From Xenorhabdus cabanillasii (lineage in GTDB: Bacteria > Pseudomonadota > Gammaproteobacteria > Enterobacterales > Enterobacteriaceae): a DNA stretch of 64,000 nucleotides. The notes below the pieces were generated by a model. It did no database searches. It was not told where the DNA came from and saw nothing but the letters and a program-made list of their open reading frames with translations. How positions within the stretch are numbered: position 1 is the stretch's first letter; every line of letters begins with the position of its first letter. The stretch covers positions 3,720,001-3,784,000 of the forward strand of contig NZ_QTUB01000001.1 in NCBI RefSeq assembly GCF_003386665.1, in the 5' to 3' direction. Position numbers and translations under genes: made by a program. Shown here piece by piece: positions 1 to 64,000 of this stretch.

Positions 1-590
1 GTTTCCCCATCGAAAATCGCACCTATACTGGTGGTACTTTCGATTGGTTTTCACCATTTCCGCTATTTTGTGGTTTTGGTTTGCTTATTGCTTATGGGCT
101 GTTGGGATGTGGCTGGTTGGTGATGAAAACCGAAGGACGTTTGCAACAACAAATGTATGGCCTTCTACGCCCGTTAACCCTGTTGATGCTGACGGTCATC
201 ATTATTATCAGTTTTTGGACACCTGCTTCTCAACCCGCTATTGCCGGGCGCTGGTTCAGTTTTCCTAACCTGCTTTTCTTTATGCCTGTACCATTACTGG
301 TCTTGTTCTCAGGCTGGAAACTACTGATTGCCAAACAGAATGGCAGCCATTACACACCATTTTTGGCTGCACTGTTATTAATCTTCATGGGCTTCAGTGG
401 ATTGGGGATCAGCATCTGGCCAAATATTATCCCTCCGTTTATTAGTTATGAAGAAGCCGCCTCCCCTTCTCAATCACTGGGCTTTATGCTCGTTGGCGCG
501 CTATTTATTATCCCGATAATCTTGGTTTACACCTGTTGGAGTTATTATGTCTTCCGAGGAAAAATTACCCATGAACAAGGCTACCACTAA
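1..590 (+). CDS. cioB: Cytochrome bd-type quinol oxidase subunit II, C-terminal part
   Basis: The frame is open from the first bases of the window, so the 5' end lies outside; about 195 C-terminal residues are visible. The protein is very hydrophobic, with at least four or five membrane-spanning stretches, and matches the CydB/CioB family, the membrane subunit that with subunit I oxidises quinol and reduces oxygen to water without a heme-copper centre. The cyanide-insensitive CioB subtype is inferred from the small DUF2474 gene that overlaps its 3' end, an arrangement typical of cio operons. Subunit I would lie upstream of the window. Confidence 0.85.
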   Translation, partial: FPIENRTYTGGTFDWFSPFPLFCGFGLLIAYGLLGCGWLVMKTEGRLQQQMYGLLRPLTLLMLTVIIIISFWTPASQPAIAGRWFSFPNLLFFMPVPLLVLFSGWKLLIAKQNGSHYTPFLAALLLIFMGFSGLGISIWPNIIPPFISYEEAASPSQSLGFMLVGALFIIPIILVYTCWSYYVFRGKITHEQGYH

Positions 591-729
591 AACAGAGCAC
601 ACCCATCCTCCATTATGGAAAAGATTGGGCTGGATGATAATAATTTGGCTTTGTAGTGTATTAGCACTTTATACTGTTTCCACTTTATTTCGTTTTTTAA
701 TGACAACAGCGGGTATGAAAATCAAGTAA
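571..729 (+). CDS. DUF2474 small membrane protein of a cio-type oxidase operon
   Basis: A 52-residue protein with one transmembrane helix (about residues 18-40) after a polar N-terminus. Such DUF2474 proteins sit directly behind cioB and are thought to be accessory subunits, comparable to CydX of cytochrome bd-I; that role is inferred from position and size. The start at 571 was preferred over an in-frame ATG at 547 because GAGGA at 556-560 is well spaced for it. The gene overlaps cioB by 20 bases, indicating translational coupling. Confidence 0.75.
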   Translation: MNKATTKTEHTHPPLWKRLGWMIIIWLCSVLALYTVSTLFRFLMTTAGMKIK

Positions 730-1067
730 TTATTAGATTTTCTACCAATTTGATATTTTCATATTTATTCATTTCTTCGTTATACCCATTGTTTTTTTAA
801 TTTTTTATCATTTGAACTCATTTTCCCCAGCCACAATGGATTCTGTGTCTGGGGATTTATTGAAACTCTCTTCCAGAAAAACAATTTACTTCCAAACTTA
901 AAGACAGATTTAGAAAACAATCAACAGCAACATATCTATTTTAGATATTCATCCAGATTATTTTAATATTAACAAGCATATATTTATACACTATAAATAT
1001 ATTCTCAACCATATTGCATTTTTTAGTAAAAATAATATTTATACTAAATTTATATACGGAGTTTGAT
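730..1067. other. Intergenic region with a candidate terminator
   Basis: This gap holds an imperfect hairpin at 825-854, CCCCAGCCACA pairing with TGTGTCTGGGG with one mismatch. It could end the oxidase operon, although only a short AT-rich tail follows. The rest is very AT-rich and contains no convincing gene. A promoter for the following gene probably lies at its right end but no box is clear enough to name. Confidence 0.4.
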
Positions 1068-2030
1068 ATGATCAAAATAACATTACTTACTTTTTCAGGG
1101 CGGGAAAATTATCAATGGTTTTTTGACGGAACTGATATCAAACTGTTATTAGATTTCATGCGAGATAAGAAAAAGGGAATAAACTTTGGGATAAATGAGA
1201 GAAAGCTCGGATTTTCTGGTTTTTTTGTCGAAATTGAAGACTCTGCACAAGGGTCAGCACTTCAATATGGACTCATTAATTCATTTTATGTCTGTGATGG
1301 TATGGCAGAAGATCTACAAGACAGTAAAGAGCTTGGCTTGGTTTTACTCGAAAAATTCACCCAGGATGATCCACTCAAAGAACATATAAAACAGGAAATA
1401 CAAGATCTACAGCCAGATAACTCTGATACTTCCCTGAGCACTGAACAAGATGAACAGGAATACAAAGAGACTGAATTTAATCGGATACACGAACCAAGTT
1501 GGTATATGTCAGTAAAATTTACCAACCCATTAACCGGACAAGTTTATGATGTAGATGCGGCCAGGTATAACCAGGGTTTCTGGAATGATCCCACCCGCAT
1601 TGCTCTGAATAATTGTTATGCTTACGCATGTAACTATGCAAGTAACGATTACCCTCAGCCCGGCAGTTACGGTGGTAAACCAATCACATTCCCTTATACA
1701 AAACGTTATCTTCAGGCTGTTATAGATGGGGCTATAGCAGATGGGTTAGCTAAACTTGATGAGTTTACAGATGCACAATATCATCCCAATTATGTTGTTG
1801 CTCTCTATACTATGCCAGATAATTCATACAATTGGGATTACCACTGGTATCGGTTGGTTTTCGATCAGTACCGAACTCAGATGTGGGCACATAAACTTGG
1901 CAGAGAAAGGGTCAGAAAAACAGATAATCAGAGAAGAATTATAAGAGATCCTAACAAAGCCGATCGAGGAAAATATACTGTATTCGGAGGGTACTTTGTC
2001 GTGAATAATCGGGTGAAGATAAAAGCTTAA
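1068..2030 (+). CDS. Unknown protein with conserved Cys/His C-terminal domain
   Basis: A 320-residue protein with no signal peptide. The start at 1068 is chosen because ACGGAG at 1056-1061 precedes it; an upstream in-frame ATG at 1014 has no ribosome site and would add a spurious hydrophobic stretch. The C-terminal half (about residues 150-320) shows NNCYAYACNY around Cys183, a histidine at 259 in DYHWYRL, AHKLG near 275, and a DRGKYTVFGGY ending. This arrangement resembles a family of uncharacterised bacterial proteins and could be a papain-like fold, but catalysis is only a guess. The N-terminal 100 residues are not recognised. It stands alone between the oxidase operon and an ERIC-like repeat. 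Confidence 0.6.
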   Translation: MIKITLLTFSGRENYQWFFDGTDIKLLLDFMRDKKKGINFGINERKLGFSGFFVEIEDSAQGSALQYGLINSFYVCDGMAEDLQDSKELGLVLLEKFTQDDPLKEHIKQEIQDLQPDNSDTSLSTEQDEQEYKETEFNRIHEPSWYMSVKFTNPLTGQVYDVDAARYNQGFWNDPTRIALNNCYAYACNYASNDYPQPGSYGGKPITFPYTKRYLQAVIDGAIADGLAKLDEFTDAQYHPNYVVALYTMPDNSYNWDYHWYRLVFDQYRTQMWAHKLGRERVRKTDNQRRIIRDPNKADRGKYTVFGGYFVVNNRVKIKA

Positions 2031-2034
2031 AATA

Positions 2035-2145
2035 ATATATACCCAATGGCTAGCCTTTCATTAATCCCCGGCAGCATAAAGCATAAATAATTATGTGACC
2101 GGGGTGAGCGAACACAGCCAGCAAAATAAATTACAACAAGTCTCA
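2035..2145 (+). repeat. ERIC-like intergenic repeat (degenerate)
   Basis: The stretch begins with ATATACCC and contains the central imperfect palindrome AATCCCCGG...CCGGGGT followed by GGGGTGAGCGAACACAGCC, which closely follows the ERIC consensus core (GTGACTGGGGTGAGCG). The last third is degraded. It lies between the unknown gene ending at 2030 and the convergent phoH-like gene, the intergenic transcribed setting usual for ERIC. Confidence 0.75.
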
Positions 2146-2220
2146 ACAACAAATGAAACCGTTTTGCTCTTTGAAATTACTCTTCCTGAAATCTCTCTTC
2201 TGAGCAATTTTTTTTCAATA

Positions 2221-3018
2221 CTAAACCGCAGTGCTATAAGCCAACAACGCTTTTTGGCACAATCTGGAACGCACACAGTCTTCCTGAGAAAAATGAATTA
2301 CACTGATCGCTTCATCATCGGAGAACCTTTCTAGTGCATCCAGCAACCCTGATGCGATATTGCCCGGTAAATCACACTGACTCACATCCCCATTAACAAT
2401 TACAGTAATATTTTCCCCTAAGCGGGTTAAAAACATTTTCATTTGATTGATAGTTACATTTTGTGCTTCATCAAGGATCACAAACGCATTTTCAAATGTC
2501 CTGCCCCGCATATAAGCAAAAGGCGCTATTTCGACCTTTCCTATTTCAGGACGAAGACAATACTGTAAAAACGATGCTCCCATACGCTTTAATAAAACCT
2601 CATAAACCGGACGAAAATAAGGTGCAAACTTTTCTGTCATATCACCCGGCAGATAACCCAAATCTTCTTCTGCCTGCAATACCGGACGTGTCACAATGAT
2701 TTTATCAACCTCTTTATTGATAAGTGCATCAGCCGCCATCACCGTACTGATAAAAGTTTTACCGCAACCTGCTTCACCATTAGCAATAATCAATTGCTTA
2801 TTATTAATAGCCCGTATATAGCGGTATTGTACTTCATTGCGTGGACGAATTTCAGATGTATCCCTGTTTTCACGCGCCATCCCAATGGCCTCTACGCTGC
2901 CAATTTGGACTAATGAGGTAACATTATTATCATTGCGATAACGAGATTGACGCATATCTTTTTTTAACATTCTTCTGACTTCACGACGAGATTTCATCAC
3001 TGCTTTTTGTCTGCTCAT
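2221..3018 (-). CDS. PhoH-like ATPase
   Basis: A 265-residue P-loop ATPase of the PhoH family. Walker A is GEAGCGKT at residues 81-88 and Walker B is the ILDEAQN stretch near 181-187; the TRPVLQAEEDLGYLPGDM segment is a family hallmark. The basic N-terminus (residues 1-27) is Arg/Lys rich. The start at 3018 is preferred over an upstream in-frame ATG at 3045 because an AAGGGG site sits about seven bases before it. PhoH proteins are cytoplasmic ATPases linked to RNA metabolism and to phosphate starvation in E. coli; the exact job is unsettled. No pho box was identified with confidence. Confidence 0.85.
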   Translation of the reverse strand: MSRQKAVMKSRREVRRMLKKDMRQSRYRNDNNVTSLVQIGSVEAIGMARENRDTSEIRPRNEVQYRYIRAINNKQLIIANGEAGCGKTFISTVMAADALINKEVDKIIVTRPVLQAEEDLGYLPGDMTEKFAPYFRPVYEVLLKRMGASFLQYCLRPEIGKVEIAPFAYMRGRTFENAFVILDEAQNVTINQMKMFLTRLGENITVIVNGDVSQCDLPGNIASGLLDALERFSDDEAISVIHFSQEDCVRSRLCQKALLAYSTAV

Positions 3019-3436
3019 AGTCGCACCCCTTATCGTTGGCTTCACACTTGTCGTGTTCTATCACCGATGGTTCTACCACTTATAGAATAACTGCGTTATA
3101 TAGAATAGATTGGGAACCTCCTTTTCAGCTCATTAAGGGCCATAAAAAAAACCGGTTCTAAAACGACCACCTTTTTATCGGTAGTTCGGTCTCAATCACC
3201 GGTTCACTTCCTAACTGAATTGTCATTATTTCTGTGTCTGCCATCAGCATTCCTCGCATTGCCCGCTCTTTTTATAATAACCAGACCAAATCTAGCAGGC
3301 TATGATGTCAGTATAATGACAATTTTTTATTTATGACAAGATCACAATTTAAATTTTACTGAAACATTTTTTAACTTTTCCTTGATAAAATAATAAACTA
3401 ATGAAAGCCATAAAATAGCAATCCAATATATTTTAG
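3019..3436. other. Intergenic region upstream of the phoH-like gene
   Basis: No gene is evident. Two direct copies of ACCGGTTC (3151-3158 and 3198-3205) lie upstream of phoH and each contains the palindrome ACCGGT, so they could be protein-binding sites or part of a folded leader. The remainder is AT-rich. Confidence 0.35.
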
Positions 3437-4441
3437 TTATTTTTTACAATTACCTGCCAAATAATACCCGGCTTTCTGAGCTTCAGATTCCGAACGAAAA
3501 TAAATAGCATTTTTATCAGCTACTGTCTTATACCCAGAGCAATGTGCAAAATGATAAATCTGGCTGTTTTTATTGCCTTTAATTATTTCACTTTGAGTGA
3601 CTTTCGTCGTTGATTTTTTAACTGAAACCGGCTCAGTAACTGATTGGTATGAATTTAAATTTTGACTATTATTTTGTCTACTAAGCCTTTGACCAGAATT
3701 TTTCTGCCCTAATTGCCATTTTTTACTCCCTGTAACAAATGGGTTATGGTGCCCCATAATACGGGCGATTCGATTATCCCGTTCCTGCTCCCAGGCTTCT
3801 ACCGGATATTGACGATCCCATGCCATCATTAATCGCTGTTGCTGGCGTGACATCGTTAAATTATAGCGATCATGCATATAAAAATAGACTCTGGCGACCA
3901 TCCCTTTCACTTTGTCGCGCGGTTCAAAAAGGCGCGATTTAAAATCCACTTTACTGCTACAGGCACCATACATATTAGGCAAATTTCTGGAAGCCATTCC
4001 ATAACTCAAATTACTGCGATCTCCATTAACTTCACCAATGGAAGGTGCCAGATTGTGCATATCCGATTCTATCGCACGAAATATCGGATCATTATCAACA
4101 CAGTTTTTTCTTCCGCCATTCTGCCAACATTGTCTCTGATGACCAAATACCCACGCGGGTACAATATGCTCCCATTCGATACGCTCAGCACGGTTTTGTT
4201 GCCCTCTGACACGATAATTACAAGAGGCCAGATCAACACGCCCACCACTTTTACCTACCCATTGCCAATTACAGCCACAATACAAAGTACCAACACCTGA
4301 TTTTTCTTGCCCATTATAAACATATTTTCGGGATTCTGATTTAGCCTGCTCAAAGTTGGCCGGCACACTCCATGCGCTAAAAGATGCAATGAATGCCAAA
4401 AATAAAAAATAATTTGTCCAAAGGCGAAATTTATTGTTCAA
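3437..4441 (-). CDS. endA: Secreted endonuclease I family DNase
   Basis: A 334-residue protein with an N-terminal signal peptide (hydrophobic residues 8-24, likely cleaved after SAWSVPA). Residues 30-230 are the endonuclease I (EndA/Dns) domain with the His-Me finger signature EWEHIVPAW at 89-97 and paired cysteines. These enzymes cut DNA non-specifically in the periplasm or outside the cell. Unlike E. coli EndA (about 235 residues), this protein continues through a low-complexity linker (about 235-290) into a small domain at about 290-330 with HFAHCSGY and a terminal Cys, resembling the Ada-type metal-binding fold found on secreted nucleases. The symbol is by family; orthology to EndA proper is less certain. 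Confidence 0.85.
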   Translation of the reverse strand: MNNKFRLWTNYFLFLAFIASFSAWSVPANFEQAKSESRKYVYNGQEKSGVGTLYCGCNWQWVGKSGGRVDLASCNYRVRGQQNRAERIEWEHIVPAWVFGHQRQCWQNGGRKNCVDNDPIFRAIESDMHNLAPSIGEVNGDRSNLSYGMASRNLPNMYGACSSKVDFKSRLFEPRDKVKGMVARVYFYMHDRYNLTMSRQQQRLMMAWDRQYPVEAWEQERDNRIARIMGHHNPFVTGSKKWQLGQKNSGQRLSRQNNSQNLNSYQSVTEPVSVKKSTTKVTQSEIIKGNKNSQIYHFAHCSGYKTVADKNAIYFRSESEAQKAGYYLAGNCKK

Positions 4442-4709
4442 AATAATACCTATTTTCTTGTTGTATCATACCAAGCTGGTATCCTGCCTGATCAGACAAA
4501 TAAATGATACATATTATTTATCGAATTTCTCTTAAATGGTTACTGTAGGATCAGTTTGCTATTTTAGTTTGTTAAAATCAATATCACTTAATGCATGAAA
4601 TAAGTTAATTTATTGCACTGTTAAAGACTCAAATACTCTGTTTATTAAGCCATTGAATTCTATTTATTTGAGTAAAATTAAATCAACATTAAGATATTTA
4701 ATAAAATAA

Positions 4710-4892
4710 ATGACGATCAACACTAAATTTGAACAGCTTGAACACGAGCTACTGGAAGTTGTAAAGAAATATTCAGAAAATGAAGAAGTTACTATCAACA
4801 CTATTCATATTTCAGAAAATCATTTACAAATTCAGGTTATCATAGCAGGTAAAAATCAGTTAGATATTACTTTAAATTCGTTTTCTGACTAA
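4710..4892 (+). CDS. Small hypothetical protein
   Basis: A 60-residue acidic open frame with predicted helix then strand pattern and no recognisable family. No good ribosome-binding site precedes its ATG, which lowers confidence. In its favour, a strong hairpin terminator starts 29 bases after the stop codon. Confidence 0.35.
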   Translation: MTINTKFEQLEHELLEVVKKYSENEEVTINTIHISENHLQIQVIIAGKNQLDITLNSFSD

Positions 4893-4920
4893 TTATAGCC
4901 CTGTCCTACGTTTAAAAAAC

Positions 4921-4963
4921 AAACACACAGAACCATTTATTTTTCTAATGGTTCTGTGTGTTT
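4921..4963. terminator. Strong hairpin terminator
   Basis: A perfect 17-bp inverted repeat (arms 4921-4937 and 4947-4963) encloses a 9-base T-rich loop. A-rich and T-rich flanks on both sides would let it work in either direction. It most likely ends the small gene at 4710-4892. Confidence 0.65.
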
Positions 4964-5421
4964 AATTATTCATTCATTAAGGATAATTAGTACACAAAAT
5001 AAATTTCACATAGTCAGATGGTAAAAGAATCCTCTCAATCAGGGAGCATTACCTGGCTGGAGAAGAAAGCAAAATCAACAAAGTTATATTTTTCAAGTAT
5101 CAATCTTTAATAAATCGTAGCATGTGTTTTGAAATGTCATTTATATCTAAAACATTAAACATGATTTATAGTTTAAAACATTCCTTTAAATAAAGAAATA
5201 TATTAAACTGATAAAAATAGGTTATTAGCTGATAAAAAAAAGTGATTTGAAATAATCAAATAAAAAATGCACCTTATATAAACCACAATTTTCCCAGAAA
5301 TTAACTCTATTAATTAGAAAATATAAATCCATATTTAAAACAAAATCAGGAGGTGATAAAAATCAATAATATCAATAAATATACGTCCACTATAAATGGA
5401 GCTAAGTCAATTTATAATATA
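4964..5421. other. AT-rich gene-free stretch
   Basis: No open frame or RNA was recognised here. AGGAGGTGATAA at about 5349-5360 is a strong Shine-Dalgarno-like string but no start codon opens a coding frame after it, so it may mark a lost gene. Confidence 0.3.
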
Positions 5422-5535
5422 CTCAATGGATTCCAAGGGGCGTTTCGGTAGCAAAGGAATATATTCCTTAGAACATAGATAACTATGTGACTGGAATAGG
5501 TCAGTATAGTCTACGAAGAGACAACTTGAAAGGCG
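5422..5535 (+). repeat. ERIC-like intergenic repeat (degenerate)
   Basis: Core elements of the enterobacterial repetitive intergenic consensus are visible in order: a TATACTC-like start, AACATAGATAACTATGTGAC, and AGAGACAACTTGAAAGGCG before GGGCG. Several core positions have diverged (GGAATAGGT instead of GGGGTGAGC). It sits about 100 bases upstream of the halovibrin-like gene, so it may be transcribed with it. Confidence 0.65.
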
Positions 5536-5640
5536 AAGGGCGTAGTCACATTTTATTATCTAAGCCACAAGTTCTATGATGATTTAAAATCATCATTGGC
5601 TACCTTACTAACATTGAAAAATTACAGATAGGGTAATAAT

Positions 5641-6495
5641 ATGAAAAAAATAATTTTACTTACCAAAATTTTTCTACTTAGCATTTTTATCCCTGTTGTT
5701 AATGCTGACTCAAATTATAATCCTGATGGTTACGAGGTTGCGAGAAAAATAACTCAAAGGTATTTTGATAATCAAAAATATTGTGGAGATGATGATCTTC
5801 CTGCGTTTTTATGTTCTGGTGTTTTATTAAGAGGAACCGTTGCTTCGGATAAATATCACTCATGGAATCCCAATCCCCATTCTCAGGAAAGTGGTGGTGT
5901 TTCATTCTCCTATTTGAGACATGATGTTAAATTCAGTGAATTAGCTTTTAATTACAATAATGGTTATATATTTTCTCCATATATTGAAAATCTTGCTGAT
6001 AAAATTCATCCCGAAACTCTTTGTTATTTTCCTGTCGATGCGTCTACGGCTTATAGAAATGACAAAGGATGTGGTTATAGTTCAGGATACCCAAATGGTA
6101 TTCCATGCCAACAACAGGGAATTACCACAGCAGAGCAGTGGGTTAATAATTATGTATATGTTATTCAATATAATAATCCCGCTCAATGTGGATTTGATGT
6201 GACCGGAGCAGGAAGCGCTGACGCATTCATGCAGGGAATTAAAGTCCGTTCATTGATCCAGCTATCAGAAAATAACGAAATAATTTTAGCCACTTGGCCC
6301 CAAGATATCCCTGACAAACTTCCCATTGAAGCCTTTTTCTATCGTGCAGGGGGATTAAGTGGCGCGCAGCATGATCAAAGAGATTTTCATAATATTACAG
6401 GCGTGATAATACCGATTATACAGATGACACTTCCTTACAATAATCAGGATGCTAGCTTTATCTATAATCCAGAAGATCAGGCGGTTAATCCTTAA
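5641..6495 (+). CDS. Halovibrin HvnA-like secreted protein
   Basis: A 284-residue protein with a cleavable signal peptide (residues 1-22, ending VVNA). The mature part matches halovibrin of Vibrio fischeri throughout: CSGVLLRGT, YHSWNP, GGVSFSYLR, CYFPVDA, a QCGFD box and LATWPQDIPDKLPIEAFFY. Halovibrins HvnA and HvnB are described as secreted NAD+-glycohydrolases, so hydrolysis of NAD outside the bacterium or in host tissue is the likely activity. Cysteines are plentiful, consistent with disulfides in a secreted enzyme. The gene precedes, with a 92-base gap, a tandem cluster of unknown paralogs, and shares their low G+C. Confidence 0.75.
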   Translation: MKKIILLTKIFLLSIFIPVVNADSNYNPDGYEVARKITQRYFDNQKYCGDDDLPAFLCSGVLLRGTVASDKYHSWNPNPHSQESGGVSFSYLRHDVKFSELAFNYNNGYIFSPYIENLADKIHPETLCYFPVDASTAYRNDKGCGYSSGYPNGIPCQQQGITTAEQWVNNYVYVIQYNNPAQCGFDVTGAGSADAFMQGIKVRSLIQLSENNEIILATWPQDIPDKLPIEAFFYRAGGLSGAQHDQRDFHNITGVIIPIIQMTLPYNNQDASFIYNPEDQAVNP

Positions 6496-6587
6496 CATTA
6501 ACAAAATTAAATCACTTCCTTATTATCCGTAGTCCTAAGAATATAACCAAAGTGTTTTTCACTATTTAAATAATCAAGAGGTATACA

Positions 6588-8678
6588 ATGAAAAACTTAT
6601 ATGATGTAATACTTTCCCCGCCGACTTTTCCACAAGCAGATACAACGGGAACTATTAACGTACATGATATTATCAACTCAGGAAGCAATTTTATCACAAT
6701 GAAGGTATTACAATACGCTGATAATGAGGTTGGAGATAAAATAATTGGCTACCTTTACTTAAATGATGGAAGTGGTTCTGTTATAAAATCACTTCCATAT
6801 TATATTACACCAAATGTGTTGGATGTCCCATCATACAAGTTACTATTTCCTATAGATGAAATATCCACATATGGGAAATCTCAGGTGCATTATGAAATAA
6901 CCAGTAATGGCAATATGCGTAAGTCACCCAATGTAAACATAAATCTTGTATATTTGGATGAAAAAAAATTCACTATTACTCCGTCAATACCTGATCATGC
7001 AGATGTTCTTGCTGGCCAAGTTTGTTTAATAAATGTATCGATTCATGCAAAGAATGAGCTTGATTTAATTAATTTAATTTATAACAATATTGAAATTAAA
7101 ATTGATTCGGGATTCTCTCGGAAACAAATCTTAAAACCATTTCTTCCATATGATAATAATCCATTACTTGGAGTTCTGGAAGTTATGTTAACGGTTAAAG
7201 AACTTCCTGATGTACATGTAGGTGATAAAATTACTTATACAGTACAAATTCTTGATAAGAACAATCTAACAGGGGAACCTATACAACAACAAACATTCAC
7301 TTATAATGTGAGAAATATAGATAAAAAGGCAGTTATCGTGTTAAATGCGGATAATGAATTTATTAGTCCACCAACAGTGAATAATCCAGTAGGTACTGGT
7401 AATAGCTACGTTACTTATTATTCTAGTCCAATACTGTCTGATGATAAAAAGCCTCTCAAAAATACACAAATATTGATATATTCAAAAGTGAAAGAAAAAT
7501 TATATCCTATTAATAGAGCACTAGTTCTTATAGGCACAGAACCTCAAAAATCTGGAGTGCAATCTAAATCTATTTATACTGATAGAATTAATGATGTTGA
7601 ATTTTTTACCGTTAATACTGATGAACATGGTATAGTTAGATTTCGTGTTTATCCCAGACAAGAAAAAACGGGCAGGGTTGATTTTTTAACGAATATACTT
7701 TCAGTTACTAATGAAACGTATGCAGGATCAATATACATATATAATTCTGATGTTAATACTCTATTCGGACCAAATCCTCCTGATGTATGGAATGTGTATC
7801 CAGGTGGTGTGATCGCAAGAAATCCTGGAGAGAAAGTATTTAAAGTAAATATTGATAGGTATGATAACTATCAACATACAGATAGTATTATTTTCTTTAT
7901 TAATGCTAGTGATGATCCAAAAGATGCAATCAAATTAAATCCAATACAGCGGATAAATAATGATATAGATTTTGGTTCATATCCTTTCCATTTTAGTTAT
8001 GACCAAATACCTTTAAATAAAGTGTTATCATTTTATTATTTAATTGCACCTATAGAGAATGCATCTCTAACTTCCAATCCAACGGATCTATTTTATGTCG
8101 GTACTACTGGAGGAGATGAGGATGGAAATGATGATAGAGATGATGGTATTTATAATAGAGTCAGTGTATATTCCAGTTATTCTCCTCTTCCTTTTGATCC
8201 AGCAACAGGAGACAAGGTTGGTAATATAACTTATAATACAATAAGTCAGCAGAGACCCAAAGATGATGTAGGGATAACTGTTACAACTCCGACAGGTTTA
8301 TATGTCGTCATTAAAGGTACAGATAATACTACTCGTGACAGTAAAGGTCTTCCCCCATTAGGTTCACAGGGAACCTTATACATGGAATTTCAGGATCCCA
8401 ATGATAATCCGTCCAAAAAATATCAATTTCAGATACCGTCTGAAAATGATCCCGGACATAAAGATTATGCGCTTATCGAGATCCCATATTGTGATTTAAC
8501 TCGGGTTCGTGCATGGCATTCTGGTGCAGAATCAAAAATTCATTTTAAATATACTATCAATGTTTCAGGTAAAGATATCCCAAGTAAAACATGGATAGCT
8601 ACATGTATTACAGTTCTTCCAGGATTAGATATCAATGATTATGATGGTTGTCCCAAGTCAACTAACTATAGTAACTAA
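6588..8678 (+). CDS. Large Big/Ig-like repeat-family protein, paralog 1
   Basis: A 696-residue protein without signal peptide or membrane segment, preceded by AGAGG. It is the longest of four tandem paralogs. An extra domain occupies about residues 1-120. The shared part starts near residue 133 (PDHADVLAGQ), continues with NPVGTGNSYVTYY near 265 and TVNTDEHGIVRFRVYP near 341, which resembles bacterial Ig-like (Big_1-type) domains, and a C-terminal module with GLYVVIKGTD near 570 and LPPLGSQGTLYMEF. It ends with an acidic DINDYDGCP tail. Function is unknown; adhesion or toxin scaffolding is only a possibility suggested by the Ig-like fold and the neighbouring halovibrin-like gene. Confidence 0.7.
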   Translation: MKNLYDVILSPPTFPQADTTGTINVHDIINSGSNFITMKVLQYADNEVGDKIIGYLYLNDGSGSVIKSLPYYITPNVLDVPSYKLLFPIDEISTYGKSQVHYEITSNGNMRKSPNVNINLVYLDEKKFTITPSIPDHADVLAGQVCLINVSIHAKNELDLINLIYNNIEIKIDSGFSRKQILKPFLPYDNNPLLGVLEVMLTVKELPDVHVGDKITYTVQILDKNNLTGEPIQQQTFTYNVRNIDKKAVIVLNADNEFISPPTVNNPVGTGNSYVTYYSSPILSDDKKPLKNTQILIYSKVKEKLYPINRALVLIGTEPQKSGVQSKSIYTDRINDVEFFTVNTDEHGIVRFRVYPRQEKTGRVDFLTNILSVTNETYAGSIYIYNSDVNTLFGPNPPDVWNVYPGGVIARNPGEKVFKVNIDRYDNYQHTDSIIFFINASDDPKDAIKLNPIQRINNDIDFGSYPFHFSYDQIPLNKVLSFYYLIAPIENASLTSNPTDLFYVGTTGGDEDGNDDRDDGIYNRVSVYSSYSPLPFDPATGDKVGNITYNTISQQRPKDDVGITVTTPTGLYVVIKGTDNTTRDSKGLPPLGSQGTLYMEFQDPNDNPSKKYQFQIPSENDPGHKDYALIEIPYCDLTRVRAWHSGAESKIHFKYTINVSGKDIPSKTWIATCITVLPGLDINDYDGCPKSTNYSN

Positions 8679-8715
8679 AATAACAAGTGATGATATGAGT
8701 TAATTCTTATTAAAG

Positions 8716-8746
8716 ATGGTGATTTTTTAAGTTTAAAAATCACCAT
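8716..8746. terminator. Hairpin after paralog 1
   Basis: Arms 8716-8727 and 8735-8746 form a 12-bp stem (ATGGTGATTTTT) with a short loop. It lies between paralogs 1 and 2 and may be an intercistronic terminator or mRNA-stabilising hairpin. Confidence 0.5.
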
Positions 8747-8778
8747 AACATACAATTAAAAAAATTTAAGGAAAAAAT

Positions 8779-10515
8779 ATGATAGATAGCAAATGTAATT
8801 TTGGAGAGCTTTGCGTTTCAGTACCGAATGGTGCAGATGTTATTATCGGCCAAAGTATTTATCTAACAGTATCTCTCCAAGCTGAAGAAGAAATTATTAA
8901 CAGCATAGGTGATATTGAAATAATACCATCAATAGATTTTTTTACTGTAAAGAAAATAAAAAACTGGGCTATAGATGAAGGTAATGTTTCCGGCAGTAAA
9001 ATATTTATATTAACTATTAATAAAGATTTGAAAGCAGAAACATTAGTAACATATAATGTCCATGCACGATCAATCTCAAACCCTGAACAAGATGTTCCAG
9101 GAATTTTGCCTCTAATAGTAAACTACACAACAAAACAATTTAATATAAATCCCATTATATTAAATTCTTCACCTAATGAATATATTCAACCACCACAAGA
9201 TGATAATCCTGTCGGGACGGGTAAAATATATGTTACGTATCATGGTAAAATTACTGATTTTTATAATCGACCACTAAAAAATACTCAAGTCATAGTATTA
9301 TCTACAACATCTGGGAAATTATACCCTTACGATAAAGCATTAGTGCGTATAGGTACAGAACCAGTAAATGGGAGTGAGTCTCAAATTATCCCTGTTAATA
9401 ATCAAAATGATAGAGAGTTTTTTACTGTCAACTCAGATAACAATGGTAATATTAAATTTCGTATCTATCCAAAAGCAAACGCTAATGGACGTGTTGATTT
9501 TAATACAAGAATATTAAGTATAGGAGGAGAAAACTACTCAGCATCTATATATATCTTTAATGCTGAAAATGATGCACTATTTGGCCTACCAGTTCCAGAA
9601 ATTTTAGGATTACAAGACGGAGATAAGCTTGAAAAAATACCAGGAGAAAATGAATTTTATGTAAAAATTAATCCATATGATAATTACATTGTAACAGATA
9701 GCCTGATATTCTTTATTCAAAATGAAATAACGAATGAAATAAAACAACTGGAACCTATATCACGACTTGACAATATATCAAGTTTGGATGCATATCGGTT
9801 TCATTTTAAATATAATGTATTACCCTTAAAACAACCCGTGAATATTTATTATATTGTTGCACCTAAAAATGGAAATGCACGATATTCAGATAAATCAACA
9901 GTAGTTTATATAGGCGAACAAGGAGATCACCCAATTAGGGATCAAGACAGAATCTACGATAAAGTCAAAGTATACTCCAGTGCGGTGGAACTTCCTATTA
10001 AAGTATACGGCGAATCATATGATATATATAACATAATATACAATATTCCTGAAGGACGTAGCATTAATCTGGATACAATAAGCCATAAAAGAAAATATGG
10101 TCAAAGTGCTAAAGGTGTTGTCGGGCTGTATGTTGTAATAATAGGAACTAATGAAAAAGACAGTAAAAAATTACCACCGCTTGGCAGTCAAGGGAAACTG
10201 ACTGTTCGTGTGGAAACAGAAACGTCCAGAAATACACATAATAGTTATTCATTCCAATTGCCATCTACACCTGATCCAGGGAGATCAACAGGCTACTGTG
10301 TAGTTAACATCCCATATTGTGATGTTAACCGGGCTGGCCCTTCATTTACTCAAGGTGCGGGAGTCGTTGTTTTTGAGTACTATATTGAAGAAAATGATGG
10401 TTCCAGAAAGTATAGTAAGAAATGGCGTACCAAAATTGATACTGTATTACCAAATCAGTCAGATGATGATCCTGATGGTTGTGATCCTTTACCTGATAAC
10501 TCATCTTATTTCTGA
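8779..10515 (+). CDS. Large Big/Ig-like repeat-family protein, paralog 2
   Basis: A 578-residue protein with a clear AAGGA site before its ATG. It lacks the extra N-terminal domain of paralog 1 and begins directly with the shared module: VPNGADVIIGQ at about 15-25, NPVGTGKIYVTYHG near 143, TVNSDNNGNIKFRIYP near 216, and the C-terminal module GLYVVIIGTN...LPPLGSQGKL near 450-475. The end is acidic with cysteine (DDDPDGCDP). There is no secretion signal, so export by a non-classical route or a cytoplasmic role are both open. Base composition is as AT-rich as its neighbours and well below the core genes. Confidence 0.7.
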   Translation: MIDSKCNFGELCVSVPNGADVIIGQSIYLTVSLQAEEEIINSIGDIEIIPSIDFFTVKKIKNWAIDEGNVSGSKIFILTINKDLKAETLVTYNVHARSISNPEQDVPGILPLIVNYTTKQFNINPIILNSSPNEYIQPPQDDNPVGTGKIYVTYHGKITDFYNRPLKNTQVIVLSTTSGKLYPYDKALVRIGTEPVNGSESQIIPVNNQNDREFFTVNSDNNGNIKFRIYPKANANGRVDFNTRILSIGGENYSASIYIFNAENDALFGLPVPEILGLQDGDKLEKIPGENEFYVKINPYDNYIVTDSLIFFIQNEITNEIKQLEPISRLDNISSLDAYRFHFKYNVLPLKQPVNIYYIVAPKNGNARYSDKSTVVYIGEQGDHPIRDQDRIYDKVKVYSSAVELPIKVYGESYDIYNIIYNIPEGRSINLDTISHKRKYGQSAKGVVGLYVVIIGTNEKDSKKLPPLGSQGKLTVRVETETSRNTHNSYSFQLPSTPDPGRSTGYCVVNIPYCDVNRAGPSFTQGAGVVVFEYYIEENDGSRKYSKKWRTKIDTVLPNQSDDDPDGCDPLPDNSSYF

Positions 10516-10527
10516 ATTAATAATCGT

Positions 10528-10555
10528 GAAATACGCTTAATATTAGGCGTATTTC
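10528..10555. terminator. Hairpin after paralog 2
   Basis: GAAATACGC (10528-10536) pairs with GCGTATTTC (10547-10555), followed by a short AT-rich tail. It repeats the pattern of one hairpin behind each paralog. Confidence 0.5.
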
Positions 10556-11198
10556 TGCAATAACAAATAAACCATTTCGTTAAAACATCATGAAAGAGTG
10601 AAACAAAAATTAAGGAAATAATATGCAAAACAACATATTAATTGATGAAAACTCTATATCAATATACTTTGAAACAGATGTTTTCCAAATATTGGATTAT
10701 GATAGTTTACCACCTGATGGTGAATGTATTAAAGCAATCGCCCTGATCAGAGATAAAGAGGGAAAACCATTACCAAATATTCCTGTTACTATTCTTGAAA
10801 AGGAGTATGCTTATTTTGACCAGGTTAATATTTATCATGCTGATAAATCAACACCAGTCGAAATCAAAAACATCACTGCTGATTTGAGATCTTTTTCTGT
10901 TGCTTCAGATGATAATGGAAAATTAGTTTTTTATATTTATCCGAAGAAATCAACACCATTAATATTTCAGGTTGATTCTATGGTAATGAATAAAACAGAT
11001 CGTATCTCATCAAAAAACAAAGTGTATATTATAGATAATAATAATAAAGATCTGGGTCTTCCTTCTCCTGATATTATCGGAGATGATGGGAAATTATGGG
11101 TAGATCCTACATCAAATTTCTTTACTCTTATAGTTAAAGATTATCCCGGAGCCAGAAGAAATGACACAATATTATTTTTTGTTAACAATAAATAAATA

Positions 11199-12340
11199 AG
11201 CTTTCAAAATAGTAGATCACTTGAAGGGAACTCAGCCCGGTTTTTGCGATCTGATTAATCGCCAAATCAAAAAAATCCCAAAATGGACTGAGTAATGCCA
11301 ATCATAGCACCCATACCCCGAAGTGAACGACGTCAGATGAAAAAATTTATTCATAAAACCCGGGATAAAGATTATGCACGCCGACTCATGGCACTCTTAA
11401 TGTTACATGAAGGCAAGACCGTTTCTGCCATCTCCAGAACCCTTCATTGTTCACGTTCTTCGGTTAATCGTTGGATAAATTGGTTTACATTATATGGGCT
11501 GGAAGGATTAAAAAGTTTACCGTCAGGAAGACCTGCTATCTGGAATTTAGCACCACTTTTTAGTTTGCTGTCGTTCTTATTACAGCACTCCCCACAGGAT
11601 TTTGGCTGTCTGCGTTCACGTTGGAGCATTGAGCTGATTACTCGAATAATCAATGAATTATTCTGTTTGTCGCTTTCGCAAAGTACGTTCTATCGTTATT
11701 TCTGTCAGGTCGGTATTGTCTGGCGAAGGGCAGCACCTACCGTAAAAAAGCCTGATCCTGAGTATGACGAAAAAATGGCAAAAATCACTGAAGCTTTATC
11801 CAACGTGTCAGAACCACATCCTGTTTTTTACGAAGATGAAGTCGATATTGACCTTAACCCAAAAATCGGGGCGGACTGGTGTCTGAAAGGGCAACAAAAA
11901 CGGGTCATGACGCCGGGAAAAAATCAAAAACACTACCTCGCGGGCTGCCTTGACGCCCAAACAGGCCAAGTGACTTATGTCAGCGGTATAAAGAAAAATT
12001 CTGATTTATTTATCAACATGTTAAAGGAACTGAATGGCCAATATCGCCATGCAAAAAACATCACGTTGATTTTAGATAACTATGGCATTCATAAAAGCCG
12101 GAAAGTCAGGGCATGGCTAAAACAAAATCCTAAATTTAATTTGTTGTTTTTACCGGTCTATTCGCCATGGATAAATAAGATTGAACGCCTATGGCAATCA
12201 TTGCATGAAACCGTCACACGGAATCATTGTTGTCAGTATATGTGGCAACTCTTGAAATGCGTTGAAGCGTTTATTAACGCATTTTCATCAGGGCAACAAC
12301 CGGGAATGAGAAAAATGGGTGTATCACTATTATGAAAACT
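11199..12340 (+). mobile_element. IS630-family insertion sequence
   Basis: The element is 1142 bp long. Its ends are imperfect inverted repeats: left AGCTTTCAAAATAGT and right, read inward, AGTTTTCATAATAGT. It is flanked by TA on both sides (11197-11198 and 12341-12342), the target duplication of the IS630/Tc1 superfamily. It carries one complete transposase and interrupts paralog 3. Confidence 0.8.
11295..12335 (+). CDS. IS630-family transposase
   Basis: A 346-residue transposase with an N-terminal helix-turn-helix (about residues 30-60, KTVSAISRTLHCSRSSVNRW) and a DDE catalytic domain. The three catalytic acids are visible in YEDEVD near 182, LDNYGIH near 261 and NKIERLW near 297. It appears full length and uninterrupted, so the element could still be active. 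Confidence 0.9.
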   Translation: MPIIAPIPRSERRQMKKFIHKTRDKDYARRLMALLMLHEGKTVSAISRTLHCSRSSVNRWINWFTLYGLEGLKSLPSGRPAIWNLAPLFSLLSFLLQHSPQDFGCLRSRWSIELITRIINELFCLSLSQSTFYRYFCQVGIVWRRAAPTVKKPDPEYDEKMAKITEALSNVSEPHPVFYEDEVDIDLNPKIGADWCLKGQQKRVMTPGKNQKHYLAGCLDAQTGQVTYVSGIKKNSDLFINMLKELNGQYRHAKNITLILDNYGIHKSRKVRAWLKQNPKFNLLFLPVYSPWINKIERLWQSLHETVTRNHCCQYMWQLLKCVEAFINAFSSGQQPGMRKMGVSLL

Positions 12341-13051
12341 TATTTATATCAAGGAATCATTTTTTGTTGAAGATGTTAATAAATTAGGCAACAGTGCCAT
12401 AAGATTCCTTTATAATATTCTTAGGAAAAATGAACTATCTCATTTCTCTTATACTGTTGTAGATCAGACAGGAATGGCTCGTTCCTCATATCCACAAAGC
12501 ATAGTATACCCTGGAGGTGGTTATAACCAACCAATTAGTGGTATAAAAAGAACATATGATCACTGTATAGTTTACAATAGTGCAGGTTATAATAGTGATA
12601 ACAATATTATCAGAAATTCAATTCATGAAAAAGATATAGCGCATAGATGTAGCAATCCACATCATGAAGGATTATTTATAAAAATAATAGGAACAAGTGA
12701 TTATAGAGATAAAACAAAAGTTCCGTTTGGTGCTGAGATTATATTAAATTTATATGTTAATAATTATCCAAACACGATTTACCAATCCAAGTCAAAATTA
12801 ATGCCGACAAAACCAGATAGTTATGGTGATGTTACAGCATCATTATTATTTGGTGTTCCTCTTAAGTATGTTGGTCATATAAATTCTGGTCGTATTCATG
12901 TGGATTTTCAGGTCAATTATTATGGAGATATTTCTTATGGAAATATTTGGCAAGCTAATATTTATACTATGCGACCGGGAGGTGAATTATCAGGGGATGC
13001 TTGTCCTGATGGAAAAACCTGGTCTGATATCTGGTAATATAATTTTCCTGT

Positions 13052-13083
13052 AATTATCAAAATTTATTCTATTCTTGATAATT
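13052..13083. terminator. Hairpin after paralog 3
   Basis: AATTATCAA (13052-13060) pairs with TTGATAATT (13075-13083). It is AT-only and weaker than the other hairpins of the cluster but stands in the equivalent position. Confidence 0.35.
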
Positions 13084-13142
13084 CCCATTACGGCAAACGA
13101 AAATATTCACTTATTGAGAAATTAATAATAAAGAGGTGAAAT

Positions 13143-14777
13143 ATGTTAGAAAATAATAATGATATAGCCTTAAAAGACCATACGGTAAACTTATCAGTAA
13201 TGAATGGTTCCGACGTTGTTATTGGTCAGAAATTTTATCTCGATATAGAAATAATTCCCAAAAGTGTGTTTACACAGTCACTAAATATAGATATAAAAGA
13301 GAGTAGAGGTTTTGAATCTATAGAAATAATTAATAAAATTGACCCCAGGCCGGGGGCGAGATCATACAATATGAAGCTCTTGTGTTTTGTCAAGAGTGAC
13401 AGTTCAATAACATCAGGTGATGAAATATTTTTTACGCTCACAGGCATTAATAAATTAATAAAATATTCTGTAAAAGATTTGATTAAAAGTACCATTCAAT
13501 TAAAGAAAAATAAGATTGTCTGCGTAACGCCGAATAATAATGATTACATAGTTAATGAAAAAGAGAACTATATCAGATATTGTACTACATTATTTGATTC
13601 TCATGGTAACTTATTGAAAAATACACCTGTTCATATTTTTTCTGAAATCAAAGATGATATAGAAAGAAAAATTATAATTACGACAGATCCTGATAATATT
13701 GAACAAAAACCACAACTGATAAAACCACAACATTATGGTGATAAAATTGAAGCCATTATTAACAGTGATAAAGAAGGAAGAGTGAAACTTCGTGTGTATC
13801 CAATTATGGATACCCCCGCAGTTATAAATTTATACAGTAAAGTGGAAAACGTCGCTGAATACCCTGCTGGTACTGTATATATGATTTCTGCTATTCCATC
13901 TAATAGTACTGAATTACTTGATCCGCCATTTATCCCTGAACTTTCCGGAGATTTGTTAGATGGTGACGGCCGCAAATTTTTTGACGCTATGATTAATTCT
14001 TATCCGAAAGTCTCGATGACAGATAGTGTATTATTTTTCAATAAGAAAAAGGAAAATGGAGCTATTGATCCAAAAGGAATAATACTTCCTGTAAGAAAAA
14101 TCTCTGATATTGTAGATACTATTGATCAAAACGATTCTGATTATACATTTTTAATGCGAAGAGATGTTTTTCCGACAGAAAAAGATTCGGTGCTTTATTA
14201 TGTAATAGCCCCCTATTCTGGTAAAAATCTACATTCCGACAGTAGATCAGTTAAATATATAGGAGAGGAATTGACCACACCTGATTTTGATGTCAAAAGA
14301 ACATATGATATGCCAGTTATTTTTTCAAGTTTCGCTGATATAAAAAGTGATCCTAAACTTGAATACTCTGACAATGAGAAAAAAAGATATAATGAAATAA
14401 TTACCCAAAGAGATATATCAAATTATCCTGTAAGTGGATGCCAGTTGTATGTGAAAATTATGTGCACTAACGATGAAGATGATCAATCCTATCCACTTTG
14501 GGGAAAAGTGATATATTTAAGAATGTATGTTAAGTCAAGAAATAAAAACTTTAATAAGATATTTAAAGTTGTTGCACCTTATACCCCAGATGTATTAAGC
14601 GGAAAAACAGCAACCATCATTTTTAAAATTGATTCACCAGATCTTAATGATGTCAGAGGTTACATAAATGGTGGTATCGGTATGATTTATTTTGAGTATT
14701 ATATAATTAATCCATTTAATCAGGAGAAAGTATATAGTCATTATTGGAAGAGTAAGATACAAACATCTTATTTGTAA
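13143..14777 (+). CDS. Large Big/Ig-like repeat-family protein, paralog 4
   Basis: A 544-residue protein with GAGG before its ATG. It carries the shared N-terminal module (VMNGSDVVIGQ near 18-29), the Ig-like part (GNLLKNTPVHIFSEI and INSDKEGRVKLRVYP) and the C-terminal module (CQLYVKIMCTNDEDD, YPLWGKVIYLRMYV). It diverges more than paralogs 1 and 2 and stops at KSKIQTSYL, so it lacks the acidic Cys-containing tail of the others. No signal peptide is present. A strong terminator follows, closing the cluster. Confidence 0.7.
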   Translation: MLENNNDIALKDHTVNLSVMNGSDVVIGQKFYLDIEIIPKSVFTQSLNIDIKESRGFESIEIINKIDPRPGARSYNMKLLCFVKSDSSITSGDEIFFTLTGINKLIKYSVKDLIKSTIQLKKNKIVCVTPNNNDYIVNEKENYIRYCTTLFDSHGNLLKNTPVHIFSEIKDDIERKIIITTDPDNIEQKPQLIKPQHYGDKIEAIINSDKEGRVKLRVYPIMDTPAVINLYSKVENVAEYPAGTVYMISAIPSNSTELLDPPFIPELSGDLLDGDGRKFFDAMINSYPKVSMTDSVLFFNKKKENGAIDPKGIILPVRKISDIVDTIDQNDSDYTFLMRRDVFPTEKDSVLYYVIAPYSGKNLHSDSRSVKYIGEELTTPDFDVKRTYDMPVIFSSFADIKSDPKLEYSDNEKKRYNEIITQRDISNYPVSGCQLYVKIMCTNDEDDQSYPLWGKVIYLRMYVKSRNKNFNKIFKVVAPYTPDVLSGKTATIIFKIDSPDLNDVRGYINGGIGMIYFEYYIINPFNQEKVYSHYWKSKIQTSYL

Positions 14778-14798
14778 TCAAAGAGAAAATGGAATTTT

Positions 14799-14843
14799 AT
14801 CGAGTTGCAATTTTTTTGCTGAATTTGCAACTCGATTTTTTAT
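14799..14843 (+). terminator. Rho-independent terminator of the paralog cluster
   Basis: ATCGAGTTGCAA (14799-14810) pairs with TTGCAACTCGAT (14825-14836), followed by a T run to 14842. This is the best terminator of the cluster and marks its right end. Confidence 0.8.
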
Positions 14844-14949
14844 TTACTGATCCTGCCATTCTTATTTTAAATAAATACCATCACAATATAATTCCGGCTA
14901 CAGATACAGTTTTATATGTTGTGGTTAATTGAAATCATGATAAATGATA

Positions 14950-15339
14950 TTATTTCCTAGATCCTAAATCATCATCCTGTTCACCCCCGCTAATCTTTCT
15001 GGTTAATTCATAGCAACGTATTATTTTACTTTCATTAATCAAAAATCTGGCAAATACTTCAAATTCAACATGTTCACCATCCTTTTTTATCGCTTTTACT
15101 ATATGGTGTGTATGGACATTATTTTCTTTTTCAGCAATAGATAAAATATTGATCCTCGTATTTATCAAAGTCTCTTTTAATAAATTTATGTGAGAAATAA
15201 AATCATTAAAATTAAGTTCATTACCATTTACTACTTGAACATAATTCTTGGAAAAATATTCCTCAATGGTTGAATTCTTAACATCATTATTTTCAAGTAT
15301 ACGTTTTAAAGAATTTATCACTATATTAGAATAAGACAA
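14950..15339 (-). CDS. SnoaL/NTF2-like family protein
   Basis: A 129-residue cytoplasmic protein with the alpha+beta cone pattern of the NTF2/SnoaL-like superfamily (EYFSKNYVQVVNG, then alternating strands ending EFEVFARFLINESKIIRCYELTRK). Such proteins bind or isomerise small hydrophobic molecules, but the substrate cannot be told here. The start is TTG at 15339, supported by GGAGGG six bases upstream; no ATG gives a better start. It is transcribed with the same polarity as the two usp genes upstream. Confidence 0.6.
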   Translation of the reverse strand: MSYSNIVINSLKRILENNDVKNSTIEEYFSKNYVQVVNGNELNFNDFISHINLLKETLINTRINILSIAEKENNVHTHHIVKAIKKDGEHVEFEVFARFLINESKIIRCYELTRKISGGEQDDDLGSRK

Positions 15340-15413
15340 AATTTACCCTCCATAAAAAAACAATGGCTACAGCCCCGTTAATTGTGATGGATTTTGAAAT
15401 TTATTAGAGTAAT

Positions 15414-15443
15414 CACCCAACAGATAAAAATCTCTGTTGGGTG
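15414..15443 (-). terminator. Terminator downstream of usp gene
   Basis: CACCCAACAGA (15414-15424) pairs with TCTGTTGGGTG (15433-15443). It lies just after the stop of the minus-strand usp gene and probably ends it. Confidence 0.6.
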
Positions 15444-15481
15444 CAATATTTTAATATCCGGTAATACAAGAACAGTTTAGG

Positions 15482-15919
15482 TTAGCGAACGACTAATACA
15501 GAGATATTTGCATATCCCACGATACCCGATGCGTTCGAACCCAGTAAGTGAGTTGAGATATCAGGTCTTCGCGAACCGACGATAATCAGGTCTGCATCAA
15601 TTTCGCGGGCAGTAGAAAGCACTTTGTCCCGTGGGGAACCAAAGGCAACAGAGTACGATACTCTGCCCTCCGGCAAATTGATTTTTCCTACCACTTTTTT
15701 GAGTTCCTCTTCGGAATTTGCAATGGCTTTTTTCGCAAAGGCGTTCAGTAAATCATAATGATAGCTGTAGCTTACAGAAAATCTCGAAATATCAGGAACT
15801 GAGTGAAAAAGATGAACTTTTGCATCAGAGATTTTTGCCAAAAATTCCGCATGCTTAAGCGCATTATCAGTCAGGTGATCTTCAGCAATATCTATTGGAA
15901 CTAAAATCATTTTATACAT
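15482..15919 (-). CDS. Universal stress protein, UspF-like
   Basis: A 145-residue single-domain UspA-superfamily protein. It starts MYKMILVPIDIAEDHL and ends GSRRPDISTHLLGSNASGIVGYANISVLVVR, containing the G-x2-G-x9-G-(S/T) nucleotide-binding pattern of ATP-binding Usp proteins. The start at 15919 follows a strong GGGGAG; an upstream in-frame start would add 14 residues not found in the family. It is closely related to the next gene upstream, so the two are tandem paralogs. Association with acid-resistance genes suggests a stress role, which is inference. Confidence 0.85.
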   Translation of the reverse strand: MYKMILVPIDIAEDHLTDNALKHAEFLAKISDAKVHLFHSVPDISRFSVSYSYHYDLLNAFAKKAIANSEEELKKVVGKINLPEGRVSYSVAFGSPRDKVLSTAREIDADLIIVGSRRPDISTHLLGSNASGIVGYANISVLVVR

Positions 15920-16087
15920 ATTTACTCCCCTGTAATCGAAAATATACCCGTTGTCTCTCAAATTGCGTCCAGCAACATGTTGAAATTATGGGGTATAGGC
16001 GCTAACCATTACGTTTTAACCATCAATCAATACAACCACAACAAAAACCGATAATAGTTATCAAACTGCAATTATCAATGCGGATAA

Positions 16088-16516
16088 CTATCTCACAACC
16101 AATACAGATGTTTTCGCATATCTGACAACTGCCGCAGAGTTAGAACCTAATAAGTGGGTAGTAATATTTGGCCGTCTTGAGCCAATCACGATCAAATCGG
16201 CTTCAATTTCATCTGCTGTAGAAGTGATTTCGTCTCTTGGTGAGCCAAAAGCAATTGAATAACTGATACGATCAGCCGGCAAATCAATAGAAGCAGCCAA
16301 CTTACCCAAATCTTCTTCAGCCTTAATCGTCGCTTTGTCTTTAATTTCCATGTACCCTAATGCATAAGCATTAATAATCGCGGATGAAATAGGTAATACA
16401 TGTAAAATATGCAACTTGGCACCTGTTTCTCTGGCAATGTTAAGCGCGCAGTGAACAGCCTTGCTTGTCAGTTCATCTTCAGAGATATCTACTGGTAATA
16501 AAATAGTTCTGTACAT
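16088..16516 (-). CDS. uspF: Universal stress protein UspF-like
   Basis: A 142-residue UspA-superfamily protein (MYRTILLPVDISEDEL... GSRRPNITTHLLGSNSAAVVRYAKTSVLVVR) with the ATP-binding glycine pattern. It matches enterobacterial UspF in length and in the conserved end. The ATG at 16516 is seven bases from AGGAG; a GTG two codons upstream is possible. It lies upstream of its paralog with a gap of 168 bases. Confidence 0.85.
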   Translation of the reverse strand: MYRTILLPVDISEDELTSKAVHCALNIARETGAKLHILHVLPISSAIINAYALGYMEIKDKATIKAEEDLGKLAASIDLPADRISYSIAFGSPRDEITSTADEIEADLIVIGSRRPNITTHLLGSNSAAVVRYAKTSVLVVR

Positions 16517-16832
16517 ATGCACGCTCCTATTATTTAACTACCTAAATTAGCGAATTCTCCAAGTATATTAAGATCCAGAATAACTTACTGTGAGTTGTCT
16601 AACAACTCAACATCTTAGCGCTTATCCAAACCAATAAACAGGGATTTAACCTGATAAAGCCACAAGCATAACAATTTACTTTAAATTAAAAGCATTGGGA
16701 GATGATGGCAGCATATCAAAAAAGTCTGGCACACAAATTTTAATCTGTGATGTATTGAAAAATCGGCTCAACAGCAAAAATCAATATAAAAAAGCGCTGA
16801 ATATCAGCGCATTATAATAAGATAGAACCGTA
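16517..16832. other. Intergenic region between adiC and uspF
   Basis: This region holds the promoter area of uspF on its left and the adiAC terminator on its right. No open frame or RNA gene was recognised. Confidence 0.5.
16785..16810 (-). terminator. Rho-independent terminator of adiA-adiC
   Basis: GCGCTGA (16794-16800) pairs with TCAGCGC (16804-16810) with a three-base loop; on the minus strand a T-rich tract follows. It lies 23 bases beyond the adiC stop codon. Confidence 0.75.
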
Positions 16833-18161
16833 CTAATCTTTTTTCTCTAACGGGAAAGGAGCAGGATGCTTTGTGTTGTAGTTAAAGGTATACAGGGCTG
16901 TTATAGCCATCATTACCACCAGCGTCCAAACCACTTCTTTTGCGCCTGTCCCCAATACGGCCCAAATGCAATAAATAAAGGCAATGAAGGTAACCACAAT
17001 ATAACGCGTTTTTTCCTGCCCAAAGTGACCATGACCAAGCAGCAGCAAAGCCGCACAGGTGTACAAATAAGGTATCAGAGTGAAAATCACTGATACAGAT
17101 GAAACCAGACTGAATTCTTTCGCCGCATCAGGAGAGATGCTACTGAACTGCACAATCGTCATCAAAATACCCAGGATTAATAACCCATTCACAGGCGTTC
17201 CGGCTTTGTTCACTTTGGCAAAGATTTTAGGGAATAATCCATCATCTGCCGCCGCTTTTGCTGTCTGACCGGCAAGCAATGTCCAACCTCCCAATGATCC
17301 TAAACATCCGGCTGCTGCACAAAATGCTACTATTGCGCCAGCAGTATCGCCCAGTGCCAGACGTGCGGCATCACCAAACGGCGAAGATGAAACGGCTAAT
17401 GTCGCGTTGGGGATCATCCCCATAATGACACTGCTGGACAGCACATAACACACAGCAGCAATCAACACACCGCCAATAGTAGCAATCGGTACGTTCCGTT
17501 TTGGGTTTTTGACGACTCCCGCTGCAACTGAGGCACTTTCAACACCAATAAAAGACCACAGTGTAATGTTTAAAGTACTTTGAATAGCACTAAAAGTATC
17601 TAATCCACTGACATTCCAGGCATTCATGTAGGTTGAGCCGCTGAACCAGAACCAACCAAATACAGCAACTGCCACAATCGGGATTAGAGCGAGTGTTGTA
17701 GCCACAGCCTGTACTCTGGTTATGACATGCGGACCGATAATATTCAAAAATACAAATATCCACAGTATTGCTATACAGGTGAATGTAGAAATGGTGGGAT
17801 CTTTCAGGATAGGGAAGAAATAACTGATATAACCTACCCCAATCACGACCATAGCAATATTACCAATCCAGCAGGCCAGCCAGTAAAGTACGTTGGTCTG
17901 ATAACCTAAAAATGGCCCGAAGGCTCGTCTGGCATAGGCATAAGAACCACCGGGGCTATCATCCAGTGAAGAAATCTTGGCGTATACCATAGATAACCCG
18001 ACCGCACCGATAATGGTCACCAGCCATCCCAGGATAGCAATCCCCCCCGTTGCTGCCAGACTCGCCGGCAGCAGGAAAACTCCTGAGCCCATGATATTCC
18101 CCGCTACCATCAGCGTAACGGGGATTAAACCCACTTTTTTGGTGTCTGCAATCGTAGCCAT
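16833..18161 (-). CDS. adiC: Arginine:agmatine antiporter
   Basis: A 442-residue inner-membrane APC-family transporter, colinear with E. coli AdiC (445 residues). It imports arginine and exports agmatine, removing the product of AdiA so that each cycle consumes one cytoplasmic proton. The unwound TM1 motif GNIMGSGVF is present, as are the gate and sensor region [10 protein letters not shown] (Trp202 and Glu208 by E. coli numbering) and [21 protein letters not shown]. Twelve membrane segments fit the hydrophobicity. It starts four bases after the adiA stop with an AAGGGA site, so the two form one transcript. CadB and PotE were considered; the sequence fits AdiC far better. Confidence 0.95.
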
Positions 18162-18164
18162 AGT

Positions 18165-20447
18165 TTATTTTCCCTTACGCTTTATACACATGACGTGATA
18201 GATACCATCAATAATCTCTGTTCCTTCCGTTTCATGCTCAAAGCCAGGGAATTCACGATCCCATTTTTGCAATGCATGCAGGTAACCAATTTGCGGGCTG
18301 TTTTTGTCACCGAAGTTTTCCCCTGACATCAACATGGGGATGCCGGGCGGATAAGGAATAATTGAGTTTGCCGCAATGCGATGGGGAAGTTTATCAAGTG
18401 CCACCAATTCCACATTATTGGTCACAATCGCCTGGTAAGCCGCCCGTGGTGTCATATCAATTTCAGGTAACTCAGCATAAGCCTGATTCAGTTTTTCACC
18501 CGGGTGATTCTTATGTAAGTAAGCGAACATTTTATCGCCTAGATCTTTTACCCCTAACTTGCCGTACACTTCCTGATGTTCGTTCACCAAATCAGGTAAT
18601 ACTTTACTCAAAGGTGTATTAGCATCGTAGTGATGTTTGAAGGAAAGTAAGGTATTCAGCAAAGTCCCCCATTTCCCTTTGGTAATTCCCATTGAAAACA
18701 GGAACATGATTTGAAAATCAGTCGTGCGCGTCGGGACAATACCATGTTGACTTAACCATGCTGTCACTAACGCTGCCGGTACACCCTGTTTTAGTAACTT
18801 ACCATTATCCCCCATACCCGGTGTCAGGATACTGACTTTGATCGGATCAAGCATACTCCAGTCATTGGGCAAATCCTCAAACCCATGCCAACTATCGCCC
18901 GGATTCATCGTCCAGCAGCTTTGTTCTTTGGTCAGTAACTGTCTTGGCGCATCTGCAAAAGCAATTTTCTTACCGGTCGCAGGATCTGTCACTTTCTCCT
19001 GATTCCAGGGTTTAAAAAACCAATCCCCCTTTTTACCAAAATCCCGATACAAACGCGCCAATGCCTGACGAAAATCGACTGCTTCCTCAATCACTTCCTG
19101 TGTCAAAGAATAACCGCTGTTACCATCCATCATTGAGACAGCAACGTCATTTGAAGCACAGATCGCATACAAAGGTGATGTCGTCGCATGCATCATATAG
19201 GCTTGATTAAATCTTGAGAAATCAATAGGATTCCGGCCATCACGTACATGAATGAAAGAGGCTTGCGAAAGTGCATTCAATAGTTTATGAGATGAATGGG
19301 TGGCAAAAACGGTCGGCCCTTTATGCTTTTTAGGATCACCCCGCATGGCATAATGATCATGATAGATAGGATTAAAACGGGCATAACCATACCATGCTTC
19401 ATCAAAATGTATTCTATCGACACTTTTATCCAGCAGGTTTTGCACATGTTTGGCGTTATAGCAAACACCGTCATAAGTACAATTTGTTACAACGGTATAA
19501 ACAGGTTTTTGCTTCACCCTATCTTTGGTCAGTGGGCTCTGTTTCAGCTTTCGCTGGAGTGTCTTCGTTTCCATTTCCTGTGGATAAATGGGGCCAATAA
19601 TGCCATATCGGTTACGGCTCGGCAGCATATAGACAGGCCTTGCTCCTGTCAGAATAAGCCCCTGCTCAATGGATTTATGACAATTACGGTCAATGATAAC
19701 GATGTCATCTTCAGTCATGCAGGCTTGCATTATCGTGCGGTTAGAACCCGATGTACCGACAATAACGGAATAAGAGTGGTCTGCACCAAATACTCTGGCT
19801 GCGTTTTTTTCACTCTCGCCAAATGCCCCGCTGTGATCCAACAACGATCCCAGTGAAGATCGCTCAATACCCATATCCGTACGAAAAAGATTCTCTCCGT
19901 AATAATCATGATAAATGCGGCCAACAGGTGTTTTATTAAACCCAACACCGCCCTGATGCCCCGGCGCTGCCCAGGAATATTCATAGACTTTTCTGTAATT
20001 CATCAAGGCTGACATCAATGGCGGTAATAATTGTTGACGATAACGGTGCATGGCTGCAATAGCTCTGCCGGCAATAAAATCTGAGGAATCCTCAAGTATC
20101 CAGGCAAATTCGGCTAACTGCTCCAACATCTCATGATTCAATAAAAATACAGTTTTTTCCCGATCGCTTAACAGAAATACCGGTACATTTTCCTGACGCT
20201 CAAATAGTTTATTCAGTAATTTTTGGATCTGCTGAAATAAGTCATCATCCATCAGTGCACAACTTACCATCAAACAATCAAACGGCTCGTTAGCTGCAAT
20301 CATCGTATAACTGTCATCAAAAGAGTCTGCGATAACAACTTCAATGTCCCGTTCAATTAATTTATCTGCCAAGCGGTGTACTGCATTTTCAATATAGTAG
20401 CTATGATGCCTTGTACCCACTTCGTTTTTTGCTATCAATACCTTCAT
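18165..20447 (-). CDS. adiA: Biodegradative arginine decarboxylase
   Basis: A 760-residue PLP-dependent group III decarboxylase colinear with E. coli AdiA (about 755 residues). It converts arginine to agmatine and CO2, consuming a cytoplasmic proton; with AdiC it forms the arginine-dependent acid-resistance system. The N-terminal response-regulator-like wing (1-130) is followed by the catalytic core with GTSGSNRTIMQA, HFDEAWYGYARFNP and the PLP lysine in HSSHKLLNALSQAS at about residue 386. The C-terminal domain ends FEHETEGTEIIDGIYHVMC. AGGAAAAC precedes the ATG. The gene directly precedes adiC; the AraC-type regulator adiY, which lies between them in E. coli, is absent. Confidence 0.95.
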   Translation of the reverse strand: MKVLIAKNEVGTRHHSYYIENAVHRLADKLIERDIEVVIADSFDDSYTMIAANEPFDCLMVSCALMDDDLFQQIQKLLNKLFERQENVPVFLLSDREKTVFLLNHEMLEQLAEFAWILEDSSDFIAGRAIAAMHRYRQQLLPPLMSALMNYRKVYEYSWAAPGHQGGVGFNKTPVGRIYHDYYGENLFRTDMGIERSSLGSLLDHSGAFGESEKNAARVFGADHSYSVIVGTSGSNRTIMQACMTEDDIVIIDRNCHKSIEQGLILTGARPVYMLPSRNRYGIIGPIYPQEMETKTLQRKLKQSPLTKDRVKQKPVYTVVTNCTYDGVCYNAKHVQNLLDKSVDRIHFDEAWYGYARFNPIYHDHYAMRGDPKKHKGPTVFATHSSHKLLNALSQASFIHVRDGRNPIDFSRFNQAYMMHATTSPLYAICASNDVAVSMMDGNSGYSLTQEVIEEAVDFRQALARLYRDFGKKGDWFFKPWNQEKVTDPATGKKIAFADAPRQLLTKEQSCWTMNPGDSWHGFEDLPNDWSMLDPIKVSILTPGMGDNGKLLKQGVPAALVTAWLSQHGIVPTRTTDFQIMFLFSMGITKGKWGTLLNTLLSFKHHYDANTPLSKVLPDLVNEHQEVYGKLGVKDLGDKMFAYLHKNHPGEKLNQAYAELPEIDMTPRAAYQAIVTNNVELVALDKLPHRIAANSIIPYPPGIPMLMSGENFGDKNSPQIGYLHALQKWDREFPGFEHETEGTEIIDGIYHVMCIKRKGK

Positions 20448-21131
20448 GATGTTTTCCTATCAAAATGACAAATGAACTTAGTGTTACCTGGCGCTTGCCA
20501 TAGAATGATTGACACAATCAGGAAAATTAAACGGCTATCACCGCTATAGCATTGCATCAAAATTATTTTTTACAGTGCTGTATGACCCGTAACATGAATA
20601 TCGATAATTTAATAACATTAACTAACTATTCGTGAGCATATAAGTTTCTAGCTTAAAATCACATTAGTTAAATATAGTGGTTATTTTTGATTGTGCAATC
20701 CAACGATAGTTATACCTGAGGGAGAATCAGCCATTGAAGTAGCGTAAAGGGCCATCAGCTATATACAAAGTTTAGTGACAAATTGCAGCGATAAAATGGT
20801 ATGCCTGATTACACAAGGCCGGACACTACAATCACTGACATGGCAGTTAAAAATAGTTAATTTACAGTAAGATACAACACAATGTCATCACCAGAATTAT
20901 AGTTATTCGGTGATTGATATTACAAAAAGAGCATATCAGTGTGGTTAACTGGGGTGTTGCAACCTATTATTTCATAAAATCTTATTGCCATAATAAAAAA
21001 CCCCAAAAAGGATTATATTTTAATATTGGATAGTATGCTCCAGGGACGGTAGCATTCTGCTAATGAGAAATCAGAAATAATCAAATCTGCTTATCTTAAT
21101 TTAGCTAAAAAAATAATAATGGGATCCGATT
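20448..21131. other. Long intergenic region between adiA and thioesterase gene
   Basis: Nearly 700 bases separate these divergent genes. No open frame, tRNA or clear repeat was found. It must contain the adiA promoter; its AT-rich character would suit silencing by H-NS, which is known for adi in E. coli, but no specific site can be shown. Confidence 0.4.
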
Positions 21132-21917
21132 GTGAACAAAGATTACTCCCCTTGTTTTATTAAACTCAACCATGTTTTTAATCCAAAAATCAGGGTATTT
21201 TGTTTTCCTTATGCCGGAGGTGGCAGCTCAACTTTTGTTGCTTTTGCCAGAAAAATCAGCGCAAACGTTGAATTTTTAGTTATTCAACCACCGGGTAAGG
21301 GAGCAAGATTCAAGGAAAAACCTTATGATAATATGAAGAGCCTGATTGAAGACTTATATGTTAATATTAAGCCACTATTGAATATACCATATATCTTTTT
21401 AGGACACAGTTTAGGCAGCCGGATAGCTTTTGAACTGTTAAGAAAAATCGATGCAGAATCATTACCATTACCCATTGAATTTATTGCCTCAGGTAGCAGA
21501 GGGCCACAAGTTTCTGCCATCCGAAAACCAATAAGTGCTCTGGAGGATAAAGAGTTTACTATTGCATTGCAGGAATTTGGGCGCGTTAATCAACAGATTA
21601 TTGACAATGATGAATTACTCTCGCTGATCTTACCTGCCATAAAGGCTGATTTTAAAATATCAGAAGAGTATTACTATTCTGGTACAGCATCTTTTGCTTG
21701 CCCTCTAACGGTATTCGGCGGAACAAATGATGCTCTGGTAGCAGAGCAAGAACTCTATTCCTGGTTTGATTTTTTCGAGCAGGATAAAAAAGTCATCATT
21801 TTTGAAGGCAGCCACTTCTTTATTGATGATAATAATGACCCGGTTATTGATGCTGTATCAAATATCCTTGAATCGAAAATATCCAGGCGCTCATATACGC
21901 TCCTATCAAGTGCTTAA
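21132..21917 (+). CDS. Type II thioesterase (stand-alone, NRPS/PKS-associated)
   Basis: A 261-residue alpha/beta hydrolase of the thioesterase II (GrsT-like) family. It shows VFCFPYAGGGSSTF near 22-35, the nucleophile elbow GHSLGS with Ser93, Asp200 in GGTND and His228 in EGSHFF, giving a complete catalytic triad. Such enzymes clear mis-primed acyl groups from carrier proteins of non-ribosomal peptide or polyketide synthetases, or release products. The start is GTG at 21132 with only a weak ribosome site. No synthetase gene lies within the window, so it either serves a distant cluster or is a relic. Confidence 0.85.
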   Translation: MNKDYSPCFIKLNHVFNPKIRVFCFPYAGGGSSTFVAFARKISANVEFLVIQPPGKGARFKEKPYDNMKSLIEDLYVNIKPLLNIPYIFLGHSLGSRIAFELLRKIDAESLPLPIEFIASGSRGPQVSAIRKPISALEDKEFTIALQEFGRVNQQIIDNDELLSLILPAIKADFKISEEYYYSGTASFACPLTVFGGTNDALVAEQELYSWFDFFEQDKKVIIFEGSHFFIDDNNDPVIDAVSNILESKISRRSYTLLSSA

Positions 21918-22023
21918 CTCATGCTCTGTAAGAGAACAAATTCCTGGTCACATAATAGTCTATGCTTCTGGGAATGCGTTCTCTTGCCATCGTGATACAA
22001 CTCGAAATCTATTGGGCATATCA
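21917..22023 (-). repeat. ERIC-like intergenic repeat (degenerate, inverted)
   Basis: Read on the minus strand this shows the ERIC order: a GCCCAAT-type end, AACTCG in place of the CTTGAA box, a CGCATTCCC core, AGCATAGACTATTATGTGACC, then a degraded second half. The element starts at the stop codon of the thioesterase gene. Confidence 0.6.
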
Positions 22024-22165
22024 TAAGAAGCTCAAGATTATTTTTCAAATCACATGCACACTATCTATATTTTTGTGCTGGCACGAAAATAAATAAGCTA
22101 TCCTTTTATTTTTCCTTTCAAAACAGAGGATTTAAAAGGTGAAAGAATAAAAAAATAATGTTAAA

Positions 22166-22472
22166 CAGGCTATAATATTTATACTGGCGATTTTACTCAG
22201 ATAATCATCATTGAATTGGGATTTTTCCTGATTGAAAGCTATGCCATTCCTGATGCGCTTTTAAATCCTGTTTCAATGATTGGAACGCAAAGCCTGCATA
22301 TTGAGCCAAAAGTACCCTGGGAAAATATTTTGCGGCTGTTTATGGCTTATTTCTACAAGCGATCTTTTTTATTGCTATCGGATTAGTGGTTACACCATTC
22401 GTTCATCGTATACTGCATAGCTGGCATATTGATGAGGATGAGGGCGATGAAGACGAAAATAAGAAGAAATAA
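22166..22472 (+). pseudogene. Remnant of a membrane protein (frameshifted)
   Basis: Two overlapping frames together encode one plausible protein end. The first gives IELGFFLIESYAIPDALLNPVSMIGTQ and then VPWENILRLFMAYF; after a +1-type shift near 22355 a second frame gives LQAIFFIAIGLVVTPFVHRILHSW and an acidic tail DEDEGDEDENKKK ending at 22472. The hydrophobic segments point to an inner-membrane protein. No start codon survives and the family was not recognised. Confidence 0.45.
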
Positions 22473-22613
22473 TTCATAATTCTTACTTTATGCTGCGCCG
22501 TACCAGCAAATTATTGTGATAAATATGGCAATTACGACAAAGCGAAATAGCTCTTACTCAATCATATTGGTATAAAATTTCAAATAATCATCTCAGATAT
22601 ATAAGGCAGAATA

Positions 22614-23018
22614 ATGAATAAAGGTAATTGCCTGTGTGGTGCAGTAGAAATAAAAACCAACCAAAGTATCGAAAATATCAATGCCTGCCACTGTGAAACA
22701 TGCCAGAAATGGAATGGAGGCCCGTTTTTATCTGTAGATTGCAAAAACGATTTGCAAGTAACGAGTGGTAATGAAAATGTTTCAACCTATCCATCCTCAG
22801 AGTGGGCAGAGCGGGCTTTCTGTAAGAACTGTGGAACTCACCTCTTTTACCACCTGCATCAACCCAGTACTTATATTGTCCCAGTGGCACTATTTGAAAA
22901 TAGTAACTCAGGAAAATTATCTACGCAGATCTATGTCGACAGCAAACCCGGCTATTACAACTTTGTTGAAAAAACACCAATGTTGACTGAACAAGATATT
23001 CTTAACTTATTTAAATAA
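22614..23018 (+). CDS. GFA-family (CENP-V/Gfa fold) zinc protein
   Basis: A 134-residue protein of the glutathione-dependent formaldehyde-activating family fold. Zinc ligands are visible as Cys6 and Cys8 (CLC), Cys25, Cys27 and Cys30 (CHCETC) and Cys70/Cys73 (CKNC). True Gfa speeds formation of S-hydroxymethylglutathione, but most short GFA proteins have no proven substrate. It is monocistronic, with a terminator right behind. Confidence 0.8.
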   Translation: MNKGNCLCGAVEIKTNQSIENINACHCETCQKWNGGPFLSVDCKNDLQVTSGNENVSTYPSSEWAERAFCKNCGTHLFYHLHQPSTYIVPVALFENSNSGKLSTQIYVDSKPGYYNFVEKTPMLTEQDILNLFK

Positions 23019-23026
23019 CCATTAGT

Positions 23027-23055
23027 ATGAGGGGAAATTCCCCCTCATTGTATTT
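23027..23055 (+). terminator. Terminator of the GFA-family gene
   Basis: ATGAGGGG (23027-23034) pairs with CCCCTCAT (23041-23048) across an AAATTC spacer that can extend the stem, followed by TGTATTTTT. It lies nine bases after the stop codon. Confidence 0.75.
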
Positions 23056-23326
23056 TTCAAGACAAATAAGTTTTATAACAAATACATCTCACAAAAGATA
23101 ATTGCTTTTACATTTATTCTATTGATATGTAACAATTTTCTTTCTGTTTTACACTAATCCCCGTATAATATAGTCTTTATCAAGAACAATTTAATTTGAC
23201 TTGGGCGTCAAAGTGATTCCATGTCGAATTATATTATAAAAATCATAAAGATAAATTCAGTGCTTCCATTGGATTTTCTTAATTTATCACTATTTTCAGT
23301 AGGAATTACGTTGGTGGAGAAGTTGT
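23056..23326. other. Promoter region of uvrY
   Basis: No gene was seen. The AT-rich stretch presumably carries the uvrY promoter; no box was distinct enough to define. Confidence 0.35.
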
Positions 23327-23986
23327 TTGATTAATGTTTTATTAGTTGATGATCACGAACTAGTTCGCATTGGCGTGAAAGGCATACTTGATGACGTGCG
23401 GGGAATTAAAGTTATAGGAGAAGCCAGTAGCGGAGAAGATGCCGTTAAATGGTGCAGGTCAAACAACACGGATGTCGTTATGATGGATATGGGAATGCCG
23501 GGAATAGGAGGCCTTGAAGCCGCGAAAAAGATCATCCGTTATTCACCGGATACCCGCGTAATTATGTTGACTATCCATACAGACAGTTACCTGCCGACAA
23601 AAGTTATGCAGGCCGGAGTCAGAGGGTATTTAAGTAAAGCAGCAACTCCTCAGGATATGATCAACGCTATCCGAACGGTTTATGCAGGGCAACGTTATAT
23701 CTCTCCTGATATTGCCCAACAGATGGCACTCGATCAGCTATCCCCGCAAAAAGAGAACCCGCTGGATGAACTGTCTGAGCGAGAACTCCAGATCATGACA
23801 ATGATAACTCAGGGTAAAAAGGTGAATGAGATATCGACGTTACTCAACCTCAGTCCGAAAACAGTAAATAGCTACCGCTATAGGATGTTTAACAAACTGA
23901 ATATCAAGGGTGATGTAGAATTAACTCATATAGCAATACGCTGTGGTTTGCTTGATACACCCAATATGATAAATCATAGTGGATGA
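23327..23986 (+). CDS. uvrY: Response regulator of the BarA-UvrY (GacA) two-component system
   Basis: A 219-residue NarL/FixJ-type regulator. The receiver domain has the acidic pair Asp8/Asp9, phospho-acceptor Asp54 in VMMDMGMPG, Thr82 and Lys104 in YLSKAATP; the C-terminal LuxR-type helix-turn-helix is at about 150-205 (LSERELQIMTMI...LNLSPKTVNSYRYRMFNKL). Phosphorylated UvrY turns on csrB/csrC small RNAs and thereby controls secondary metabolism, motility and virulence. The start is TTG at 23327, the same rare start known for enterobacterial uvrY. It is cotranscribed with uvrC 23 bases downstream. Confidence 0.95.
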   Translation: MINVLLVDDHELVRIGVKGILDDVRGIKVIGEASSGEDAVKWCRSNNTDVVMMDMGMPGIGGLEAAKKIIRYSPDTRVIMLTIHTDSYLPTKVMQAGVRGYLSKAATPQDMINAIRTVYAGQRYISPDIAQQMALDQLSPQKENPLDELSERELQIMTMITQGKKVNEISTLLNLSPKTVNSYRYRMFNKLNIKGDVELTHIAIRCGLLDTPNMINHSG

Positions 23987-24009
23987 TAAACAGTGATGGG
24001 CGGTAAATC

Positions 24010-25842
24010 GTGGCAGAGCAATTTGATTCAAAGGCATTCTTAAAAACAGTAACCAGTCAGCCAGGTGTTTATCGGATGTATGATACCACTGGTACAGTAA
24101 TTTATGTCGGTAAGGCCAAAGATCTGAAAAAGCGGCTATCCAGCTATTTTCGTGCACAAGTTGGCAGCCGCAAAACAGAATCACTGGTGAAAAATATCTC
24201 TCAAATTGATGTCACCATAACTCATACAGAGACGGAAGCACTCCTACTTGAACACAACTACATCAAACTTTATCAGCCCCGTTACAATGTATTACTGCGG
24301 GACGATAAGTCTTACCCGTATATTTTCTTAAGTGGTGACATACACCCTCGTCTGGCCATATACCGTGGAGCCAAACATGCTAAGGGGGAATATTTTGGGC
24401 CATTTCCAAACTCCCATGCAGTACGTGACACATTAGCACTTTTGCAAAAATTATTTCCCATTCGCCAATGTGAAGACAGCGTATACCGCAATCGTTCCCG
24501 CCCCTGCCTGCAATACCAGATTGGCCGCTGCCTTGCCCCTTGTGTCAAAGGGTTTGTGACAGATGAAGAGTATCAACAACAGGCAGAATACGTCCGCCTG
24601 TTTCTGTCCGGCAAAGACCAGCAGGTACTGACCAAGCTGATTAAAAGAATGGAAGATGCAAGCAAGCAGCTTCACTTTGAAGACGCAGCCCGTTACCGTG
24701 ATCAGATTCAAGCTGTCCGGCAAGTTACTGAACGGCAATTTGTCTCTGGTGGAGAGGATGATTTGGATGCTATCAGTGTTGCTTTTGACGCAGGCATGGC
24801 ATGTGTACATGTTTTATTCATTCGTCAGGGCAAAATTTTGGGTAGCCGCAGTTACTATCCCAAAATCCCAATCGGTACTAAATTAGATGAAGTAGTACAA
24901 ACTTTTCTTGGTCAGTTTTATCTTCAGGGCAGCCAGAACAGGACATTACCAACAGAGATCTTATTGGACTTTTCATTACCTGAGAAAGAATTACTGGAAA
25001 GCTCCCTTTCTTCCTTATCCGGCAGAAAAGTTCATATTCAACCGCGCCCAAGAGGTGACAGAGCCCGCTACCTTAAACTGGCACGCACCAATGCAGCCAC
25101 TGCATTAGCCACTAAACTTTCCCAACAATCGACAATTCACCAACGCCTGGCTGCACTTGCTGAATTTGCAGGCATTAAAAAAATTCACAGAATGGAATGC
25201 TTCGACATCAGCCATACTATGGGTGAACAAACTGTTGCATCCTGTGTTGTATTTGATAGTAATGGCCCAGTACGTTCTGAATATCGTCGCTATAACATAA
25301 CGGGAATAACAGCAGGAGATGACTATGCTGCGATGAATCAGGTCTTGCGTCGTCGATACAGCAAAGCGATTGATTCAGCCAAAATCCCTGACATTATTTT
25401 TATTGATGGCGGCAAAGGACAGCTAACGCAAGCAATAGAAGTTTTCCGTTCATTAAATGTCGAATGGGATAAAGAACATCCCAAACTGATTGGTGTAGCA
25501 AAAGGGAGTGACCGTAAAGCAGGTTTGGAGACTCTATTCTTCACAGCAGAAAGCGAAGGCATTGCTCTTCCTCCTGACTCACCGGCATTACACGTCATTC
25601 AACACATTCGTGATGAATCTCATCACCACGCTATAACAGGTCATCGTCAACGCCGGGAAAAAGTGAAGAAGACCAGCACACTGGAATCTATAGAAGGAAT
25701 TGGGCCAAAACGTCGGCAAATGCTGTTAAAATATATGGGAGGATTACAGCCTTTACGCAACGCAAGTGTAGAAGAGATCGCAAAAGTACCTTCTATCTCT
25801 TATTCACTGGCAGAAAAAATCTATAATGCGTTGAAACACTAA
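24010..25842 (+). CDS. uvrC: Excinuclease ABC subunit C
   Basis: A 610-residue protein colinear with E. coli UvrC. With UvrB it makes the two incisions flanking bulky DNA lesions. The N-terminal GIY-YIG nuclease domain (GVYRMYD...[14 protein letters not shown], about 18-45) makes the 3' cut; the UVR motif ([15 protein letters not shown] near 220) contacts UvrB; the RNase H-like domain ([12 protein letters not shown] and IDGGKGQL) makes the 5' cut; a helix-hairpin-helix pair ([30 protein letters not shown]) ends the protein. The start is GTG. Confidence 0.97.
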
Positions 25843-25898
25843 GAGTATTGATGCACCATACTGATAAACTTTACATGGCCAGATAGTTACTAAGCATT

Positions 25899-26447
25899 AT
25901 GCAATTAAATATTCCAACATGGCTTACCCTATTTCGTATTGCCTTAATCCCGTTCTTTGTTTTGGCGTTTTATCTGCCTTTTCAATGGGCACCGATGTTA
26001 TGCGCCATCATCTTTATTATCGCTGCTGCAACAGATTGGTTTGATGGTTTTCTTGCCCGCTTATGGAAACAGACAACACGTTTTGGTGCATTTCTTGATC
26101 CAGTTGCAGATAAAGTAATGGTTGCTACCGCATTGGTACTGATAACTGAGCATTATCACTCTTGGTGGATAACATTACCGACAGCAACAATGATTGCACG
26201 AGAGATCATTATCTCTTCCCTTCGGGAATGGATGGCTGAATTAGGAAAACGCAGCAGTGTAGCAGTTTCCTGGATGGGAAAAGTCAAAACAACAGCGCAG
26301 ATGGCTGCATTGGTTGCTTTATTATGGCGTCCTAATGTTGAATTAGAAGTCGGTGGATTCATCTTATTATACGCTGCTGCAATCTTAACATTCTGGTCAA
26401 TGTTTCAATATTTGAGCGCCGCATGGTGTGATTTGCGTGAAACATGA
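25899..26447 (+). CDS. pgsA: CDP-diacylglycerol-glycerol-3-phosphate 3-phosphatidyltransferase
   Basis: A 182-residue inner-membrane enzyme making phosphatidylglycerophosphate, the committed step to phosphatidylglycerol and cardiolipin. The CDP-alcohol phosphotransferase motif D-G-x2-A-R-x8-G-x3-D-x3-D is complete at about residues 46-71 ([10 protein letters not shown]...GAFLDPVAD). Several transmembrane helices surround it. The order uvrY-uvrC-pgsA followed by tRNA genes is as in E. coli. Confidence 0.95.
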
Positions 26448-26592
26448 TCTAAACGACGCAAAAATCACCGAACGAACAAGTTTTATAAATAATTGTGTTG
26501 ACTCATTTCGTGAAATAAGTAGAATGCAACGCATCGAACGGCACATGAGGTTTACGAAATAAGTTAAGTAAATCAAGCGGTTCGAAAGAAAA

Positions 26593-26668
<76 letters not shown>

Positions 26669-26673
26669 GAAAA

Positions 26674-26747
26674 GGCGCGTTGGCAGAGTGGCCATGCAGC
26701 GGATTGCAAATCCGTCCACCTCGGTTCGACTCCGGGACGCGCCTCCA
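26674..26747 (+). tRNA. cysT: tRNA-Cys (GCA)
   Basis: A 74-nt cloverleaf with acceptor stem GGCGCGT/ACGCGCC, anticodon GCA in ATTGCAAAT, T-loop GGTTCGACTCC and encoded CCA. Only five bases separate it from tRNA-Gly, so the three tRNAs share one precursor. Confidence 0.97.
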
Positions 26748-26753
26748 GATTCA

Positions 26754-26840
26754 GCCCAGGTGGTGAAATCGGTAGACACAAGGGATTTAAAATCCCTCGG
26801 CCTTAAGGCTGTGCGGGTTCAAGTCCCGCCCTGGGCACCA
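26754..26840 (+). tRNA. leuZ: tRNA-Leu (UAA), bordering the phage island
   Basis: An 87-nt class II tRNA with long variable arm (CTCGGCCTTAAGGCTGTG), anticodon TAA in ATTTAAAAT, and encoded CCA. Its 3' end and the following terminator are repeated in inverted orientation at 49186-49272. The phage-derived island starts right after it, so it is the presumed integration site. Confidence 0.97.
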
Positions 26841-26910
26841 AATAAAAACTTTCTGGTAAAACAGTGAGTTAGGGAATAAAAAGAGCCACCGCAAGGTGGC
26901 TTTTTTCTTT
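26821..26910 (+). repeat. Long inverted repeat, left copy (tRNA-Leu 3' end plus terminator)
   Basis: About 90 bases from the T-arm of tRNA-Leu through its terminator match, in inverted orientation, 49186-49272. A central block of 33 bases (from the AAAACAGTGAG at 26858 to GAGCCACC at 26890) is identical in both. The two copies bracket the 22-kb phage tail region. A candidate attachment site, though att repeats of an integrated phage are normally direct. Confidence 0.8.
26884..26906 (+). terminator. Terminator of the tRNA operon
   Basis: AGCCACC pairs with GGTGGCT across a GCAA tetraloop-like spacer, followed by six T residues (26901-26906). It ends the Gly-Cys-Leu tRNA transcript. Confidence 0.85.
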
Positions 26911-27044
26911 GATAAAAATCACATTTCACTATTAGTTCACTATATCTTTTCACTATATTTTTTGACCTCCGGTTTAAGAACCCCATTCCCATTTCAAAAC
27001 CCCAAAGCTGCTAAAAATCTCCATATTTATAAGAAACCCACTAT

Positions 27045-27062
27045 CAGGGGCTATCGCCCCTG
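27045..27062 (-). terminator. Terminator of the left tail operon
   Basis: CAGGGGC (27045-27051) pairs with GCCCCTG (27056-27062) just beyond the stop codon of the tail fibre assembly gene; a modest T-rich stretch follows on the minus strand. Confidence 0.5.
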
Positions 27063-27065
27063 TCC

Positions 27066-27662
27066 TTACTTCGGCGGTTCCGGCCAGTGGATATCGGGGG
27101 CGGTGGAACAGTCTACGCGGTTGAGTAGCACACGGTATTTACGCCATGCCGTAAAGGCGGATTTCTCGGCCTCGATGGCCATGTCGAGGTCAATCGCGTC
27201 CTGTAATGGTGCGATAGCCATGTCTGCCTGCTGTCGCAGGAATGATTTTTGCTGTTCCGCTTGCCTGACCTGATCCGCCTGTAGTGCCAGTTTATCTGTT
27301 ACCCACCGCTTACCCTCCCATTTATCGAATGGGGTAGCGGGTGCATCTGGGGTTGTGCCCAATGGATAATCACCCAGGTCTTCAACGACTTGTGCTATCC
27401 CCGTTTCAGTGTTATATACCGTTTCACCACGGTGATCAGCAACGTATTCCCACGCGGATAAATCAGCCGTTCGGCAAATCGCATAACCGGCCTTACTTTC
27501 ACCCGGTGCATCCGCGCAAGAATGCGCCGGCAGCCCGACGCCGACCGGTAAGAATTCCACCGAGGTAGAAAAATATTCACGCGATTCGCTCGTGTAATTG
27601 TACACGGTGACATTACCCGCCACGATTGCGTTGAATTCGCTATTCAATACGGCTTGAGTCAT
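27066..27662 (-). CDS. Tail fibre assembly protein (Tfa family)
   Basis: A 198-residue cytoplasmic chaperone of the Caudovirales tail-fibre-assembly family. The hallmark C-terminal part is clear (long helix DQVRQAEQQKSFLRQQADMAIAPLQDAIDL, then KYRVLLNRVDCSTAPDIHWPEPPK). Tfa proteins help fold, and may stay bound to, the distal fibre. The gene abuts the fibre gene by a one-base overlap and closes the operon. Confidence 0.9.
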   Translation of the reverse strand: MTQAVLNSEFNAIVAGNVTVYNYTSESREYFSTSVEFLPVGVGLPAHSCADAPGESKAGYAICRTADLSAWEYVADHRGETVYNTETGIAQVVEDLGDYPLGTTPDAPATPFDKWEGKRWVTDKLALQADQVRQAEQQKSFLRQQADMAIAPLQDAIDLDMAIEAEKSAFTAWRKYRVLLNRVDCSTAPDIHWPEPPK

Positions 27663-28927
27663 TATATCGCCCTCACGATGTAGTTAAACGCGATGTTGCA
27701 GGGCGCAGTTTCGTTGCCCCCCTCTTCACTGATATAAAGGCCGCTGGAGCCTGCCGCAGCATAACTAACTGACGAGGCACTCTTTCGATATTCCTCATGA
27801 ACAGCCGGCGTGTCGTGGCCGTTTCCGTAACCAAAAAGCAAGCTGTGGCTATGTTTTTTCAGCGTGTCGGCTGAAAACGATAATAAGGGGCGCCCGGCAT
27901 CAATCAGTCCGTCATCACTCCATCCACGAATGAAAACGCCCCGCAAATCCGGCAACCTGAGTGAGGGGTAGACTTTTTCCAGCTCGGGGTATTGGCCGGC
28001 AACGAATGTGGAGCCGTTACATTTCAGCCATCCGGCCGGCGGGGTTTCTAAAGGCCACGGAACCGGCACCCCAACCGGCAGTACTGACCATGCCCCTAAA
28101 ACAATGTCATCGATTCTGGGTTTATTCACGGGACTGTAAACCCGCTTTCCTCCGGCTTCATAAATGCCGTTTGCGGAGATATAGCCGAATGCATCGACAT
28201 TGCCATTAACAACACCGCCCGTTTTCGGGTAGGCACCGACATTTTCCACAAAATGGGCTTTATTCTCAATGTCAGCGCCATTTGCGGATTTAGCCATCGC
28301 ATCTTGCGCCTGTTTCACGGTTTTCTCTAACCCGATATTTCTCACAAACGCCGCTTTATCCGGGATATCCGCCCCGTTCTGCGCTTTGTCGAGGCGGCGG
28401 CTGGCGTTGTCGTTGGCGGCCTTCACCGCTTTAGGCGTGGCGGCTTGTGCTTCATTGGGGCTGTCTGTCGCATTATTAAGCTGCACGATACCTTTTTGTG
28501 TGATTGACGCTTCGTTTATATGGATATTCGAGGCCAAATCGTAAACGGCTTTGACCGCCTTAGATGTCGCAGCGACGTTCTCCGCGTTACTGTCTGTGGC
28601 ATTACTCAATTTCGTAATACCGGCTGTGGTCAGTGACGCGGCAGGGACACTGGCGTTGATCGTTGTCCTTAGTGCATTGAGTAATCCAGCCTGTAGTGCC
28701 TGTAAGTTGCCATCATCCAGTACATCCTTATCTGTCGTCTCTGCAATAAACTGCGCCACCACCGTAGCGATGGCAGCGCTTTGCCGCCAGACTTTATTCA
28801 GTTCCTGCGACTTCGCCACCCCAGAACTGAACCCGTCTGTTCGGGCAGCCAGTTTGCTGTACTCGTCGTTGGTTAAGACGTTTGCCCCGTCTGCAATGCC
28901 AAAAGGCAGAAATTCATTTTTTGCCAT
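27662..28927 (-). CDS. Phage tail fibre protein
   Basis: A 421-residue fibre. Residues 1-120 hold the baseplate-attachment region; tandem collagen-like or helical repeats (GITKLSNATDSNAENVAATSKAVKAVYD and GIVQLNNATDSPNEAQAATPKAVKAAND) are the phage tail fibre repeat type; the tip contains a tail-collar domain (PPAGWLKCNGS, LPDLRGVFIRGW) and ends CNIAFNYIVRAI. It decides receptor binding. Start 28927 is supported by GAGGAAACT; a longer in-frame version would overlap the upstream gene. Confidence 0.9.
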   Translation of the reverse strand: MAKNEFLPFGIADGANVLTNDEYSKLAARTDGFSSGVAKSQELNKVWRQSAAIATVVAQFIAETTDKDVLDDGNLQALQAGLLNALRTTINASVPAASLTTAGITKLSNATDSNAENVAATSKAVKAVYDLASNIHINEASITQKGIVQLNNATDSPNEAQAATPKAVKAANDNASRRLDKAQNGADIPDKAAFVRNIGLEKTVKQAQDAMAKSANGADIENKAHFVENVGAYPKTGGVVNGNVDAFGYISANGIYEAGGKRVYSPVNKPRIDDIVLGAWSVLPVGVPVPWPLETPPAGWLKCNGSTFVAGQYPELEKVYPSLRLPDLRGVFIRGWSDDGLIDAGRPLLSFSADTLKKHSHSLLFGYGNGHDTPAVHEEYRKSASSVSYAAAGSSGLYISEEGGNETAPCNIAFNYIVRAI

Positions 28928-28934
28928 AGTTTCC

Positions 28935-29585
28935 TCATAGTCTGACGGCCCAGCCACCGGTATCAAAACCCGCAACCACGTCATGTTGAATGTCAAAGCC
29001 AAACAGCCCGTCACAGGCTGAATTAATGTAATTATTTACGCGTACCGCTTCCGGCTTGATGTTCAGATAACCCTGCCGGATAACGGCTTTAATGACTTCC
29101 GGGATAGCGCCTCCGGTCATAAACACATCCATGGTCATATTTTGGTTATCTACGAAAAACAGCGTGGTTTTACTGTCCGGTAATATCCGCTGATAAATCC
29201 GTTCCAGCATGTCACCGGATCCGTCCCAGTGATTGGCTTCAATTTTTACCCGCAGCAAGGTACGGTAAGTTTCGTCATCCAGTTCGGTAAACCCGCTGTC
29301 ACTGTCATATTTCCGTTTCCAGCTTCCCTGGTCGAATCCCACTGCCTCGGTATCCAGTGAAAAATACACCCCGACAATCGGCGTTTTCACATAGCGCGAT
29401 AGCCCTATCCATTCCCCGACTGCATCCAGTTGTACACCAACAGCCTTGTCCAGCGAGAACGCGTCATTAAGATGCAGGGCGGCCTGTGCAATGTCTGAGA
29501 ATATGCGGGTGATAAGATCAATATGGTTAACGAATTTCGGCGCGGTACGATGTTGCGGGGTGATGAGTGTTAAGTAGTCTCTCAT
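28935..29585 (-). CDS. DUF2612 baseplate/tail protein
   Basis: A 216-residue protein matching DUF2612, a tail protein found between the baseplate J protein and the tail fibre in contractile-tail phages (DYLTLITPQHRTAPKF, AVGVQLDAVGEWIGLSR, DDETYRTLLRVKI). By position it is the functional counterpart of gpI, linking the baseplate wedge to the fibre. It overlaps the preceding gene by four bases. Confidence 0.8.
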   Translation of the reverse strand: MRDYLTLITPQHRTAPKFVNHIDLITRIFSDIAQAALHLNDAFSLDKAVGVQLDAVGEWIGLSRYVKTPIVGVYFSLDTEAVGFDQGSWKRKYDSDSGFTELDDETYRTLLRVKIEANHWDGSGDMLERIYQRILPDSKTTLFFVDNQNMTMDVFMTGGAIPEVIKAVIRQGYLNIKPEAVRVNNYINSACDGLFGFDIQHDVVAGFDTGGWAVRL

Positions 29586-30769
29586 GTCACCACCAGTTTG
29601 ATGTTATCCGGCTGACAGGTCACTGCCTCGTTAAACCGGGTTTTCAGATTACCTGTCACCGCTGATCCCGCCGTGCGTCCGATGCGAATATCGGTAATAT
29701 CATAGGTCTTACCCTCTTCATCACCGGGTAAGTTGGCCGGGGTAAACAGCTTGGTCAGATACACACTGTCCCCGATATGTATCGCGTTAATGTGTTCGGC
29801 CACTGCGTTTTTAATCCGGTCTCCTACCAGCGTGGTGTAGCCATCAAAAGGCATCAGGTGAATTTCAATAAAAACAGCCACATCCACCGGACGGGAAAAA
29901 CGTATCGGATGGGGGATTTGGTGGCGGTCAGCCACTTTAATCACCGTGTCCCCGAACGTACCCCCACCGGGTGTTTTTTTTTAAGGCAATAGTCCTGGCG
30001 ATAGTCATTGCATCCCCGCCATCTACAATAATGGCGATAGTATGGCCGGGTATGCCGTATTCATTCGTCTGCCCGGTGTCATTTTCAAACCCCCTTAAGC
30101 GGGAAACACCGGGTATCAGGCTGATCGCCCCTAACATCCCATCCAGTACGGTACGTGAGGGCAGCGCCACCGATTTACGCTGACGTATCCGCAGTTCGGC
30201 ATCCGTCTCAATGGTACGTCCGGGTGTCGCCACAGAATGATTGATGACTTTCTGCCAGCCCCGTGTGGGTGTGCCTATCTCAGCAATATCCCCCACGGCT
30301 GCGGTAATAGATCCCTGAGTCTGGCAGGTAGCCGTGACGGTCGCTGTACCATGCGTGCCAATCGTGACCGTATCCGGCAACCGCCATGAATAACCCTGCA
30401 CATCGCGCACCATGCCCTTTTTGATGACCGTACCGACCTGACCGATAAGCTCCACATCACAGACCGATTGGGTTGAACGGTGCCGCGACATGCCATTAAT
30501 CGCGACATTGTTTGAGAGTGCCGCCCCTTCGCAGTTGACGGACTGAATGAGTTATAGGTGGCAATCAGCGCATTATTCGCGTCGTGAATCCCCATCGCGT
30601 AAATAGCAATCTGTTGTCCATCCTTGCTGTCTGGGCCAAGATACGCGTCTTCGCCGTAAATCTGGCGAAAATACCCGGTTAACTTCGTCAGTATCGTCGG
30701 ATAATCAGGCGCAGTAATGCCGCTCGCGGTAATTCTGGCCGCCAGCCCTAAAGTATCGAAATTAAGCAT
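29582..30769 (-). pseudogene. Baseplate J-like wedge protein, broken by two homopolymer frameshifts
   Basis: Three consecutive minus-strand frames together encode one J-like protein of about 395 residues. The N-terminal frame (from 30769, MLNFDTLGLAARI) is open to the shift at AAGGGGCGG near 30522; one more G restores KGAALSNNVAINGMSRHRSTQSVCDVELIG in the second frame. The second frame runs to an A9 tract (29974-29982 as T9 on plus), where one A fewer restores TPGGGTFGDTVIKVADRH in the third frame, ending 29582. As written no full protein can be made. Both lesions are single-base changes in homopolymers, so sequencing error or slippage-based expression are alternatives. Confidence 0.85.
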
Positions 30770-30772
30770 AAG

Positions 30773-31120
30773 TTACCGTTCGTTGATGACTGTGGTTCTG
30801 CCGTAGCGGGTGTTAAGCGTGGCGGTCAGGGTGATTTTCCGGGTCGTGGGGTTCCGTGTGGCATCAAGAGCAATAATTTCTGTCACCCCTTCAGTGCCTA
30901 AAATCCGCTCACGCAGCGCCATTGCACTGGTGTAGTTTTTTTCCAGTACGGCCTCCCGGTAGGGCGTCCCTTCCTCCACATCCAAAAACCAGTCCCCGCG
31001 CCATAAATCCAGCCGGGTCTTTACAGCCAGTGCGACGGCTTCCGGGGAATCAATCAGAAACGTGTTGTCGCCCTGACCGAAGCTGTAATCGCCGTCAATA
31101 TCTTCCCGTCGATATCGCAT
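30773..31120 (-). CDS. Baseplate wedge protein W-like (gp25 family)
   Basis: A 115-residue protein starting MRYRREDIDGDYSFGQGDNTFL with the GDWFLDVEEGTPYREAVL block typical of W/gp25-type baseplate proteins, which share a lysozyme-like fold and initiate the wedge and sheath contact. It abuts the spike gene at one base and precedes the J gene by three bases. Confidence 0.8.
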   Translation of the reverse strand: MRYRREDIDGDYSFGQGDNTFLIDSPEAVALAVKTRLDLWRGDWFLDVEEGTPYREAVLEKNYTSAMALRERILGTEGVTEIIALDATRNPTTRKITLTATLNTRYGRTTVINER

Positions 31121-31857
31121 TACTGCGGCCCTCCTGTGGTGCCCCCGCCTGTTTTAACGCCGCCGTGTGTGTGGTTCATCAGACTGATACCGCCTGCGGT
31201 GACATCATTTTTCACTTTCACCGGACCATTCATTGTTGCTTCACCCCCATTGGAACCCATACCTTGTGACAGGTTGCCGTTGAGTTCAATCTCAGGAGAG
31301 TTTATTTCAGTTCCTCCTCCTGCATTGACGATAAATTTACCCGGAGTGTTAAGCGTGATGTTATGGCTACCCGGCGTAAGTTCTATATAAGCCTCACCAT
31401 CATCCGTGCGCAGCTGGGCGGAATGGGTACTGATACCGCTAATTTTCTGTGCCTGTGATTGCGGGCCAACTATCGCAAAGCCATCTGATAAGTGATGCTG
31501 GCGCGGGTCTACCGGCTCCTGTATGCCGCCGTTCTGCCACCAGTAATCAATGCAGCGGTCAGCAAAAATCACCAGGCATTCATCACCCGGCTGAATAGGA
31601 AACGTCAGCGTCACCCCGCCACCGCGTGGGAAAATCACCGGCACATCCACCAGCAAAGGTAATGCGACTGATTCCGCTTCCCCCTGGCTGTTGGTAACTT
31701 TTCCGCGTATTGCAGGCTGCGCCGTCACCGTGATGGCTTCAGGATTAAAAGACTGGATAATGCACGGCACGGACACATATAAGCCTGAACTAATCGCCTC
31801 CTGTATCATCAGGAACGGCGTTTCAGGCTGGTTAAGACGTTCAAAGTTAGTGATCAT
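31120..31857 (-). CDS. Baseplate spike protein (Gp138 N-terminal domain type)
   Basis: A 245-residue protein with an N-terminal OB-fold-like domain (SVPCIIQSFNPEAITVTAQP, FPRGGGVTLTFPIQPGDECLVIFADRCIDYWW) of the Gp138 type, a beta-rich trunk, and a His-containing tip (MNHTHGGVKTGGG). Such spikes form the membrane-piercing tip of the contractile tail. The start 31857 overlaps the hub gene by ATGA, a coupled start. Confidence 0.8.
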   Translation of the reverse strand: MITNFERLNQPETPFLMIQEAISSGLYVSVPCIIQSFNPEAITVTAQPAIRGKVTNSQGEAESVALPLLVDVPVIFPRGGGVTLTFPIQPGDECLVIFADRCIDYWWQNGGIQEPVDPRQHHLSDGFAIVGPQSQAQKISGISTHSAQLRTDDGEAYIELTPGSHNITLNTPGKFIVNAGGGTEINSPEIELNGNLSQGMGSNGGEATMNGPVKVKNDVTAGGISLMNHTHGGVKTGGGTTGGPQ

Positions 31858-32795
31858 TGTCGGACATCCTTCGATAGTGCGGCCTGAGTCATTAAGGTCT
31901 GGTCTGATTTCGCCACACAAATCAGCTCCATGTAGTACATCTTTTCACGGGTATCCCCGAAGTAACTGACGTTGATCACCACGTAATCCCCGTCAGCATC
32001 GGTTGCAGCGGGAATTTCTATAGCCTCGTTACCCGATGCAATCGCCCCGGTGGATTTCCCGGCTTCATTAATCGAAGCGTTATCTAACCGGATTAAGGTC
32101 CCCGGCCGAATCCTGGGGTTAATCAGACACTTCACGTTAATCCCCGCGCCGATGGTCTGCTCCGGCATTCCGATGAGTCCGGTCTTATAATTCAGCACAA
32201 TCGCTTCGGTCAGATAGGTTTTCTTCGGGATAATATGGCACTGACCATCTTCATAGCGCCATTCAGCATTGTTCTGTCTGGCTAAAATATGCATTTCATC
32301 GCGGTGCATACCAAAGAACACCTTACCCCGTGGGGCCACGTTTAACTGAAACTCCGGGCGCATCCCGAACGTTATCCCGTACTTTTCAATCTCCCGCATC
32401 ATCAACCGGTCAACGTCCTGCTGGGTGTAACCGGCTGAGATAGTGATATTGACCGTCGCATCATTGTACGCCTGGTCACCGTCGCCAGCCTGTATCACCA
32501 CGTACGTATCCGTCGGACTGTCACGCCCGGTGTAGGTGTACTGGATTTGCCCGGCGAAGATTTGGCCTGAATGGTCTTTATATCTTGCCGAGAACTTTAT
32601 AATCCTGTATTCGTTCTTGCGGATCTTCTCCCGTGTCTCATTGTTCAGGTTGTAGATTTTGAAGATGCCGGTTGCCGGATAGGCAAAAGAAGGCCGGGTA
32701 ATACTGAATTTGATTTTCAATTCGGAAAGGTCAATACCCTCACCTTTCTCATCAGCGACAATCAGCCTGCATTCGCGAAGCCATTGTTTTGACAT
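31854..32795 (-). CDS. Baseplate hub protein
   Basis: A 313-residue tail protein (KQWLRECRLIVADEKGEGIDLSELKIKFSITR..., FKIYNLNNETREKIRKNEYRIIKFSARY) of the kind that forms the baseplate hub, equivalent to gpD/gp27, next to the spike. The assignment rests on position before the spike gene and on the domain pattern, with moderate certainty. Confidence 0.65.
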   Translation of the reverse strand: MSKQWLRECRLIVADEKGEGIDLSELKIKFSITRPSFAYPATGIFKIYNLNNETREKIRKNEYRIIKFSARYKDHSGQIFAGQIQYTYTGRDSPTDTYVVIQAGDGDQAYNDATVNITISAGYTQQDVDRLMMREIEKYGITFGMRPEFQLNVAPRGKVFFGMHRDEMHILARQNNAEWRYEDGQCHIIPKKTYLTEAIVLNYKTGLIGMPEQTIGAGINVKCLINPRIRPGTLIRLDNASINEAGKSTGAIASGNEAIEIPAATDADGDYVVINVSYFGDTREKMYYMELICVAKSDQTLMTQAALSKDVRQ

Positions 32796-32814
32796 AGTGA
32801 CTCCAGAAATGAAA

Positions 32815-32832
32815 AACCCGCCGAAGCGGGTT
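32815..32832 (-). terminator. Terminator behind relBE
   Basis: AACCCGC pairs with GCGGGTT around a CGAA loop; the minus strand continues with a short T run. It lies between the relE stop and the hub gene, so relBE has its own transcript end. Confidence 0.65.
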
Positions 32833-32848
32833 ATTATGAATTTGTGGC

Positions 32849-33145
32849 TTATCGTGTAATGCGCTCGCTGGCTACCTTATAAGCTTTCGAGTCTTCTCTT
32901 TTGCTTACTGCGATTACCCAGATCACAATCTCTTCATCTATCACCTGATAGACAAGGCGAAATCCAGAAGAGCGAAGTTTGATTTTAAAGCAGCCTGCTA
33001 AATCGCCGTGTAATCTGGCTGACTCGATATAGGGGTTATCCTGTAGTTTACGTAGCTTCTTTTTGAACTGCTCACGGACACTGTTATCCAGTTTTTGCCA
33101 TTCTTTTAGCGCACGCTCGTCAAACTCAATGTTAAATTTCATCAA
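32849..33145 (-). CDS. relE: RelE-family mRNA interferase toxin
   Basis: A 98-residue toxin of the RelE family (FNIEFDERALKEWQKLDNSVREQFKKKL, then LRSSGFRLVYQVIDEEIVIWVIAVSKREDSKAY). Such toxins cut mRNA in the ribosomal A site during stress. It overlaps the antitoxin gene by 14 bases. The pair sits as cargo inside the phage baseplate operon. Confidence 0.9.
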   Translation of the reverse strand: MMKFNIEFDERALKEWQKLDNSVREQFKKKLRKLQDNPYIESARLHGDLAGCFKIKLRSSGFRLVYQVIDEEIVIWVIAVSKREDSKAYKVASERITR

Positions 33146-33386
33146 GATTTACCCGAATTCGTTTAACGGGGTTTTTCAGGCGATCACGTACCACCTCCAG
33201 AATGTCCTCATCTTCATCATGTTCTGCGACCATCAGGGATATCTCAGCGAACGGTAGCTTTTCATTTTCTGCCACATAGCGCAGAAAAAGGCGCAACGCG
33301 TCGGAAGGGGATAAGTTCAGTTTATCAAATGCACGATACGCATTCTTCTTAAGTTCTTCATCCACTCTTATCTGAATTGTGCTCAT
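33132..33386 (-). CDS. relB: RelB/DinJ-family antitoxin
   Basis: An 84-residue antitoxin with an N-terminal ribbon-helix-helix (MSTIQIRVDEELKKNAYRAFDKLNLSPSDALRLFL) and an acidic C-terminus that would wrap the toxin. The start at 33386 is chosen because it begins the RHH strand; a long upstream extension in the same frame is not coding. It neutralises RelE and represses the operon. Confidence 0.9.
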   Translation of the reverse strand: MSTIQIRVDEELKKNAYRAFDKLNLSPSDALRLFLRYVAENEKLPFAEISLMVAEHDEDEDILEVVRDRLKNPVKRIRVNLDEI

Positions 33387-33398
33387 AGTCTCACCATA

Positions 33399-33419
33399 TG
33401 TAATTACACTTGTATTACA
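33399..33419. promoter_or_regulatory. Probable RelB operator
   Basis: A palindrome TGTAAT-N9-ATTACA lies 13-33 bases upstream of the relB start. Its position and symmetry fit an autoregulatory RHH operator. Confidence 0.6.
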
Positions 33420-33507
33420 TTGTACATTATTGCATCTATGGTGCAATGAGTTTTTACAAAAGTTTAGGTTCATCCCCGCACGCGCAGGGAACTTCCTTAT
33501 AATCACC

Positions 33508-33533
33508 AAAAAAAAGCCCCATTACAGGGGCTT
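33508..33533 (-). terminator. Terminator of the lipoprotein gene
   Basis: AAGCCCC (33514-33520) pairs with GGGGCTT (33527-33533); the minus strand continues with at least seven T residues. It lies just past the stop of the lipoprotein gene. Confidence 0.75.
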
Positions 33534-33544
33534 CTTTCACTAGC

Positions 33545-34549
33545 TTAAAGACTGAGACGGCCAGTTTCATTTAGGCTTTTTTGGTGAACCCTAGCCATAC
33601 CAGCCCAGTGAGAAAACATTATTTCATCCCTAAGGATGGACTGACTGGCAGTTATTTTCCATGCTAGCTTTGATATGTTAGGATCTCTTGCCGTTTCTAC
33701 CCAATCCTTAACTCCTGCAATAATTGCTCTCTTACACGCATTATCTATATCCACCCTTGTATATGCAGACACTTTTTCACATGACTTAGCTTGCTTAATC
33801 ACCGTATTTTTATACATATATGGGTAGAAAAACAAGGGACGACCGTAAATCGTGGGGTTTCCGTACTTCTCAGTTTTATTGCCATCCCGGTCTCTAATAT
33901 TATATTCTTCTAATTTAGCGTTGTTCAGTAACGCAATAGCGGCATTCACATACTCGTCGTTACTGTATGAAAATTCAATCGGTTGGGTATCTGGCAGTTT
34001 TGAGTTTTCCTCTATTTCCTGATTTTTCATCTCCATCAATCCAGTAACAAGATTATTCATCACCGGTATGATTTTTTCAGGATCATAATATATGGATTTA
34101 AATTTTTTATTGTCAGCCTTGTATGATTCAAGGAAATCCTGATTCCTCTTTTCCCTCATCTTTGACGCACCGGATTTAAGTAACCTTAGAACACAAGACG
34201 CCTCTCCCGTACATCCTGAATATAGGTTACTGAGTTTAATCAAGTAATACATACTATATAACCCCAAAGAAGCCTTTTGGGGGAAAGGAATTTCTTCGTT
34301 ACCTGTAATGAGGTTAGCAATATCATAACGGGTAATTTCATCACCTTTTAATTTCACCTTACCCCAATCTATTAATGATTTTCCTCCTGAAGCATGGGTA
34401 TCTTTATCTTCATTAAATATCGTAGCTACGGCTATCAGCGCATCTATATCCCTGCTATCTAAAGCTACTGGTCTTTCTATTTCTGGAGGGTTAAGTAACG
34501 TGCAACTGGAAATAAGCAGAAAAATTAAACAAAAAATAACATTCTTCAA
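33545..34549 (-). CDS. Prophage-borne lipoprotein of unknown function
   Basis: A 334-residue protein with a lipoprotein signal peptide (MKNVIFCLIFLLISSC, lipobox ISSC with Cys16). The mature part is mostly helical and includes several Cys (GCTGEASCVL, SCEKVSAY) but no recognised domain. With its own terminator and lower G+C than the tail genes it looks like a moron, a cargo gene expressed by the lysogen. It could alter the host envelope or exclude other phages; neither can be shown. Confidence 0.7.
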   Translation of the reverse strand: MKNVIFCLIFLLISSCTLLNPPEIERPVALDSRDIDALIAVATIFNEDKDTHASGGKSLIDWGKVKLKGDEITRYDIANLITGNEEIPFPQKASLGLYSMYYLIKLSNLYSGCTGEASCVLRLLKSGASKMREKRNQDFLESYKADNKKFKSIYYDPEKIIPVMNNLVTGLMEMKNQEIEENSKLPDTQPIEFSYSNDEYVNAAIALLNNAKLEEYNIRDRDGNKTEKYGNPTIYGRPLFFYPYMYKNTVIKQAKSCEKVSAYTRVDIDNACKRAIIAGVKDWVETARDPNISKLAWKITASQSILRDEIMFSHWAGMARVHQKSLNETGRLSL

Positions 34550-34574
34550 TTTAATAACCTCGCGTATTAACGAT

Positions 34575-34874
34575 TTAATTCACAAAGTATAACCTGTTAT
34601 CGTTTACTAAATCACCTTCGGCTACTTCCTTGTGGGGGTTATTGCAATAAAAAACCAACGCCCCATTAAATCCCAAATACCGATGCTGTTCCAAGATATC
34701 CACCCCAAAAACCAGCGGCAGCCCTGTCACAATTGGTTCGCTATTAGGGTGCATAATATCTAACACCCAGCCGGCACAATCTCGCCACTGTAACCGTATC
34801 TGGTAATTAATGCCACCTAGCTGTATATCGAATTGCTGGTTTACAGGTTGTAAGGGAATTTCGACCATATTCAT
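34575..34874 (-). CDS. Phage baseplate plug-like protein
   Basis: A 99-residue protein (VEIPLQPVNQQFDIQLGGINYQIRLQWRD...GWVLDIMHPNSEPIVTGLPLV) resembling the small baseplate plug proteins found after the Dit-like protein in this type of contractile tail. The plug would seal the tube at the hub. It starts one base overlapping the previous gene. Confidence 0.65.
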   Translation of the reverse strand: MNMVEIPLQPVNQQFDIQLGGINYQIRLQWRDCAGWVLDIMHPNSEPIVTGLPLVFGVDILEQHRYLGFNGALVFYCNNPHKEVAEGDLVNDNRLYFVN

Positions 34875-35461
34875 TAGAAAATCTCCAAAATTCCATCTAT
34901 AAAGCGTTTTAGTGCCGTGTCGTTGTTTTTGGGTACGACTGGCGTCTTGGTTCCTTTATCAACCACGGGGCCAGTATCCAGCGGGGCTTTCATTCTCTCT
35001 GGTGGTGCGGTAACCCCTTTAACCGTCTGTGTTTCGACAATTATCACCTCACGCAGGGTTAAAGTAACCATCAGGACGTTTTCAGACGTTTTATCCGTGG
35101 TGACTTCAATGGCACGGATCAGCATATTTTTATACTGGCGCTTGCCCGTGGTGACATTGAACGGTTTCTTTGAGGCTTTCAGTGCCAGCAATTGCTGGTA
35201 AACTTCTTTAGGGCTTTTTCCCAGTGATGCCCCTGTTCCCAGATCAAATATATCAATCAGCGAACCGCCTCCAGCAAATCCCAGTTCCATTGTCACCTCA
35301 GACGGTCTGTCATAGGCGTGGTCACTGATAGCGGCTCCTAATTGTACCGGGTGCTCGGTAATTTCGGTCGAGTCCTGGTGTTTTTCCGAAATAACGACAC
35401 TCGGCACAATCATCTCTATTTTTCTCGTCCCCTGAGAAAACAACATCGATAAGATATCCAT
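34874..35461 (-). CDS. Dit-like baseplate protein
   Basis: A 195-residue tail protein with the N-terminal pattern of Dit-like proteins (VVISEKHQDSTEITEHPVQLGAAISDHAYDRPSEVTMELGF, KKPFNVTTGKRQYKNMLIRAIEVTTDK) and a Pro/Lys-rich linker to a short C-terminal helix. It would form the ring joining tail tube and baseplate. The preceding tape measure gene ends at its start. Confidence 0.75.
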   Translation of the reverse strand: MDILSMLFSQGTRKIEMIVPSVVISEKHQDSTEITEHPVQLGAAISDHAYDRPSEVTMELGFAGGGSLIDIFDLGTGASLGKSPKEVYQQLLALKASKKPFNVTTGKRQYKNMLIRAIEVTTDKTSENVLMVTLTLREVIIVETQTVKGVTAPPERMKAPLDTGPVVDKGTKTPVVPKNNDTALKRFIDGILEIF

Positions 35462-37644
35462 TAGCTCACCTTAGTTTGTAGGTTACGTGCCAATATTGCG
35501 TTACTGCGCTGTACCGCACCCTCTGTTAATGTCGCCGCTTCATGCGGTGATTGAACGCCGGATATGTTAATCGTAAGATTTTGCTCAAAACTCATTTGAT
35601 TCTGTGCCAGTGACTCGGCTTTACGCAGGTACTCCGGCGTGTAACTGGAAGAAGTCATCATGTTGTTGATATTGGCTTCGGCGTTATCGAACATTCGAGG
35701 GTCAAAGTTAAGAACGCTGTTTTTGGTGAGTGATTTTGTTGAGTCTGGTTTACCTGCAATGGCTGACATAACCAATCGTTTAGAGTAAGGAAACACTTTG
35801 CTTTCCACTATGCCCATTGCGTTCATTAACGCATACATAATGTCATGGTTGTTTAAATCTAAATAATCTCGCCTGCCTACACCCATCATTTTCGATACTC
35901 TCTGGATATATGCCTCGGTATTGTTCTTATCTTTCCCACCCGCTGGTGCCCATGTGGATATAATATCCTCAATCGTTTGCAATAACTTTCCAGTGGTTTT
36001 TCCATTGAAATATCTGCGTAATTGCCATGCGGTTTTGGCAAGCCCTTCGTACGCAGTAGCAAATTTTGCGAATCTCGGCGTTGCATGATTTTCAAGAACA
36101 GCACCTTTCTGCCCTGCATAATCCATGTTTAATGGGTTATTATTTCGAATACCGCGTACATTTGTATTTGAAGATGATGCTTTAGCGCTCCCCATAAACC
36201 AACCGGTAATATCATCCCATGTTAGGAAAGGCTTTTCATTGGCGCGCTTTTCTTTCAGTTTTCTATCCAATACCTTTACGGGATCTTCCCCGGTTTTCTC
36301 TGCTTCCTGTTGCACTTCTTGCATTAATTGCTCTCTTCCTTGCTCGGCTTGGGCGACTAGATTCAGTGCTCCTCCCATCGGGCCACCGAATTTACCCATT
36401 TCCGGCAACTTCACTTTACTGGCCGCAGCAGAAAATACGCCCAGTACACCCAAGACTTTTTTCAGCCACTTAGTACCCAGAAATATCGCAAAGCCCCAGA
36501 AGACATTTTCCCAGCCGCCGACCGCATCCTTGATTTGCAGTACCCAGTCTTTAATTTGCTTAAGGCCTTCCCCCAATTGCTTCAGGGGGCCTTCCCACTG
36601 ACTCCAGTCAATCAGGCTCTTACCGCCTTCCTGCCAGGTCTTATAATCGTCATACAACAGGAATAAGGCCGCCAGCAAGGTTGTGATAATACCGACAGGT
36701 GAGGTCAGGAACTTCGTATTCAGCGCCCACCACGCCGCCGCAACCAGACCAAACATTTTAATCAGTTCCTGACTGCCTTTGTCTAACTGCTGCCACCAGC
36801 CGATTAAATCCTGTATCCCTTGCGCGCCCCGGTAAACCATTTGCCCCAGCACTTCGGACATTGTCAGGATCGCTTTCGCCACCGACATGATGACTTTTTC
36901 AATCGTGGGCCAGTTGTCCAGTATCAGTCTGGTGAATTTCTCTACACTCGGTGTCAGTATCCGGGCCAGTTCACCACCGATCTTGTCTTTTGCGGAGCCT
37001 GTCACCAGCTTAAGCTGGGTAAACTGGGTCATAAAATCGTTGGCGTGTTTGGCCGCCACAGCCGGGTTATAACCCAGTTGTTTGATTATCCGGTGGTAAT
37101 CTGCCGCATAGCCGCCCATCCCCCGGCGCATAGCGAGCATCGTATTCTCGTCGATGCCCAGCATACTGGCGTACTGATTGGCCCGATAGGACGGCATCCC
37201 GGCTAACCGTTCGCCAACCAACGCGACTAACGAAGCGGTATCCCGCAGCTGTCCATTGGTATCACGGGTCTGGATCCCCATATTACGCAGGAAGCCTTCC
37301 CCGCCCGGATTGTTACGTAAGAACCGGGCCACATTCTCCAGTGAGGAATTTAAGCCCTCGACCGTGCCACCGGCCTGTGTCACGGCATACCCAAAGGCTT
37401 TAATCTGTTCAGCAGCCCCGCCTGTGCGCTGTGCCTGCCAGTACAGTTTATCCAGATGGGTGGCGACCTGCGCTGTAAAGCCCACCACCGCCAGCGCCGC
37501 CCCTTCCACCACGGAACCGAATTTTAAAACATTGGCGGTCACACCTGCTATTGTTGCACTGAATTTCTTCTCACCCGTTTTGTCTATGTCGAAGCCCAGT
37601 GAGATTAAAAATTCTTTAATCACATCTGCGTTAGTGTTGCTCAT
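35461..37644 (-). CDS. Tail tape measure protein with a C-terminal peptidoglycan-hydrolase-like domain
   Basis: A 727-residue protein. Residues 1-450 have the long helical and hydrophobic pattern of tape measures (central membrane-like stretches IKMFGLVAAAWWALNTKF, GIITTLLAALFLLYDDYKTW). Residues about 500-650 form a structural domain with GIRNNNPLNMDYAGQKG, FATAYEGLAKTAWQL and YIQRVSKMMGVG, resembling phage-associated lytic or virion cell-wall hydrolases. It sets tail length and probably helps DNA or tube passage through the wall. It overlaps the frameshift extension of the chaperone gene by 14 bases. Confidence 0.85.
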   Translation of the reverse strand: MSNTNADVIKEFLISLGFDIDKTGEKKFSATIAGVTANVLKFGSVVEGAALAVVGFTAQVATHLDKLYWQAQRTGGAAEQIKAFGYAVTQAGGTVEGLNSSLENVARFLRNNPGGEGFLRNMGIQTRDTNGQLRDTASLVALVGERLAGMPSYRANQYASMLGIDENTMLAMRRGMGGYAADYHRIIKQLGYNPAVAAKHANDFMTQFTQLKLVTGSAKDKIGGELARILTPSVEKFTRLILDNWPTIEKVIMSVAKAILTMSEVLGQMVYRGAQGIQDLIGWWQQLDKGSQELIKMFGLVAAAWWALNTKFLTSPVGIITTLLAALFLLYDDYKTWQEGGKSLIDWSQWEGPLKQLGEGLKQIKDWVLQIKDAVGGWENVFWGFAIFLGTKWLKKVLGVLGVFSAAASKVKLPEMGKFGGPMGGALNLVAQAEQGREQLMQEVQQEAEKTGEDPVKVLDRKLKEKRANEKPFLTWDDITGWFMGSAKASSSNTNVRGIRNNNPLNMDYAGQKGAVLENHATPRFAKFATAYEGLAKTAWQLRRYFNGKTTGKLLQTIEDIISTWAPAGGKDKNNTEAYIQRVSKMMGVGRRDYLDLNNHDIMYALMNAMGIVESKVFPYSKRLVMSAIAGKPDSTKSLTKNSVLNFDPRMFDNAEANINNMMTSSSYTPEYLRKAESLAQNQMSFEQNLTINISGVQSPHEAATLTEGAVQRSNAILARNLQTKVS

Positions 37645-37870
37645 CTCTCCACCGTGCTATCAGGGCCTCGTTTTCGGCTTCCACATCCAGATACTCATTC
37701 ATCAGGGCAATGTAGGCCAGATCAACACGACCATTTTCTAAGGACTCCGCCTGACACATCCCGTGACGGACCGGGCGCAGCAGAAAAAAGCGCCCGTTCG
37801 GTAATGTACTCAGTTCGAGGCTGGGTTGTCCGGGAATGACACGTCGCTCTCGGGCAGGGCGGGAAAAAAA
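37631..37870 (-). CDS. Tail assembly chaperone, -1 frameshift extension
   Basis: This frame has no usable start of its own. It is entered by a -1 shift at the slippery heptamer T-TTT-TTT (37864-37870 on plus as A7) in the chaperone gene and stays open to 37631. The extension reads ERRVIPGQPSLELSTLPNG, then RFFLLRPVRHGMCQAESLENG, and ends IARWRDEQH. Its second half looks like the short conserved phage proteins (DUF6889-like) found before tape measure genes. Position, slippery site and open -1 frame match the G/GT and E/E' strategy of tailed phages. Confidence 0.7.
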   Translation of the reverse strand, partial: FFSRPARERRVIPGQPSLELSTLPNGRFFLLRPVRHGMCQAESLENGRVDLAYIALMNEYLDVEAENEALIARWRDEQH

Positions 37871-38259
37871 TTTCCCAGTGCATCCTCAATCACCTGACCG
37901 ACGATTTTCAGTAAATCCAGGCCGTTGATGTCATCAAACATCAGTTGCCCGCCGGCATACACGGCTGACCAGACGTCCCCGGCTTCCCGGCTGACGACCG
38001 AGAGACAGATATCGTTAATCTCATACCGGGATTCTTTACCCAGCGAACGAACCGCTTCCACCAGCGGGGTGATAAGATCCGCCATATCTTTCCACGCGAA
38101 GACCGGTTTACCTTCGTCATCCACGCTACCTGGCTTGAGATTCTCCCAAATCCCTTTGAGTGCCGGCACGACCGGAACTAACGCCACGGCTAAGTCCTGT
38201 TGCTGAAAGGCGTTCAATTTGCCTGCCCGGTATTTCTTACCGCTGATTTCAAATTCCAT
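37810..38259 (-). CDS. Tail assembly chaperone
   Basis: A 149-residue protein (EFEISGKKYRAGKLNAFQQQDLAVALVPVVPAL...) located between the tube and tape measure genes, where the tail assembly chaperone always sits. It coats the tape measure before tube polymerisation and is absent from the finished tail. Its GNFFPAL codons contain the T7 slippery run used for the -1 extension. Confidence 0.8.
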   Translation of the reverse strand: MEFEISGKKYRAGKLNAFQQQDLAVALVPVVPALKGIWENLKPGSVDDEGKPVFAWKDMADLITPLVEAVRSLGKESRYEINDICLSVVSREAGDVWSAVYAGGQLMFDDINGLDLLKIVGQVIEDALGNFFPALPESDVSFPDNPASN

Positions 38260-38270
38260 GTGTTCCCCCG

Positions 38271-38714
38271 TTAAAATGTGCCCAAGATGGTGTCGATTTT
38301 GCCGCAGTCAAACACCCAGCTATGAGTGTTACCAACTTTGGCGTTAGAAATGTCCGGGATTTTCTGGAACGCCACCGAGCGCGCCGCGATAGTATCCCCG
38401 GAGACCTTGTTACGAATGAGAATGGCGTTATTGCCCCACGTTGCTGACGAGAACTGTTGCGCGTTGTACATCATCATCAGTTTGGCGTTGGCGGGGGACG
38501 TTTTCAGGAGTGTCACCGTAAGCGTACCTCCCTTACCCGCGTGCAGCGAGTGCATGACTTCACCATCTGCCCCAATGGTCATGGTGTTTTTAGCTTCAAT
38601 CATCGAGACTACGATCCCCTCTTCGGAGGTCGCTGCCCCATTCCCCAAATCGACCGACCCGCCCACCCCGGTTATCGTGGCGGACACGTCCATAAATGAA
38701 TAGGTATTCGCCAT
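38271..38714 (-). CDS. Tail tube protein (DUF3277 family)
   Basis: A 147-residue protein beginning MANTYSFMDVSATITGVGG and containing KIPDISNAKVGNTHSWVFDCGKID, the DUF3277 signature. This family forms the inner tube of contractile tails that use a DUF3383 sheath. It follows the sheath gene after four bases. Confidence 0.85.
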   Translation of the reverse strand: MANTYSFMDVSATITGVGGSVDLGNGAATSEEGIVVSMIEAKNTMTIGADGEVMHSLHAGKGGTLTVTLLKTSPANAKLMMMYNAQQFSSATWGNNAILIRNKVSGDTIAARSVAFQKIPDISNAKVGNTHSWVFDCGKIDTILGTF

Positions 38715-38718
38715 CGGA

Positions 38719-40185
38719 TCACCTGTTTACGTTAATAATGACATCGGCAAAATGCACTGCACCTGCCAGCTTAATGGCACACTGAATGACCGGGGCCTTG
38801 CGTTTTTCGCGCTCGGCCTGCACCTGCTCTACAATCGGCTGAGCGCAGGTGTAGTACCCTTTGGTCAGCATATCACCGCGATTGAGTGCCCCGAAGCTGT
38901 CACCTCCCCAAAGTCCCGGCGCAATCAGGCCATTGGTCACCCCCTGCGCCAGTGACTGCTCAACATTCATCAACAGTTGGGTAACGCCTTCATCGGTCTG
39001 GGGAATTTTGGTGGTTGAGGTGTACATCAGGTTATAGAGGTTGGTCTGCACATAGTTCTGTAACCAGTCCAGCCCGTGGCGCTCGTCAATAAACGTCCCG
39101 TTTGCCATCACCCCTTCCTGCACAATCGCAGTGTCGTTGTTGTAATGGACAAAGACGTTACCGTTTTTGGTTTTCAGTGCATTGGCCTGTGTTGCGGTCA
39201 GCAATTCGGCACTGATTGCCGGTTCCTGTTTAAATTTCAGGGTAATGGTGGTGTTATTGCCCTGAAAGTTGACCGTAAACATGCGGCCAAACAGAGACGC
39301 GATGGCATAAGGCTGTGCAGCGTATTGCCAAAGGGTGCGGCCCAGAAAAGCCCCCTTAAGTCGTGAACCCATATCCGTATCCACATCGGGGTCAAGGACA
39401 TCGGTTTTCGTGACCGTGTGTCCGTAAATCCGGGCAACGGAGGCCGACTCAATATAGCGTGCGACTGTCAACACATCGCTGTCAGACAGACTATTGTCAG
39501 CAATCACCAGACCGTACCAGGCACCCGAGACTTCCCCCATGACCTTTACGGCTTGCGCAATGGTTTCCGGTTCGGTCGGGTCAATCGCGGTTGCCCCGGA
39601 GGCTGCATCCAGTTTCAGTAAGTCACCAATGTAAGTGCCGCTGTCCGCCCGGGTGAGATAGCCCAGTTTGCCTGACATTTGTAACGAAATCGTAAAACGG
39701 GAAGACACACTGTCCCAACGCACGGTGGCGTTTTTCAGTTTTTCCGCCACCCGTTCAGCGACGCCATTCAGGTTGGTTTCCTTGCTGAAATCGATACCGG
39801 TGATCGTGGTCTCTTTGCCATCCAGGGTCATTTTAAATGCACCGTCAGCAATCACCGTAAAACGGCTTATGGCCTGTTCAGACCGGTTCAGTACCGCACC
39901 GCGTAAAGCAGCCAGTACCTGTTCTTTCGCCCATCGCCCGATATACAGATCGACGGGTTGCGGTGACTGAGAATAATACAGTGCGGCCGCCTGATACTCC
40001 GGGGTATCCATGCTGAAGTCTGCGCCGACGCCTTCAATATCGGTGTAGTAACGCAGCCGTTCGTGCGTGTTAATCACGTCACTGGCCCCGACAATCAGCA
40101 ACGAACCAAAATTCCGGCCCGATGCTGCACGGGGTGCCATGTTAATTTTGACATTAACAATGCTGGTAATGGGTAAGCCCTGCAT
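38719..40185 (-). CDS. Contractile tail sheath protein (DUF3383 family)
   Basis: A 488-residue sheath subunit ([85 protein letters not shown]). DUF3383 sheaths polymerise around the tube and drive injection on contraction. It is unrelated in sequence to the P2-type sheath in the right-hand module, showing that two tail lineages are present. The gene is intact. Confidence 0.9.
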
Positions 40186-40190
40186 AGGGG

Positions 40191-40730
40191 TTAATCTCCA
40201 AAGAATTTCACTGGTGCGTCTCTTAAGGCTTTAACACCATACCGACGCACAACCTTACGCCACAAGGTGACAGTCATGTCATAGCGACGTATCCACTGGT
40301 TATTGATAAGTTCAGGGAAAGCAACGATGCCGCTATGCTTTACCACAGACAGCCCTAATGTATTCAGTTCAGCGTTGTTCTGACTGAGACTGATACCCTC
40401 GCGGAAACGGGTGATATACCCTTGGCTGCGAGGGCCATAGAACGAGGCTGAACATTCAAACGCTTCATGCCGCCAGAGTTCACCGTGCTCAGGGGTCTGA
40501 TTGGCATAAGCGGGATTATCATCGGCGGGCAGCGCAACAATACCGAACCCACACCAGTCTGAATCGGCGGGGGGTTGCGCTGTCTGAACCGATGTCCAGC
40601 GAGGTCGAACGCTACCGCTAGGTAGCCCAGAAACGATCCGCAACCACTGACTGAGTAACCGCTCTAATGCCTCATCGTAAACAGGTTCATTATCCGGTGT
40701 TAACCAGCCCGCCCGTTCTGAAGTGTTCAT
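40191..40730 (-). CDS. Neck/tail-terminator type protein
   Basis: A 179-residue protein ([60 protein letters not shown]) matching the LIC_12616-like phage neck terminator family. It would cap the tail and connect it to the head. Placement directly before the sheath gene supports this. Confidence 0.75.
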
Positions 40731-41107
40731 GAATTGCCTCCATCAAAAGGCAGCAATTCACAGTGCGCCTGTACAAAACCCGCCCCATATGACGTGTAAG
40801 AGTCCACGGACTTCACCAAGTATTCACGGTTCTGGTAGGTAACAATGTCACCTGCTCGCCCGGATTCCCCCGCTATCAGCCGTTCAGTGGTAATCACCAG
40901 GATCGTGCCCGTGACAGTTTGGCCTGACATCCGCATCTGGGCCTCTACCGATCGGTCAACCGTCACGACACCAGAAAAAGGCGTGACCGTATCGACTGTT
41001 GTAGGGAATCCATCATCATCAACTCCCACCACCCGGCGTTTTACCGTCAGTGAGGTATCGCAGAAATCCGGATCGAACACAATGTCAGTCACATCAAGTA
41101 AATCCAT
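40727..41107 (-). CDS. Head-tail completion protein
   Basis: A 126-residue protein (DIVFDPDFCDTSLTVKRRVVGVDDDGFPTTVDTV, LIAGESGRAGDIVTYQNREYLVKSVDSY) with the length and beta-rich pattern of head closure or stopper proteins. It overlaps its neighbours by 1-4 bases within the morphogenesis operon. Confidence 0.65.
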   Translation of the reverse strand: MDLLDVTDIVFDPDFCDTSLTVKRRVVGVDDDGFPTTVDTVTPFSGVVTVDRSVEAQMRMSGQTVTGTILVITTERLIAGESGRAGDIVTYQNREYLVKSVDSYTSYGAGFVQAHCELLPFDGGNS

Positions 41108-41499
41108 TATTCCCCCTTATTCCGAACCACATAAGTAATTGAGTGGCGATAAGCGCCTGTGTCGATCAGCGGCTTGGCATTGGCATTATTCGGCGTGCCT
41201 CCCTCCTGCCGGTTCTTCACCTCAGCTTTTGCCCCTTTACGACCACGCCTTGCACGCGCGGCAACTGTCAGATCTGCCAGTGGTTCAAAATCATGGATAG
41301 TCATGTATCGCTGAACGCCCTGAACTGCAATCTGGCCGGCCTTGTTCAGTGCTTTTTCTGCCTTGTCCTGTTTACCGTCCAACACCGATTCCGCCGCGAT
41401 TTTTAATTGCTCCGTAGTTTTGTCTTCCACTGAGCGAACACCGGGACGAAGATGTGGACGGGATGGAATATTCTGCCTCGGCGATCTGAAGTGGCACAC
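41107..41499 (-). CDS. HK97 gp10-like tail completion protein, 5' end at the module junction
   Basis: A 130-codon frame. The part from about residue 18 on ([26 protein letters not shown]..., [20 protein letters not shown]) looks like HK97-gp10-type completion proteins. Its first 15-20 codons appear to come from the other phage module, because the breakpoint between the two tail clusters falls inside this stretch, so the native N-terminus is probably lost or altered. Transcription would have to start within foreign DNA. Confidence 0.55.
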
Positions 41500-42473
41500 T
41501 GGCCCATGGGTTGCGTGCCATTGCGGACCAGGCGAAACCCGTTACGGTTGTCGTGCGCGTGGCGCAGGGCAAAACGGAAGCCGAAACCACCACCAACCTG
41601 ATTGGCGGGGTCACCGACGAAGGCAAGAAAACCGGTATGCAGGCCCTGCTGGCCGCCCAAAGCCAGCTGGGCGTTAAACCGCGCATTCTCGGCGTACCGG
41701 GGCATGATAACCTGACGGTCGCCACCGCACTGGCGGGCATTGCCCAGCAACTGAAAGCGATGGCCTATGTCAGTGCCTACGGTTGCAAAACCGTGTCGCA
41801 GGCGATTAACTACCGTAAAAACTTTAACCAGCGTGAACTGATGCTGGTGTGGCCCGATTTTTTAAGCTGGGACAGCGTGACCAACCGCGAAGCGACGACC
41901 TATGCCACTGCCCGTGCATTGGGGCTGCGTGCCAGGATTGATGAAGAGAGCGGCTGGCATAAGACGCTGTCCAACGTCGGGGTCAATGGCGTGACCGGCC
42001 TGTCTGCCGATGTGTTCTGGGATTTGCAGGATGTGGCCACCGATGCCAACCTGCTCAACCAGAACGATGTTACCACCCTCATTCGCAAGAATGGCTTTCG
42101 CTTCTGGGGGTCGCGCACCTGCTCGGATGATAAACTGTTCCAGTTTGAAAGCTACACCCGCACCGCGCAGGTGCTGGCCGACACGATGGCCGAAGCCCAT
42201 ATGTGGGCGATTGATAAACCGCTCACGCCCTCACTGGTGCGTGACATTATCGAAGGCATCAATGCCAAGCTGCGCGAGCTGAAAGCCAACGGTTACCTGA
42301 TTGACGGTCAATGCTGGTATGACGACACCGTCAACAGCAAGGACACCCTGAAAGCCGGCAAGCTCTATATCGATTATGACTATACCCCCATCCCGCCACT
42401 GGAAAACCTGCTGCTGCGCCAGCGCATCACTGACCAGTACCTGATGGATTTCGCCAACCGGATTAACAGCTAA
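41490..42473 (+). pseudogene. P2 FI-like tail sheath protein, 5'-truncated
   Basis: The frame encodes about 327 residues matching gpFI of phage P2 from [24 protein letters not shown] to the end ([36 protein letters not shown]). P2 FI is about 396 residues, so roughly the first 70 are missing; a TGA at 41487-41489 stops the frame just before the match begins. A TTG at 41511 could start a truncated product. The deletion marks the junction with the left tail module. Confidence 0.85.
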
Positions 42474-42483
42474 GGAGTGCCCG

Positions 42484-42999
42484 ATGGCCCTGCCACGCAA
42501 ACTGAAATACCTCAACCTGTTTAACGACGGCCACAGTTATCTGGGTGTCGTGGAAGAACTGACCCTGCCGAAACTGGGCCGCAAACTGGAAGCCTACCGG
42601 GGCGGCGGCATGAACGGCGCGGCCCATGTCGATTTGGGGCTGGATGACGGCGCACTGGATGTGGAATTTACCCTGGGCGGCGTCGAAGCCCAGCTGTACA
42701 AGCAGTGGGGCATTGAAAAAGCCGACGGTATTCCGCTGCGCTTTAACGGCGCGTTCCAGCGGGATGATACCGGCGAGGTGATTGCGGTCGAAGTGGTGAT
42801 GCGTGGACGTTTCGCCGAATTTGACCCCGGCAGCTACAAGCAGGGGAATAACCCCCAGACCAAGGTCAGCGCCAAAAACACCTACTTTAAACTGACGTGG
42901 GACGGCGAGGTGCTGATTGAAATCGACACTATCAATATGGTGGAAATGGTCGGCGGCGTTGACCGTCTCGAAGCCCACCGCCGCGCCATTGGCCTTTAA
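42484..42999 (+). CDS. FII: Major tail tube protein (P2 FII-like)
   Basis: A 171-residue tube protein: MALPRKLKYLNLFNDGHSYLGVVEELTLPKL, VDLGLDDGALDVEFTLGG, TYFKLTWDGEVLIEIDTINMVEMVGGVDRL. It fits P2 gpFII in length and pattern. It lies ten bases after the sheath fragment. The P2-like genes are visibly richer in G+C than the core genome around them. Confidence 0.93.
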   Translation: MALPRKLKYLNLFNDGHSYLGVVEELTLPKLGRKLEAYRGGGMNGAAHVDLGLDDGALDVEFTLGGVEAQLYKQWGIEKADGIPLRFNGAFQRDDTGEVIAVEVVMRGRFAEFDPGSYKQGNNPQTKVSAKNTYFKLTWDGEVLIEIDTINMVEMVGGVDRLEAHRRAIGL

Positions 43000-43027
43000 C
43001 CCGACACCCTTGACAGGAATCTGAACC

Positions 43028-43345
43028 ATGACTGAACAAACCCCCGTTACCCAGACCGAACACGCCACCGTCACACTGGAAGCGCCGATTGCCCGTGGCG
43101 CAACCACCATTAGCGAGGTGATTGTCCGCAAACCCAACAGTGGTGCCCTGCGTGGTGTCCGTTTGCAGGCGCTGATGGAAATGGACGTCGATTCCATGAT
43201 GCTGGTACTGCCCCGCATCACCGCGCCCGCACTGACCAAAAATGACCTGTTGCTGATGGCCCCGGGCGACCTGATTAACCTGAGTGTCGAGGTGGTCAGT
43301 TTTTTGTTGCCGAAGTCGGTGAAAGCCGATTTCCCGACCCCTTAA
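43028..43345 (+). CDS. E: Tail assembly protein gpE
   Basis: A 105-residue protein matching P2 gpE (VTLEAPIARGATTISEVIVRKPNSGALRGVRLQALMEMDVDSMMLVLPRITAP). It is the short product of the E/E' pair of tail assembly chaperones and carries the T-TTT-TTG slippery heptamer at 43300-43306. Confidence 0.9.
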   Translation: MTEQTPVTQTEHATVTLEAPIARGATTISEVIVRKPNSGALRGVRLQALMEMDVDSMMLVLPRITAPALTKNDLLLMAPGDLINLSVEVVSFLLPKSVKADFPTP

Positions 43346-43476
43346 CCGTGGATGAACTGGTGGCGGACATTGCCACCGTGTTTCACTGGCCGCCGGCCGC
43401 CACAATAGCGATGTCCCTGCCCGAACTGCTTGAATGGCGTTACCGCGCCCTGACCCGGAGTGGTGCTGATGAGTGA
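43306..43476 (+). CDS. E': gpE' extension by -1 programmed frameshift
   Basis: A -1 shift at T-TTT-TTG (43300-43306) leads into an open frame reading VAEVGESRFPDPLTVDELVADIATVFHWPPAAT and IAMSLPELLEWRYRALTRSGADE, ending at TGA 43474-43476. This corresponds to the P2 E' extension both in content (FHWPP, MSL-EL-EWR-RAL-RSG) and in shift site. It overlaps the start of gene T. Confidence 0.9.
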   Translation, partial: VAEVGESRFPDPLTVDELVADIATVFHWPPAATIAMSLPELLEWRYRALTRSGADE

Positions 43477-46168
43477 CCGACAATTACGCCTGCAAGTCGT
43501 TCTGGGCGCCGTAGATAAACTGACCCGCCCGTTTCAGGGCGCGTCCGACGCCAATAAACGGCTGGCCGAGACCCTTAAACAGTCCCGTCAGCAGCTGCGC
43601 GATCTCAATCAGCAGGCGAGCAAAATTGACGGTTTTCGCAAAACCAAACAGGCGCTGACCCGTGCGCAGGACGCCTACCGCAACGCCACCGACCGGGTGG
43701 CCGCCTTAAGCCAGGTCATCAATGCCAGTAGTAACCCGACACAGGCCCAGCGCCGGGAGCTGCAACAGGCGATGCGGGCCGCCGGTCAGCTGAAGGACAA
43801 AACCCAGAGCTTAAGCCAGTCGCTGCAACGCCAGCGTGATGTGCTGAGCGCCAGCGGTATCTCCACCCGTAATCTGGGTGACGCCCAGCGACAGCTGAAC
43901 AGGGATATCAGCCGCACCACCCAGACCCTGCAACAACAGCAGCAGCAACTGGAACGGCTGAACCAGCAGCAACAACGCATGGCTGCCGCCAAAGCCCGCT
44001 ATCAGCAGATGAAAGACGTGCGCAACCAGATGGCTGGCACTGGGGCGACAGCGATTGCCACCGGGGTGGGCGCACTTTACAGTGCCAAACGGGTGATGCT
44101 GCCAGGCTATGATTTTGAAACCGGCATGTCCAAAGTGCAGGCGTTAACGCGGCTGGATAAAAATGCCCCCGAACTGAAACAGTTGCGTGAACAGGCTCGC
44201 CATCTGGGGGCAACAACGGCATTTACCGCCAATCAGGTGGCGCAGGGACAGAGTTTCTATGCGATGGCCGGGTTTAAACCCGGCCAGATCCGCGCGGCGA
44301 TGCCCGGTACACTGGCGATGTCATTGGCCGGGGATACCGATTTAGCCACCACGGCGGATATCGGCTCCAATATCCTGACCGGGTTTAAACTGAAATCCGA
44401 TGACATGGGCCGCGTCAGTGATGTGTTAGTGGGGGCGTTTACCCGCTCCAATACCAACCTGTCGATGCTGGGCGAAACCATGAAGTATGTCGCCCCCGTG
44501 GCGGCCGGATTGGGCGTCGATATTGAAACCGCCGCTGCGGCGACAGGTAAACTGGGGGATGCCGGTATTCAGGGCAGTATGGCAGGTACTGCCCTGCGAT
44601 CCATTCTGGGGCGACTGGCTGAGCCGCCCACCGCAGCCGCCAAGGCACTCAAGAAGCTGAGCATTCAAACCAAAGACGCGAAAGGTAACCTGCGTGCCCT
44701 GCCGGATATCCTGACCGAACTGAACGCCAAAACCGCCAAAATGGGCAATGCCCAGCGCGCCGGTATCTTTAAAGCGATTGCCGGGGAAGAGGCCTTTTCT
44801 GCCTTGTCAGTGCTGGCCGAACAGGCCGGTTCAGGGGCACTGCAAAAACTCACGCAGGAGCTGAAACAAGCGCAGGGGGAAGCCAAGAAGGTCGCGGATA
44901 CCATGACTGACAATCTGGACGGTGACCTGAAAGCCCTGTCATCGGCCTGGGACGATCTCGGTATTCAAATCTTTGGCGGTGTGGACAGCCCGTTGCGCGG
45001 AATTGCCAAACGCATTACCCGCATTATCAGCAAAACAGGCGAATGGATGAAAGCCAATCCCGAACTGACCAAAACCTTAACAATGGTTGGAATTGGGTTA
45101 GGCGTGATATTAACCGTATTTGGGGCCATTACACTGGCACTGGCGGCCTTCTTGGGGCCGTTAGCTATGGTGAAATTTGGCCTGAGTATACTGGGCATCA
45201 AGGGGGCGGGCAGCCTGAAATTACTCGGCGGTGCGTTTAAAATACTGGCGGGGGTGATACGCGGGACGACCGCGCTCATGATGGCAAACCCGATTCTGGC
45301 GATCCTCGGCATGATTGCGCTGGCTGCCTGGCTCATTTACGACAACTGGGACACACTGGTGCCGTGGTTTAAAAAACTCTGGGCGAGCATTTCCAGTTAC
45401 GTCTCTACCGCCTGGCAGAACATCAGGCAGACCCTCCTTAATAAATGGGAAGAAATCAAACAGGATACCCAAAACAAATGGGAGGGCATCAAAAAGGCCC
45501 TTGCCAATAAATGGGATGAGATTGTTGAAGACACCCAAAAACTGCCGGAAAAATTTAAGCAGTTCGGCACGGAGATCATCGACAAACTGATTGCCGGTAT
45601 CAAAGACAAATGGCAAGCCCTGAAACAAAGCATCGCCAATCTGGGCACGGAAATTAAGGATGCCATCACCCCAGATTTTATGAAAACGCAGGCCGAAAAG
45701 CCGGAAGTGAAAAAAGCACTGGATGCCTACAATGCAGCCGCCCACCCGGCAGCCGGCTTTTTCGGTGCCTTTGACCGGGGCGGCACTATTCCGGCGGGAA
45801 AATTCGGACTGGTGGGCGAACATGGCCCGGAGCTGATTAACGGCCCGGCGCGGGTCACCAGCCGCCGGCAAACAGCGACACTGGCGCGCATGGCCGCCGC
45901 TGCCCTGTCGATGGGTGCGGCTTCCACCGTCAGTGCTCAACCGCTGCATCCCTACAGCCTGCCGGCTGCCCAGTATCAAAACGCCGGGGTTACGGTCATT
46001 AATCAGCCGCAACGCCCTGAACGCCCCGTGTATGAAATCCATATTCACGCCACATCATCACAATCCGAGCAGGATATTGCCCGCGCGGTGGCCCGTGAGC
46101 TGGATCGCCGTGAACACCAGCAACGCGCCCGTGCCCGCAGTGCCTATGCCGACCGAGAGGAGTTTTAA
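43469..46168 (+). CDS. T: Tail tape measure protein (P2 gpT-like)
   Basis: An 899-residue tape measure starting MSDRQLRLQVVLGAVDKLTRPF, as in P2 gpT. Long coiled-coil stretches (43,500-44,000, Gln-rich repeats), the TP901-type domain with LGATTAFTANQVAQGQSFYAMAGF near 245-270, central membrane segments (TMVGIGLGVILTVFGAITLALAAFLGP), and repeated KWEEIKQ/KWEGIKK/KWDEIVE helices follow. The start at 43469 was preferred over an upstream GTG by homology. The length implies a tail of roughly P2 size. Confidence 0.92.
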   Translation: MSDRQLRLQVVLGAVDKLTRPFQGASDANKRLAETLKQSRQQLRDLNQQASKIDGFRKTKQALTRAQDAYRNATDRVAALSQVINASSNPTQAQRRELQQAMRAAGQLKDKTQSLSQSLQRQRDVLSASGISTRNLGDAQRQLNRDISRTTQTLQQQQQQLERLNQQQQRMAAAKARYQQMKDVRNQMAGTGATAIATGVGALYSAKRVMLPGYDFETGMSKVQALTRLDKNAPELKQLREQARHLGATTAFTANQVAQGQSFYAMAGFKPGQIRAAMPGTLAMSLAGDTDLATTADIGSNILTGFKLKSDDMGRVSDVLVGAFTRSNTNLSMLGETMKYVAPVAAGLGVDIETAAAATGKLGDAGIQGSMAGTALRSILGRLAEPPTAAAKALKKLSIQTKDAKGNLRALPDILTELNAKTAKMGNAQRAGIFKAIAGEEAFSALSVLAEQAGSGALQKLTQELKQAQGEAKKVADTMTDNLDGDLKALSSAWDDLGIQIFGGVDSPLRGIAKRITRIISKTGEWMKANPELTKTLTMVGIGLGVILTVFGAITLALAAFLGPLAMVKFGLSILGIKGAGSLKLLGGAFKILAGVIRGTTALMMANPILAILGMIALAAWLIYDNWDTLVPWFKKLWASISSYVSTAWQNIRQTLLNKWEEIKQDTQNKWEGIKKALANKWDEIVEDTQKLPEKFKQFGTEIIDKLIAGIKDKWQALKQSIANLGTEIKDAITPDFMKTQAEKPEVKKALDAYNAAAHPAAGFFGAFDRGGTIPAGKFGLVGEHGPELINGPARVTSRRQTATLARMAAAALSMGAASTVSAQPLHPYSLPAAQYQNAGVTVINQPQRPERPVYEIHIHATSSQSEQDIARAVARELDRREHQQRARARSAYADREEF

Positions 46169-46170
46169 TT

Positions 46171-46635
46171 ATGATGGCCGCCCTTGGCTTATTTGTGTTT
46201 ATGCTGAAAACCATCCCGTACCAGAGCCTGCAACACCAGCAATCGTGGCGCTATGGCTTCAATAACCGGATCGGTGCCCGCCCGGCTTTTCAGTTTATCG
46301 GGCCGGACAATGACACCATCACCTTATCAGGCTCGCTGTACCCGGAGATCACCGGTGGCCGCCTGTCCTTACTGGCGCTGCAACTGATGGCCGACAGCGG
46401 TAAGGCCTGGTCATTTCTGGACGGTCACGGCATGATTTACGGCATGTTTGTGATTGAAAGCCTTGATCAGACCAAAACTGAATTCTTTGCCGACGGAGCC
46501 GCGCGTAAAATTGACTTTACCGTCACCCTTAAGCGCGTGGATGAAAATCTGGGCGAGATGTTCGGGGATCTGAGCAACCAGTTAACTGAGATGAAAAACA
46601 GCGTGAGCGATAAACTCAGCGGAGTCTTCTCATGA
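46171..46635 (+). CDS. U: Tail protein gpU
   Basis: A 154-residue protein corresponding to P2 gpU (MAALGLFVFMLKTIPYQSLQHQQSWRYGFNNRIGARPAFQFIGPDNDTITLSG). It completes the tail end. It begins three bases after T and overlaps D by four bases. Confidence 0.92.
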   Translation: MMAALGLFVFMLKTIPYQSLQHQQSWRYGFNNRIGARPAFQFIGPDNDTITLSGSLYPEITGGRLSLLALQLMADSGKAWSFLDGHGMIYGMFVIESLDQTKTEFFADGAARKIDFTVTLKRVDENLGEMFGDLSNQLTEMKNSVSDKLSGVFS

Positions 46636-47735
46636 CGGGATTTTCCGTTCTGGACTGGGTGAGCGGCCAGCGCCAGACTCCGGTTTACGTGCTCAGTGCC
46701 GGTGATGAAAATATCAATACCCGTATCCAGAACCGGCTGATTGCCCTGACTCTGACAGATAACCGCGGCTTTGAGGCGGATCAGCTGGATATCGAACTGG
46801 ACGACAGCGACGGCCTGCTGGCCTTGCCGCGCCGGGGCATGGCGCTGTCCCTGCATCTGGGCTGGGCAGGGGAAACCCTGCACCACAAGGGCCAGTTTAT
46901 TATTGATGAAATTGAATACAGCGGCGCGCCGGATAAAATCACCCTGCGTGGCCGCAGTGCCGACTTTCGGGCGACGCTCAACCTCAGCCGTGAAATGTCG
47001 TATCACCAGAAAACCCTGAGTGACATCGTGCGTACCATTGCCCAGCGCAACAACCTGCAACCGGAAGTGGATAAGGCACTGGCAGCTGTCAGGCTGAGCC
47101 ATATTGACCAGACACAGGAATCCGACGGCAGTTTTCTCACCCGGCTGGCCAGACAGGAAGGGGCGATTGCCACCGTCAAGAACGGCACCCTGTTGTTTAT
47201 CCGGCAGGGACAAAATCAGGCCGCCAGTGGGCGCCCGTTACCACAGGTGAACCTGACTCGCCAGTCGGGGGATGGTTACCGGTTTTCACTGGCTGACCGT
47301 AGCGCCTATACCGGCGTCTCAGCCAGCTGGCTCAATACCCGTGAGCCACGGAAAAAAACACAGGTCACGGTGAATCGTAAACGGCGCAAAACCACGCCCC
47401 AAAAAAAGGAAGAAAAGCAGGGCGATTATCTGGCAGGCAGTGAGGGGAATGTGCTGGTGATGAAACACACCTACGCCAATAAAGCCAATGCCGAACGCGC
47501 CGCCAAAGCCGAATGGGAGAAAATCCAGCGCGGGGTGGCGTCGTTTTCGATTCAACTGGCCAAGGGCCGGCCGGAACTGTTCCCGGAAATGCCGGTCAGG
47601 GTCAGCGGCTTTAAACCGCAGATTGACGGCACAGACTGGACACTGGTCACCGTCACCCATACCTTAAATGACAGCGGATTAACCACCGCGTTAGAACTGG
47701 AAGTGAAAATCTCTGATGCTGACATGGGCGTCTGA
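46632..47735 (+). CDS. D: Late control / baseplate hub protein gpD
   Basis: A 367-residue protein corresponding to P2 gpD. It has the hub fold seen in VGR/gp27-like proteins (QRQTPVYVLSAGDENINTRIQNRLIALTLTDNRGFEADQLDIELDD, FIIDEIEYSGAPDKITLRGRSADF, LVTVTHTLNDSGLTTALELEV). It is the last tail gene of the P2-like operon and precedes the ogr homolog, as in P2. Confidence 0.93.
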   Translation: MTGFSVLDWVSGQRQTPVYVLSAGDENINTRIQNRLIALTLTDNRGFEADQLDIELDDSDGLLALPRRGMALSLHLGWAGETLHHKGQFIIDEIEYSGAPDKITLRGRSADFRATLNLSREMSYHQKTLSDIVRTIAQRNNLQPEVDKALAAVRLSHIDQTQESDGSFLTRLARQEGAIATVKNGTLLFIRQGQNQAASGRPLPQVNLTRQSGDGYRFSLADRSAYTGVSASWLNTREPRKKTQVTVNRKRRKTTPQKKEEKQGDYLAGSEGNVLVMKHTYANKANAERAAKAEWEKIQRGVASFSIQLAKGRPELFPEMPVRVSGFKPQIDGTDWTLVTVTHTLNDSGLTTALELEVKISDADMGV

Positions 47736-47801
47736 TCTGCTATAATCGCGCCATCGCCTAACATAGCTGGCGCTTTCCTGATAATTAGAGGTACTCACAT
47801 T

Positions 47802-48029
47802 ATGATGAGATGCCCCCTTTGCGGCCACGTCGCCCATACCCGCAGCAGCTTTGAACATACCACCGAAACCAAAGAACGTTACAATCAGTGCCAGAATATC
47901 AATTGTGGTTCCACATTCGTCAGCCATGAAACTTTTGTCCGTTGGGTGACTAAGCCGACTTTACTTGAGTTTGCTCCGCCACACCCTGCCCGTGGGCAAC
48001 AAACGGTTATGTGCTTCGATAGCCCTTAA
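47802..48029 (+). CDS. ogr: Late-gene activator, Ogr/Delta zinc-finger protein
   Basis: A 75-residue protein with the Ogr/Delta zinc site: Cys4 and Cys7 (CPLCGH), Cys30 and Cys35 (CQNINCGSTF). It activates the late promoters of P2-type phages by contacting RNA polymerase. Either of two adjacent ATG codons can be the start. Its conservation means the tail operons could still be driven, although late promoter and replication genes are missing here. Confidence 0.92.
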   Translation: MMRCPLCGHVAHTRSSFEHTTETKERYNQCQNINCGSTFVSHETFVRWVTKPTLLEFAPPHPARGQQTVMCFDSP

Positions 48030-48036
48030 GATAATC

Positions 48037-48060
48037 AGCCCCTCATTTTGGGGCTTCTTG
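48037..48060 (+). terminator. Terminator behind ogr
   Basis: AGCCCC pairs with GGGGCT (48037-48055) and is followed by a T-rich tail. It starts eight bases after the ogr stop codon. Confidence 0.7.
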
Positions 48061-48215
48061 TATTGTCATTCTATCCATTCAAAGAGTTATCCGAATTTTA
48101 CCCCATCATTAAGTTTGTTCTCTTTGAAAGCAACATTGCTGTTTTAGATTCCCGTGCTAATATGACAACACAAATGACAACATTTTTTGCAGCAGAGTGA
48201 ACTAAGGGAGGATGA

Positions 48216-48494
48216 ATGGAGACGATTCATTTTCGTATTGATGAAGAAACCAAGCGCTTAGCCATGCAAGCGGCTAAACGCCATCAGACAGACCTGACAA
48301 AGTTAATGAGACAAAAAGCCGAAGAATTGGCGAATGAAGAACGTGAGTATCAAAAAAATACCCATGCTTACTGGTTAGAAGCGGAAATTGAAAAAGCCAT
48401 TGACCGATGTGAAAACGGGGCGGTTTATTTTATTGATGATGCTGAAAGTCAGCGCCGGATGGCTCTGCTGCGTAATAAGCTGAGCAGGGGATAA
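48216..48494 (+). CDS. RelB/StbD-like antitoxin
   Basis: A 92-residue protein opening METIHFRIDEETKRLAMQAAKRHQTDLTKLMRQKAEEL, a ribbon-helix-helix DNA-binding start, followed by an acidic C-terminus. AGGGAGG precedes its ATG. With the gene one base downstream it forms a toxin-antitoxin pair that would stabilise the island. Confidence 0.85.
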   Translation: METIHFRIDEETKRLAMQAAKRHQTDLTKLMRQKAEELANEEREYQKNTHAYWLEAEIEKAIDRCENGAVYFIDDAESQRRMALLRNKLSRG

Positions 48495-48495
48495 A

Positions 48496-48801
48496 GTGAT
48501 AACGATTTCATGGGAAGAAACCGCGCAAACTGACCGGGAGCAAATTTATCTCTACTTCTTTGAGCAGGCAGGGCTGTTATTGGCTGATGAAATTGACGCA
48601 AAGTTCGTGGAAATGGCTGAACTTCTGAGAGTAACCCCGTATGCAGGCATAAAGGTTCGTAACAGCCCGGATGAGCGTTATAGAAAACTCGTAGTCCCTC
48701 ATTTTCCCTTTATCGTGCTCTACCGTTACGATGAGGATATGGAAAATATAAAGATCCTCAGGATATTGCACACCGCCAGAAGAATAGCCGGGCTTTTCTG
48801 A
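48496..48801 (+). CDS. RelE/ParE-superfamily toxin
   Basis: A 101-residue protein (ITISWEETAQTDREQIYLYFFEQAGLLLADEID, YRKLVVPHFPFIVLYRYDEDMENIKILRILHTARRI) of the ParE/RelE fold. The HTARR ending is typical of ParE-like toxins, which act on gyrase, but RelE-type RNase activity cannot be excluded. The start is GTG at 48496, directly after the antitoxin stop. Confidence 0.85.
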   Translation: MITISWEETAQTDREQIYLYFFEQAGLLLADEIDAKFVEMAELLRVTPYAGIKVRNSPDERYRKLVVPHFPFIVLYRYDEDMENIKILRILHTARRIAGLF

Positions 48802-48828
48802 GTAAAAAATTTCTTCCTGATTTTGAGG

Positions 48829-48864
48829 AAACCCCAGCCAGATAAAAACTGACAGGGGTTTTTG
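48829..48864 (+). terminator. Terminator of the toxin-antitoxin pair
   Basis: AAACCCC (48829-48835) pairs with GGGGTTT (48855-48861), followed by T residues. It sits about 28 bases after the toxin stop codon. Confidence 0.6.
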
Positions 48865-49842
48865 TTTATTTGGGTTGGTTAACTCAGCAAAGAATGGGTT
48901 TAAAACCTTTCGTGGCACTATCACTTTCCAGTTTACTGACGCGGAAAATTATTTTTGCATCGCCACTTCATCGCCATTTTTTGTTTTTACGGCTTAGTAA
49001 TTGCGCTGAACAATAATTATTCACAAAGAATGCTTTTTTATTCACTGAAAATATTTTTAAAAAATAGAAAAGTCAGGCTTTAGCAGGGGGTAAAAAGCGG
49101 GATAAATGATATTGGATAAATAACCAGTGGTGCCGAGGTGCTGCCAATCTGTTGTCAATTTTGAATTTTCGTGCAATTTAAACCCAAGAAAAAAGCCACC
49201 CGAAGGTGGCTCTTTTTATTCCCTAACTCACTGTTTTATCAGTCAGTTTTAACTTGGTGCAGGGCGGGACTAGTAAGTTAAGTTAATCAATTGAATTAGT
49301 TGGATTTATTTTTACTTATTCATTTTATGCCCCTTTTTGTGCCCCTTGTTTCTTCTTGGCTATCTATTTGATTTTAAAAATTTTTTAGGGTAATAAAAAC
49401 AACGCCTACAGCATATAGGTTCTGTTATGGTAGTAATTCAATATGTGATGCCTAGCTAATCGCAATTATCCTGTCAATTCTAATTTAACGATGTAATCGG
49501 TTCTGACTGTTTGTTCTAACCCACCTATATCCCATGCCAGTTAGAGCAAATGCTTATACATCTCCTGTTCATATCATTTTTATTTATAAAAAGTTATTCA
49601 AGATTTGAACGTAAATGTTAACATAGTTCGAAAACTGCATTATCAATGTAGATAAACTGTACTCACTGGAATAAAATTTATCAAAGTATCTAAATTATCT
49701 TCAAATACATAGAGGGTTTATTATAATCGCCCTTAAGAGGCAAAACTGGCTTCATAACCAAGATTGAATAAATAGCGATTTACAAAGTGTTTTGTATTAG
49801 CGATACAGACCACCACTAAAAACTACCAAAAAAGGTCGGATA
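48865..49842. other. Gene-free island boundary
   Basis: Nearly 1 kb without a convincing gene. It contains the inverted copy of the tRNA-Leu end (49186-49272) and, to its right, AT-rich DNA leading to the DUF262 gene. No integrase gene or fragment was seen near this boundary. Confidence 0.5.
49186..49272 (-). repeat. Long inverted repeat, right copy (tRNA-Leu 3' end plus terminator)
   Basis: The reverse complement reads from AGTCCCGCCCTGCACCA (the tRNA-Leu T-stem, acceptor and CCA with two G bases lost) through AAAACAGTGAGTTAGGG and the AGCCACC/GGTGGCT terminator hairpin with its T run. It mirrors 26821-26910. The tRNA part is too short to be a gene. Confidence 0.8.
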
Positions 49843-50944
49843 ATGTCAGAACTTACAGATAACCAGAAAAAAATTAAGCAAGAACTTGAAATTGCTAGAC
49901 AAAATATCAAAACAGATGGGTACTCGATGTCTATTGGTGAGTTGATAAATTTATATAGAGATGAAGAGCTAAAACTGGATCCTGCTTTTCAACGCTTATT
50001 CAGATGGAATAACGAACAAAAAACGAAATTAATCGAATCAATTTTAATTGGAATTCCAATACCTGAAATATTCGTCGCACAAAAGAGTGATGGCACATGG
50101 CACGTCGTTGATGGAGTGCAAAGACTCTCTACACTTTTGCAACTCACAGGTAATCTACCAGATAAAGAAAAGCTTACTATGACATCATGTAAGTATATAC
50201 CTTCTCTAGTTGGCAAAAAGTGGAATGACCTTCCTATTGAAACTCAACGTGAATTAAAAAGAACCAAACTAAAAATCAATATAATACTCACTCAAAATAG
50301 TGATGAAGCTCAATATGAATTATTTCAAAGATTGAATACAGGTGGCACATCTTTATCTGATCAGGAAGTCCGTAATTGTTTGATTCTTATGCTAAGTCCC
50401 GATTTTTTTGACGTCATAAATAATTTAAAAGAATATCCTAATTTTAAAGAATGTTTAAAACTTGAAGACCACCATTTTGAAAAAGAATATCATATGGAAT
50501 TAATCCTCCGTATGTTCATTGGTTATTATAATAAAGTAAACTATAATAGTTATTCTCCGTTGAGCTATGTAATATTAAGTGAGTTTATAGATAAGGAAAC
50601 TATAAATCTCATTCGGAATGCAGATGTTCATGAATTTTCAGAAGTATTCAGAAAAACATTCGATTTGTTAAAAAACTCATTGGAAAAAAAAATCATTTCT
50701 AAAATACTATCCAGAAAAGGATGAGTTTTCAGGGGCATTTAATGTGTCTATTTTTGAAATGTTGACTGTGGGAATTAGCTCTAATATTGATAAAATTGGA
50801 GACTTAGGTAAAACCCAACTAGAAGGCATGATAAAGAATTTATATAGAGAAAAAAGTATCCAAGAAGCTTTGGGGCGCGGGGTAAGAGCTATTATTCGTT
50901 TCCGCAGTACTACAGAAGTAGCCAGAACCTATTTTGGGGAGTAG
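49843..50944 (+). pseudogene. DUF262-domain protein, frameshifted at an A9 tract
   Basis: The first frame (49843-50724) encodes 293 residues with the DUF262 nuclease-like core: LDPAFQRLFRW with Asp46, and VDGVQRLSTLLQLTG with Asp90 to Arg94, then ELFQRLNTGGTSLSDQEVRNC. DUF262 is the N-terminal domain of GmrS-type modification-dependent restriction enzymes and has a ParB/Srx-like fold. The second frame continues as YYPEKDEFSGAFNVSIFEMLTVGI and ends 50944 with RSTTEVARTYFGE. One A fewer in the A9 run at about 50684-50692 joins the frames. Sequencing error or transcriptional slippage could make the gene functional. Confidence 0.75.
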
Positions 50945-50946
50945 CT

Positions 50947-51696
50947 ATGGCTAAGCTCACAATAGAATCTTTCACTGATTTGATAAATGACGACTTGTTG
51001 TGGCGTAAAAAGGAAATTTCTGATCTCTTATTTTTACATAATGATGACAATAATTTATTAATATTAAAATCAGCCATTTTATTAATGTATTCTCATTGGG
51101 AAGGATATGTAAAAAACATATCAAAACAATATCTTATTCTGATATCAGATCTTAATTTAGAGCTAAGTAAATTGGGGTTTAATTTTGAGGCTATTGATCT
51201 TAAGGGAGATATTAAAATGTGCTTAAGCTCCAGCGATAGTCTAAATATTGTCAATGAAATTAATTTCTTAAATAAGATTTATGATAATAACGGAAAGAAA
51301 TTCAAACTCTCATCTCAGTTCAAAAAAGGAAAAGACAAGTCCATTATTAATACGAGAGACAACCTAAATATTGAGATTTTCCAGTCATTTTTGAAGATCA
51401 TTGGTATGTATGAGTTCAAACCTCTTCAGACTAGAATAGCCTATATTGATGAAAAGCTTCTAGGAAATAGAAATATTATTGCTCATGGTAATAAAATACA
51501 TCCTAATTCAAACACGTTTGACGTGGATATTTTAGAAATAAAAAAATTAAGAGACTTCATGATATTGATAATGGAGTTTTTGAGAGATGAAATTATTTAT
51601 TTTTCAGAACAAGAACTTTACCTTCACTCTAATCATAATAAAATAGAATTTCGCTCTGATTTTATAAACTCAAACCTCGAGAAGGCTATAAAATAA
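50947..51696 (+). CDS. HEPN-domain protein (MAE_28990/MAE_18760 type), putative RNase
   Basis: A 249-residue protein with SAILLMYSHWEGYVKNISKQYLIL near the N-terminus and the RX4H motif RNIIAHG at 175-181 (Arg175, His180), the signature of HEPN ribonucleases. It matches the MAE_28990/MAE_18760-like HEPN group. It starts two bases after the DUF262 gene, so the two are coupled. HEPN proteins commonly act as abortive-infection or toxin RNases; pairing with DUF262 suggests a two-gene defence module. Confidence 0.75.
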   Translation: MAKLTIESFTDLINDDLLWRKKEISDLLFLHNDDNNLLILKSAILLMYSHWEGYVKNISKQYLILISDLNLELSKLGFNFEAIDLKGDIKMCLSSSDSLNIVNEINFLNKIYDNNGKKFKLSSQFKKGKDKSIINTRDNLNIEIFQSFLKIIGMYEFKPLQTRIAYIDEKLLGNRNIIAHGNKIHPNSNTFDVDILEIKKLRDFMILIMEFLRDEIIYFSEQELYLHSNHNKIEFRSDFINSNLEKAIK

Positions 51697-51719
51697 ATTT
51701 ATCCAGAAACTGAATAAAT

Positions 51720-51745
51720 AAAATCCTCGCTGTTGCGAGGATTTT
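51720..51745. terminator. Bidirectional terminator between convergent genes
   Basis: AAAATCCTCGC (51720-51730) pairs with GCGAGGATTTT (51735-51745). With A/T tails on both sides it serves both the HEPN gene and the methyltransferase gene, whose stops are 51 bases apart. Confidence 0.8.
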
Positions 51746-51746
51746 A

Positions 51747-53015
51747 TTATATAGGAATGTCTTTAACTACACCTACAGTCAAATGCCTCATACGCACTCT
51801 ATCATTTAAAAAGTCATTAGTAGATTTTGATTTCAATACTTTCATCAATGCCTTGCATTCCTCAAGCTCTCCACTTTTAGGTGTAATAACAATCATATGA
51901 TTTTCTACGGCGACAAAGCCATTAACATTTATCAAAGTTGCCGCAGCACGATAATTATCGGATGGACTTGAGGTCCGTTTTACTACAACAAAAGGTGGTT
52001 TAAGAACTGTGCCTTTAAAGAGCCGCGTTTCGACAATATCATCAATATACCTCCAAGTTGGACAGTTTTTAGGATGAAAGTAAGGGTATTCATTCCCTTC
52101 TTCTGGATCTCTATACGCGACTAAAGGGCCAACTCTGACGTGATACTTATCTGATAATTTGACGTATTCGTCTAATTCTTTATGCCATCTAATAAAATGT
52201 TTTGGTTTATCCACTTTACTTCCAGAAAGCACAAACACATCTACGTCAGTTTTCAAATTGAATCGTCCCCAAACTTCACATTGAGCCTGAAGCGAATCAT
52301 TAACAAACTCTCGAAATACACCATAGCGTGTACCTGAACGCAGAACATCAGGTAAGATAGCGCTAATTTGACATTTTTCCGGCAGAATGCGTAGGTATGT
52401 ATCAAATATCACCCCTGCCGCATTCACTTTACCATTTTTCCAATAATCTCGACGAGGTGATGACCAGTCAGAGAAAGGAGGATTCATAATCGCATGAGTT
52501 ACTTGTGATAATTCTTCGGAGGACAGCGTCATAGTATCTCGGCAAACAATATTGCTTAAAAGCAATAAAGCATCTTCAATACTGCAGTCTTTGTACACCC
52601 CTCGGTATAACACTTCAATTATTATCCTTAATTTCGTCGCCTCTACAAAAGACTCGTGGATATCATATCCCCAGAGAACCTTTCCCCATTTCGATAACGT
52701 TTGGGACAGTGTAGCCTCTACACTTAACTTACGAGAACAAGCGATTAACAAATTCCCCGCGCCACATGTAGGGTCTAAGACTACAGAGTCAAAAGTAATT
52801 GGTACCCTGAAAGAGTCAACAGTAACAGTTGCTAATTTTGAACCTGTAAAAAAACTACCAGCCTCACGCATGTCCTTAATTGATAAGCATTCTCTTAACA
52901 CTGTATCTATTGAGTCAAGATCTACCATATCACTTAATATATTAAAATCACGAAAGTTTTCATCTAATTCTAGATACTTTCGAAGGCTGGTATTATGTAA
53001 GTTAAGTTGATTCAT
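51747..53015 (-). CDS. N6-adenine DNA methyltransferase
   Basis: A 422-residue class I methyltransferase. Motif I is VVLDPTCGAGNLL at about 78-90 (SAM binding) and the catalytic motif IV is NPPFSDW at 178-184, typical of amino-methyltransferases of type I/IIG-like gamma class. The C-terminal 200 residues (VWGRFNLKTDVDVFVLSG...) would recognise DNA. No adjacent HsdS or HsdR gene is seen, so it is either an orphan or the protective part of the neighbouring DUF262/HEPN locus. Low G+C marks it as accessory. Confidence 0.8.
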   Translation of the reverse strand: MNQLNLHNTSLRKYLELDENFRDFNILSDMVDLDSIDTVLRECLSIKDMREAGSFFTGSKLATVTVDSFRVPITFDSVVLDPTCGAGNLLIACSRKLSVEATLSQTLSKWGKVLWGYDIHESFVEATKLRIIIEVLYRGVYKDCSIEDALLLLSNIVCRDTMTLSSEELSQVTHAIMNPPFSDWSSPRRDYWKNGKVNAAGVIFDTYLRILPEKCQISAILPDVLRSGTRYGVFREFVNDSLQAQCEVWGRFNLKTDVDVFVLSGSKVDKPKHFIRWHKELDEYVKLSDKYHVRVGPLVAYRDPEEGNEYPYFHPKNCPTWRYIDDIVETRLFKGTVLKPPFVVVKRTSSPSDNYRAAATLINVNGFVAVENHMIVITPKSGELEECKALMKVLKSKSTNDFLNDRVRMRHLTVGVVKDIPI

Positions 53016-53269
53016 ACACTCAAACTGCAGTTATTATTAATCTAAATATACCACAGAAGTAACACTATACCTATTCCTTATTCTCCTATAACTCACTGAT
53101 ATAAAAAGATAACATTTAAACAGATAATTATAATTACAAAATTAAACAATAGGTTAGCAATACGTGTTAGTCAAAATATTCTACGTATTATAGACTGATC
53201 TACATCATCAATATTGGACACAGCGTTAAACTAGTTTTCCATACGGAAGACAAACTTAAAGTTGCTAAT

Positions 53270-53557
53270 TTAGCTTTTGGTAAAGATGATTTCTGTCTGA
53301 TTCCGAGCTTTACGCTCAATAAGTTGACCGTTCATATCAAAATACCGACTAGGCCAGATTTCTGAAGGATGTATTCCGAGATAATTCGCAATTATCCACT
53401 CACCTTTAGGCCATGGCCTACTGAGAGTATTTGCTAGTGTAGATGAACTAAGCCCCGCTTCACGAGATACTGCCGCTAAGGTTGTACCGCGCTTACGTAA
53501 TGCAGCAATAATATCGGCCTGATGCCAGTCATTTTTTTGAACATAGTTGTGATTCAT
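53270..53557 (-). CDS. Nlp/Ner-like winged-helix regulator
   Basis: A 95-residue protein matching E. coli SfsB/Nlp and phage Ner repressors: DWHQADIIAALRKRGTTLAAVSREAGLSSSTLANTLSRPWPKGEWIIANYLGIHPSEIWPSRYF. The helix-turn-helix spans about residues 22-55. The ATG at 53557 with AAGGGG upstream is preferred over an earlier in-frame start. A compact structured element lies just upstream in its leader. It may be a phage-derived regulator. Confidence 0.85.
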   Translation of the reverse strand: MNHNYVQKNDWHQADIIAALRKRGTTLAAVSREAGLSSSTLANTLSRPWPKGEWIIANYLGIHPSEIWPSRYFDMNGQLIERKARNQTEIIFTKS

Positions 53558-53589
53558 TCCTGCTACCCCTTCCATTAATTAATATTGAT

Positions 53590-53666
53590 GGTGGCGATTC
53601 AGACAGGGTTCGCAGTACCGGTGGTGTCCAACCGGCGAGGCCGAAGCCTCCCCCGCCTGAATCACC
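53590..53666 (-). ncRNA. Compact structured RNA element in the leader of the Nlp-like gene
   Basis: On the minus strand GGTGATTCAGGCGGG pairs with CCCTGTCTGAATCGCCACC as an outer stem with bulges. Inside are a GAGGC-TTCG-GCCTC hairpin (53637-53650) with a very stable UUCG loop and a CCGGT...ACCGG hairpin (53618-53635). The result is a 77-nt three-way-junction shape immediately upstream of the Nlp-like start. Whether it is an independent RNA, an attenuator or a DNA site is unknown. Confidence 0.45.
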
Positions 53667-53723
53667 ATTGAAAAGGTGATAGCAGACGCACTGGTAGAAA
53701 CATCCTACCAGTGGGTGAAGTGG

Positions 53724-54919
<1,196 letters not shown>

Positions 54920-55029
54920 TCACCTCTATTACAGTGACCAAAATTAGTGTGCCACTTCAATCCTCACCTAGACCAATGCGTGATTGGAGGAGTATGTGAT
55001 AAGAGACGTTAAATATAATTGTCTATTTA

Positions 55030-56181
55030 GGGGAACCTCTAAAAACTCTCAATACAAAAAATAAGGTCAATTTTGCACTTACCAATAAATGACCTTATTG
55101 TGTATGACTTTTTCTTGCTTTTTCAGGGGAAAAAATAAACTAACCGCTTTTTCATCACATACCGAAATTAAAAGGCATGAAGGCCGGATTTTCCAAAATA
55201 AACCAAACGTTGCAAATCATAACAGGTGGCCGTCAGAATCATCGCAAAATTGGCTCGCAGCTGGCCTACCGTTCGGATAAATTTTTCACCCATCTGAGAG
55301 AATGAGCCAAAGATATGTTCTACCCGTGCCCGGGTTTTCGCTATTTTCTTATTTCGGCCTTTCCGGCAGTCTGATAAGGGCTTATTGCGTGACGCTTGCC
55401 TCTGAATATGAACACGATAGCCCTGTTCCCAAAACGGCTTCAAAAAACTGGCTGTCATGGACAGCGGCGGTTCCTGTCGCGATATGACGGATCACTTGAT
55501 ATTTTGTATCGACATTAATGGTAAGTTTATAGCCAAAATAACTTTTACCGTGCTTTTTCGTCCAGGTTGCCCCGGTATTTTTCTGGCATCGTTTGTTTGC
55601 TGTCCAGTTATCCGGGGTTTTCCCCTGACGGATTTGTTCATTCTCTTCTTTCTTATTGTGCTGCTTAGGAACCGGAATCAACGTGGCATCAATGATTTGA
55701 CCGCCTTGGGGAATGAATCCCTGTGCCGAAAGCTGATGCTTCGCCTCTTCAAACAACGCCCTGGCACCTTCCTGCCCAATCCGTTTTTCGAAATACCAAA
55801 TCGTGTTGCGGTCTGGAATATTAATGACATCGGTCAATCAATTGATATTCCATCTTTTCATCGGAAAGATGATGGAAATGTTTCAGGATAATGATGCGAA
55901 CCATCACCTCAGCCGGGAATGGCGGGCGTCCGCCTTTGGGAGAACTACTACGTGGCGCGACACGGTCTACGGTGTCAGCCCGTGCCGAGAAATCAACATA
56001 CTTATCAAGAACAAGCAGCGGAGCACCTAATTCATCGATTTTTCGACGGTGATATTCGGATGCCAGCTTGTCTTTTTTTAAAGCAGAACGAGGCGGTATC
56101 ATGACGGCGCTACCTTGCAGAGATGCATTGTGTCTGTATTTTACTCAATTTGGTGGCTGTGAAAAGTTTTTAGAGGTTCCC
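55030..56181 (-). mobile_element. IS5-family (IS427-like) element, inactive copy
   Basis: About 1.15 kb with terminal inverted repeats GGGAACCTCTAAAAAC on the left and GTTTTTAGAGGTTCCC (one base different) on the right. A TA dinucleotide on each side (55028-55029, 56182-56183) fits the IS427 group. The transposase frame is broken. Confidence 0.8.
55168..56102 (-). pseudogene. IS5-family transposase, frameshifted twice
   Basis: Three overlapping frames make up one transposase: 56102-55821 (N-terminal, GGRPPFPAEVMVRIIILKHFHHLSDEKMEYQLIDR), 55837-55382 (FEKRIGQEGARALFEEAKHQL, IIDATLIPVPKQHNKKEENEQI, KSYFGYKLTINVDTKYQVI) and 55458-55168 (PLSDCRKGRNKKIAKTRARVEHIFGSFSQMGEKFIRT). The catalytic D and YxxxK-E pattern is spread over the second and third frames. 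No full product can be made. Confidence 0.85.
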
Positions 56182-56613
56182 TAAGGTTTTAAAAACTCCA
56201 TGCAGCATTTCGCGCTTATAGCAGTGCGGCTGCAAAGGGCTGGGTGTAACTCCCTGACGGGAGTGCCCTGATATGACCGCATCCCGTTTGCAAGACAGAA
56301 GTTATTGTGGCATTGAAGGTAGATTGCAGCTCTATATTCGTATATGAACTCCCGTTTATGTGCAAGACAAGTTCGTTGGGTGGCGGTCATAACTGCGTTC
56401 GTACATTCGGCTTCTGTGTTTGCAGGTTATTTTCTGCTGAGCCATGATGGATATGTGCCCACCTGCTCCTTATCGGCCTTAAGACCTTTATTCATTCTTG
56501 GTCGTCGGATATATCAGGTTTTGCAGGTGTCGGTTTGACCGATCTCCCATCTCATTTTTCCCGCGCAATTAGCAAGATCAATAAAGCTAAAAAAAGATTT
56601 CATTATTCTGTGA
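56182..56613. other. Region between IS elements with a small unassigned frame
   Basis: On the minus strand 56390-56181 encodes 69 residues (containing GTPVRELHPALCSRTAISAKCCMEFLKP). The end resembles short frames seen near phage ash/icd-type genes, but this is from weak memory and not a firm match; the frame runs into the IS5 end. No other gene was seen. Confidence 0.25.
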
Positions 56614-57636
56614 TTATGACGTCACCCTGAATTTTTCTTCACCCGTTAATATCACCCACGATATTCTGGCGATCTTATTTGCCAGCGCGATAGCCACAAT
56701 ATTAACCGGACGACGCTGCATCAGCTTTTTTATCCACTCACCATAGTTATCATGCCTTCGGTTTATATGGTAAATCACTGCCTTGGCTCCCTGAACCAAC
56801 AGCTTTCGTATATAACCATCACCCCGTTTCGTTATTCCCGCGAGTCTGGTTTTTCCACCACTGGAATATTGTTTGGGGGTTAACCCCAGCCAGGCAGCAA
56901 AGTGTCGACCATTTTTAAACAGACCAGGATCGCCAACGCGGCTGACAATGGCCGTGGCGATCACCGGCCCAATACCGGGAATGGTGGCTAACCGTTGACA
57001 GACCTCGTTCTCTTTGAAATACCTGTCAATCATTTCGTTAAGCTCACCGATCCACGCCTGTAAACAGGATAATTGTTCAAGATACATCATGCCCAGTTTT
57101 CTCAGGATAAGGGTTATCGCTGACTCACCGTCCTCGATAAACTCAAGGAGACCTTTTTTTAGCGAAGACAGCCCGGTCGGAAAGATAACACCTTCTTCTG
57201 AAAACAGACTGCGGATCTGATTTGATTTAGCGGTTCTTTCCTGAATAGCGCCTTCCCGCATTCGGTGCAATGACTGCAATGATTGCTGCTCAGCACTCTT
57301 TATGGGGACACAGTGAATATCCCGTCTTGTTACCGCCATACAGATCGCAGCAGCATCATTAGCCTCATTTTTTCCGCCAACAACAAAAGGTTTAACGTAT
57401 TGGGTTGGCAACAAATGAACCGTGTGCCCCAGCTTTGTCAGTTCCCGTGCCCAATAATGTGCACTATGGCAGGCTTCAATCCCAATGAGTGCATGCTCTA
57501 GAGTCGTAAAAAACTTCAACACACTGTTTCGACGTAACTTCCGTTTAATCGTGGTGACACCACGGTGGTCTGTCCCATAAACCTGAAAAATATTTTTAGC
57601 AATATCCTCGAACGAGCTTGACGCTCTGGTGACCAT
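56614..57636 (-). CDS. IS110-family transposase
   Basis: A 340-residue DEDD transposase. The N-terminal RuvC-like domain has EDIAKNIFQVYG near 10-21, LIGIEACHSAHYWAREL and KNEANDAAAICMAV; the C-terminal domain has IPGIGPVIATAIVSRVGDPGLFKNGRHFAAWLGLTPKQYSSGGK, the transposase_20 signature. The frame is complete. IS110 elements lack classical inverted repeats, so the ends are not defined here. Confidence 0.9.
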   Translation of the reverse strand: MVTRASSSFEDIAKNIFQVYGTDHRGVTTIKRKLRRNSVLKFFTTLEHALIGIEACHSAHYWARELTKLGHTVHLLPTQYVKPFVVGGKNEANDAAAICMAVTRRDIHCVPIKSAEQQSLQSLHRMREGAIQERTAKSNQIRSLFSEEGVIFPTGLSSLKKGLLEFIEDGESAITLILRKLGMMYLEQLSCLQAWIGELNEMIDRYFKENEVCQRLATIPGIGPVIATAIVSRVGDPGLFKNGRHFAAWLGLTPKQYSSGGKTRLAGITKRGDGYIRKLLVQGAKAVIYHINRRHDNYGEWIKKLMQRRPVNIVAIALANKIARISWVILTGEEKFRVTS

Positions 57637-57753
57637 TCAGGTTTAGCAAGTCACGGTCTCACCTTTCGTTGTCATCACGACTCTTGCCTCAGCAATCTTT
57701 CTGCATTCGTCTTTTTTAATTGAGTTGAAATGAATTTTTACCTGTAAAATACC

Positions 57754-58772
57754 TCAATAAGGCCTGACACTGACGTACTCTTTTTCATATTCCCGCTGAT
57801 GAGCAATCAGTGCCCAGACCGTGCGAGCCAGTTTATTCGCCATCCCGACAATCGCAACACTAACCGGCCGTCGTTTTTTCAGTTCGCTTACCCACTGAGG
57901 TGGTGTTTTCGTGCATAACGTTGCGACTCTGGCGCCATGGATAAACAGCGTCCTTAGATACGGATCCCCACGTTTACTGATGCCCAGTAACTTAACTCGG
58001 CCCCTGTTCTTGTTTGCCGGGGAACCAAGCCCAGATAGGCGGAAAACGCCCGGCCTGATCGGAAAGCAGTGGGATCCCCCATCGTAGCGATGGCCGCTGT
58101 AGCAATCAGAACACCAACACTAGGAATTTTCATGATCCGCTGACAATCCGCATTCTGTTTTGCCCATTCAGTCAATTGTTTTTCCAGACGTTCAATTTCT
58201 TTATCAAGCTCACTCAGGCGATAATATTGCTCTTCAATCAGGCTGATCAGGAAGGGGGAGAGTGTTATCCTTAGCCGCTCAAGCACCTCGGGTATCGCTT
58301 TGTCTAACGATGCCCGCCCCTTATGCACTGTCTCACCAAATTCCAATAACAATCCATGCAATGCATTAATTTGTGCGGTTCTGAATTTCACTCACTGATT
58401 ACGCATCCGGTGCACAGAAAGTATGGTTCGTTGTTCTTCATTTTTGATAGCGACGGGTTTACCCGGTTGCTGAACTGCCATCCAGATTGCCCTGGCATCC
58501 ATGACATCGTTTTTGTTACCTAGACGAAAAGCTTTAACAAATTTGGTCTGAAGCAAATGAACTTCATGCCCTAACTTTTTCAGCTCCCGTGCCCAATAGT
58601 GGGCATCACCACACGCTTCCATACCAATCAGACAAGGCTCCCGGTTGCTGAAAAAAGTCAAAAAATCCCGTCGTCGTAGCTGTTTATCAATGATTTCACC
58701 GGTATATTCATCAACGAAATGAATTTGCATCAGATACTTTGCGATATCGACGCCAACAGGAGTCTATTTCAT
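57754..58772 (-). pseudogene. IS110-family transposase, inactivated
   Basis: The reading begins ATG-AAA-TAG (stop at codon 3) and continues TPVGVDIAKYLMQIHFVDEYTGEIID, IGMEACGDAHYWARELKKLGHEVHLL, NKNDVMDARAIWMAVQQPG. A second stop follows SVHRMRNQ near 58392, and a frameshift near 57985-58005 is needed to continue into KLLGISKRGDPYLRTLFIHGARV and the end VRPY at 57754. At least three lesions make it dead. Confidence 0.85.
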
Positions 58773-59178
58773 GAGTGGATCCTCCAGTTATCAGAAAGCA
58801 ATAGGCTGCTCATTTAGGCACTATAAGGCCGGAAATCTGAGAGGATCCACACCTTACCTCTCAATTTCAGCATAGTACCGAGGGTTACGTGGTTGGGATG
58901 TGTTCATTACATTCCCTGTTTTTGCAACACTAATTTTGATTTATGATGGGCTTGCTTAAATCTATCCGGCGTCATATGAGCAAAGATGCCCGCGCCCCAA
59001 TGAGTTCCGCGCCCGATGAACCTAAAAAAGTGTTCGGCTTCAATGTGCCATTTTTATGCTCAGGTTTTTCATCAGGCCGTTTGGCCGTTCATGTCATCAA
59101 TAATCAGTCTTCGCAAAACCAAGATGGGTAACTATTTACATTAACAATACTGTCCCTGCTCAGGCAGGGAGATTACCT
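58773..59178. other. Spacer between IS110 copies
   Basis: This holds the 5' flank of the dead IS110 copy and an open stretch of 62 codons at 58943-59131 (KSIRRHMSKDARAPMSSAPDEPKKVFGF) without ribosome site or recognised family. Nothing else was identified. Confidence 0.3.
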
Positions 59179-60045
59179 TTACCGCACGAACACGCTTTGT
59201 CGTGTTGTGATGGCCCAAGCTATCCGGGCCAGTTTGTTCGCCAGCGCACAAGCCACTACGCAGGAATGTTTTCTTGCCAGCTGTGTCCTGACCCAGTCAG
59301 CAAGCCTTCCTGATTGATGGTCTATCCGTTGGATAAAGACCCGGGCACACTGGACTAAGAGTCGTCGCAGGTTCTTGTTACCGCGCTTGCTTATTCCCAA
59401 CAGCGTATTTTTGCCCCCGGTACTGTATTGTCGTGGAACTAGTCCTGTGGAGGCCGCAAAATCCCGGCTATGAGCATATTGTTGCCCGTCACCGAGTTGG
59501 GAGGATAAAACGCTGGCCGTAATCGGACCGATCCCTGGGATCGTTATCAGCCGCTGCCCCGTCTCATCACAACTCAGGGCTTTTTCCAATTCACCGTCAA
59601 GCTCAGTAATTTGTTCAACCAGATAGAAATCGTGAGTGTGTAACCGCATGAGTAACTGGATCAAATAGGGTGGGAGTACATTTTCAGCCAATACCGTTGA
59701 AAGCCGTTTTATCACCGCAGTCCCTGTAGGTAGACTAATACCAAATTCCAGTAAAAAAGCCTGCATCTGATTGGTCGTTTTTACTTTATCCCTGATCATC
59801 GATTCTCTCACCCGATGTAATGCACGTATTGTCTGTTGAGTTTCTGTTCGGGGCCGGGCAAAGCGCATAGAAGGACGTGAGGCAGCTTCACAGATGGCCT
59901 CAGCGTCAACAAAATCATTTTTATTGCTTTTAACGAAAGGTCGGACAAATTGAGGTGAAATTAATTTCGTGTCATGGCCTAAATCAGCTATCCGTCTTGC
60001 CATGAAATGTGCGCCAGCACAGATATACTCAACCCCATCATTGTA
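59179..60045 (-). pseudogene. IS110-family transposase, 5'-truncated
   Basis: The frame encodes most of an IS110/IS1111-type transposase: CAGAHFMARRIADLGHDTKLI, NKNDFVDAEAICEAASRPSMRF, IPGIGPITASVLSSQLGDGQQYAHSRDFAASTGLVPRQYSTGGK. The first roughly 50-60 residues, including the first catalytic Asp, are missing; the match stops near 60045 where unrelated sequence begins. An internal ATG at 60003 opens 274 codons but the product would be inactive. It is a different IS110 subtype from its two neighbours. Confidence 0.8.
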
Positions 60046-60164
60046 TTCAGAAAATCATTGGCTTTGGTGTGAGTGTTTATAGTAATAAGATGGCGAAAGG
60101 GCGTAAAAAACGCCCCTAATAAAGTTACCCCTGTAAACTCGGTATCCAGCTAGTACAAGTGTTC

Positions 60165-60767
60165 TTATTCTATCCTGTACCATCCCATCAATATAATATA
60201 ATTATTGGTAATATCGATGGCTTCTCCTTTACCTGTGTTTGATGTTGTGCCTGATACTGCGTGACTATGACTGCCAATATCAACATCGTGTTGGTGATTT
60301 CCTTCCGTGCTGGTGTTAAATTTATAATTATCCCAGTCTGAGTGGCCAGAACCATAATTATTATCCGTATCATCATAATAACCATAACGATCGTTCTTTG
60401 ATTCTCCCCAACCACTATCATGGTAATGAGCACCGGCACTATTTGTTGTTTTTGTTCCATAATCAAATACATCAGTTGTGGCGGAGAATGAGTGATTATG
60501 AGGGGGGATCTGTGCATCGGTTAGTGTGATAGCGTCTTTTCCTCCTGTTGATAAAACATTTGAACCCAACCTGATGGTTTTATTCTCACCAATATATTTC
60601 CAAACTGTGTTGGGGAATAGAAGGTTTGGGTCTTTACTTTGAGCGAACAATGCAACAATCCCAATGGGGTAGAGTATATCAATTGTGACAGCATGCTTTG
60701 CGCGTTCTAACGCTAATTCATCTTCTGTTAGCGCTTTTATTTTGTGCTTGTTATCTTGAATGCTCAT
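60165..60767 (-). CDS. Phage tail-collar/fibre-tip type protein
   Basis: A 200-residue protein with an N-terminal phage tail-collar-like part (DILYPIGIVALFAQSKDPNLLFPNTVWKYIGENKTIRLG, ITLTDAQIPPHNHSF) and a His-rich, Gly/Asn/Tyr-rich tip (HYHDSGWGES, NHQHDVDIGSHSHAVSG) like the metal-binding knobs of short tail fibres such as T4 gp12. The end NYIILMGWYRIE is typical of collar-domain fibres. It is orphaned from any tail operon, between IS110 and an IS3 remnant, so it is a relic of another prophage or a fibre reservoir. Confidence 0.75.
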   Translation of the reverse strand: MSIQDNKHKIKALTEDELALERAKHAVTIDILYPIGIVALFAQSKDPNLLFPNTVWKYIGENKTIRLGSNVLSTGGKDAITLTDAQIPPHNHSFSATTDVFDYGTKTTNSAGAHYHDSGWGESKNDRYGYYDDTDNNYGSGHSDWDNYKFNTSTEGNHQHDVDIGSHSHAVSGTTSNTGKGEAIDITNNYIILMGWYRIE

Positions 60768-61270
60768 ATTGGTTCCTCATGAATTAACAACATTGATTGC
60801 TAATTAAGCCAAAACATGTATTGAAAATTTTTCTGGCAATATGAGGCGGGATACTTCTCCGCCTGTGAACATCAATAAAATCGGTTCATCAAAACAGGAG
60901 AATGAGTTCTGTTGGTTGCTTTATAGATTTGGCTATTTGTATGTTTGTGATGTTAAGGATGACACAGAATGGCTGGAAGGACATTAATAAAATCTATACC
61001 TCTGTCGTCGATGAAATTTGCATCATTTTATATAACTCATCGTAAGTCTATACCAATAAACAACTAAAGCATCAGTACAAGTATAGGTGTTATGTTTCTG
61101 AGCTTTACTACTCAGACAAAAACATAATTTTTCTAAATTCTTATTATTTAACAGAGGAAGGAGAAAAGTGCTGCTGCCAATTTTGCTGCCATTATATTAG
61201 GAATGGATGTTAGGAAAATATTAGGAATGTGATTTTTATTGTCTAGTCCTAATATATGTTGACACTTATT
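60768..61270. other. Gene-free region upstream of the collar gene
   Basis: No gene was recognised. Short direct repeats of ATTAGGAATG occur near 61195-61230. The right end runs into the IS3 remnant. Confidence 0.35.
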
Positions 61271-61279
61271 TTACTCAAC

Positions 61280-61466
61280 GCCTGAAGAGTGAATGGATCC
61301 CGTTGCTGGGATATCGGAGCACTGAGGAAGCCTATCGGTCGATCACAAGTTATATAACAGGCTATTACAGCCAACTTCGTCCCCATTGGTATAATAATGG
61401 GTTGACGCCGAATGAATCAGAAAGATTATTTTGGGAAAACTCCCATGTTGTGACCAATTTTCGTTG
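61280..61466 (+). pseudogene. IS3-family OrfB C-terminal remnant
   Basis: The frame reads RLKSEWIPLLGYRSTEEAYRSITSYITGYYSQLRPHWYNNGLTPNESERLFWENSHVVTNFR and stop. It closely matches the C-terminus of the IS3 copy at 53.7 kb but in the opposite orientation and with the Trp codon intact. Only the last 60 or so codons remain. Confidence 0.85.
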
Positions 61467-61600
61467 ACCACAACACATCTCAAATGGTTCATAACGTGTA
61501 TGGAGCATGGATGACCGAAAATAGTGATGACCAAGTCAAGCTGTTGAATGAAAGACTAGCAATTGCCCCACATATGCTCCAAGCTGTAAATAGAATTTAA
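61467..61600 (+). pseudogene. Phage integrase C-terminal remnant
   Basis: The frame HNTSQMVHNVYGAWMTENSDDQVKLLNERLAIAPHM to stop at 61600 matches the conserved C-terminus of lambdoid-type tyrosine recombinases (VYGAWM followed by an acidic helix). The catalytic Tyr and everything before it are gone, replaced by the IS3 remnant. It is evidence that a prophage once sat beside fliE. Confidence 0.7.
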
Positions 61601-61628
61601 TTAATACTTATATTAATTAGTTAATCTA

Positions 61629-61940
61629 TCAAACCTGCATATTCATCACTTCACGATACGCACTATCCAGCTTATTCTTGACCTGAATACCCATTTGCAA
61701 CGAAATGCTTGCTTTCTGCATATTGACCATCACATCATTCAGTTCCACACCGGGTACACCTAGAGTGAAATCTTGTGCCTGTTTAACCGCATTCACGCGG
61801 TTTTGGTTTATTTTTTCTACCGCGGCGGTAAGCTGACTGGCAAATCCTCCCTTTACAGGCATAGGCTTAGCAATATTGGCTGCTTGTAATGCCTGCGCCT
61901 GCATTTGTTGTAGTACACCTTCAATTGCCTGAATTGACAT
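61629..61940 (-). CDS. fliE: Flagellar hook-basal body protein FliE
   Basis: A 103-residue protein matching FliE (MSIQAIEGVLQQMQAQALQAANI, FASQLTAAVEKINQNRVNAVKQAQDFTLGVPGVELNDVMVNMQKASISLQMGIQVKNKLDSAYREVMNMQV). It links the MS ring to the rod and gates rod export. It is transcribed away from fliF, as in E. coli. Confidence 0.95.
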   Translation of the reverse strand: MSIQAIEGVLQQMQAQALQAANIAKPMPVKGGFASQLTAAVEKINQNRVNAVKQAQDFTLGVPGVELNDVMVNMQKASISLQMGIQVKNKLDSAYREVMNMQV

Positions 61941-62343
61941 AAAAACCTCGTGTTAAATCACCCTATTGATTATGTGATTAAATGCCATATTAGCCGTGGG
62001 CTGGTTGGCAGTTTTTCCAGACAGCCACCGTAACATAGCCCTTTCAATCTAAAGCGGGTAATTGAAGTAAAAATTAGAAGCTTATTGTGCCATTAAAAGA
62101 TGTGTGAACAGCGAATAATGACGAGATTAATTATATCAATCGTTTTCAAGTTGCTTTGCAACGGCAAGTGGATGAGTTTTCAGCGGCATAATCAACCATG
62201 TCACTGGAGCAAACACCGCCAATCAAAGGGCATTTGAAAGACGACAGGTATACAAGAAAAGTTTTTTCGCTTGCGTATGGGGAGTCTGTTTTGTTACGCC
62301 ACGCTTTTAGTATTTATGTTGACCAGCAAGGCAAGGATCGTCT
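61941..62343. other. fliE-fliF divergent intergenic region
   Basis: About 400 bases, longer than in E. coli because an ERIC-like element is inserted (62132-62253). It must contain the divergent class II flagellar promoters; no FlhDC or sigma-28 box was distinct enough to mark. Confidence 0.5.
62132..62253 (+). repeat. ERIC-like element between fliE and fliF
   Basis: The 122-bp stretch begins TATATC, has TTTTCAAGTTGC and CGGCAAGTGGATGAGT in the left half, the core ATGTCACTGGAGCAAAC-type half, and ends TTGAAAGACGACAGGTATA. Order, length and terminal repeats match the ERIC family, in the same orientation as fliF transcription. Confidence 0.75.
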
Positions 62344-64000
62344 ATGAGTGCAGCAGCAACCGACGCTGAGAATCCACAGAAGGGTTTCAGCGCTATCATC
62401 AGTAGGATAAAAGCTGATCCAAAAGTTCCATTATTAGTTGCTGGCTCTGCTGCCATCGCTATTATCGTTGCCCTTTTTCTCTGGCTGCGCAGCCCTGATT
62501 ATCGGGTGCTCTACAGCAATCTGAGTGATAAAGATGGCGGTGAGATCGTTACACAATTAACTCAAATGAATGTCCCTTACCGTTTTGCCGAAAACGGCTC
62601 TGCCATCATGATACCTACTGACAAGGTTCATGAGATCAGGCTGAAACTGGCACAACAAGGGTTACCAAAAGGCGGGGCCACAGGCTTTGAGTTGTTGGAT
62701 AAAGAGAAGTTCGGCATCAGCCAGTTTAGTGAACAGGTTAATTATCAACGTGCACTGGAAGGAGAATTAGCACGTACCATTGAATCACTCGGCCCTGTCC
62801 AGAGTGCCCGTGTTCATCTGGCATTGCCAAAGCCGTCCCTGTTTGTGCGTGAGCAGAAATCACCCTCTGCTTCCGTCACAGTAGGGTTACTGCAAGGCCG
62901 TATTCTGGATGAAGGACAAATCAATGCCATTGTCCATATGGTGTCAAGTAGTGTTGCTGGTTTACCGCCAGGAAATGTCACCATTGTGGATCAGGCCGGG
63001 CGTCTGCTGACACAGTCCGATGCTAACGGACGTGATCTGAACACGACCCAGTTGAAGTACATACAGGAAGTTGAGAATCGCTTCCAACATCGCATTGAAA
63101 CTATTCTGGCACCTGTCGTCGGTCGTAGCAATGTACATGCTCAAGTGACAGCGCAAATTGATTTTTCTCGCCGCGAAGAGACCGCAGAAGAGTATAAACC
63201 TAACCAGCCACCTAATCAGGCTGCCGTTCGTTCAAAACAGACCAGTTCAAGCGAACAAAGTGGTGGACCACTGGTTGGTGGTGTTCCGGGGGCTTTGTCA
63301 AATCAACCGAGTGCTGCACCAAGTGCGCCGATTGAGAAGCCTAAAGCGAACACTAAAGGTGACGAAAAATCTGATCAAGGACGCAATGGCAATAACCGCT
63401 ATGAGCGTATGATTAGCAACAATCGCAATAACCGTCATGACGAAACCATTAACTATGAAGTGGATCGCACCATTCGCCATACCCAGTTACAGGCTGGCGG
63501 TGTGGAGCGTCTCTCCGTTGCGGTTGTGGTTAATTATGCTACCGTTCAGGGAGAAAAGGGGCCGGAAACTCAGGCTCTGACGCCAGAACAGTTATCCCAG
63601 ATTGAGGCATTAACCCGTGAAGCAATGGGTTTCTCTGCCGAACGTGGCGATAGTCTGAACGTCGTTAACACACCGTTCAACGACACATCCGAAGTGATAG
63701 AAACGCTGCCATTCTGGCAACATCCTGTCCTGCTGGAGAAATCATTAGAACTGGGTCGTTGGTTACTGTTAGCGCTGGTTGCATGGCTGCTATGGCGCAA
63801 GATGATCGTGCCACAACTTGCTAAGAAACGTGCAACAGAAAAAGCAGCCCTGGAAGCGCAGAAAAAACAGAGTAAGCAAAAAACTGAATCCAATGCTGAA
63901 CTGGATGAAAAAATGCGCCGTCAGCTGGCTCGCCAACGTGTTAGTGCTGAGATCCAAAGCCAGCGTATCCGTGAACTTGCAGAAAAAGATCCTCGCGTAG
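62344..64000 (+). CDS. fliF: Flagellar MS-ring protein FliF, 3' end beyond window
   Basis: The frame is open from ATG 62344 (AAGGA at 62333-62337) to the window end, 552 codons visible. It starts MSAAATDAENPQKGFSAIISRIKADPKVPLLVAGSAAIAIIVALFLWLRSPDYRVLYSNLSDKDGGEIV, with the first membrane segment near 28-50. It continues with the RBM repeats (LPKGGATGFELLDKEKFGISQFSEQVNYQRALEGELARTIESLGPVQSARVHLALPKPSLF) and a second membrane segment (GRWLLLALVAWLLWRKM). FliF forms the MS ring, the assembly base of the flagellum. The FliG-binding C-terminus lies outside the window. Confidence 0.95.
   Translation, partial: MSAAATDAENPQKGFSAIISRIKADPKVPLLVAGSAAIAIIVALFLWLRSPDYRVLYSNLSDKDGGEIVTQLTQMNVPYRFAENGSAIMIPTDKVHEIRLKLAQQGLPKGGATGFELLDKEKFGISQFSEQVNYQRALEGELARTIESLGPVQSARVHLALPKPSLFVREQKSPSASVTVGLLQGRILDEGQINAIVHMVSSSVAGLPPGNVTIVDQAGRLLTQSDANGRDLNTTQLKYIQEVENRFQHRIETILAPVVGRSNVHAQVTAQIDFSRREETAEEYKPNQPPNQAAVRSKQTSSSEQSGGPLVGGVPGALSNQPSAAPSAPIEKPKANTKGDEKSDQGRNGNNRYERMISNNRNNRHDETINYEVDRTIRHTQLQAGGVERLSVAVVVNYATVQGEKGPETQALTPEQLSQIEALTREAMGFSAERGDSLNVVNTPFNDTSEVIETLPFWQHPVLLEKSLELGRWLLLALVAWLLWRKMIVPQLAKKRATEKAALEAQKKQSKQKTESNAELDEKMRRQLARQRVSAEIQSQRIRELAEKDPRV

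Follow-up and report, generated by a model that had tools for sequence, protein, structure and literature searches.

A reversed scar with the signature of a P4-like satellite faces tRNA-Leu(UAA) in Xenorhabdus cabanillasii

In the genome of Xenorhabdus cabanillasii, a copy of the 3' end of tRNA-Leu(UAA) faces the tRNA gene itself across a 22.4-kb block of tail genes. We report that this copy is a scar with the signature of a P4-like satellite, that it lies beside a P2-like tail operon in the usual polarity, and that it may well have come to face tRNA-Leu when recombination between IS3-family elements turned a block of about 12 kb (about 41490-53715), an account in which we place about as much trust as doubt. 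Some rearrangement is required for an inverted copy to arise; this need not be a reversed integration. The genome is a single contig of 4,335,622 bases, and the window, by which we mean the whole 64-kb stretch analysed here, covers positions 3720001-3784000. The tRNA and the two copies of its end are placed as follows (positions within the window):

26754-26840, plus strand: tRNA-Leu(UAA), predicted by ARAGORN, the last of the clustered tRNA genes (Gly-Cys-Leu) that follow uvrC and pgsA.
26822-26909, plus strand: first att copy, the last 19 nt of the tRNA with spacer and terminator (local alignment).
26924-26963, plus strand: TTCACTAT-type repeats behind the terminator (window sequence; seen likewise in the relatives G013 and G006).
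49186-49271, minus strand: second att copy, facing tRNA-Leu, read as the attR-type right-end scar of a P4-like satellite with CTAGTCCCGCC (alignment and relatives).

The genes upstream of the tRNA cluster were recognised by Pfam as uvrC and a pgsA-type transferase, and the repeats behind the terminator are likely integrase arm sites. The two copies align over 88 nt (26822-26909 on the plus strand against 49271-49186 on the minus strand) with 87.5% identity and one 2-nt gap (blastn, 64-kb window, E 5e-26); spacer and terminator are included, and the tRNA contributes 19 nt to the first copy and 17 nt to the second. The preliminary description of this DNA, according to which the tRNA-Leu end and its terminator recur in inverted orientation, is confirmed by this alignment; the identical core that it gave as 33 bases exists, and comes to 34 nt in our own count. 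The match is more than a common terminator hairpin, being extended and found at three places only in the whole genome (query positions 69-156): at tRNA-Leu, at 3769186-3769271 on the minus strand, which is the window copy, and at 3947685-3947771 on the minus strand, a third copy outside the window and 178 kb from the second. Relative to each other the window copy and the third copy are directly repeated; with respect to tRNA-Leu, each is inverted. The possibility that these two parallel copies bound a 178-kb island was rejected, the interval being chromosome with core genes (a flhA-type gene, a tRNA-Asn cluster and others).

A search for att copies in 40 relatives and the own genome gave matches in all 41, with copy numbers per relative that are lower bounds. 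Across the genus, the tRNA-Leu loci of relatives show tRNA-Leu(UAA) serving several types of element as integration site. The 39 blast rows compared in the fetched loci (genomes being designated G000, G001 and so on) included complete tRNA-Leu genes, or ends that take in about 55-57 nt of the tRNA, and another kind, copies with mostly 17-18 nt of tRNA, preceded by sequence ending in CTAG, CTAGTCCCGCC. The CTAGTCCCGCC boundary occurs in at least nine copies in eight genomes (G000 twice, G001, G004, G006, G007, G013, G014, G018), and both extra copies in the own genome, that of the window and the third one, begin with it. In G001 a 16-kb element lies between the tRNA-Leu end at 830353 and a CTAGTCCCGCC copy at 846516, both on the plus strand and thus a direct pair; its tRNA end adjoins a 420-aa integrase with Arm-DNA-bind_3, Phage_int_M and Phage_integrase domains, so that a P4-type integrase at the tRNA with direct att copies at both ends is present in relatives. 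The same genome has at least three copies downstream of tRNA-Leu, all on the plus strand like the tRNA, and an element in G014 ends at 148947 and 124862, both on the minus strand and again a direct pair. The island behind the third copy of the own genome encodes an 814-aa protein with the domains of a P4-type primase (Zn-ribbon, Toprim, D5), which scores 105.5 bits against the P4-family model TIGR01613 (NCBIfam), just under the cut-off of 108.7. From the CTAGTCCCGCC copies that close direct-pair elements and from this primase-type protein, we infer that the scar is the right end of a P4-like satellite. Only the right end stands in the window: the integrase and the direct partner copy are absent, and no P4-family primase-helicase was seen in this remnant. 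The scar and its surroundings comprise the following features:

48216-48801, plus strand: two small genes between gene D of the tail operon and the scar (NCBIfam matches below cut-offs).
49272-53715: satellite right end (Pfam, PADLOC, blastn to relatives).
49843-50724: GmrSD-like gene (Pfam; matches a PADLOC model).
50947-51696: HEPN gene (Pfam only, no PADLOC match).
51747-53015: N6-methylase-like gene (Pfam; matches a PADLOC model).
53300-53715: segment conserved in satellites of relatives (blastn).

The family searches (Pfam, PHROGs, NCBIfam, PADLOC) covered selected proteins, no more than 10 per search and a part of the open reading frames of the window. The first of the two small genes is weakly RelB/ParD-like and the second weakly like a PHROG labelled toxin; G007 has a pair like them at 90-92% (tblastn), also after a scar. 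The third att copy is part of an island that occupies tRNA-Ser, this tRNA lying from 3966204 and the copy of its end at 3920694-3920740. An origin of this far copy by homologous recombination between tRNA-Ser and tRNA-Leu satellites is unsupported as a simple event, since the intervening genes keep the order and orientation that they have in G013, G014 and G001 relative to the outer flanks. A satellite remnant at 3842.9-3871.5 kb was likewise rejected as a piece of a tRNA-Leu array; it lies inside a tail-fibre gene and has only tRNA-like ends.

The direction of the scar can be read against the phage genes beside it:

41493-47735, plus strand: P2-like tail operon FI'(N-terminus lost)-FII-E-T-U-D (PHROGs, tblastn).

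The window thus holds the P2-like order FI-FII-E-T-U-D next to an att copy. In tblastn comparisons FI is 87-90% identical in six loci of relatives and D 77-83% in eight, the D-like gene of G001 reaching only 49%. Gene D ends 1.45 kb before the scar and faces it, with the two small genes in between. We scanned for tRNAs all of the best 80 loci, out of 178 with relatives of D, that had been confirmed. In 22 of the 80 there is a tRNA no more than 2.5 kb past D (12 tRNA-Leu, 10 tRNA-Met), and D faces it in every one of the 22; the other 58 have no tRNA in that range, and two of the 80 loci extend less than 1 kb from D. X. stockiae DSM 17904 (G004) has the undisturbed form of the P2-like locus. Its prophage lies between direct copies of 57 nt, 100% identical and both on the plus strand (76182-76238 and 110120-110176), in the order tRNA-Leu, D operon, baseplate, capsid, scaffold, portal, terminase, gpA and, at the far end, a 333-aa integrase; beyond the second 57-nt copy comes another integrase, of 424 aa and the Arm-DNA-bind_3 type. 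Given the 22 of 22 loci in which D faces the tRNA, and this undisturbed case, operon and scar keep their normal relation to each other in the window, and the abnormality is that together they face tRNA-Leu the wrong way round. The operon is a prophage remnant: the capsid, terminase, gpA and integrase of the X. stockiae prophage had no match in the 364 kb around the window, nor had the capsid, terminase and integrase frames of the reference prophage of G001. That integrase-made att copies are direct repeats, as had been argued from the window, holds at tRNA-Leu in relatives (the X. stockiae pair and the three copies of G001), and direct pairs were found when the related tRNA-Leu loci were compared (X. 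stockiae, G001, G014).

The interval between the two copies had been described as a phage island bracketed by inverted copies. It consists instead of two different tail clusters joined head-on at about 41490, and a further feature marks the other edge of the block that holds the scar:

27066-41490, minus strand: tail cluster T, with tail-fibre assembly, tail fibre, baseplate hub, tape measure (727 aa), sheath (488 aa) and other genes (PHROGs, tblastn against G001 782-796 kb).
41487-41500: joint of cluster T and the sheath gene FI, with TGAAGTGGCACACT, equal to a terminal repeat of an IS3-family element (sequence comparison).
53716-54959, plus strand: full IS3-family copy at the right edge of the block, ATC being the 3 nt outside and GGG the 3 nt on the block side (NCBIfam, sequence).
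61342-61471, minus strand: 130-nt remnant of a related IS (86%) at the edge of flank L, a flank that is syntenic in relatives.

The listed genes from tRNA-Leu to about 41490 are all on the minus strand, and the last gene of cluster T is cut at the joint. DNA similarity to the counterpart of the cluster (G001 782-796 kb) ends at 41475 and protein-level similarity at about 41486-41490; similarity to FI of six relatives begins at 41493. The joint reads ...GGCGATC, then TGAAGTGGCACACT, then GGCCCATGGG..., and the first ~64 codons of FI and about 50 codons of the T gene are lost at it. Elsewhere in the 364 kb the 14-mer TGAAGTGGCACACT is confined to the ends of two IS copies; the third of the three copies there has one mismatch. 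FI reads GGCACGCT at this position in X. stockiae and is GGNACNYT-like in other relatives, so that the GGCACACT part of the joint may be FI sequence. With GGCACGCT or a similar sequence present in the relatives of FI, no more than 6-7 of the 14 nt (TGAAGT plus one base) call for an explanation, for which we estimate, conservatively but post hoc, a chance of about 1e-4.

The counterpart of cluster T in G001 has the opposite orientation, and this reversal stays outside the IS account given below. The only N-terminus of FI that we found belongs to another P2-like cluster, at 2297879. In G006, the best-scoring relative for the tRNA region, a tail-fibre assembly gene stands behind tRNA-Leu, with an assembly gap of N just beyond.

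The element at the right edge of the block belongs to the IS3 family, its transposase scoring 200 bits against NF033516 (cut-off 160), and has inverted ends beginning with TG, TGAAGTGG. The satellite remnant stops where this full copy begins (53716), and the ends of the copy are inverted relative to the IS-end match at the joint. The genome has four full copies of this IS, 99-100% identical, three of them within 3.77-3.96 Mb (53716 in the window, 3944229 and 3953718). None of these three is flanked by a target-site duplication (GGG/ATC in the window, GTG/CAT and GCT/ATT), the absence of which would be expected if flanks had been exchanged.

The order of events that we propose would start with IS copies landing in the sheath gene, and in the satellite or beside cluster T. 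Recombination between the copies would then have turned the 12-kb block with FI' to D, the scar and the satellite right end, and most of the left IS would have been lost afterwards. The left edge has no IS body; the left copy is deduced from 14 nt, half of which are possibly phage sequence. The reciprocal joint was not found. An inversion between prophages at like sites, as offered in the preliminary description, thus survives in spirit, in that two tail clusters stand head-on at a set of prophages sharing one site, but the agent is likely the IS copies.

An alternative that we regard as doubtful, though not negligible, is an illegitimate recombination of the two tail clusters without any IS, with the left breakpoint at about 41490 and the IS at 53716 a bystander. 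The joint is indeed precise between two genes without similarity, and with three of the four full IS copies lying in the mobile region, one near a breakpoint is unsurprising; yet TGAAGT with the adjoining GGCACACT at the joint equals an IS end, and the satellite remnant ends at the start of the IS.

We consider it rather unlikely that a composite transposon (IS, then FI' to D, scar and cargo, then IS) moved into cluster T, leaving the scar in its present orientation by accident. The block has IS ends in inverted orientation at its two sides, and the outermost three bases agree, ATC before 41487 on the T side of the joint and ATC after 54959 outside the right IS, which would fit the insertion of the whole block; on its inner side the right IS has GGG, and these flanking bases leave the case for a simple inversion undecided. 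A 3-nt match, however, arises by chance about once in 64, and the sequence past 54959 does not continue the interrupted T gene at the level of either DNA or protein.

The copies could also act as a switch, recombination in the 34-nt core flipping the 22.4-kb tail block so that cluster T or the D operon abuts tRNA-Leu. Were this so, the flipped state would rebuild the exact tRNA-Leu/D joint of other Xenorhabdus, as in X. stockiae. All four pairings of a left with a right neighbour of the core exist within the genus, both neighbours behind the core being present after tRNA ends and after scars alike, and tandem integration alone explains this. No recombinase was found among the proteins scanned between the copies (selected open reading frames), and such a flip cannot have inverted the copies, because recombination between inverted copies leaves them inverted. 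Present-day flipping is unlikely, and we hold the switch itself to be very improbable.

The argument from recombination applies equally to an assembly error, which had been named as a possible cause: at the 88-nt repeats an error leaves the copies inverted and cannot explain the inversion. The region is rich in repeats, and a short-read assembly could go astray at the IS copies at 53716, 3944229 and 3953718; on the other hand, the genome is one contig and the T/FI joint lies outside any long repeat, and an inverted segment of this origin is highly improbable.

That an integrase placed an element in the opposite orientation beside the tRNA gene, the second integration envisaged in the preliminary description, is unsupported and hardly credible: the tyrosine recombinase Int-pTN3 can act on inverted tRNA-Leu copies in vitro and invert the DNA between them, as reported in PMC5495485, and an intact integrase of the same broad type, though only 45% identical, lies at 2069618-2070793, but the polarity of D to the scar, and of scar to its own phage, is the usual one (22 of 22 loci), no integrase was found among the proteins scanned between the two copies, the prophage integrase frames of G001 and G004 are without a match in the 364 kb, and the nearest relative of the tRNA-Leu satellite integrase (74% over residues 1-169) is broken by a stop. 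The other 14 homologues of this integrase in the genome match at 29-58%, the three longest at 38-45%, and one of them is intact (2069618).

The locus also lies in a larger rearranged frame, as shown by the synteny of 364 kb of the own genome with 92-300 kb of seven relatives. In G013, G014, G001 and G023 the order is flank L (3793-3781 kb), uvrC-pgsA-tRNA-Leu, islands, and G013 and G014 then have flank R (3740-3718 kb) at 66-96 kb beyond the tRNA. In the own genome, G004 and G006, uvrC adjoins flank R instead; G016 shows neither arrangement. We infer that the lineage of these three genomes saw the uvrC-pgsA-tRNA block turned against the flanks, likely in a separate inversion older than that of 12 kb. 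The reversal of 41490-53715 looks like a separate event, since the first element of G004 is still in the normal direction.

A literature search, covering listings and passages of papers, found no published description of this locus; several known systems resemble it. In Thermococcus, integrase-made chromosome inversions occur at tRNA genes according to PMC5495485, and inverted tRNA-Leu copies together with large inversions are common to both cases. The present genome, in contrast, yielded no intact integrase that is close to the type of the tRNA-Leu satellites, and the breakpoint lies outside the tRNA copy. In Streptococcus pneumoniae, rearrangements between prophage and host copies of lytA have been described and an integrase-independent rearrangement of the chromosome proposed (PMC8637289). 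There, as here, prophage sequence forms inverted repeats with a host gene; whereas those repeats themselves recombine, the tRNA-end copies of the window were probably carried along, an IS-like end marking the joint. Inverted att pairs are therefore best read by asking which element owns each copy, and with what polarity to that element, before an integrase is invoked.

Xenorhabdus uses phage tails as weapons, and its xenorhabdicin tailocin loci show inversions of tail-fibre segments, with no such locus holding a DNA invertase gene according to PMC13280938. The likeness is that phage-tail genes of Xenorhabdus differ in orientation between close relatives. Unlike the tailocin loci as presented there, the P2-like locus at tRNA-Leu in G022 has a serine-recombinase-like gene 155 bp before FI (matches below curated cut-offs). 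Given this gene, and the other P2-like FI at 2297879 in the own genome, the operon of the window is probably not a tailocin locus.

A further comparison is with the P4 satellites and their defence hotspot, reported between psu and int (PMC8628076). As there, a P2-like prophage and P4-like satellites share the tRNA-Leu site here, and likely defence genes stand at the satellite right end. The cargo of the window fits the reported satellite cargo in part, going by the GmrSD-like and methylase-like genes through PADLOC and the HEPN gene through Pfam only. The present locus differs from that arrangement in its disrupted array and in a satellite right end that has been turned to face the tRNA. tRNA-Leu is a hub at which phage, likely satellites and IS elements have been reshuffled into broken tail clusters with likely defence cargo, and the locus is a new instance of known processes, ordinary in kind and well resolved in its anatomy.

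Inverted copies of the tRNA-Leu end are not unique to this X. cabanillasii genome (G000), since the genome of a relative, G006, carries, 87 kb upstream, a further scar (the right-end, attR-type tRNA-Leu end copy of a probable P4-like satellite) in inverted orientation. In G006, a satellite integrase also accompanies a second copy of the tRNA-Leu end, which lies 0.9 kb behind the tRNA-Leu and is separated from it by a gap of N. The loci outside the window are:

C46:2203-3352 and 90614-90743, tRNA-Leu end copy and scar region of G006
G000 3842.9-3871.5 kb (L042-L044), relative of the tRNA-Leu satellite, integrase broken
G000 3920694-3966291 (L046-L049), island at tRNA-Ser

The satellite relative is housed in a tail-fibre gene, where it appears to have used a secondary site, as the cores at both its ends resemble the tRNA-Leu 3' end. 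At the tRNA-Ser island, a 404-aa integrase adjoins the tRNA, with an end copy at 3920694-3920740. Inside lies a satellite scar of the tRNA-Leu type (L048:3685-3771), the third copy of the tRNA-Leu end in G000, followed by a fragment of D, the last gene of the P2-like tail operon beside the window scar. The island thus appears to be a hybrid in which a tRNA-Ser element is combined with the end of a tRNA-Leu satellite. Near this scar, a 732-aa AAA_13 protein (L048:4252-6450) matches the PADLOC candidate family PDC-S06 with 772 bits.

Within the window, three further features were considered:

48216-48801, small gene pair between D and the scar, the first gene weakly RelB/ParD-like
33545-34549, 334-aa protein in the middle of the other tail cluster, T
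56614-57636 and 59179-60003, two transposases of the IS110 family, located between the probably inverted 12-kb block and the flank syntenic in relatives

In the relative G007, a scar is followed by the same small gene pair (90-92% identity). The 334-aa protein had no match in PHROGs or Pfam searches, nor by tblastn in the counterpart cluster of G001, another relative. The transposases may have had a role at this locus, by analogy with their IS110 relatives, which include known invertases.
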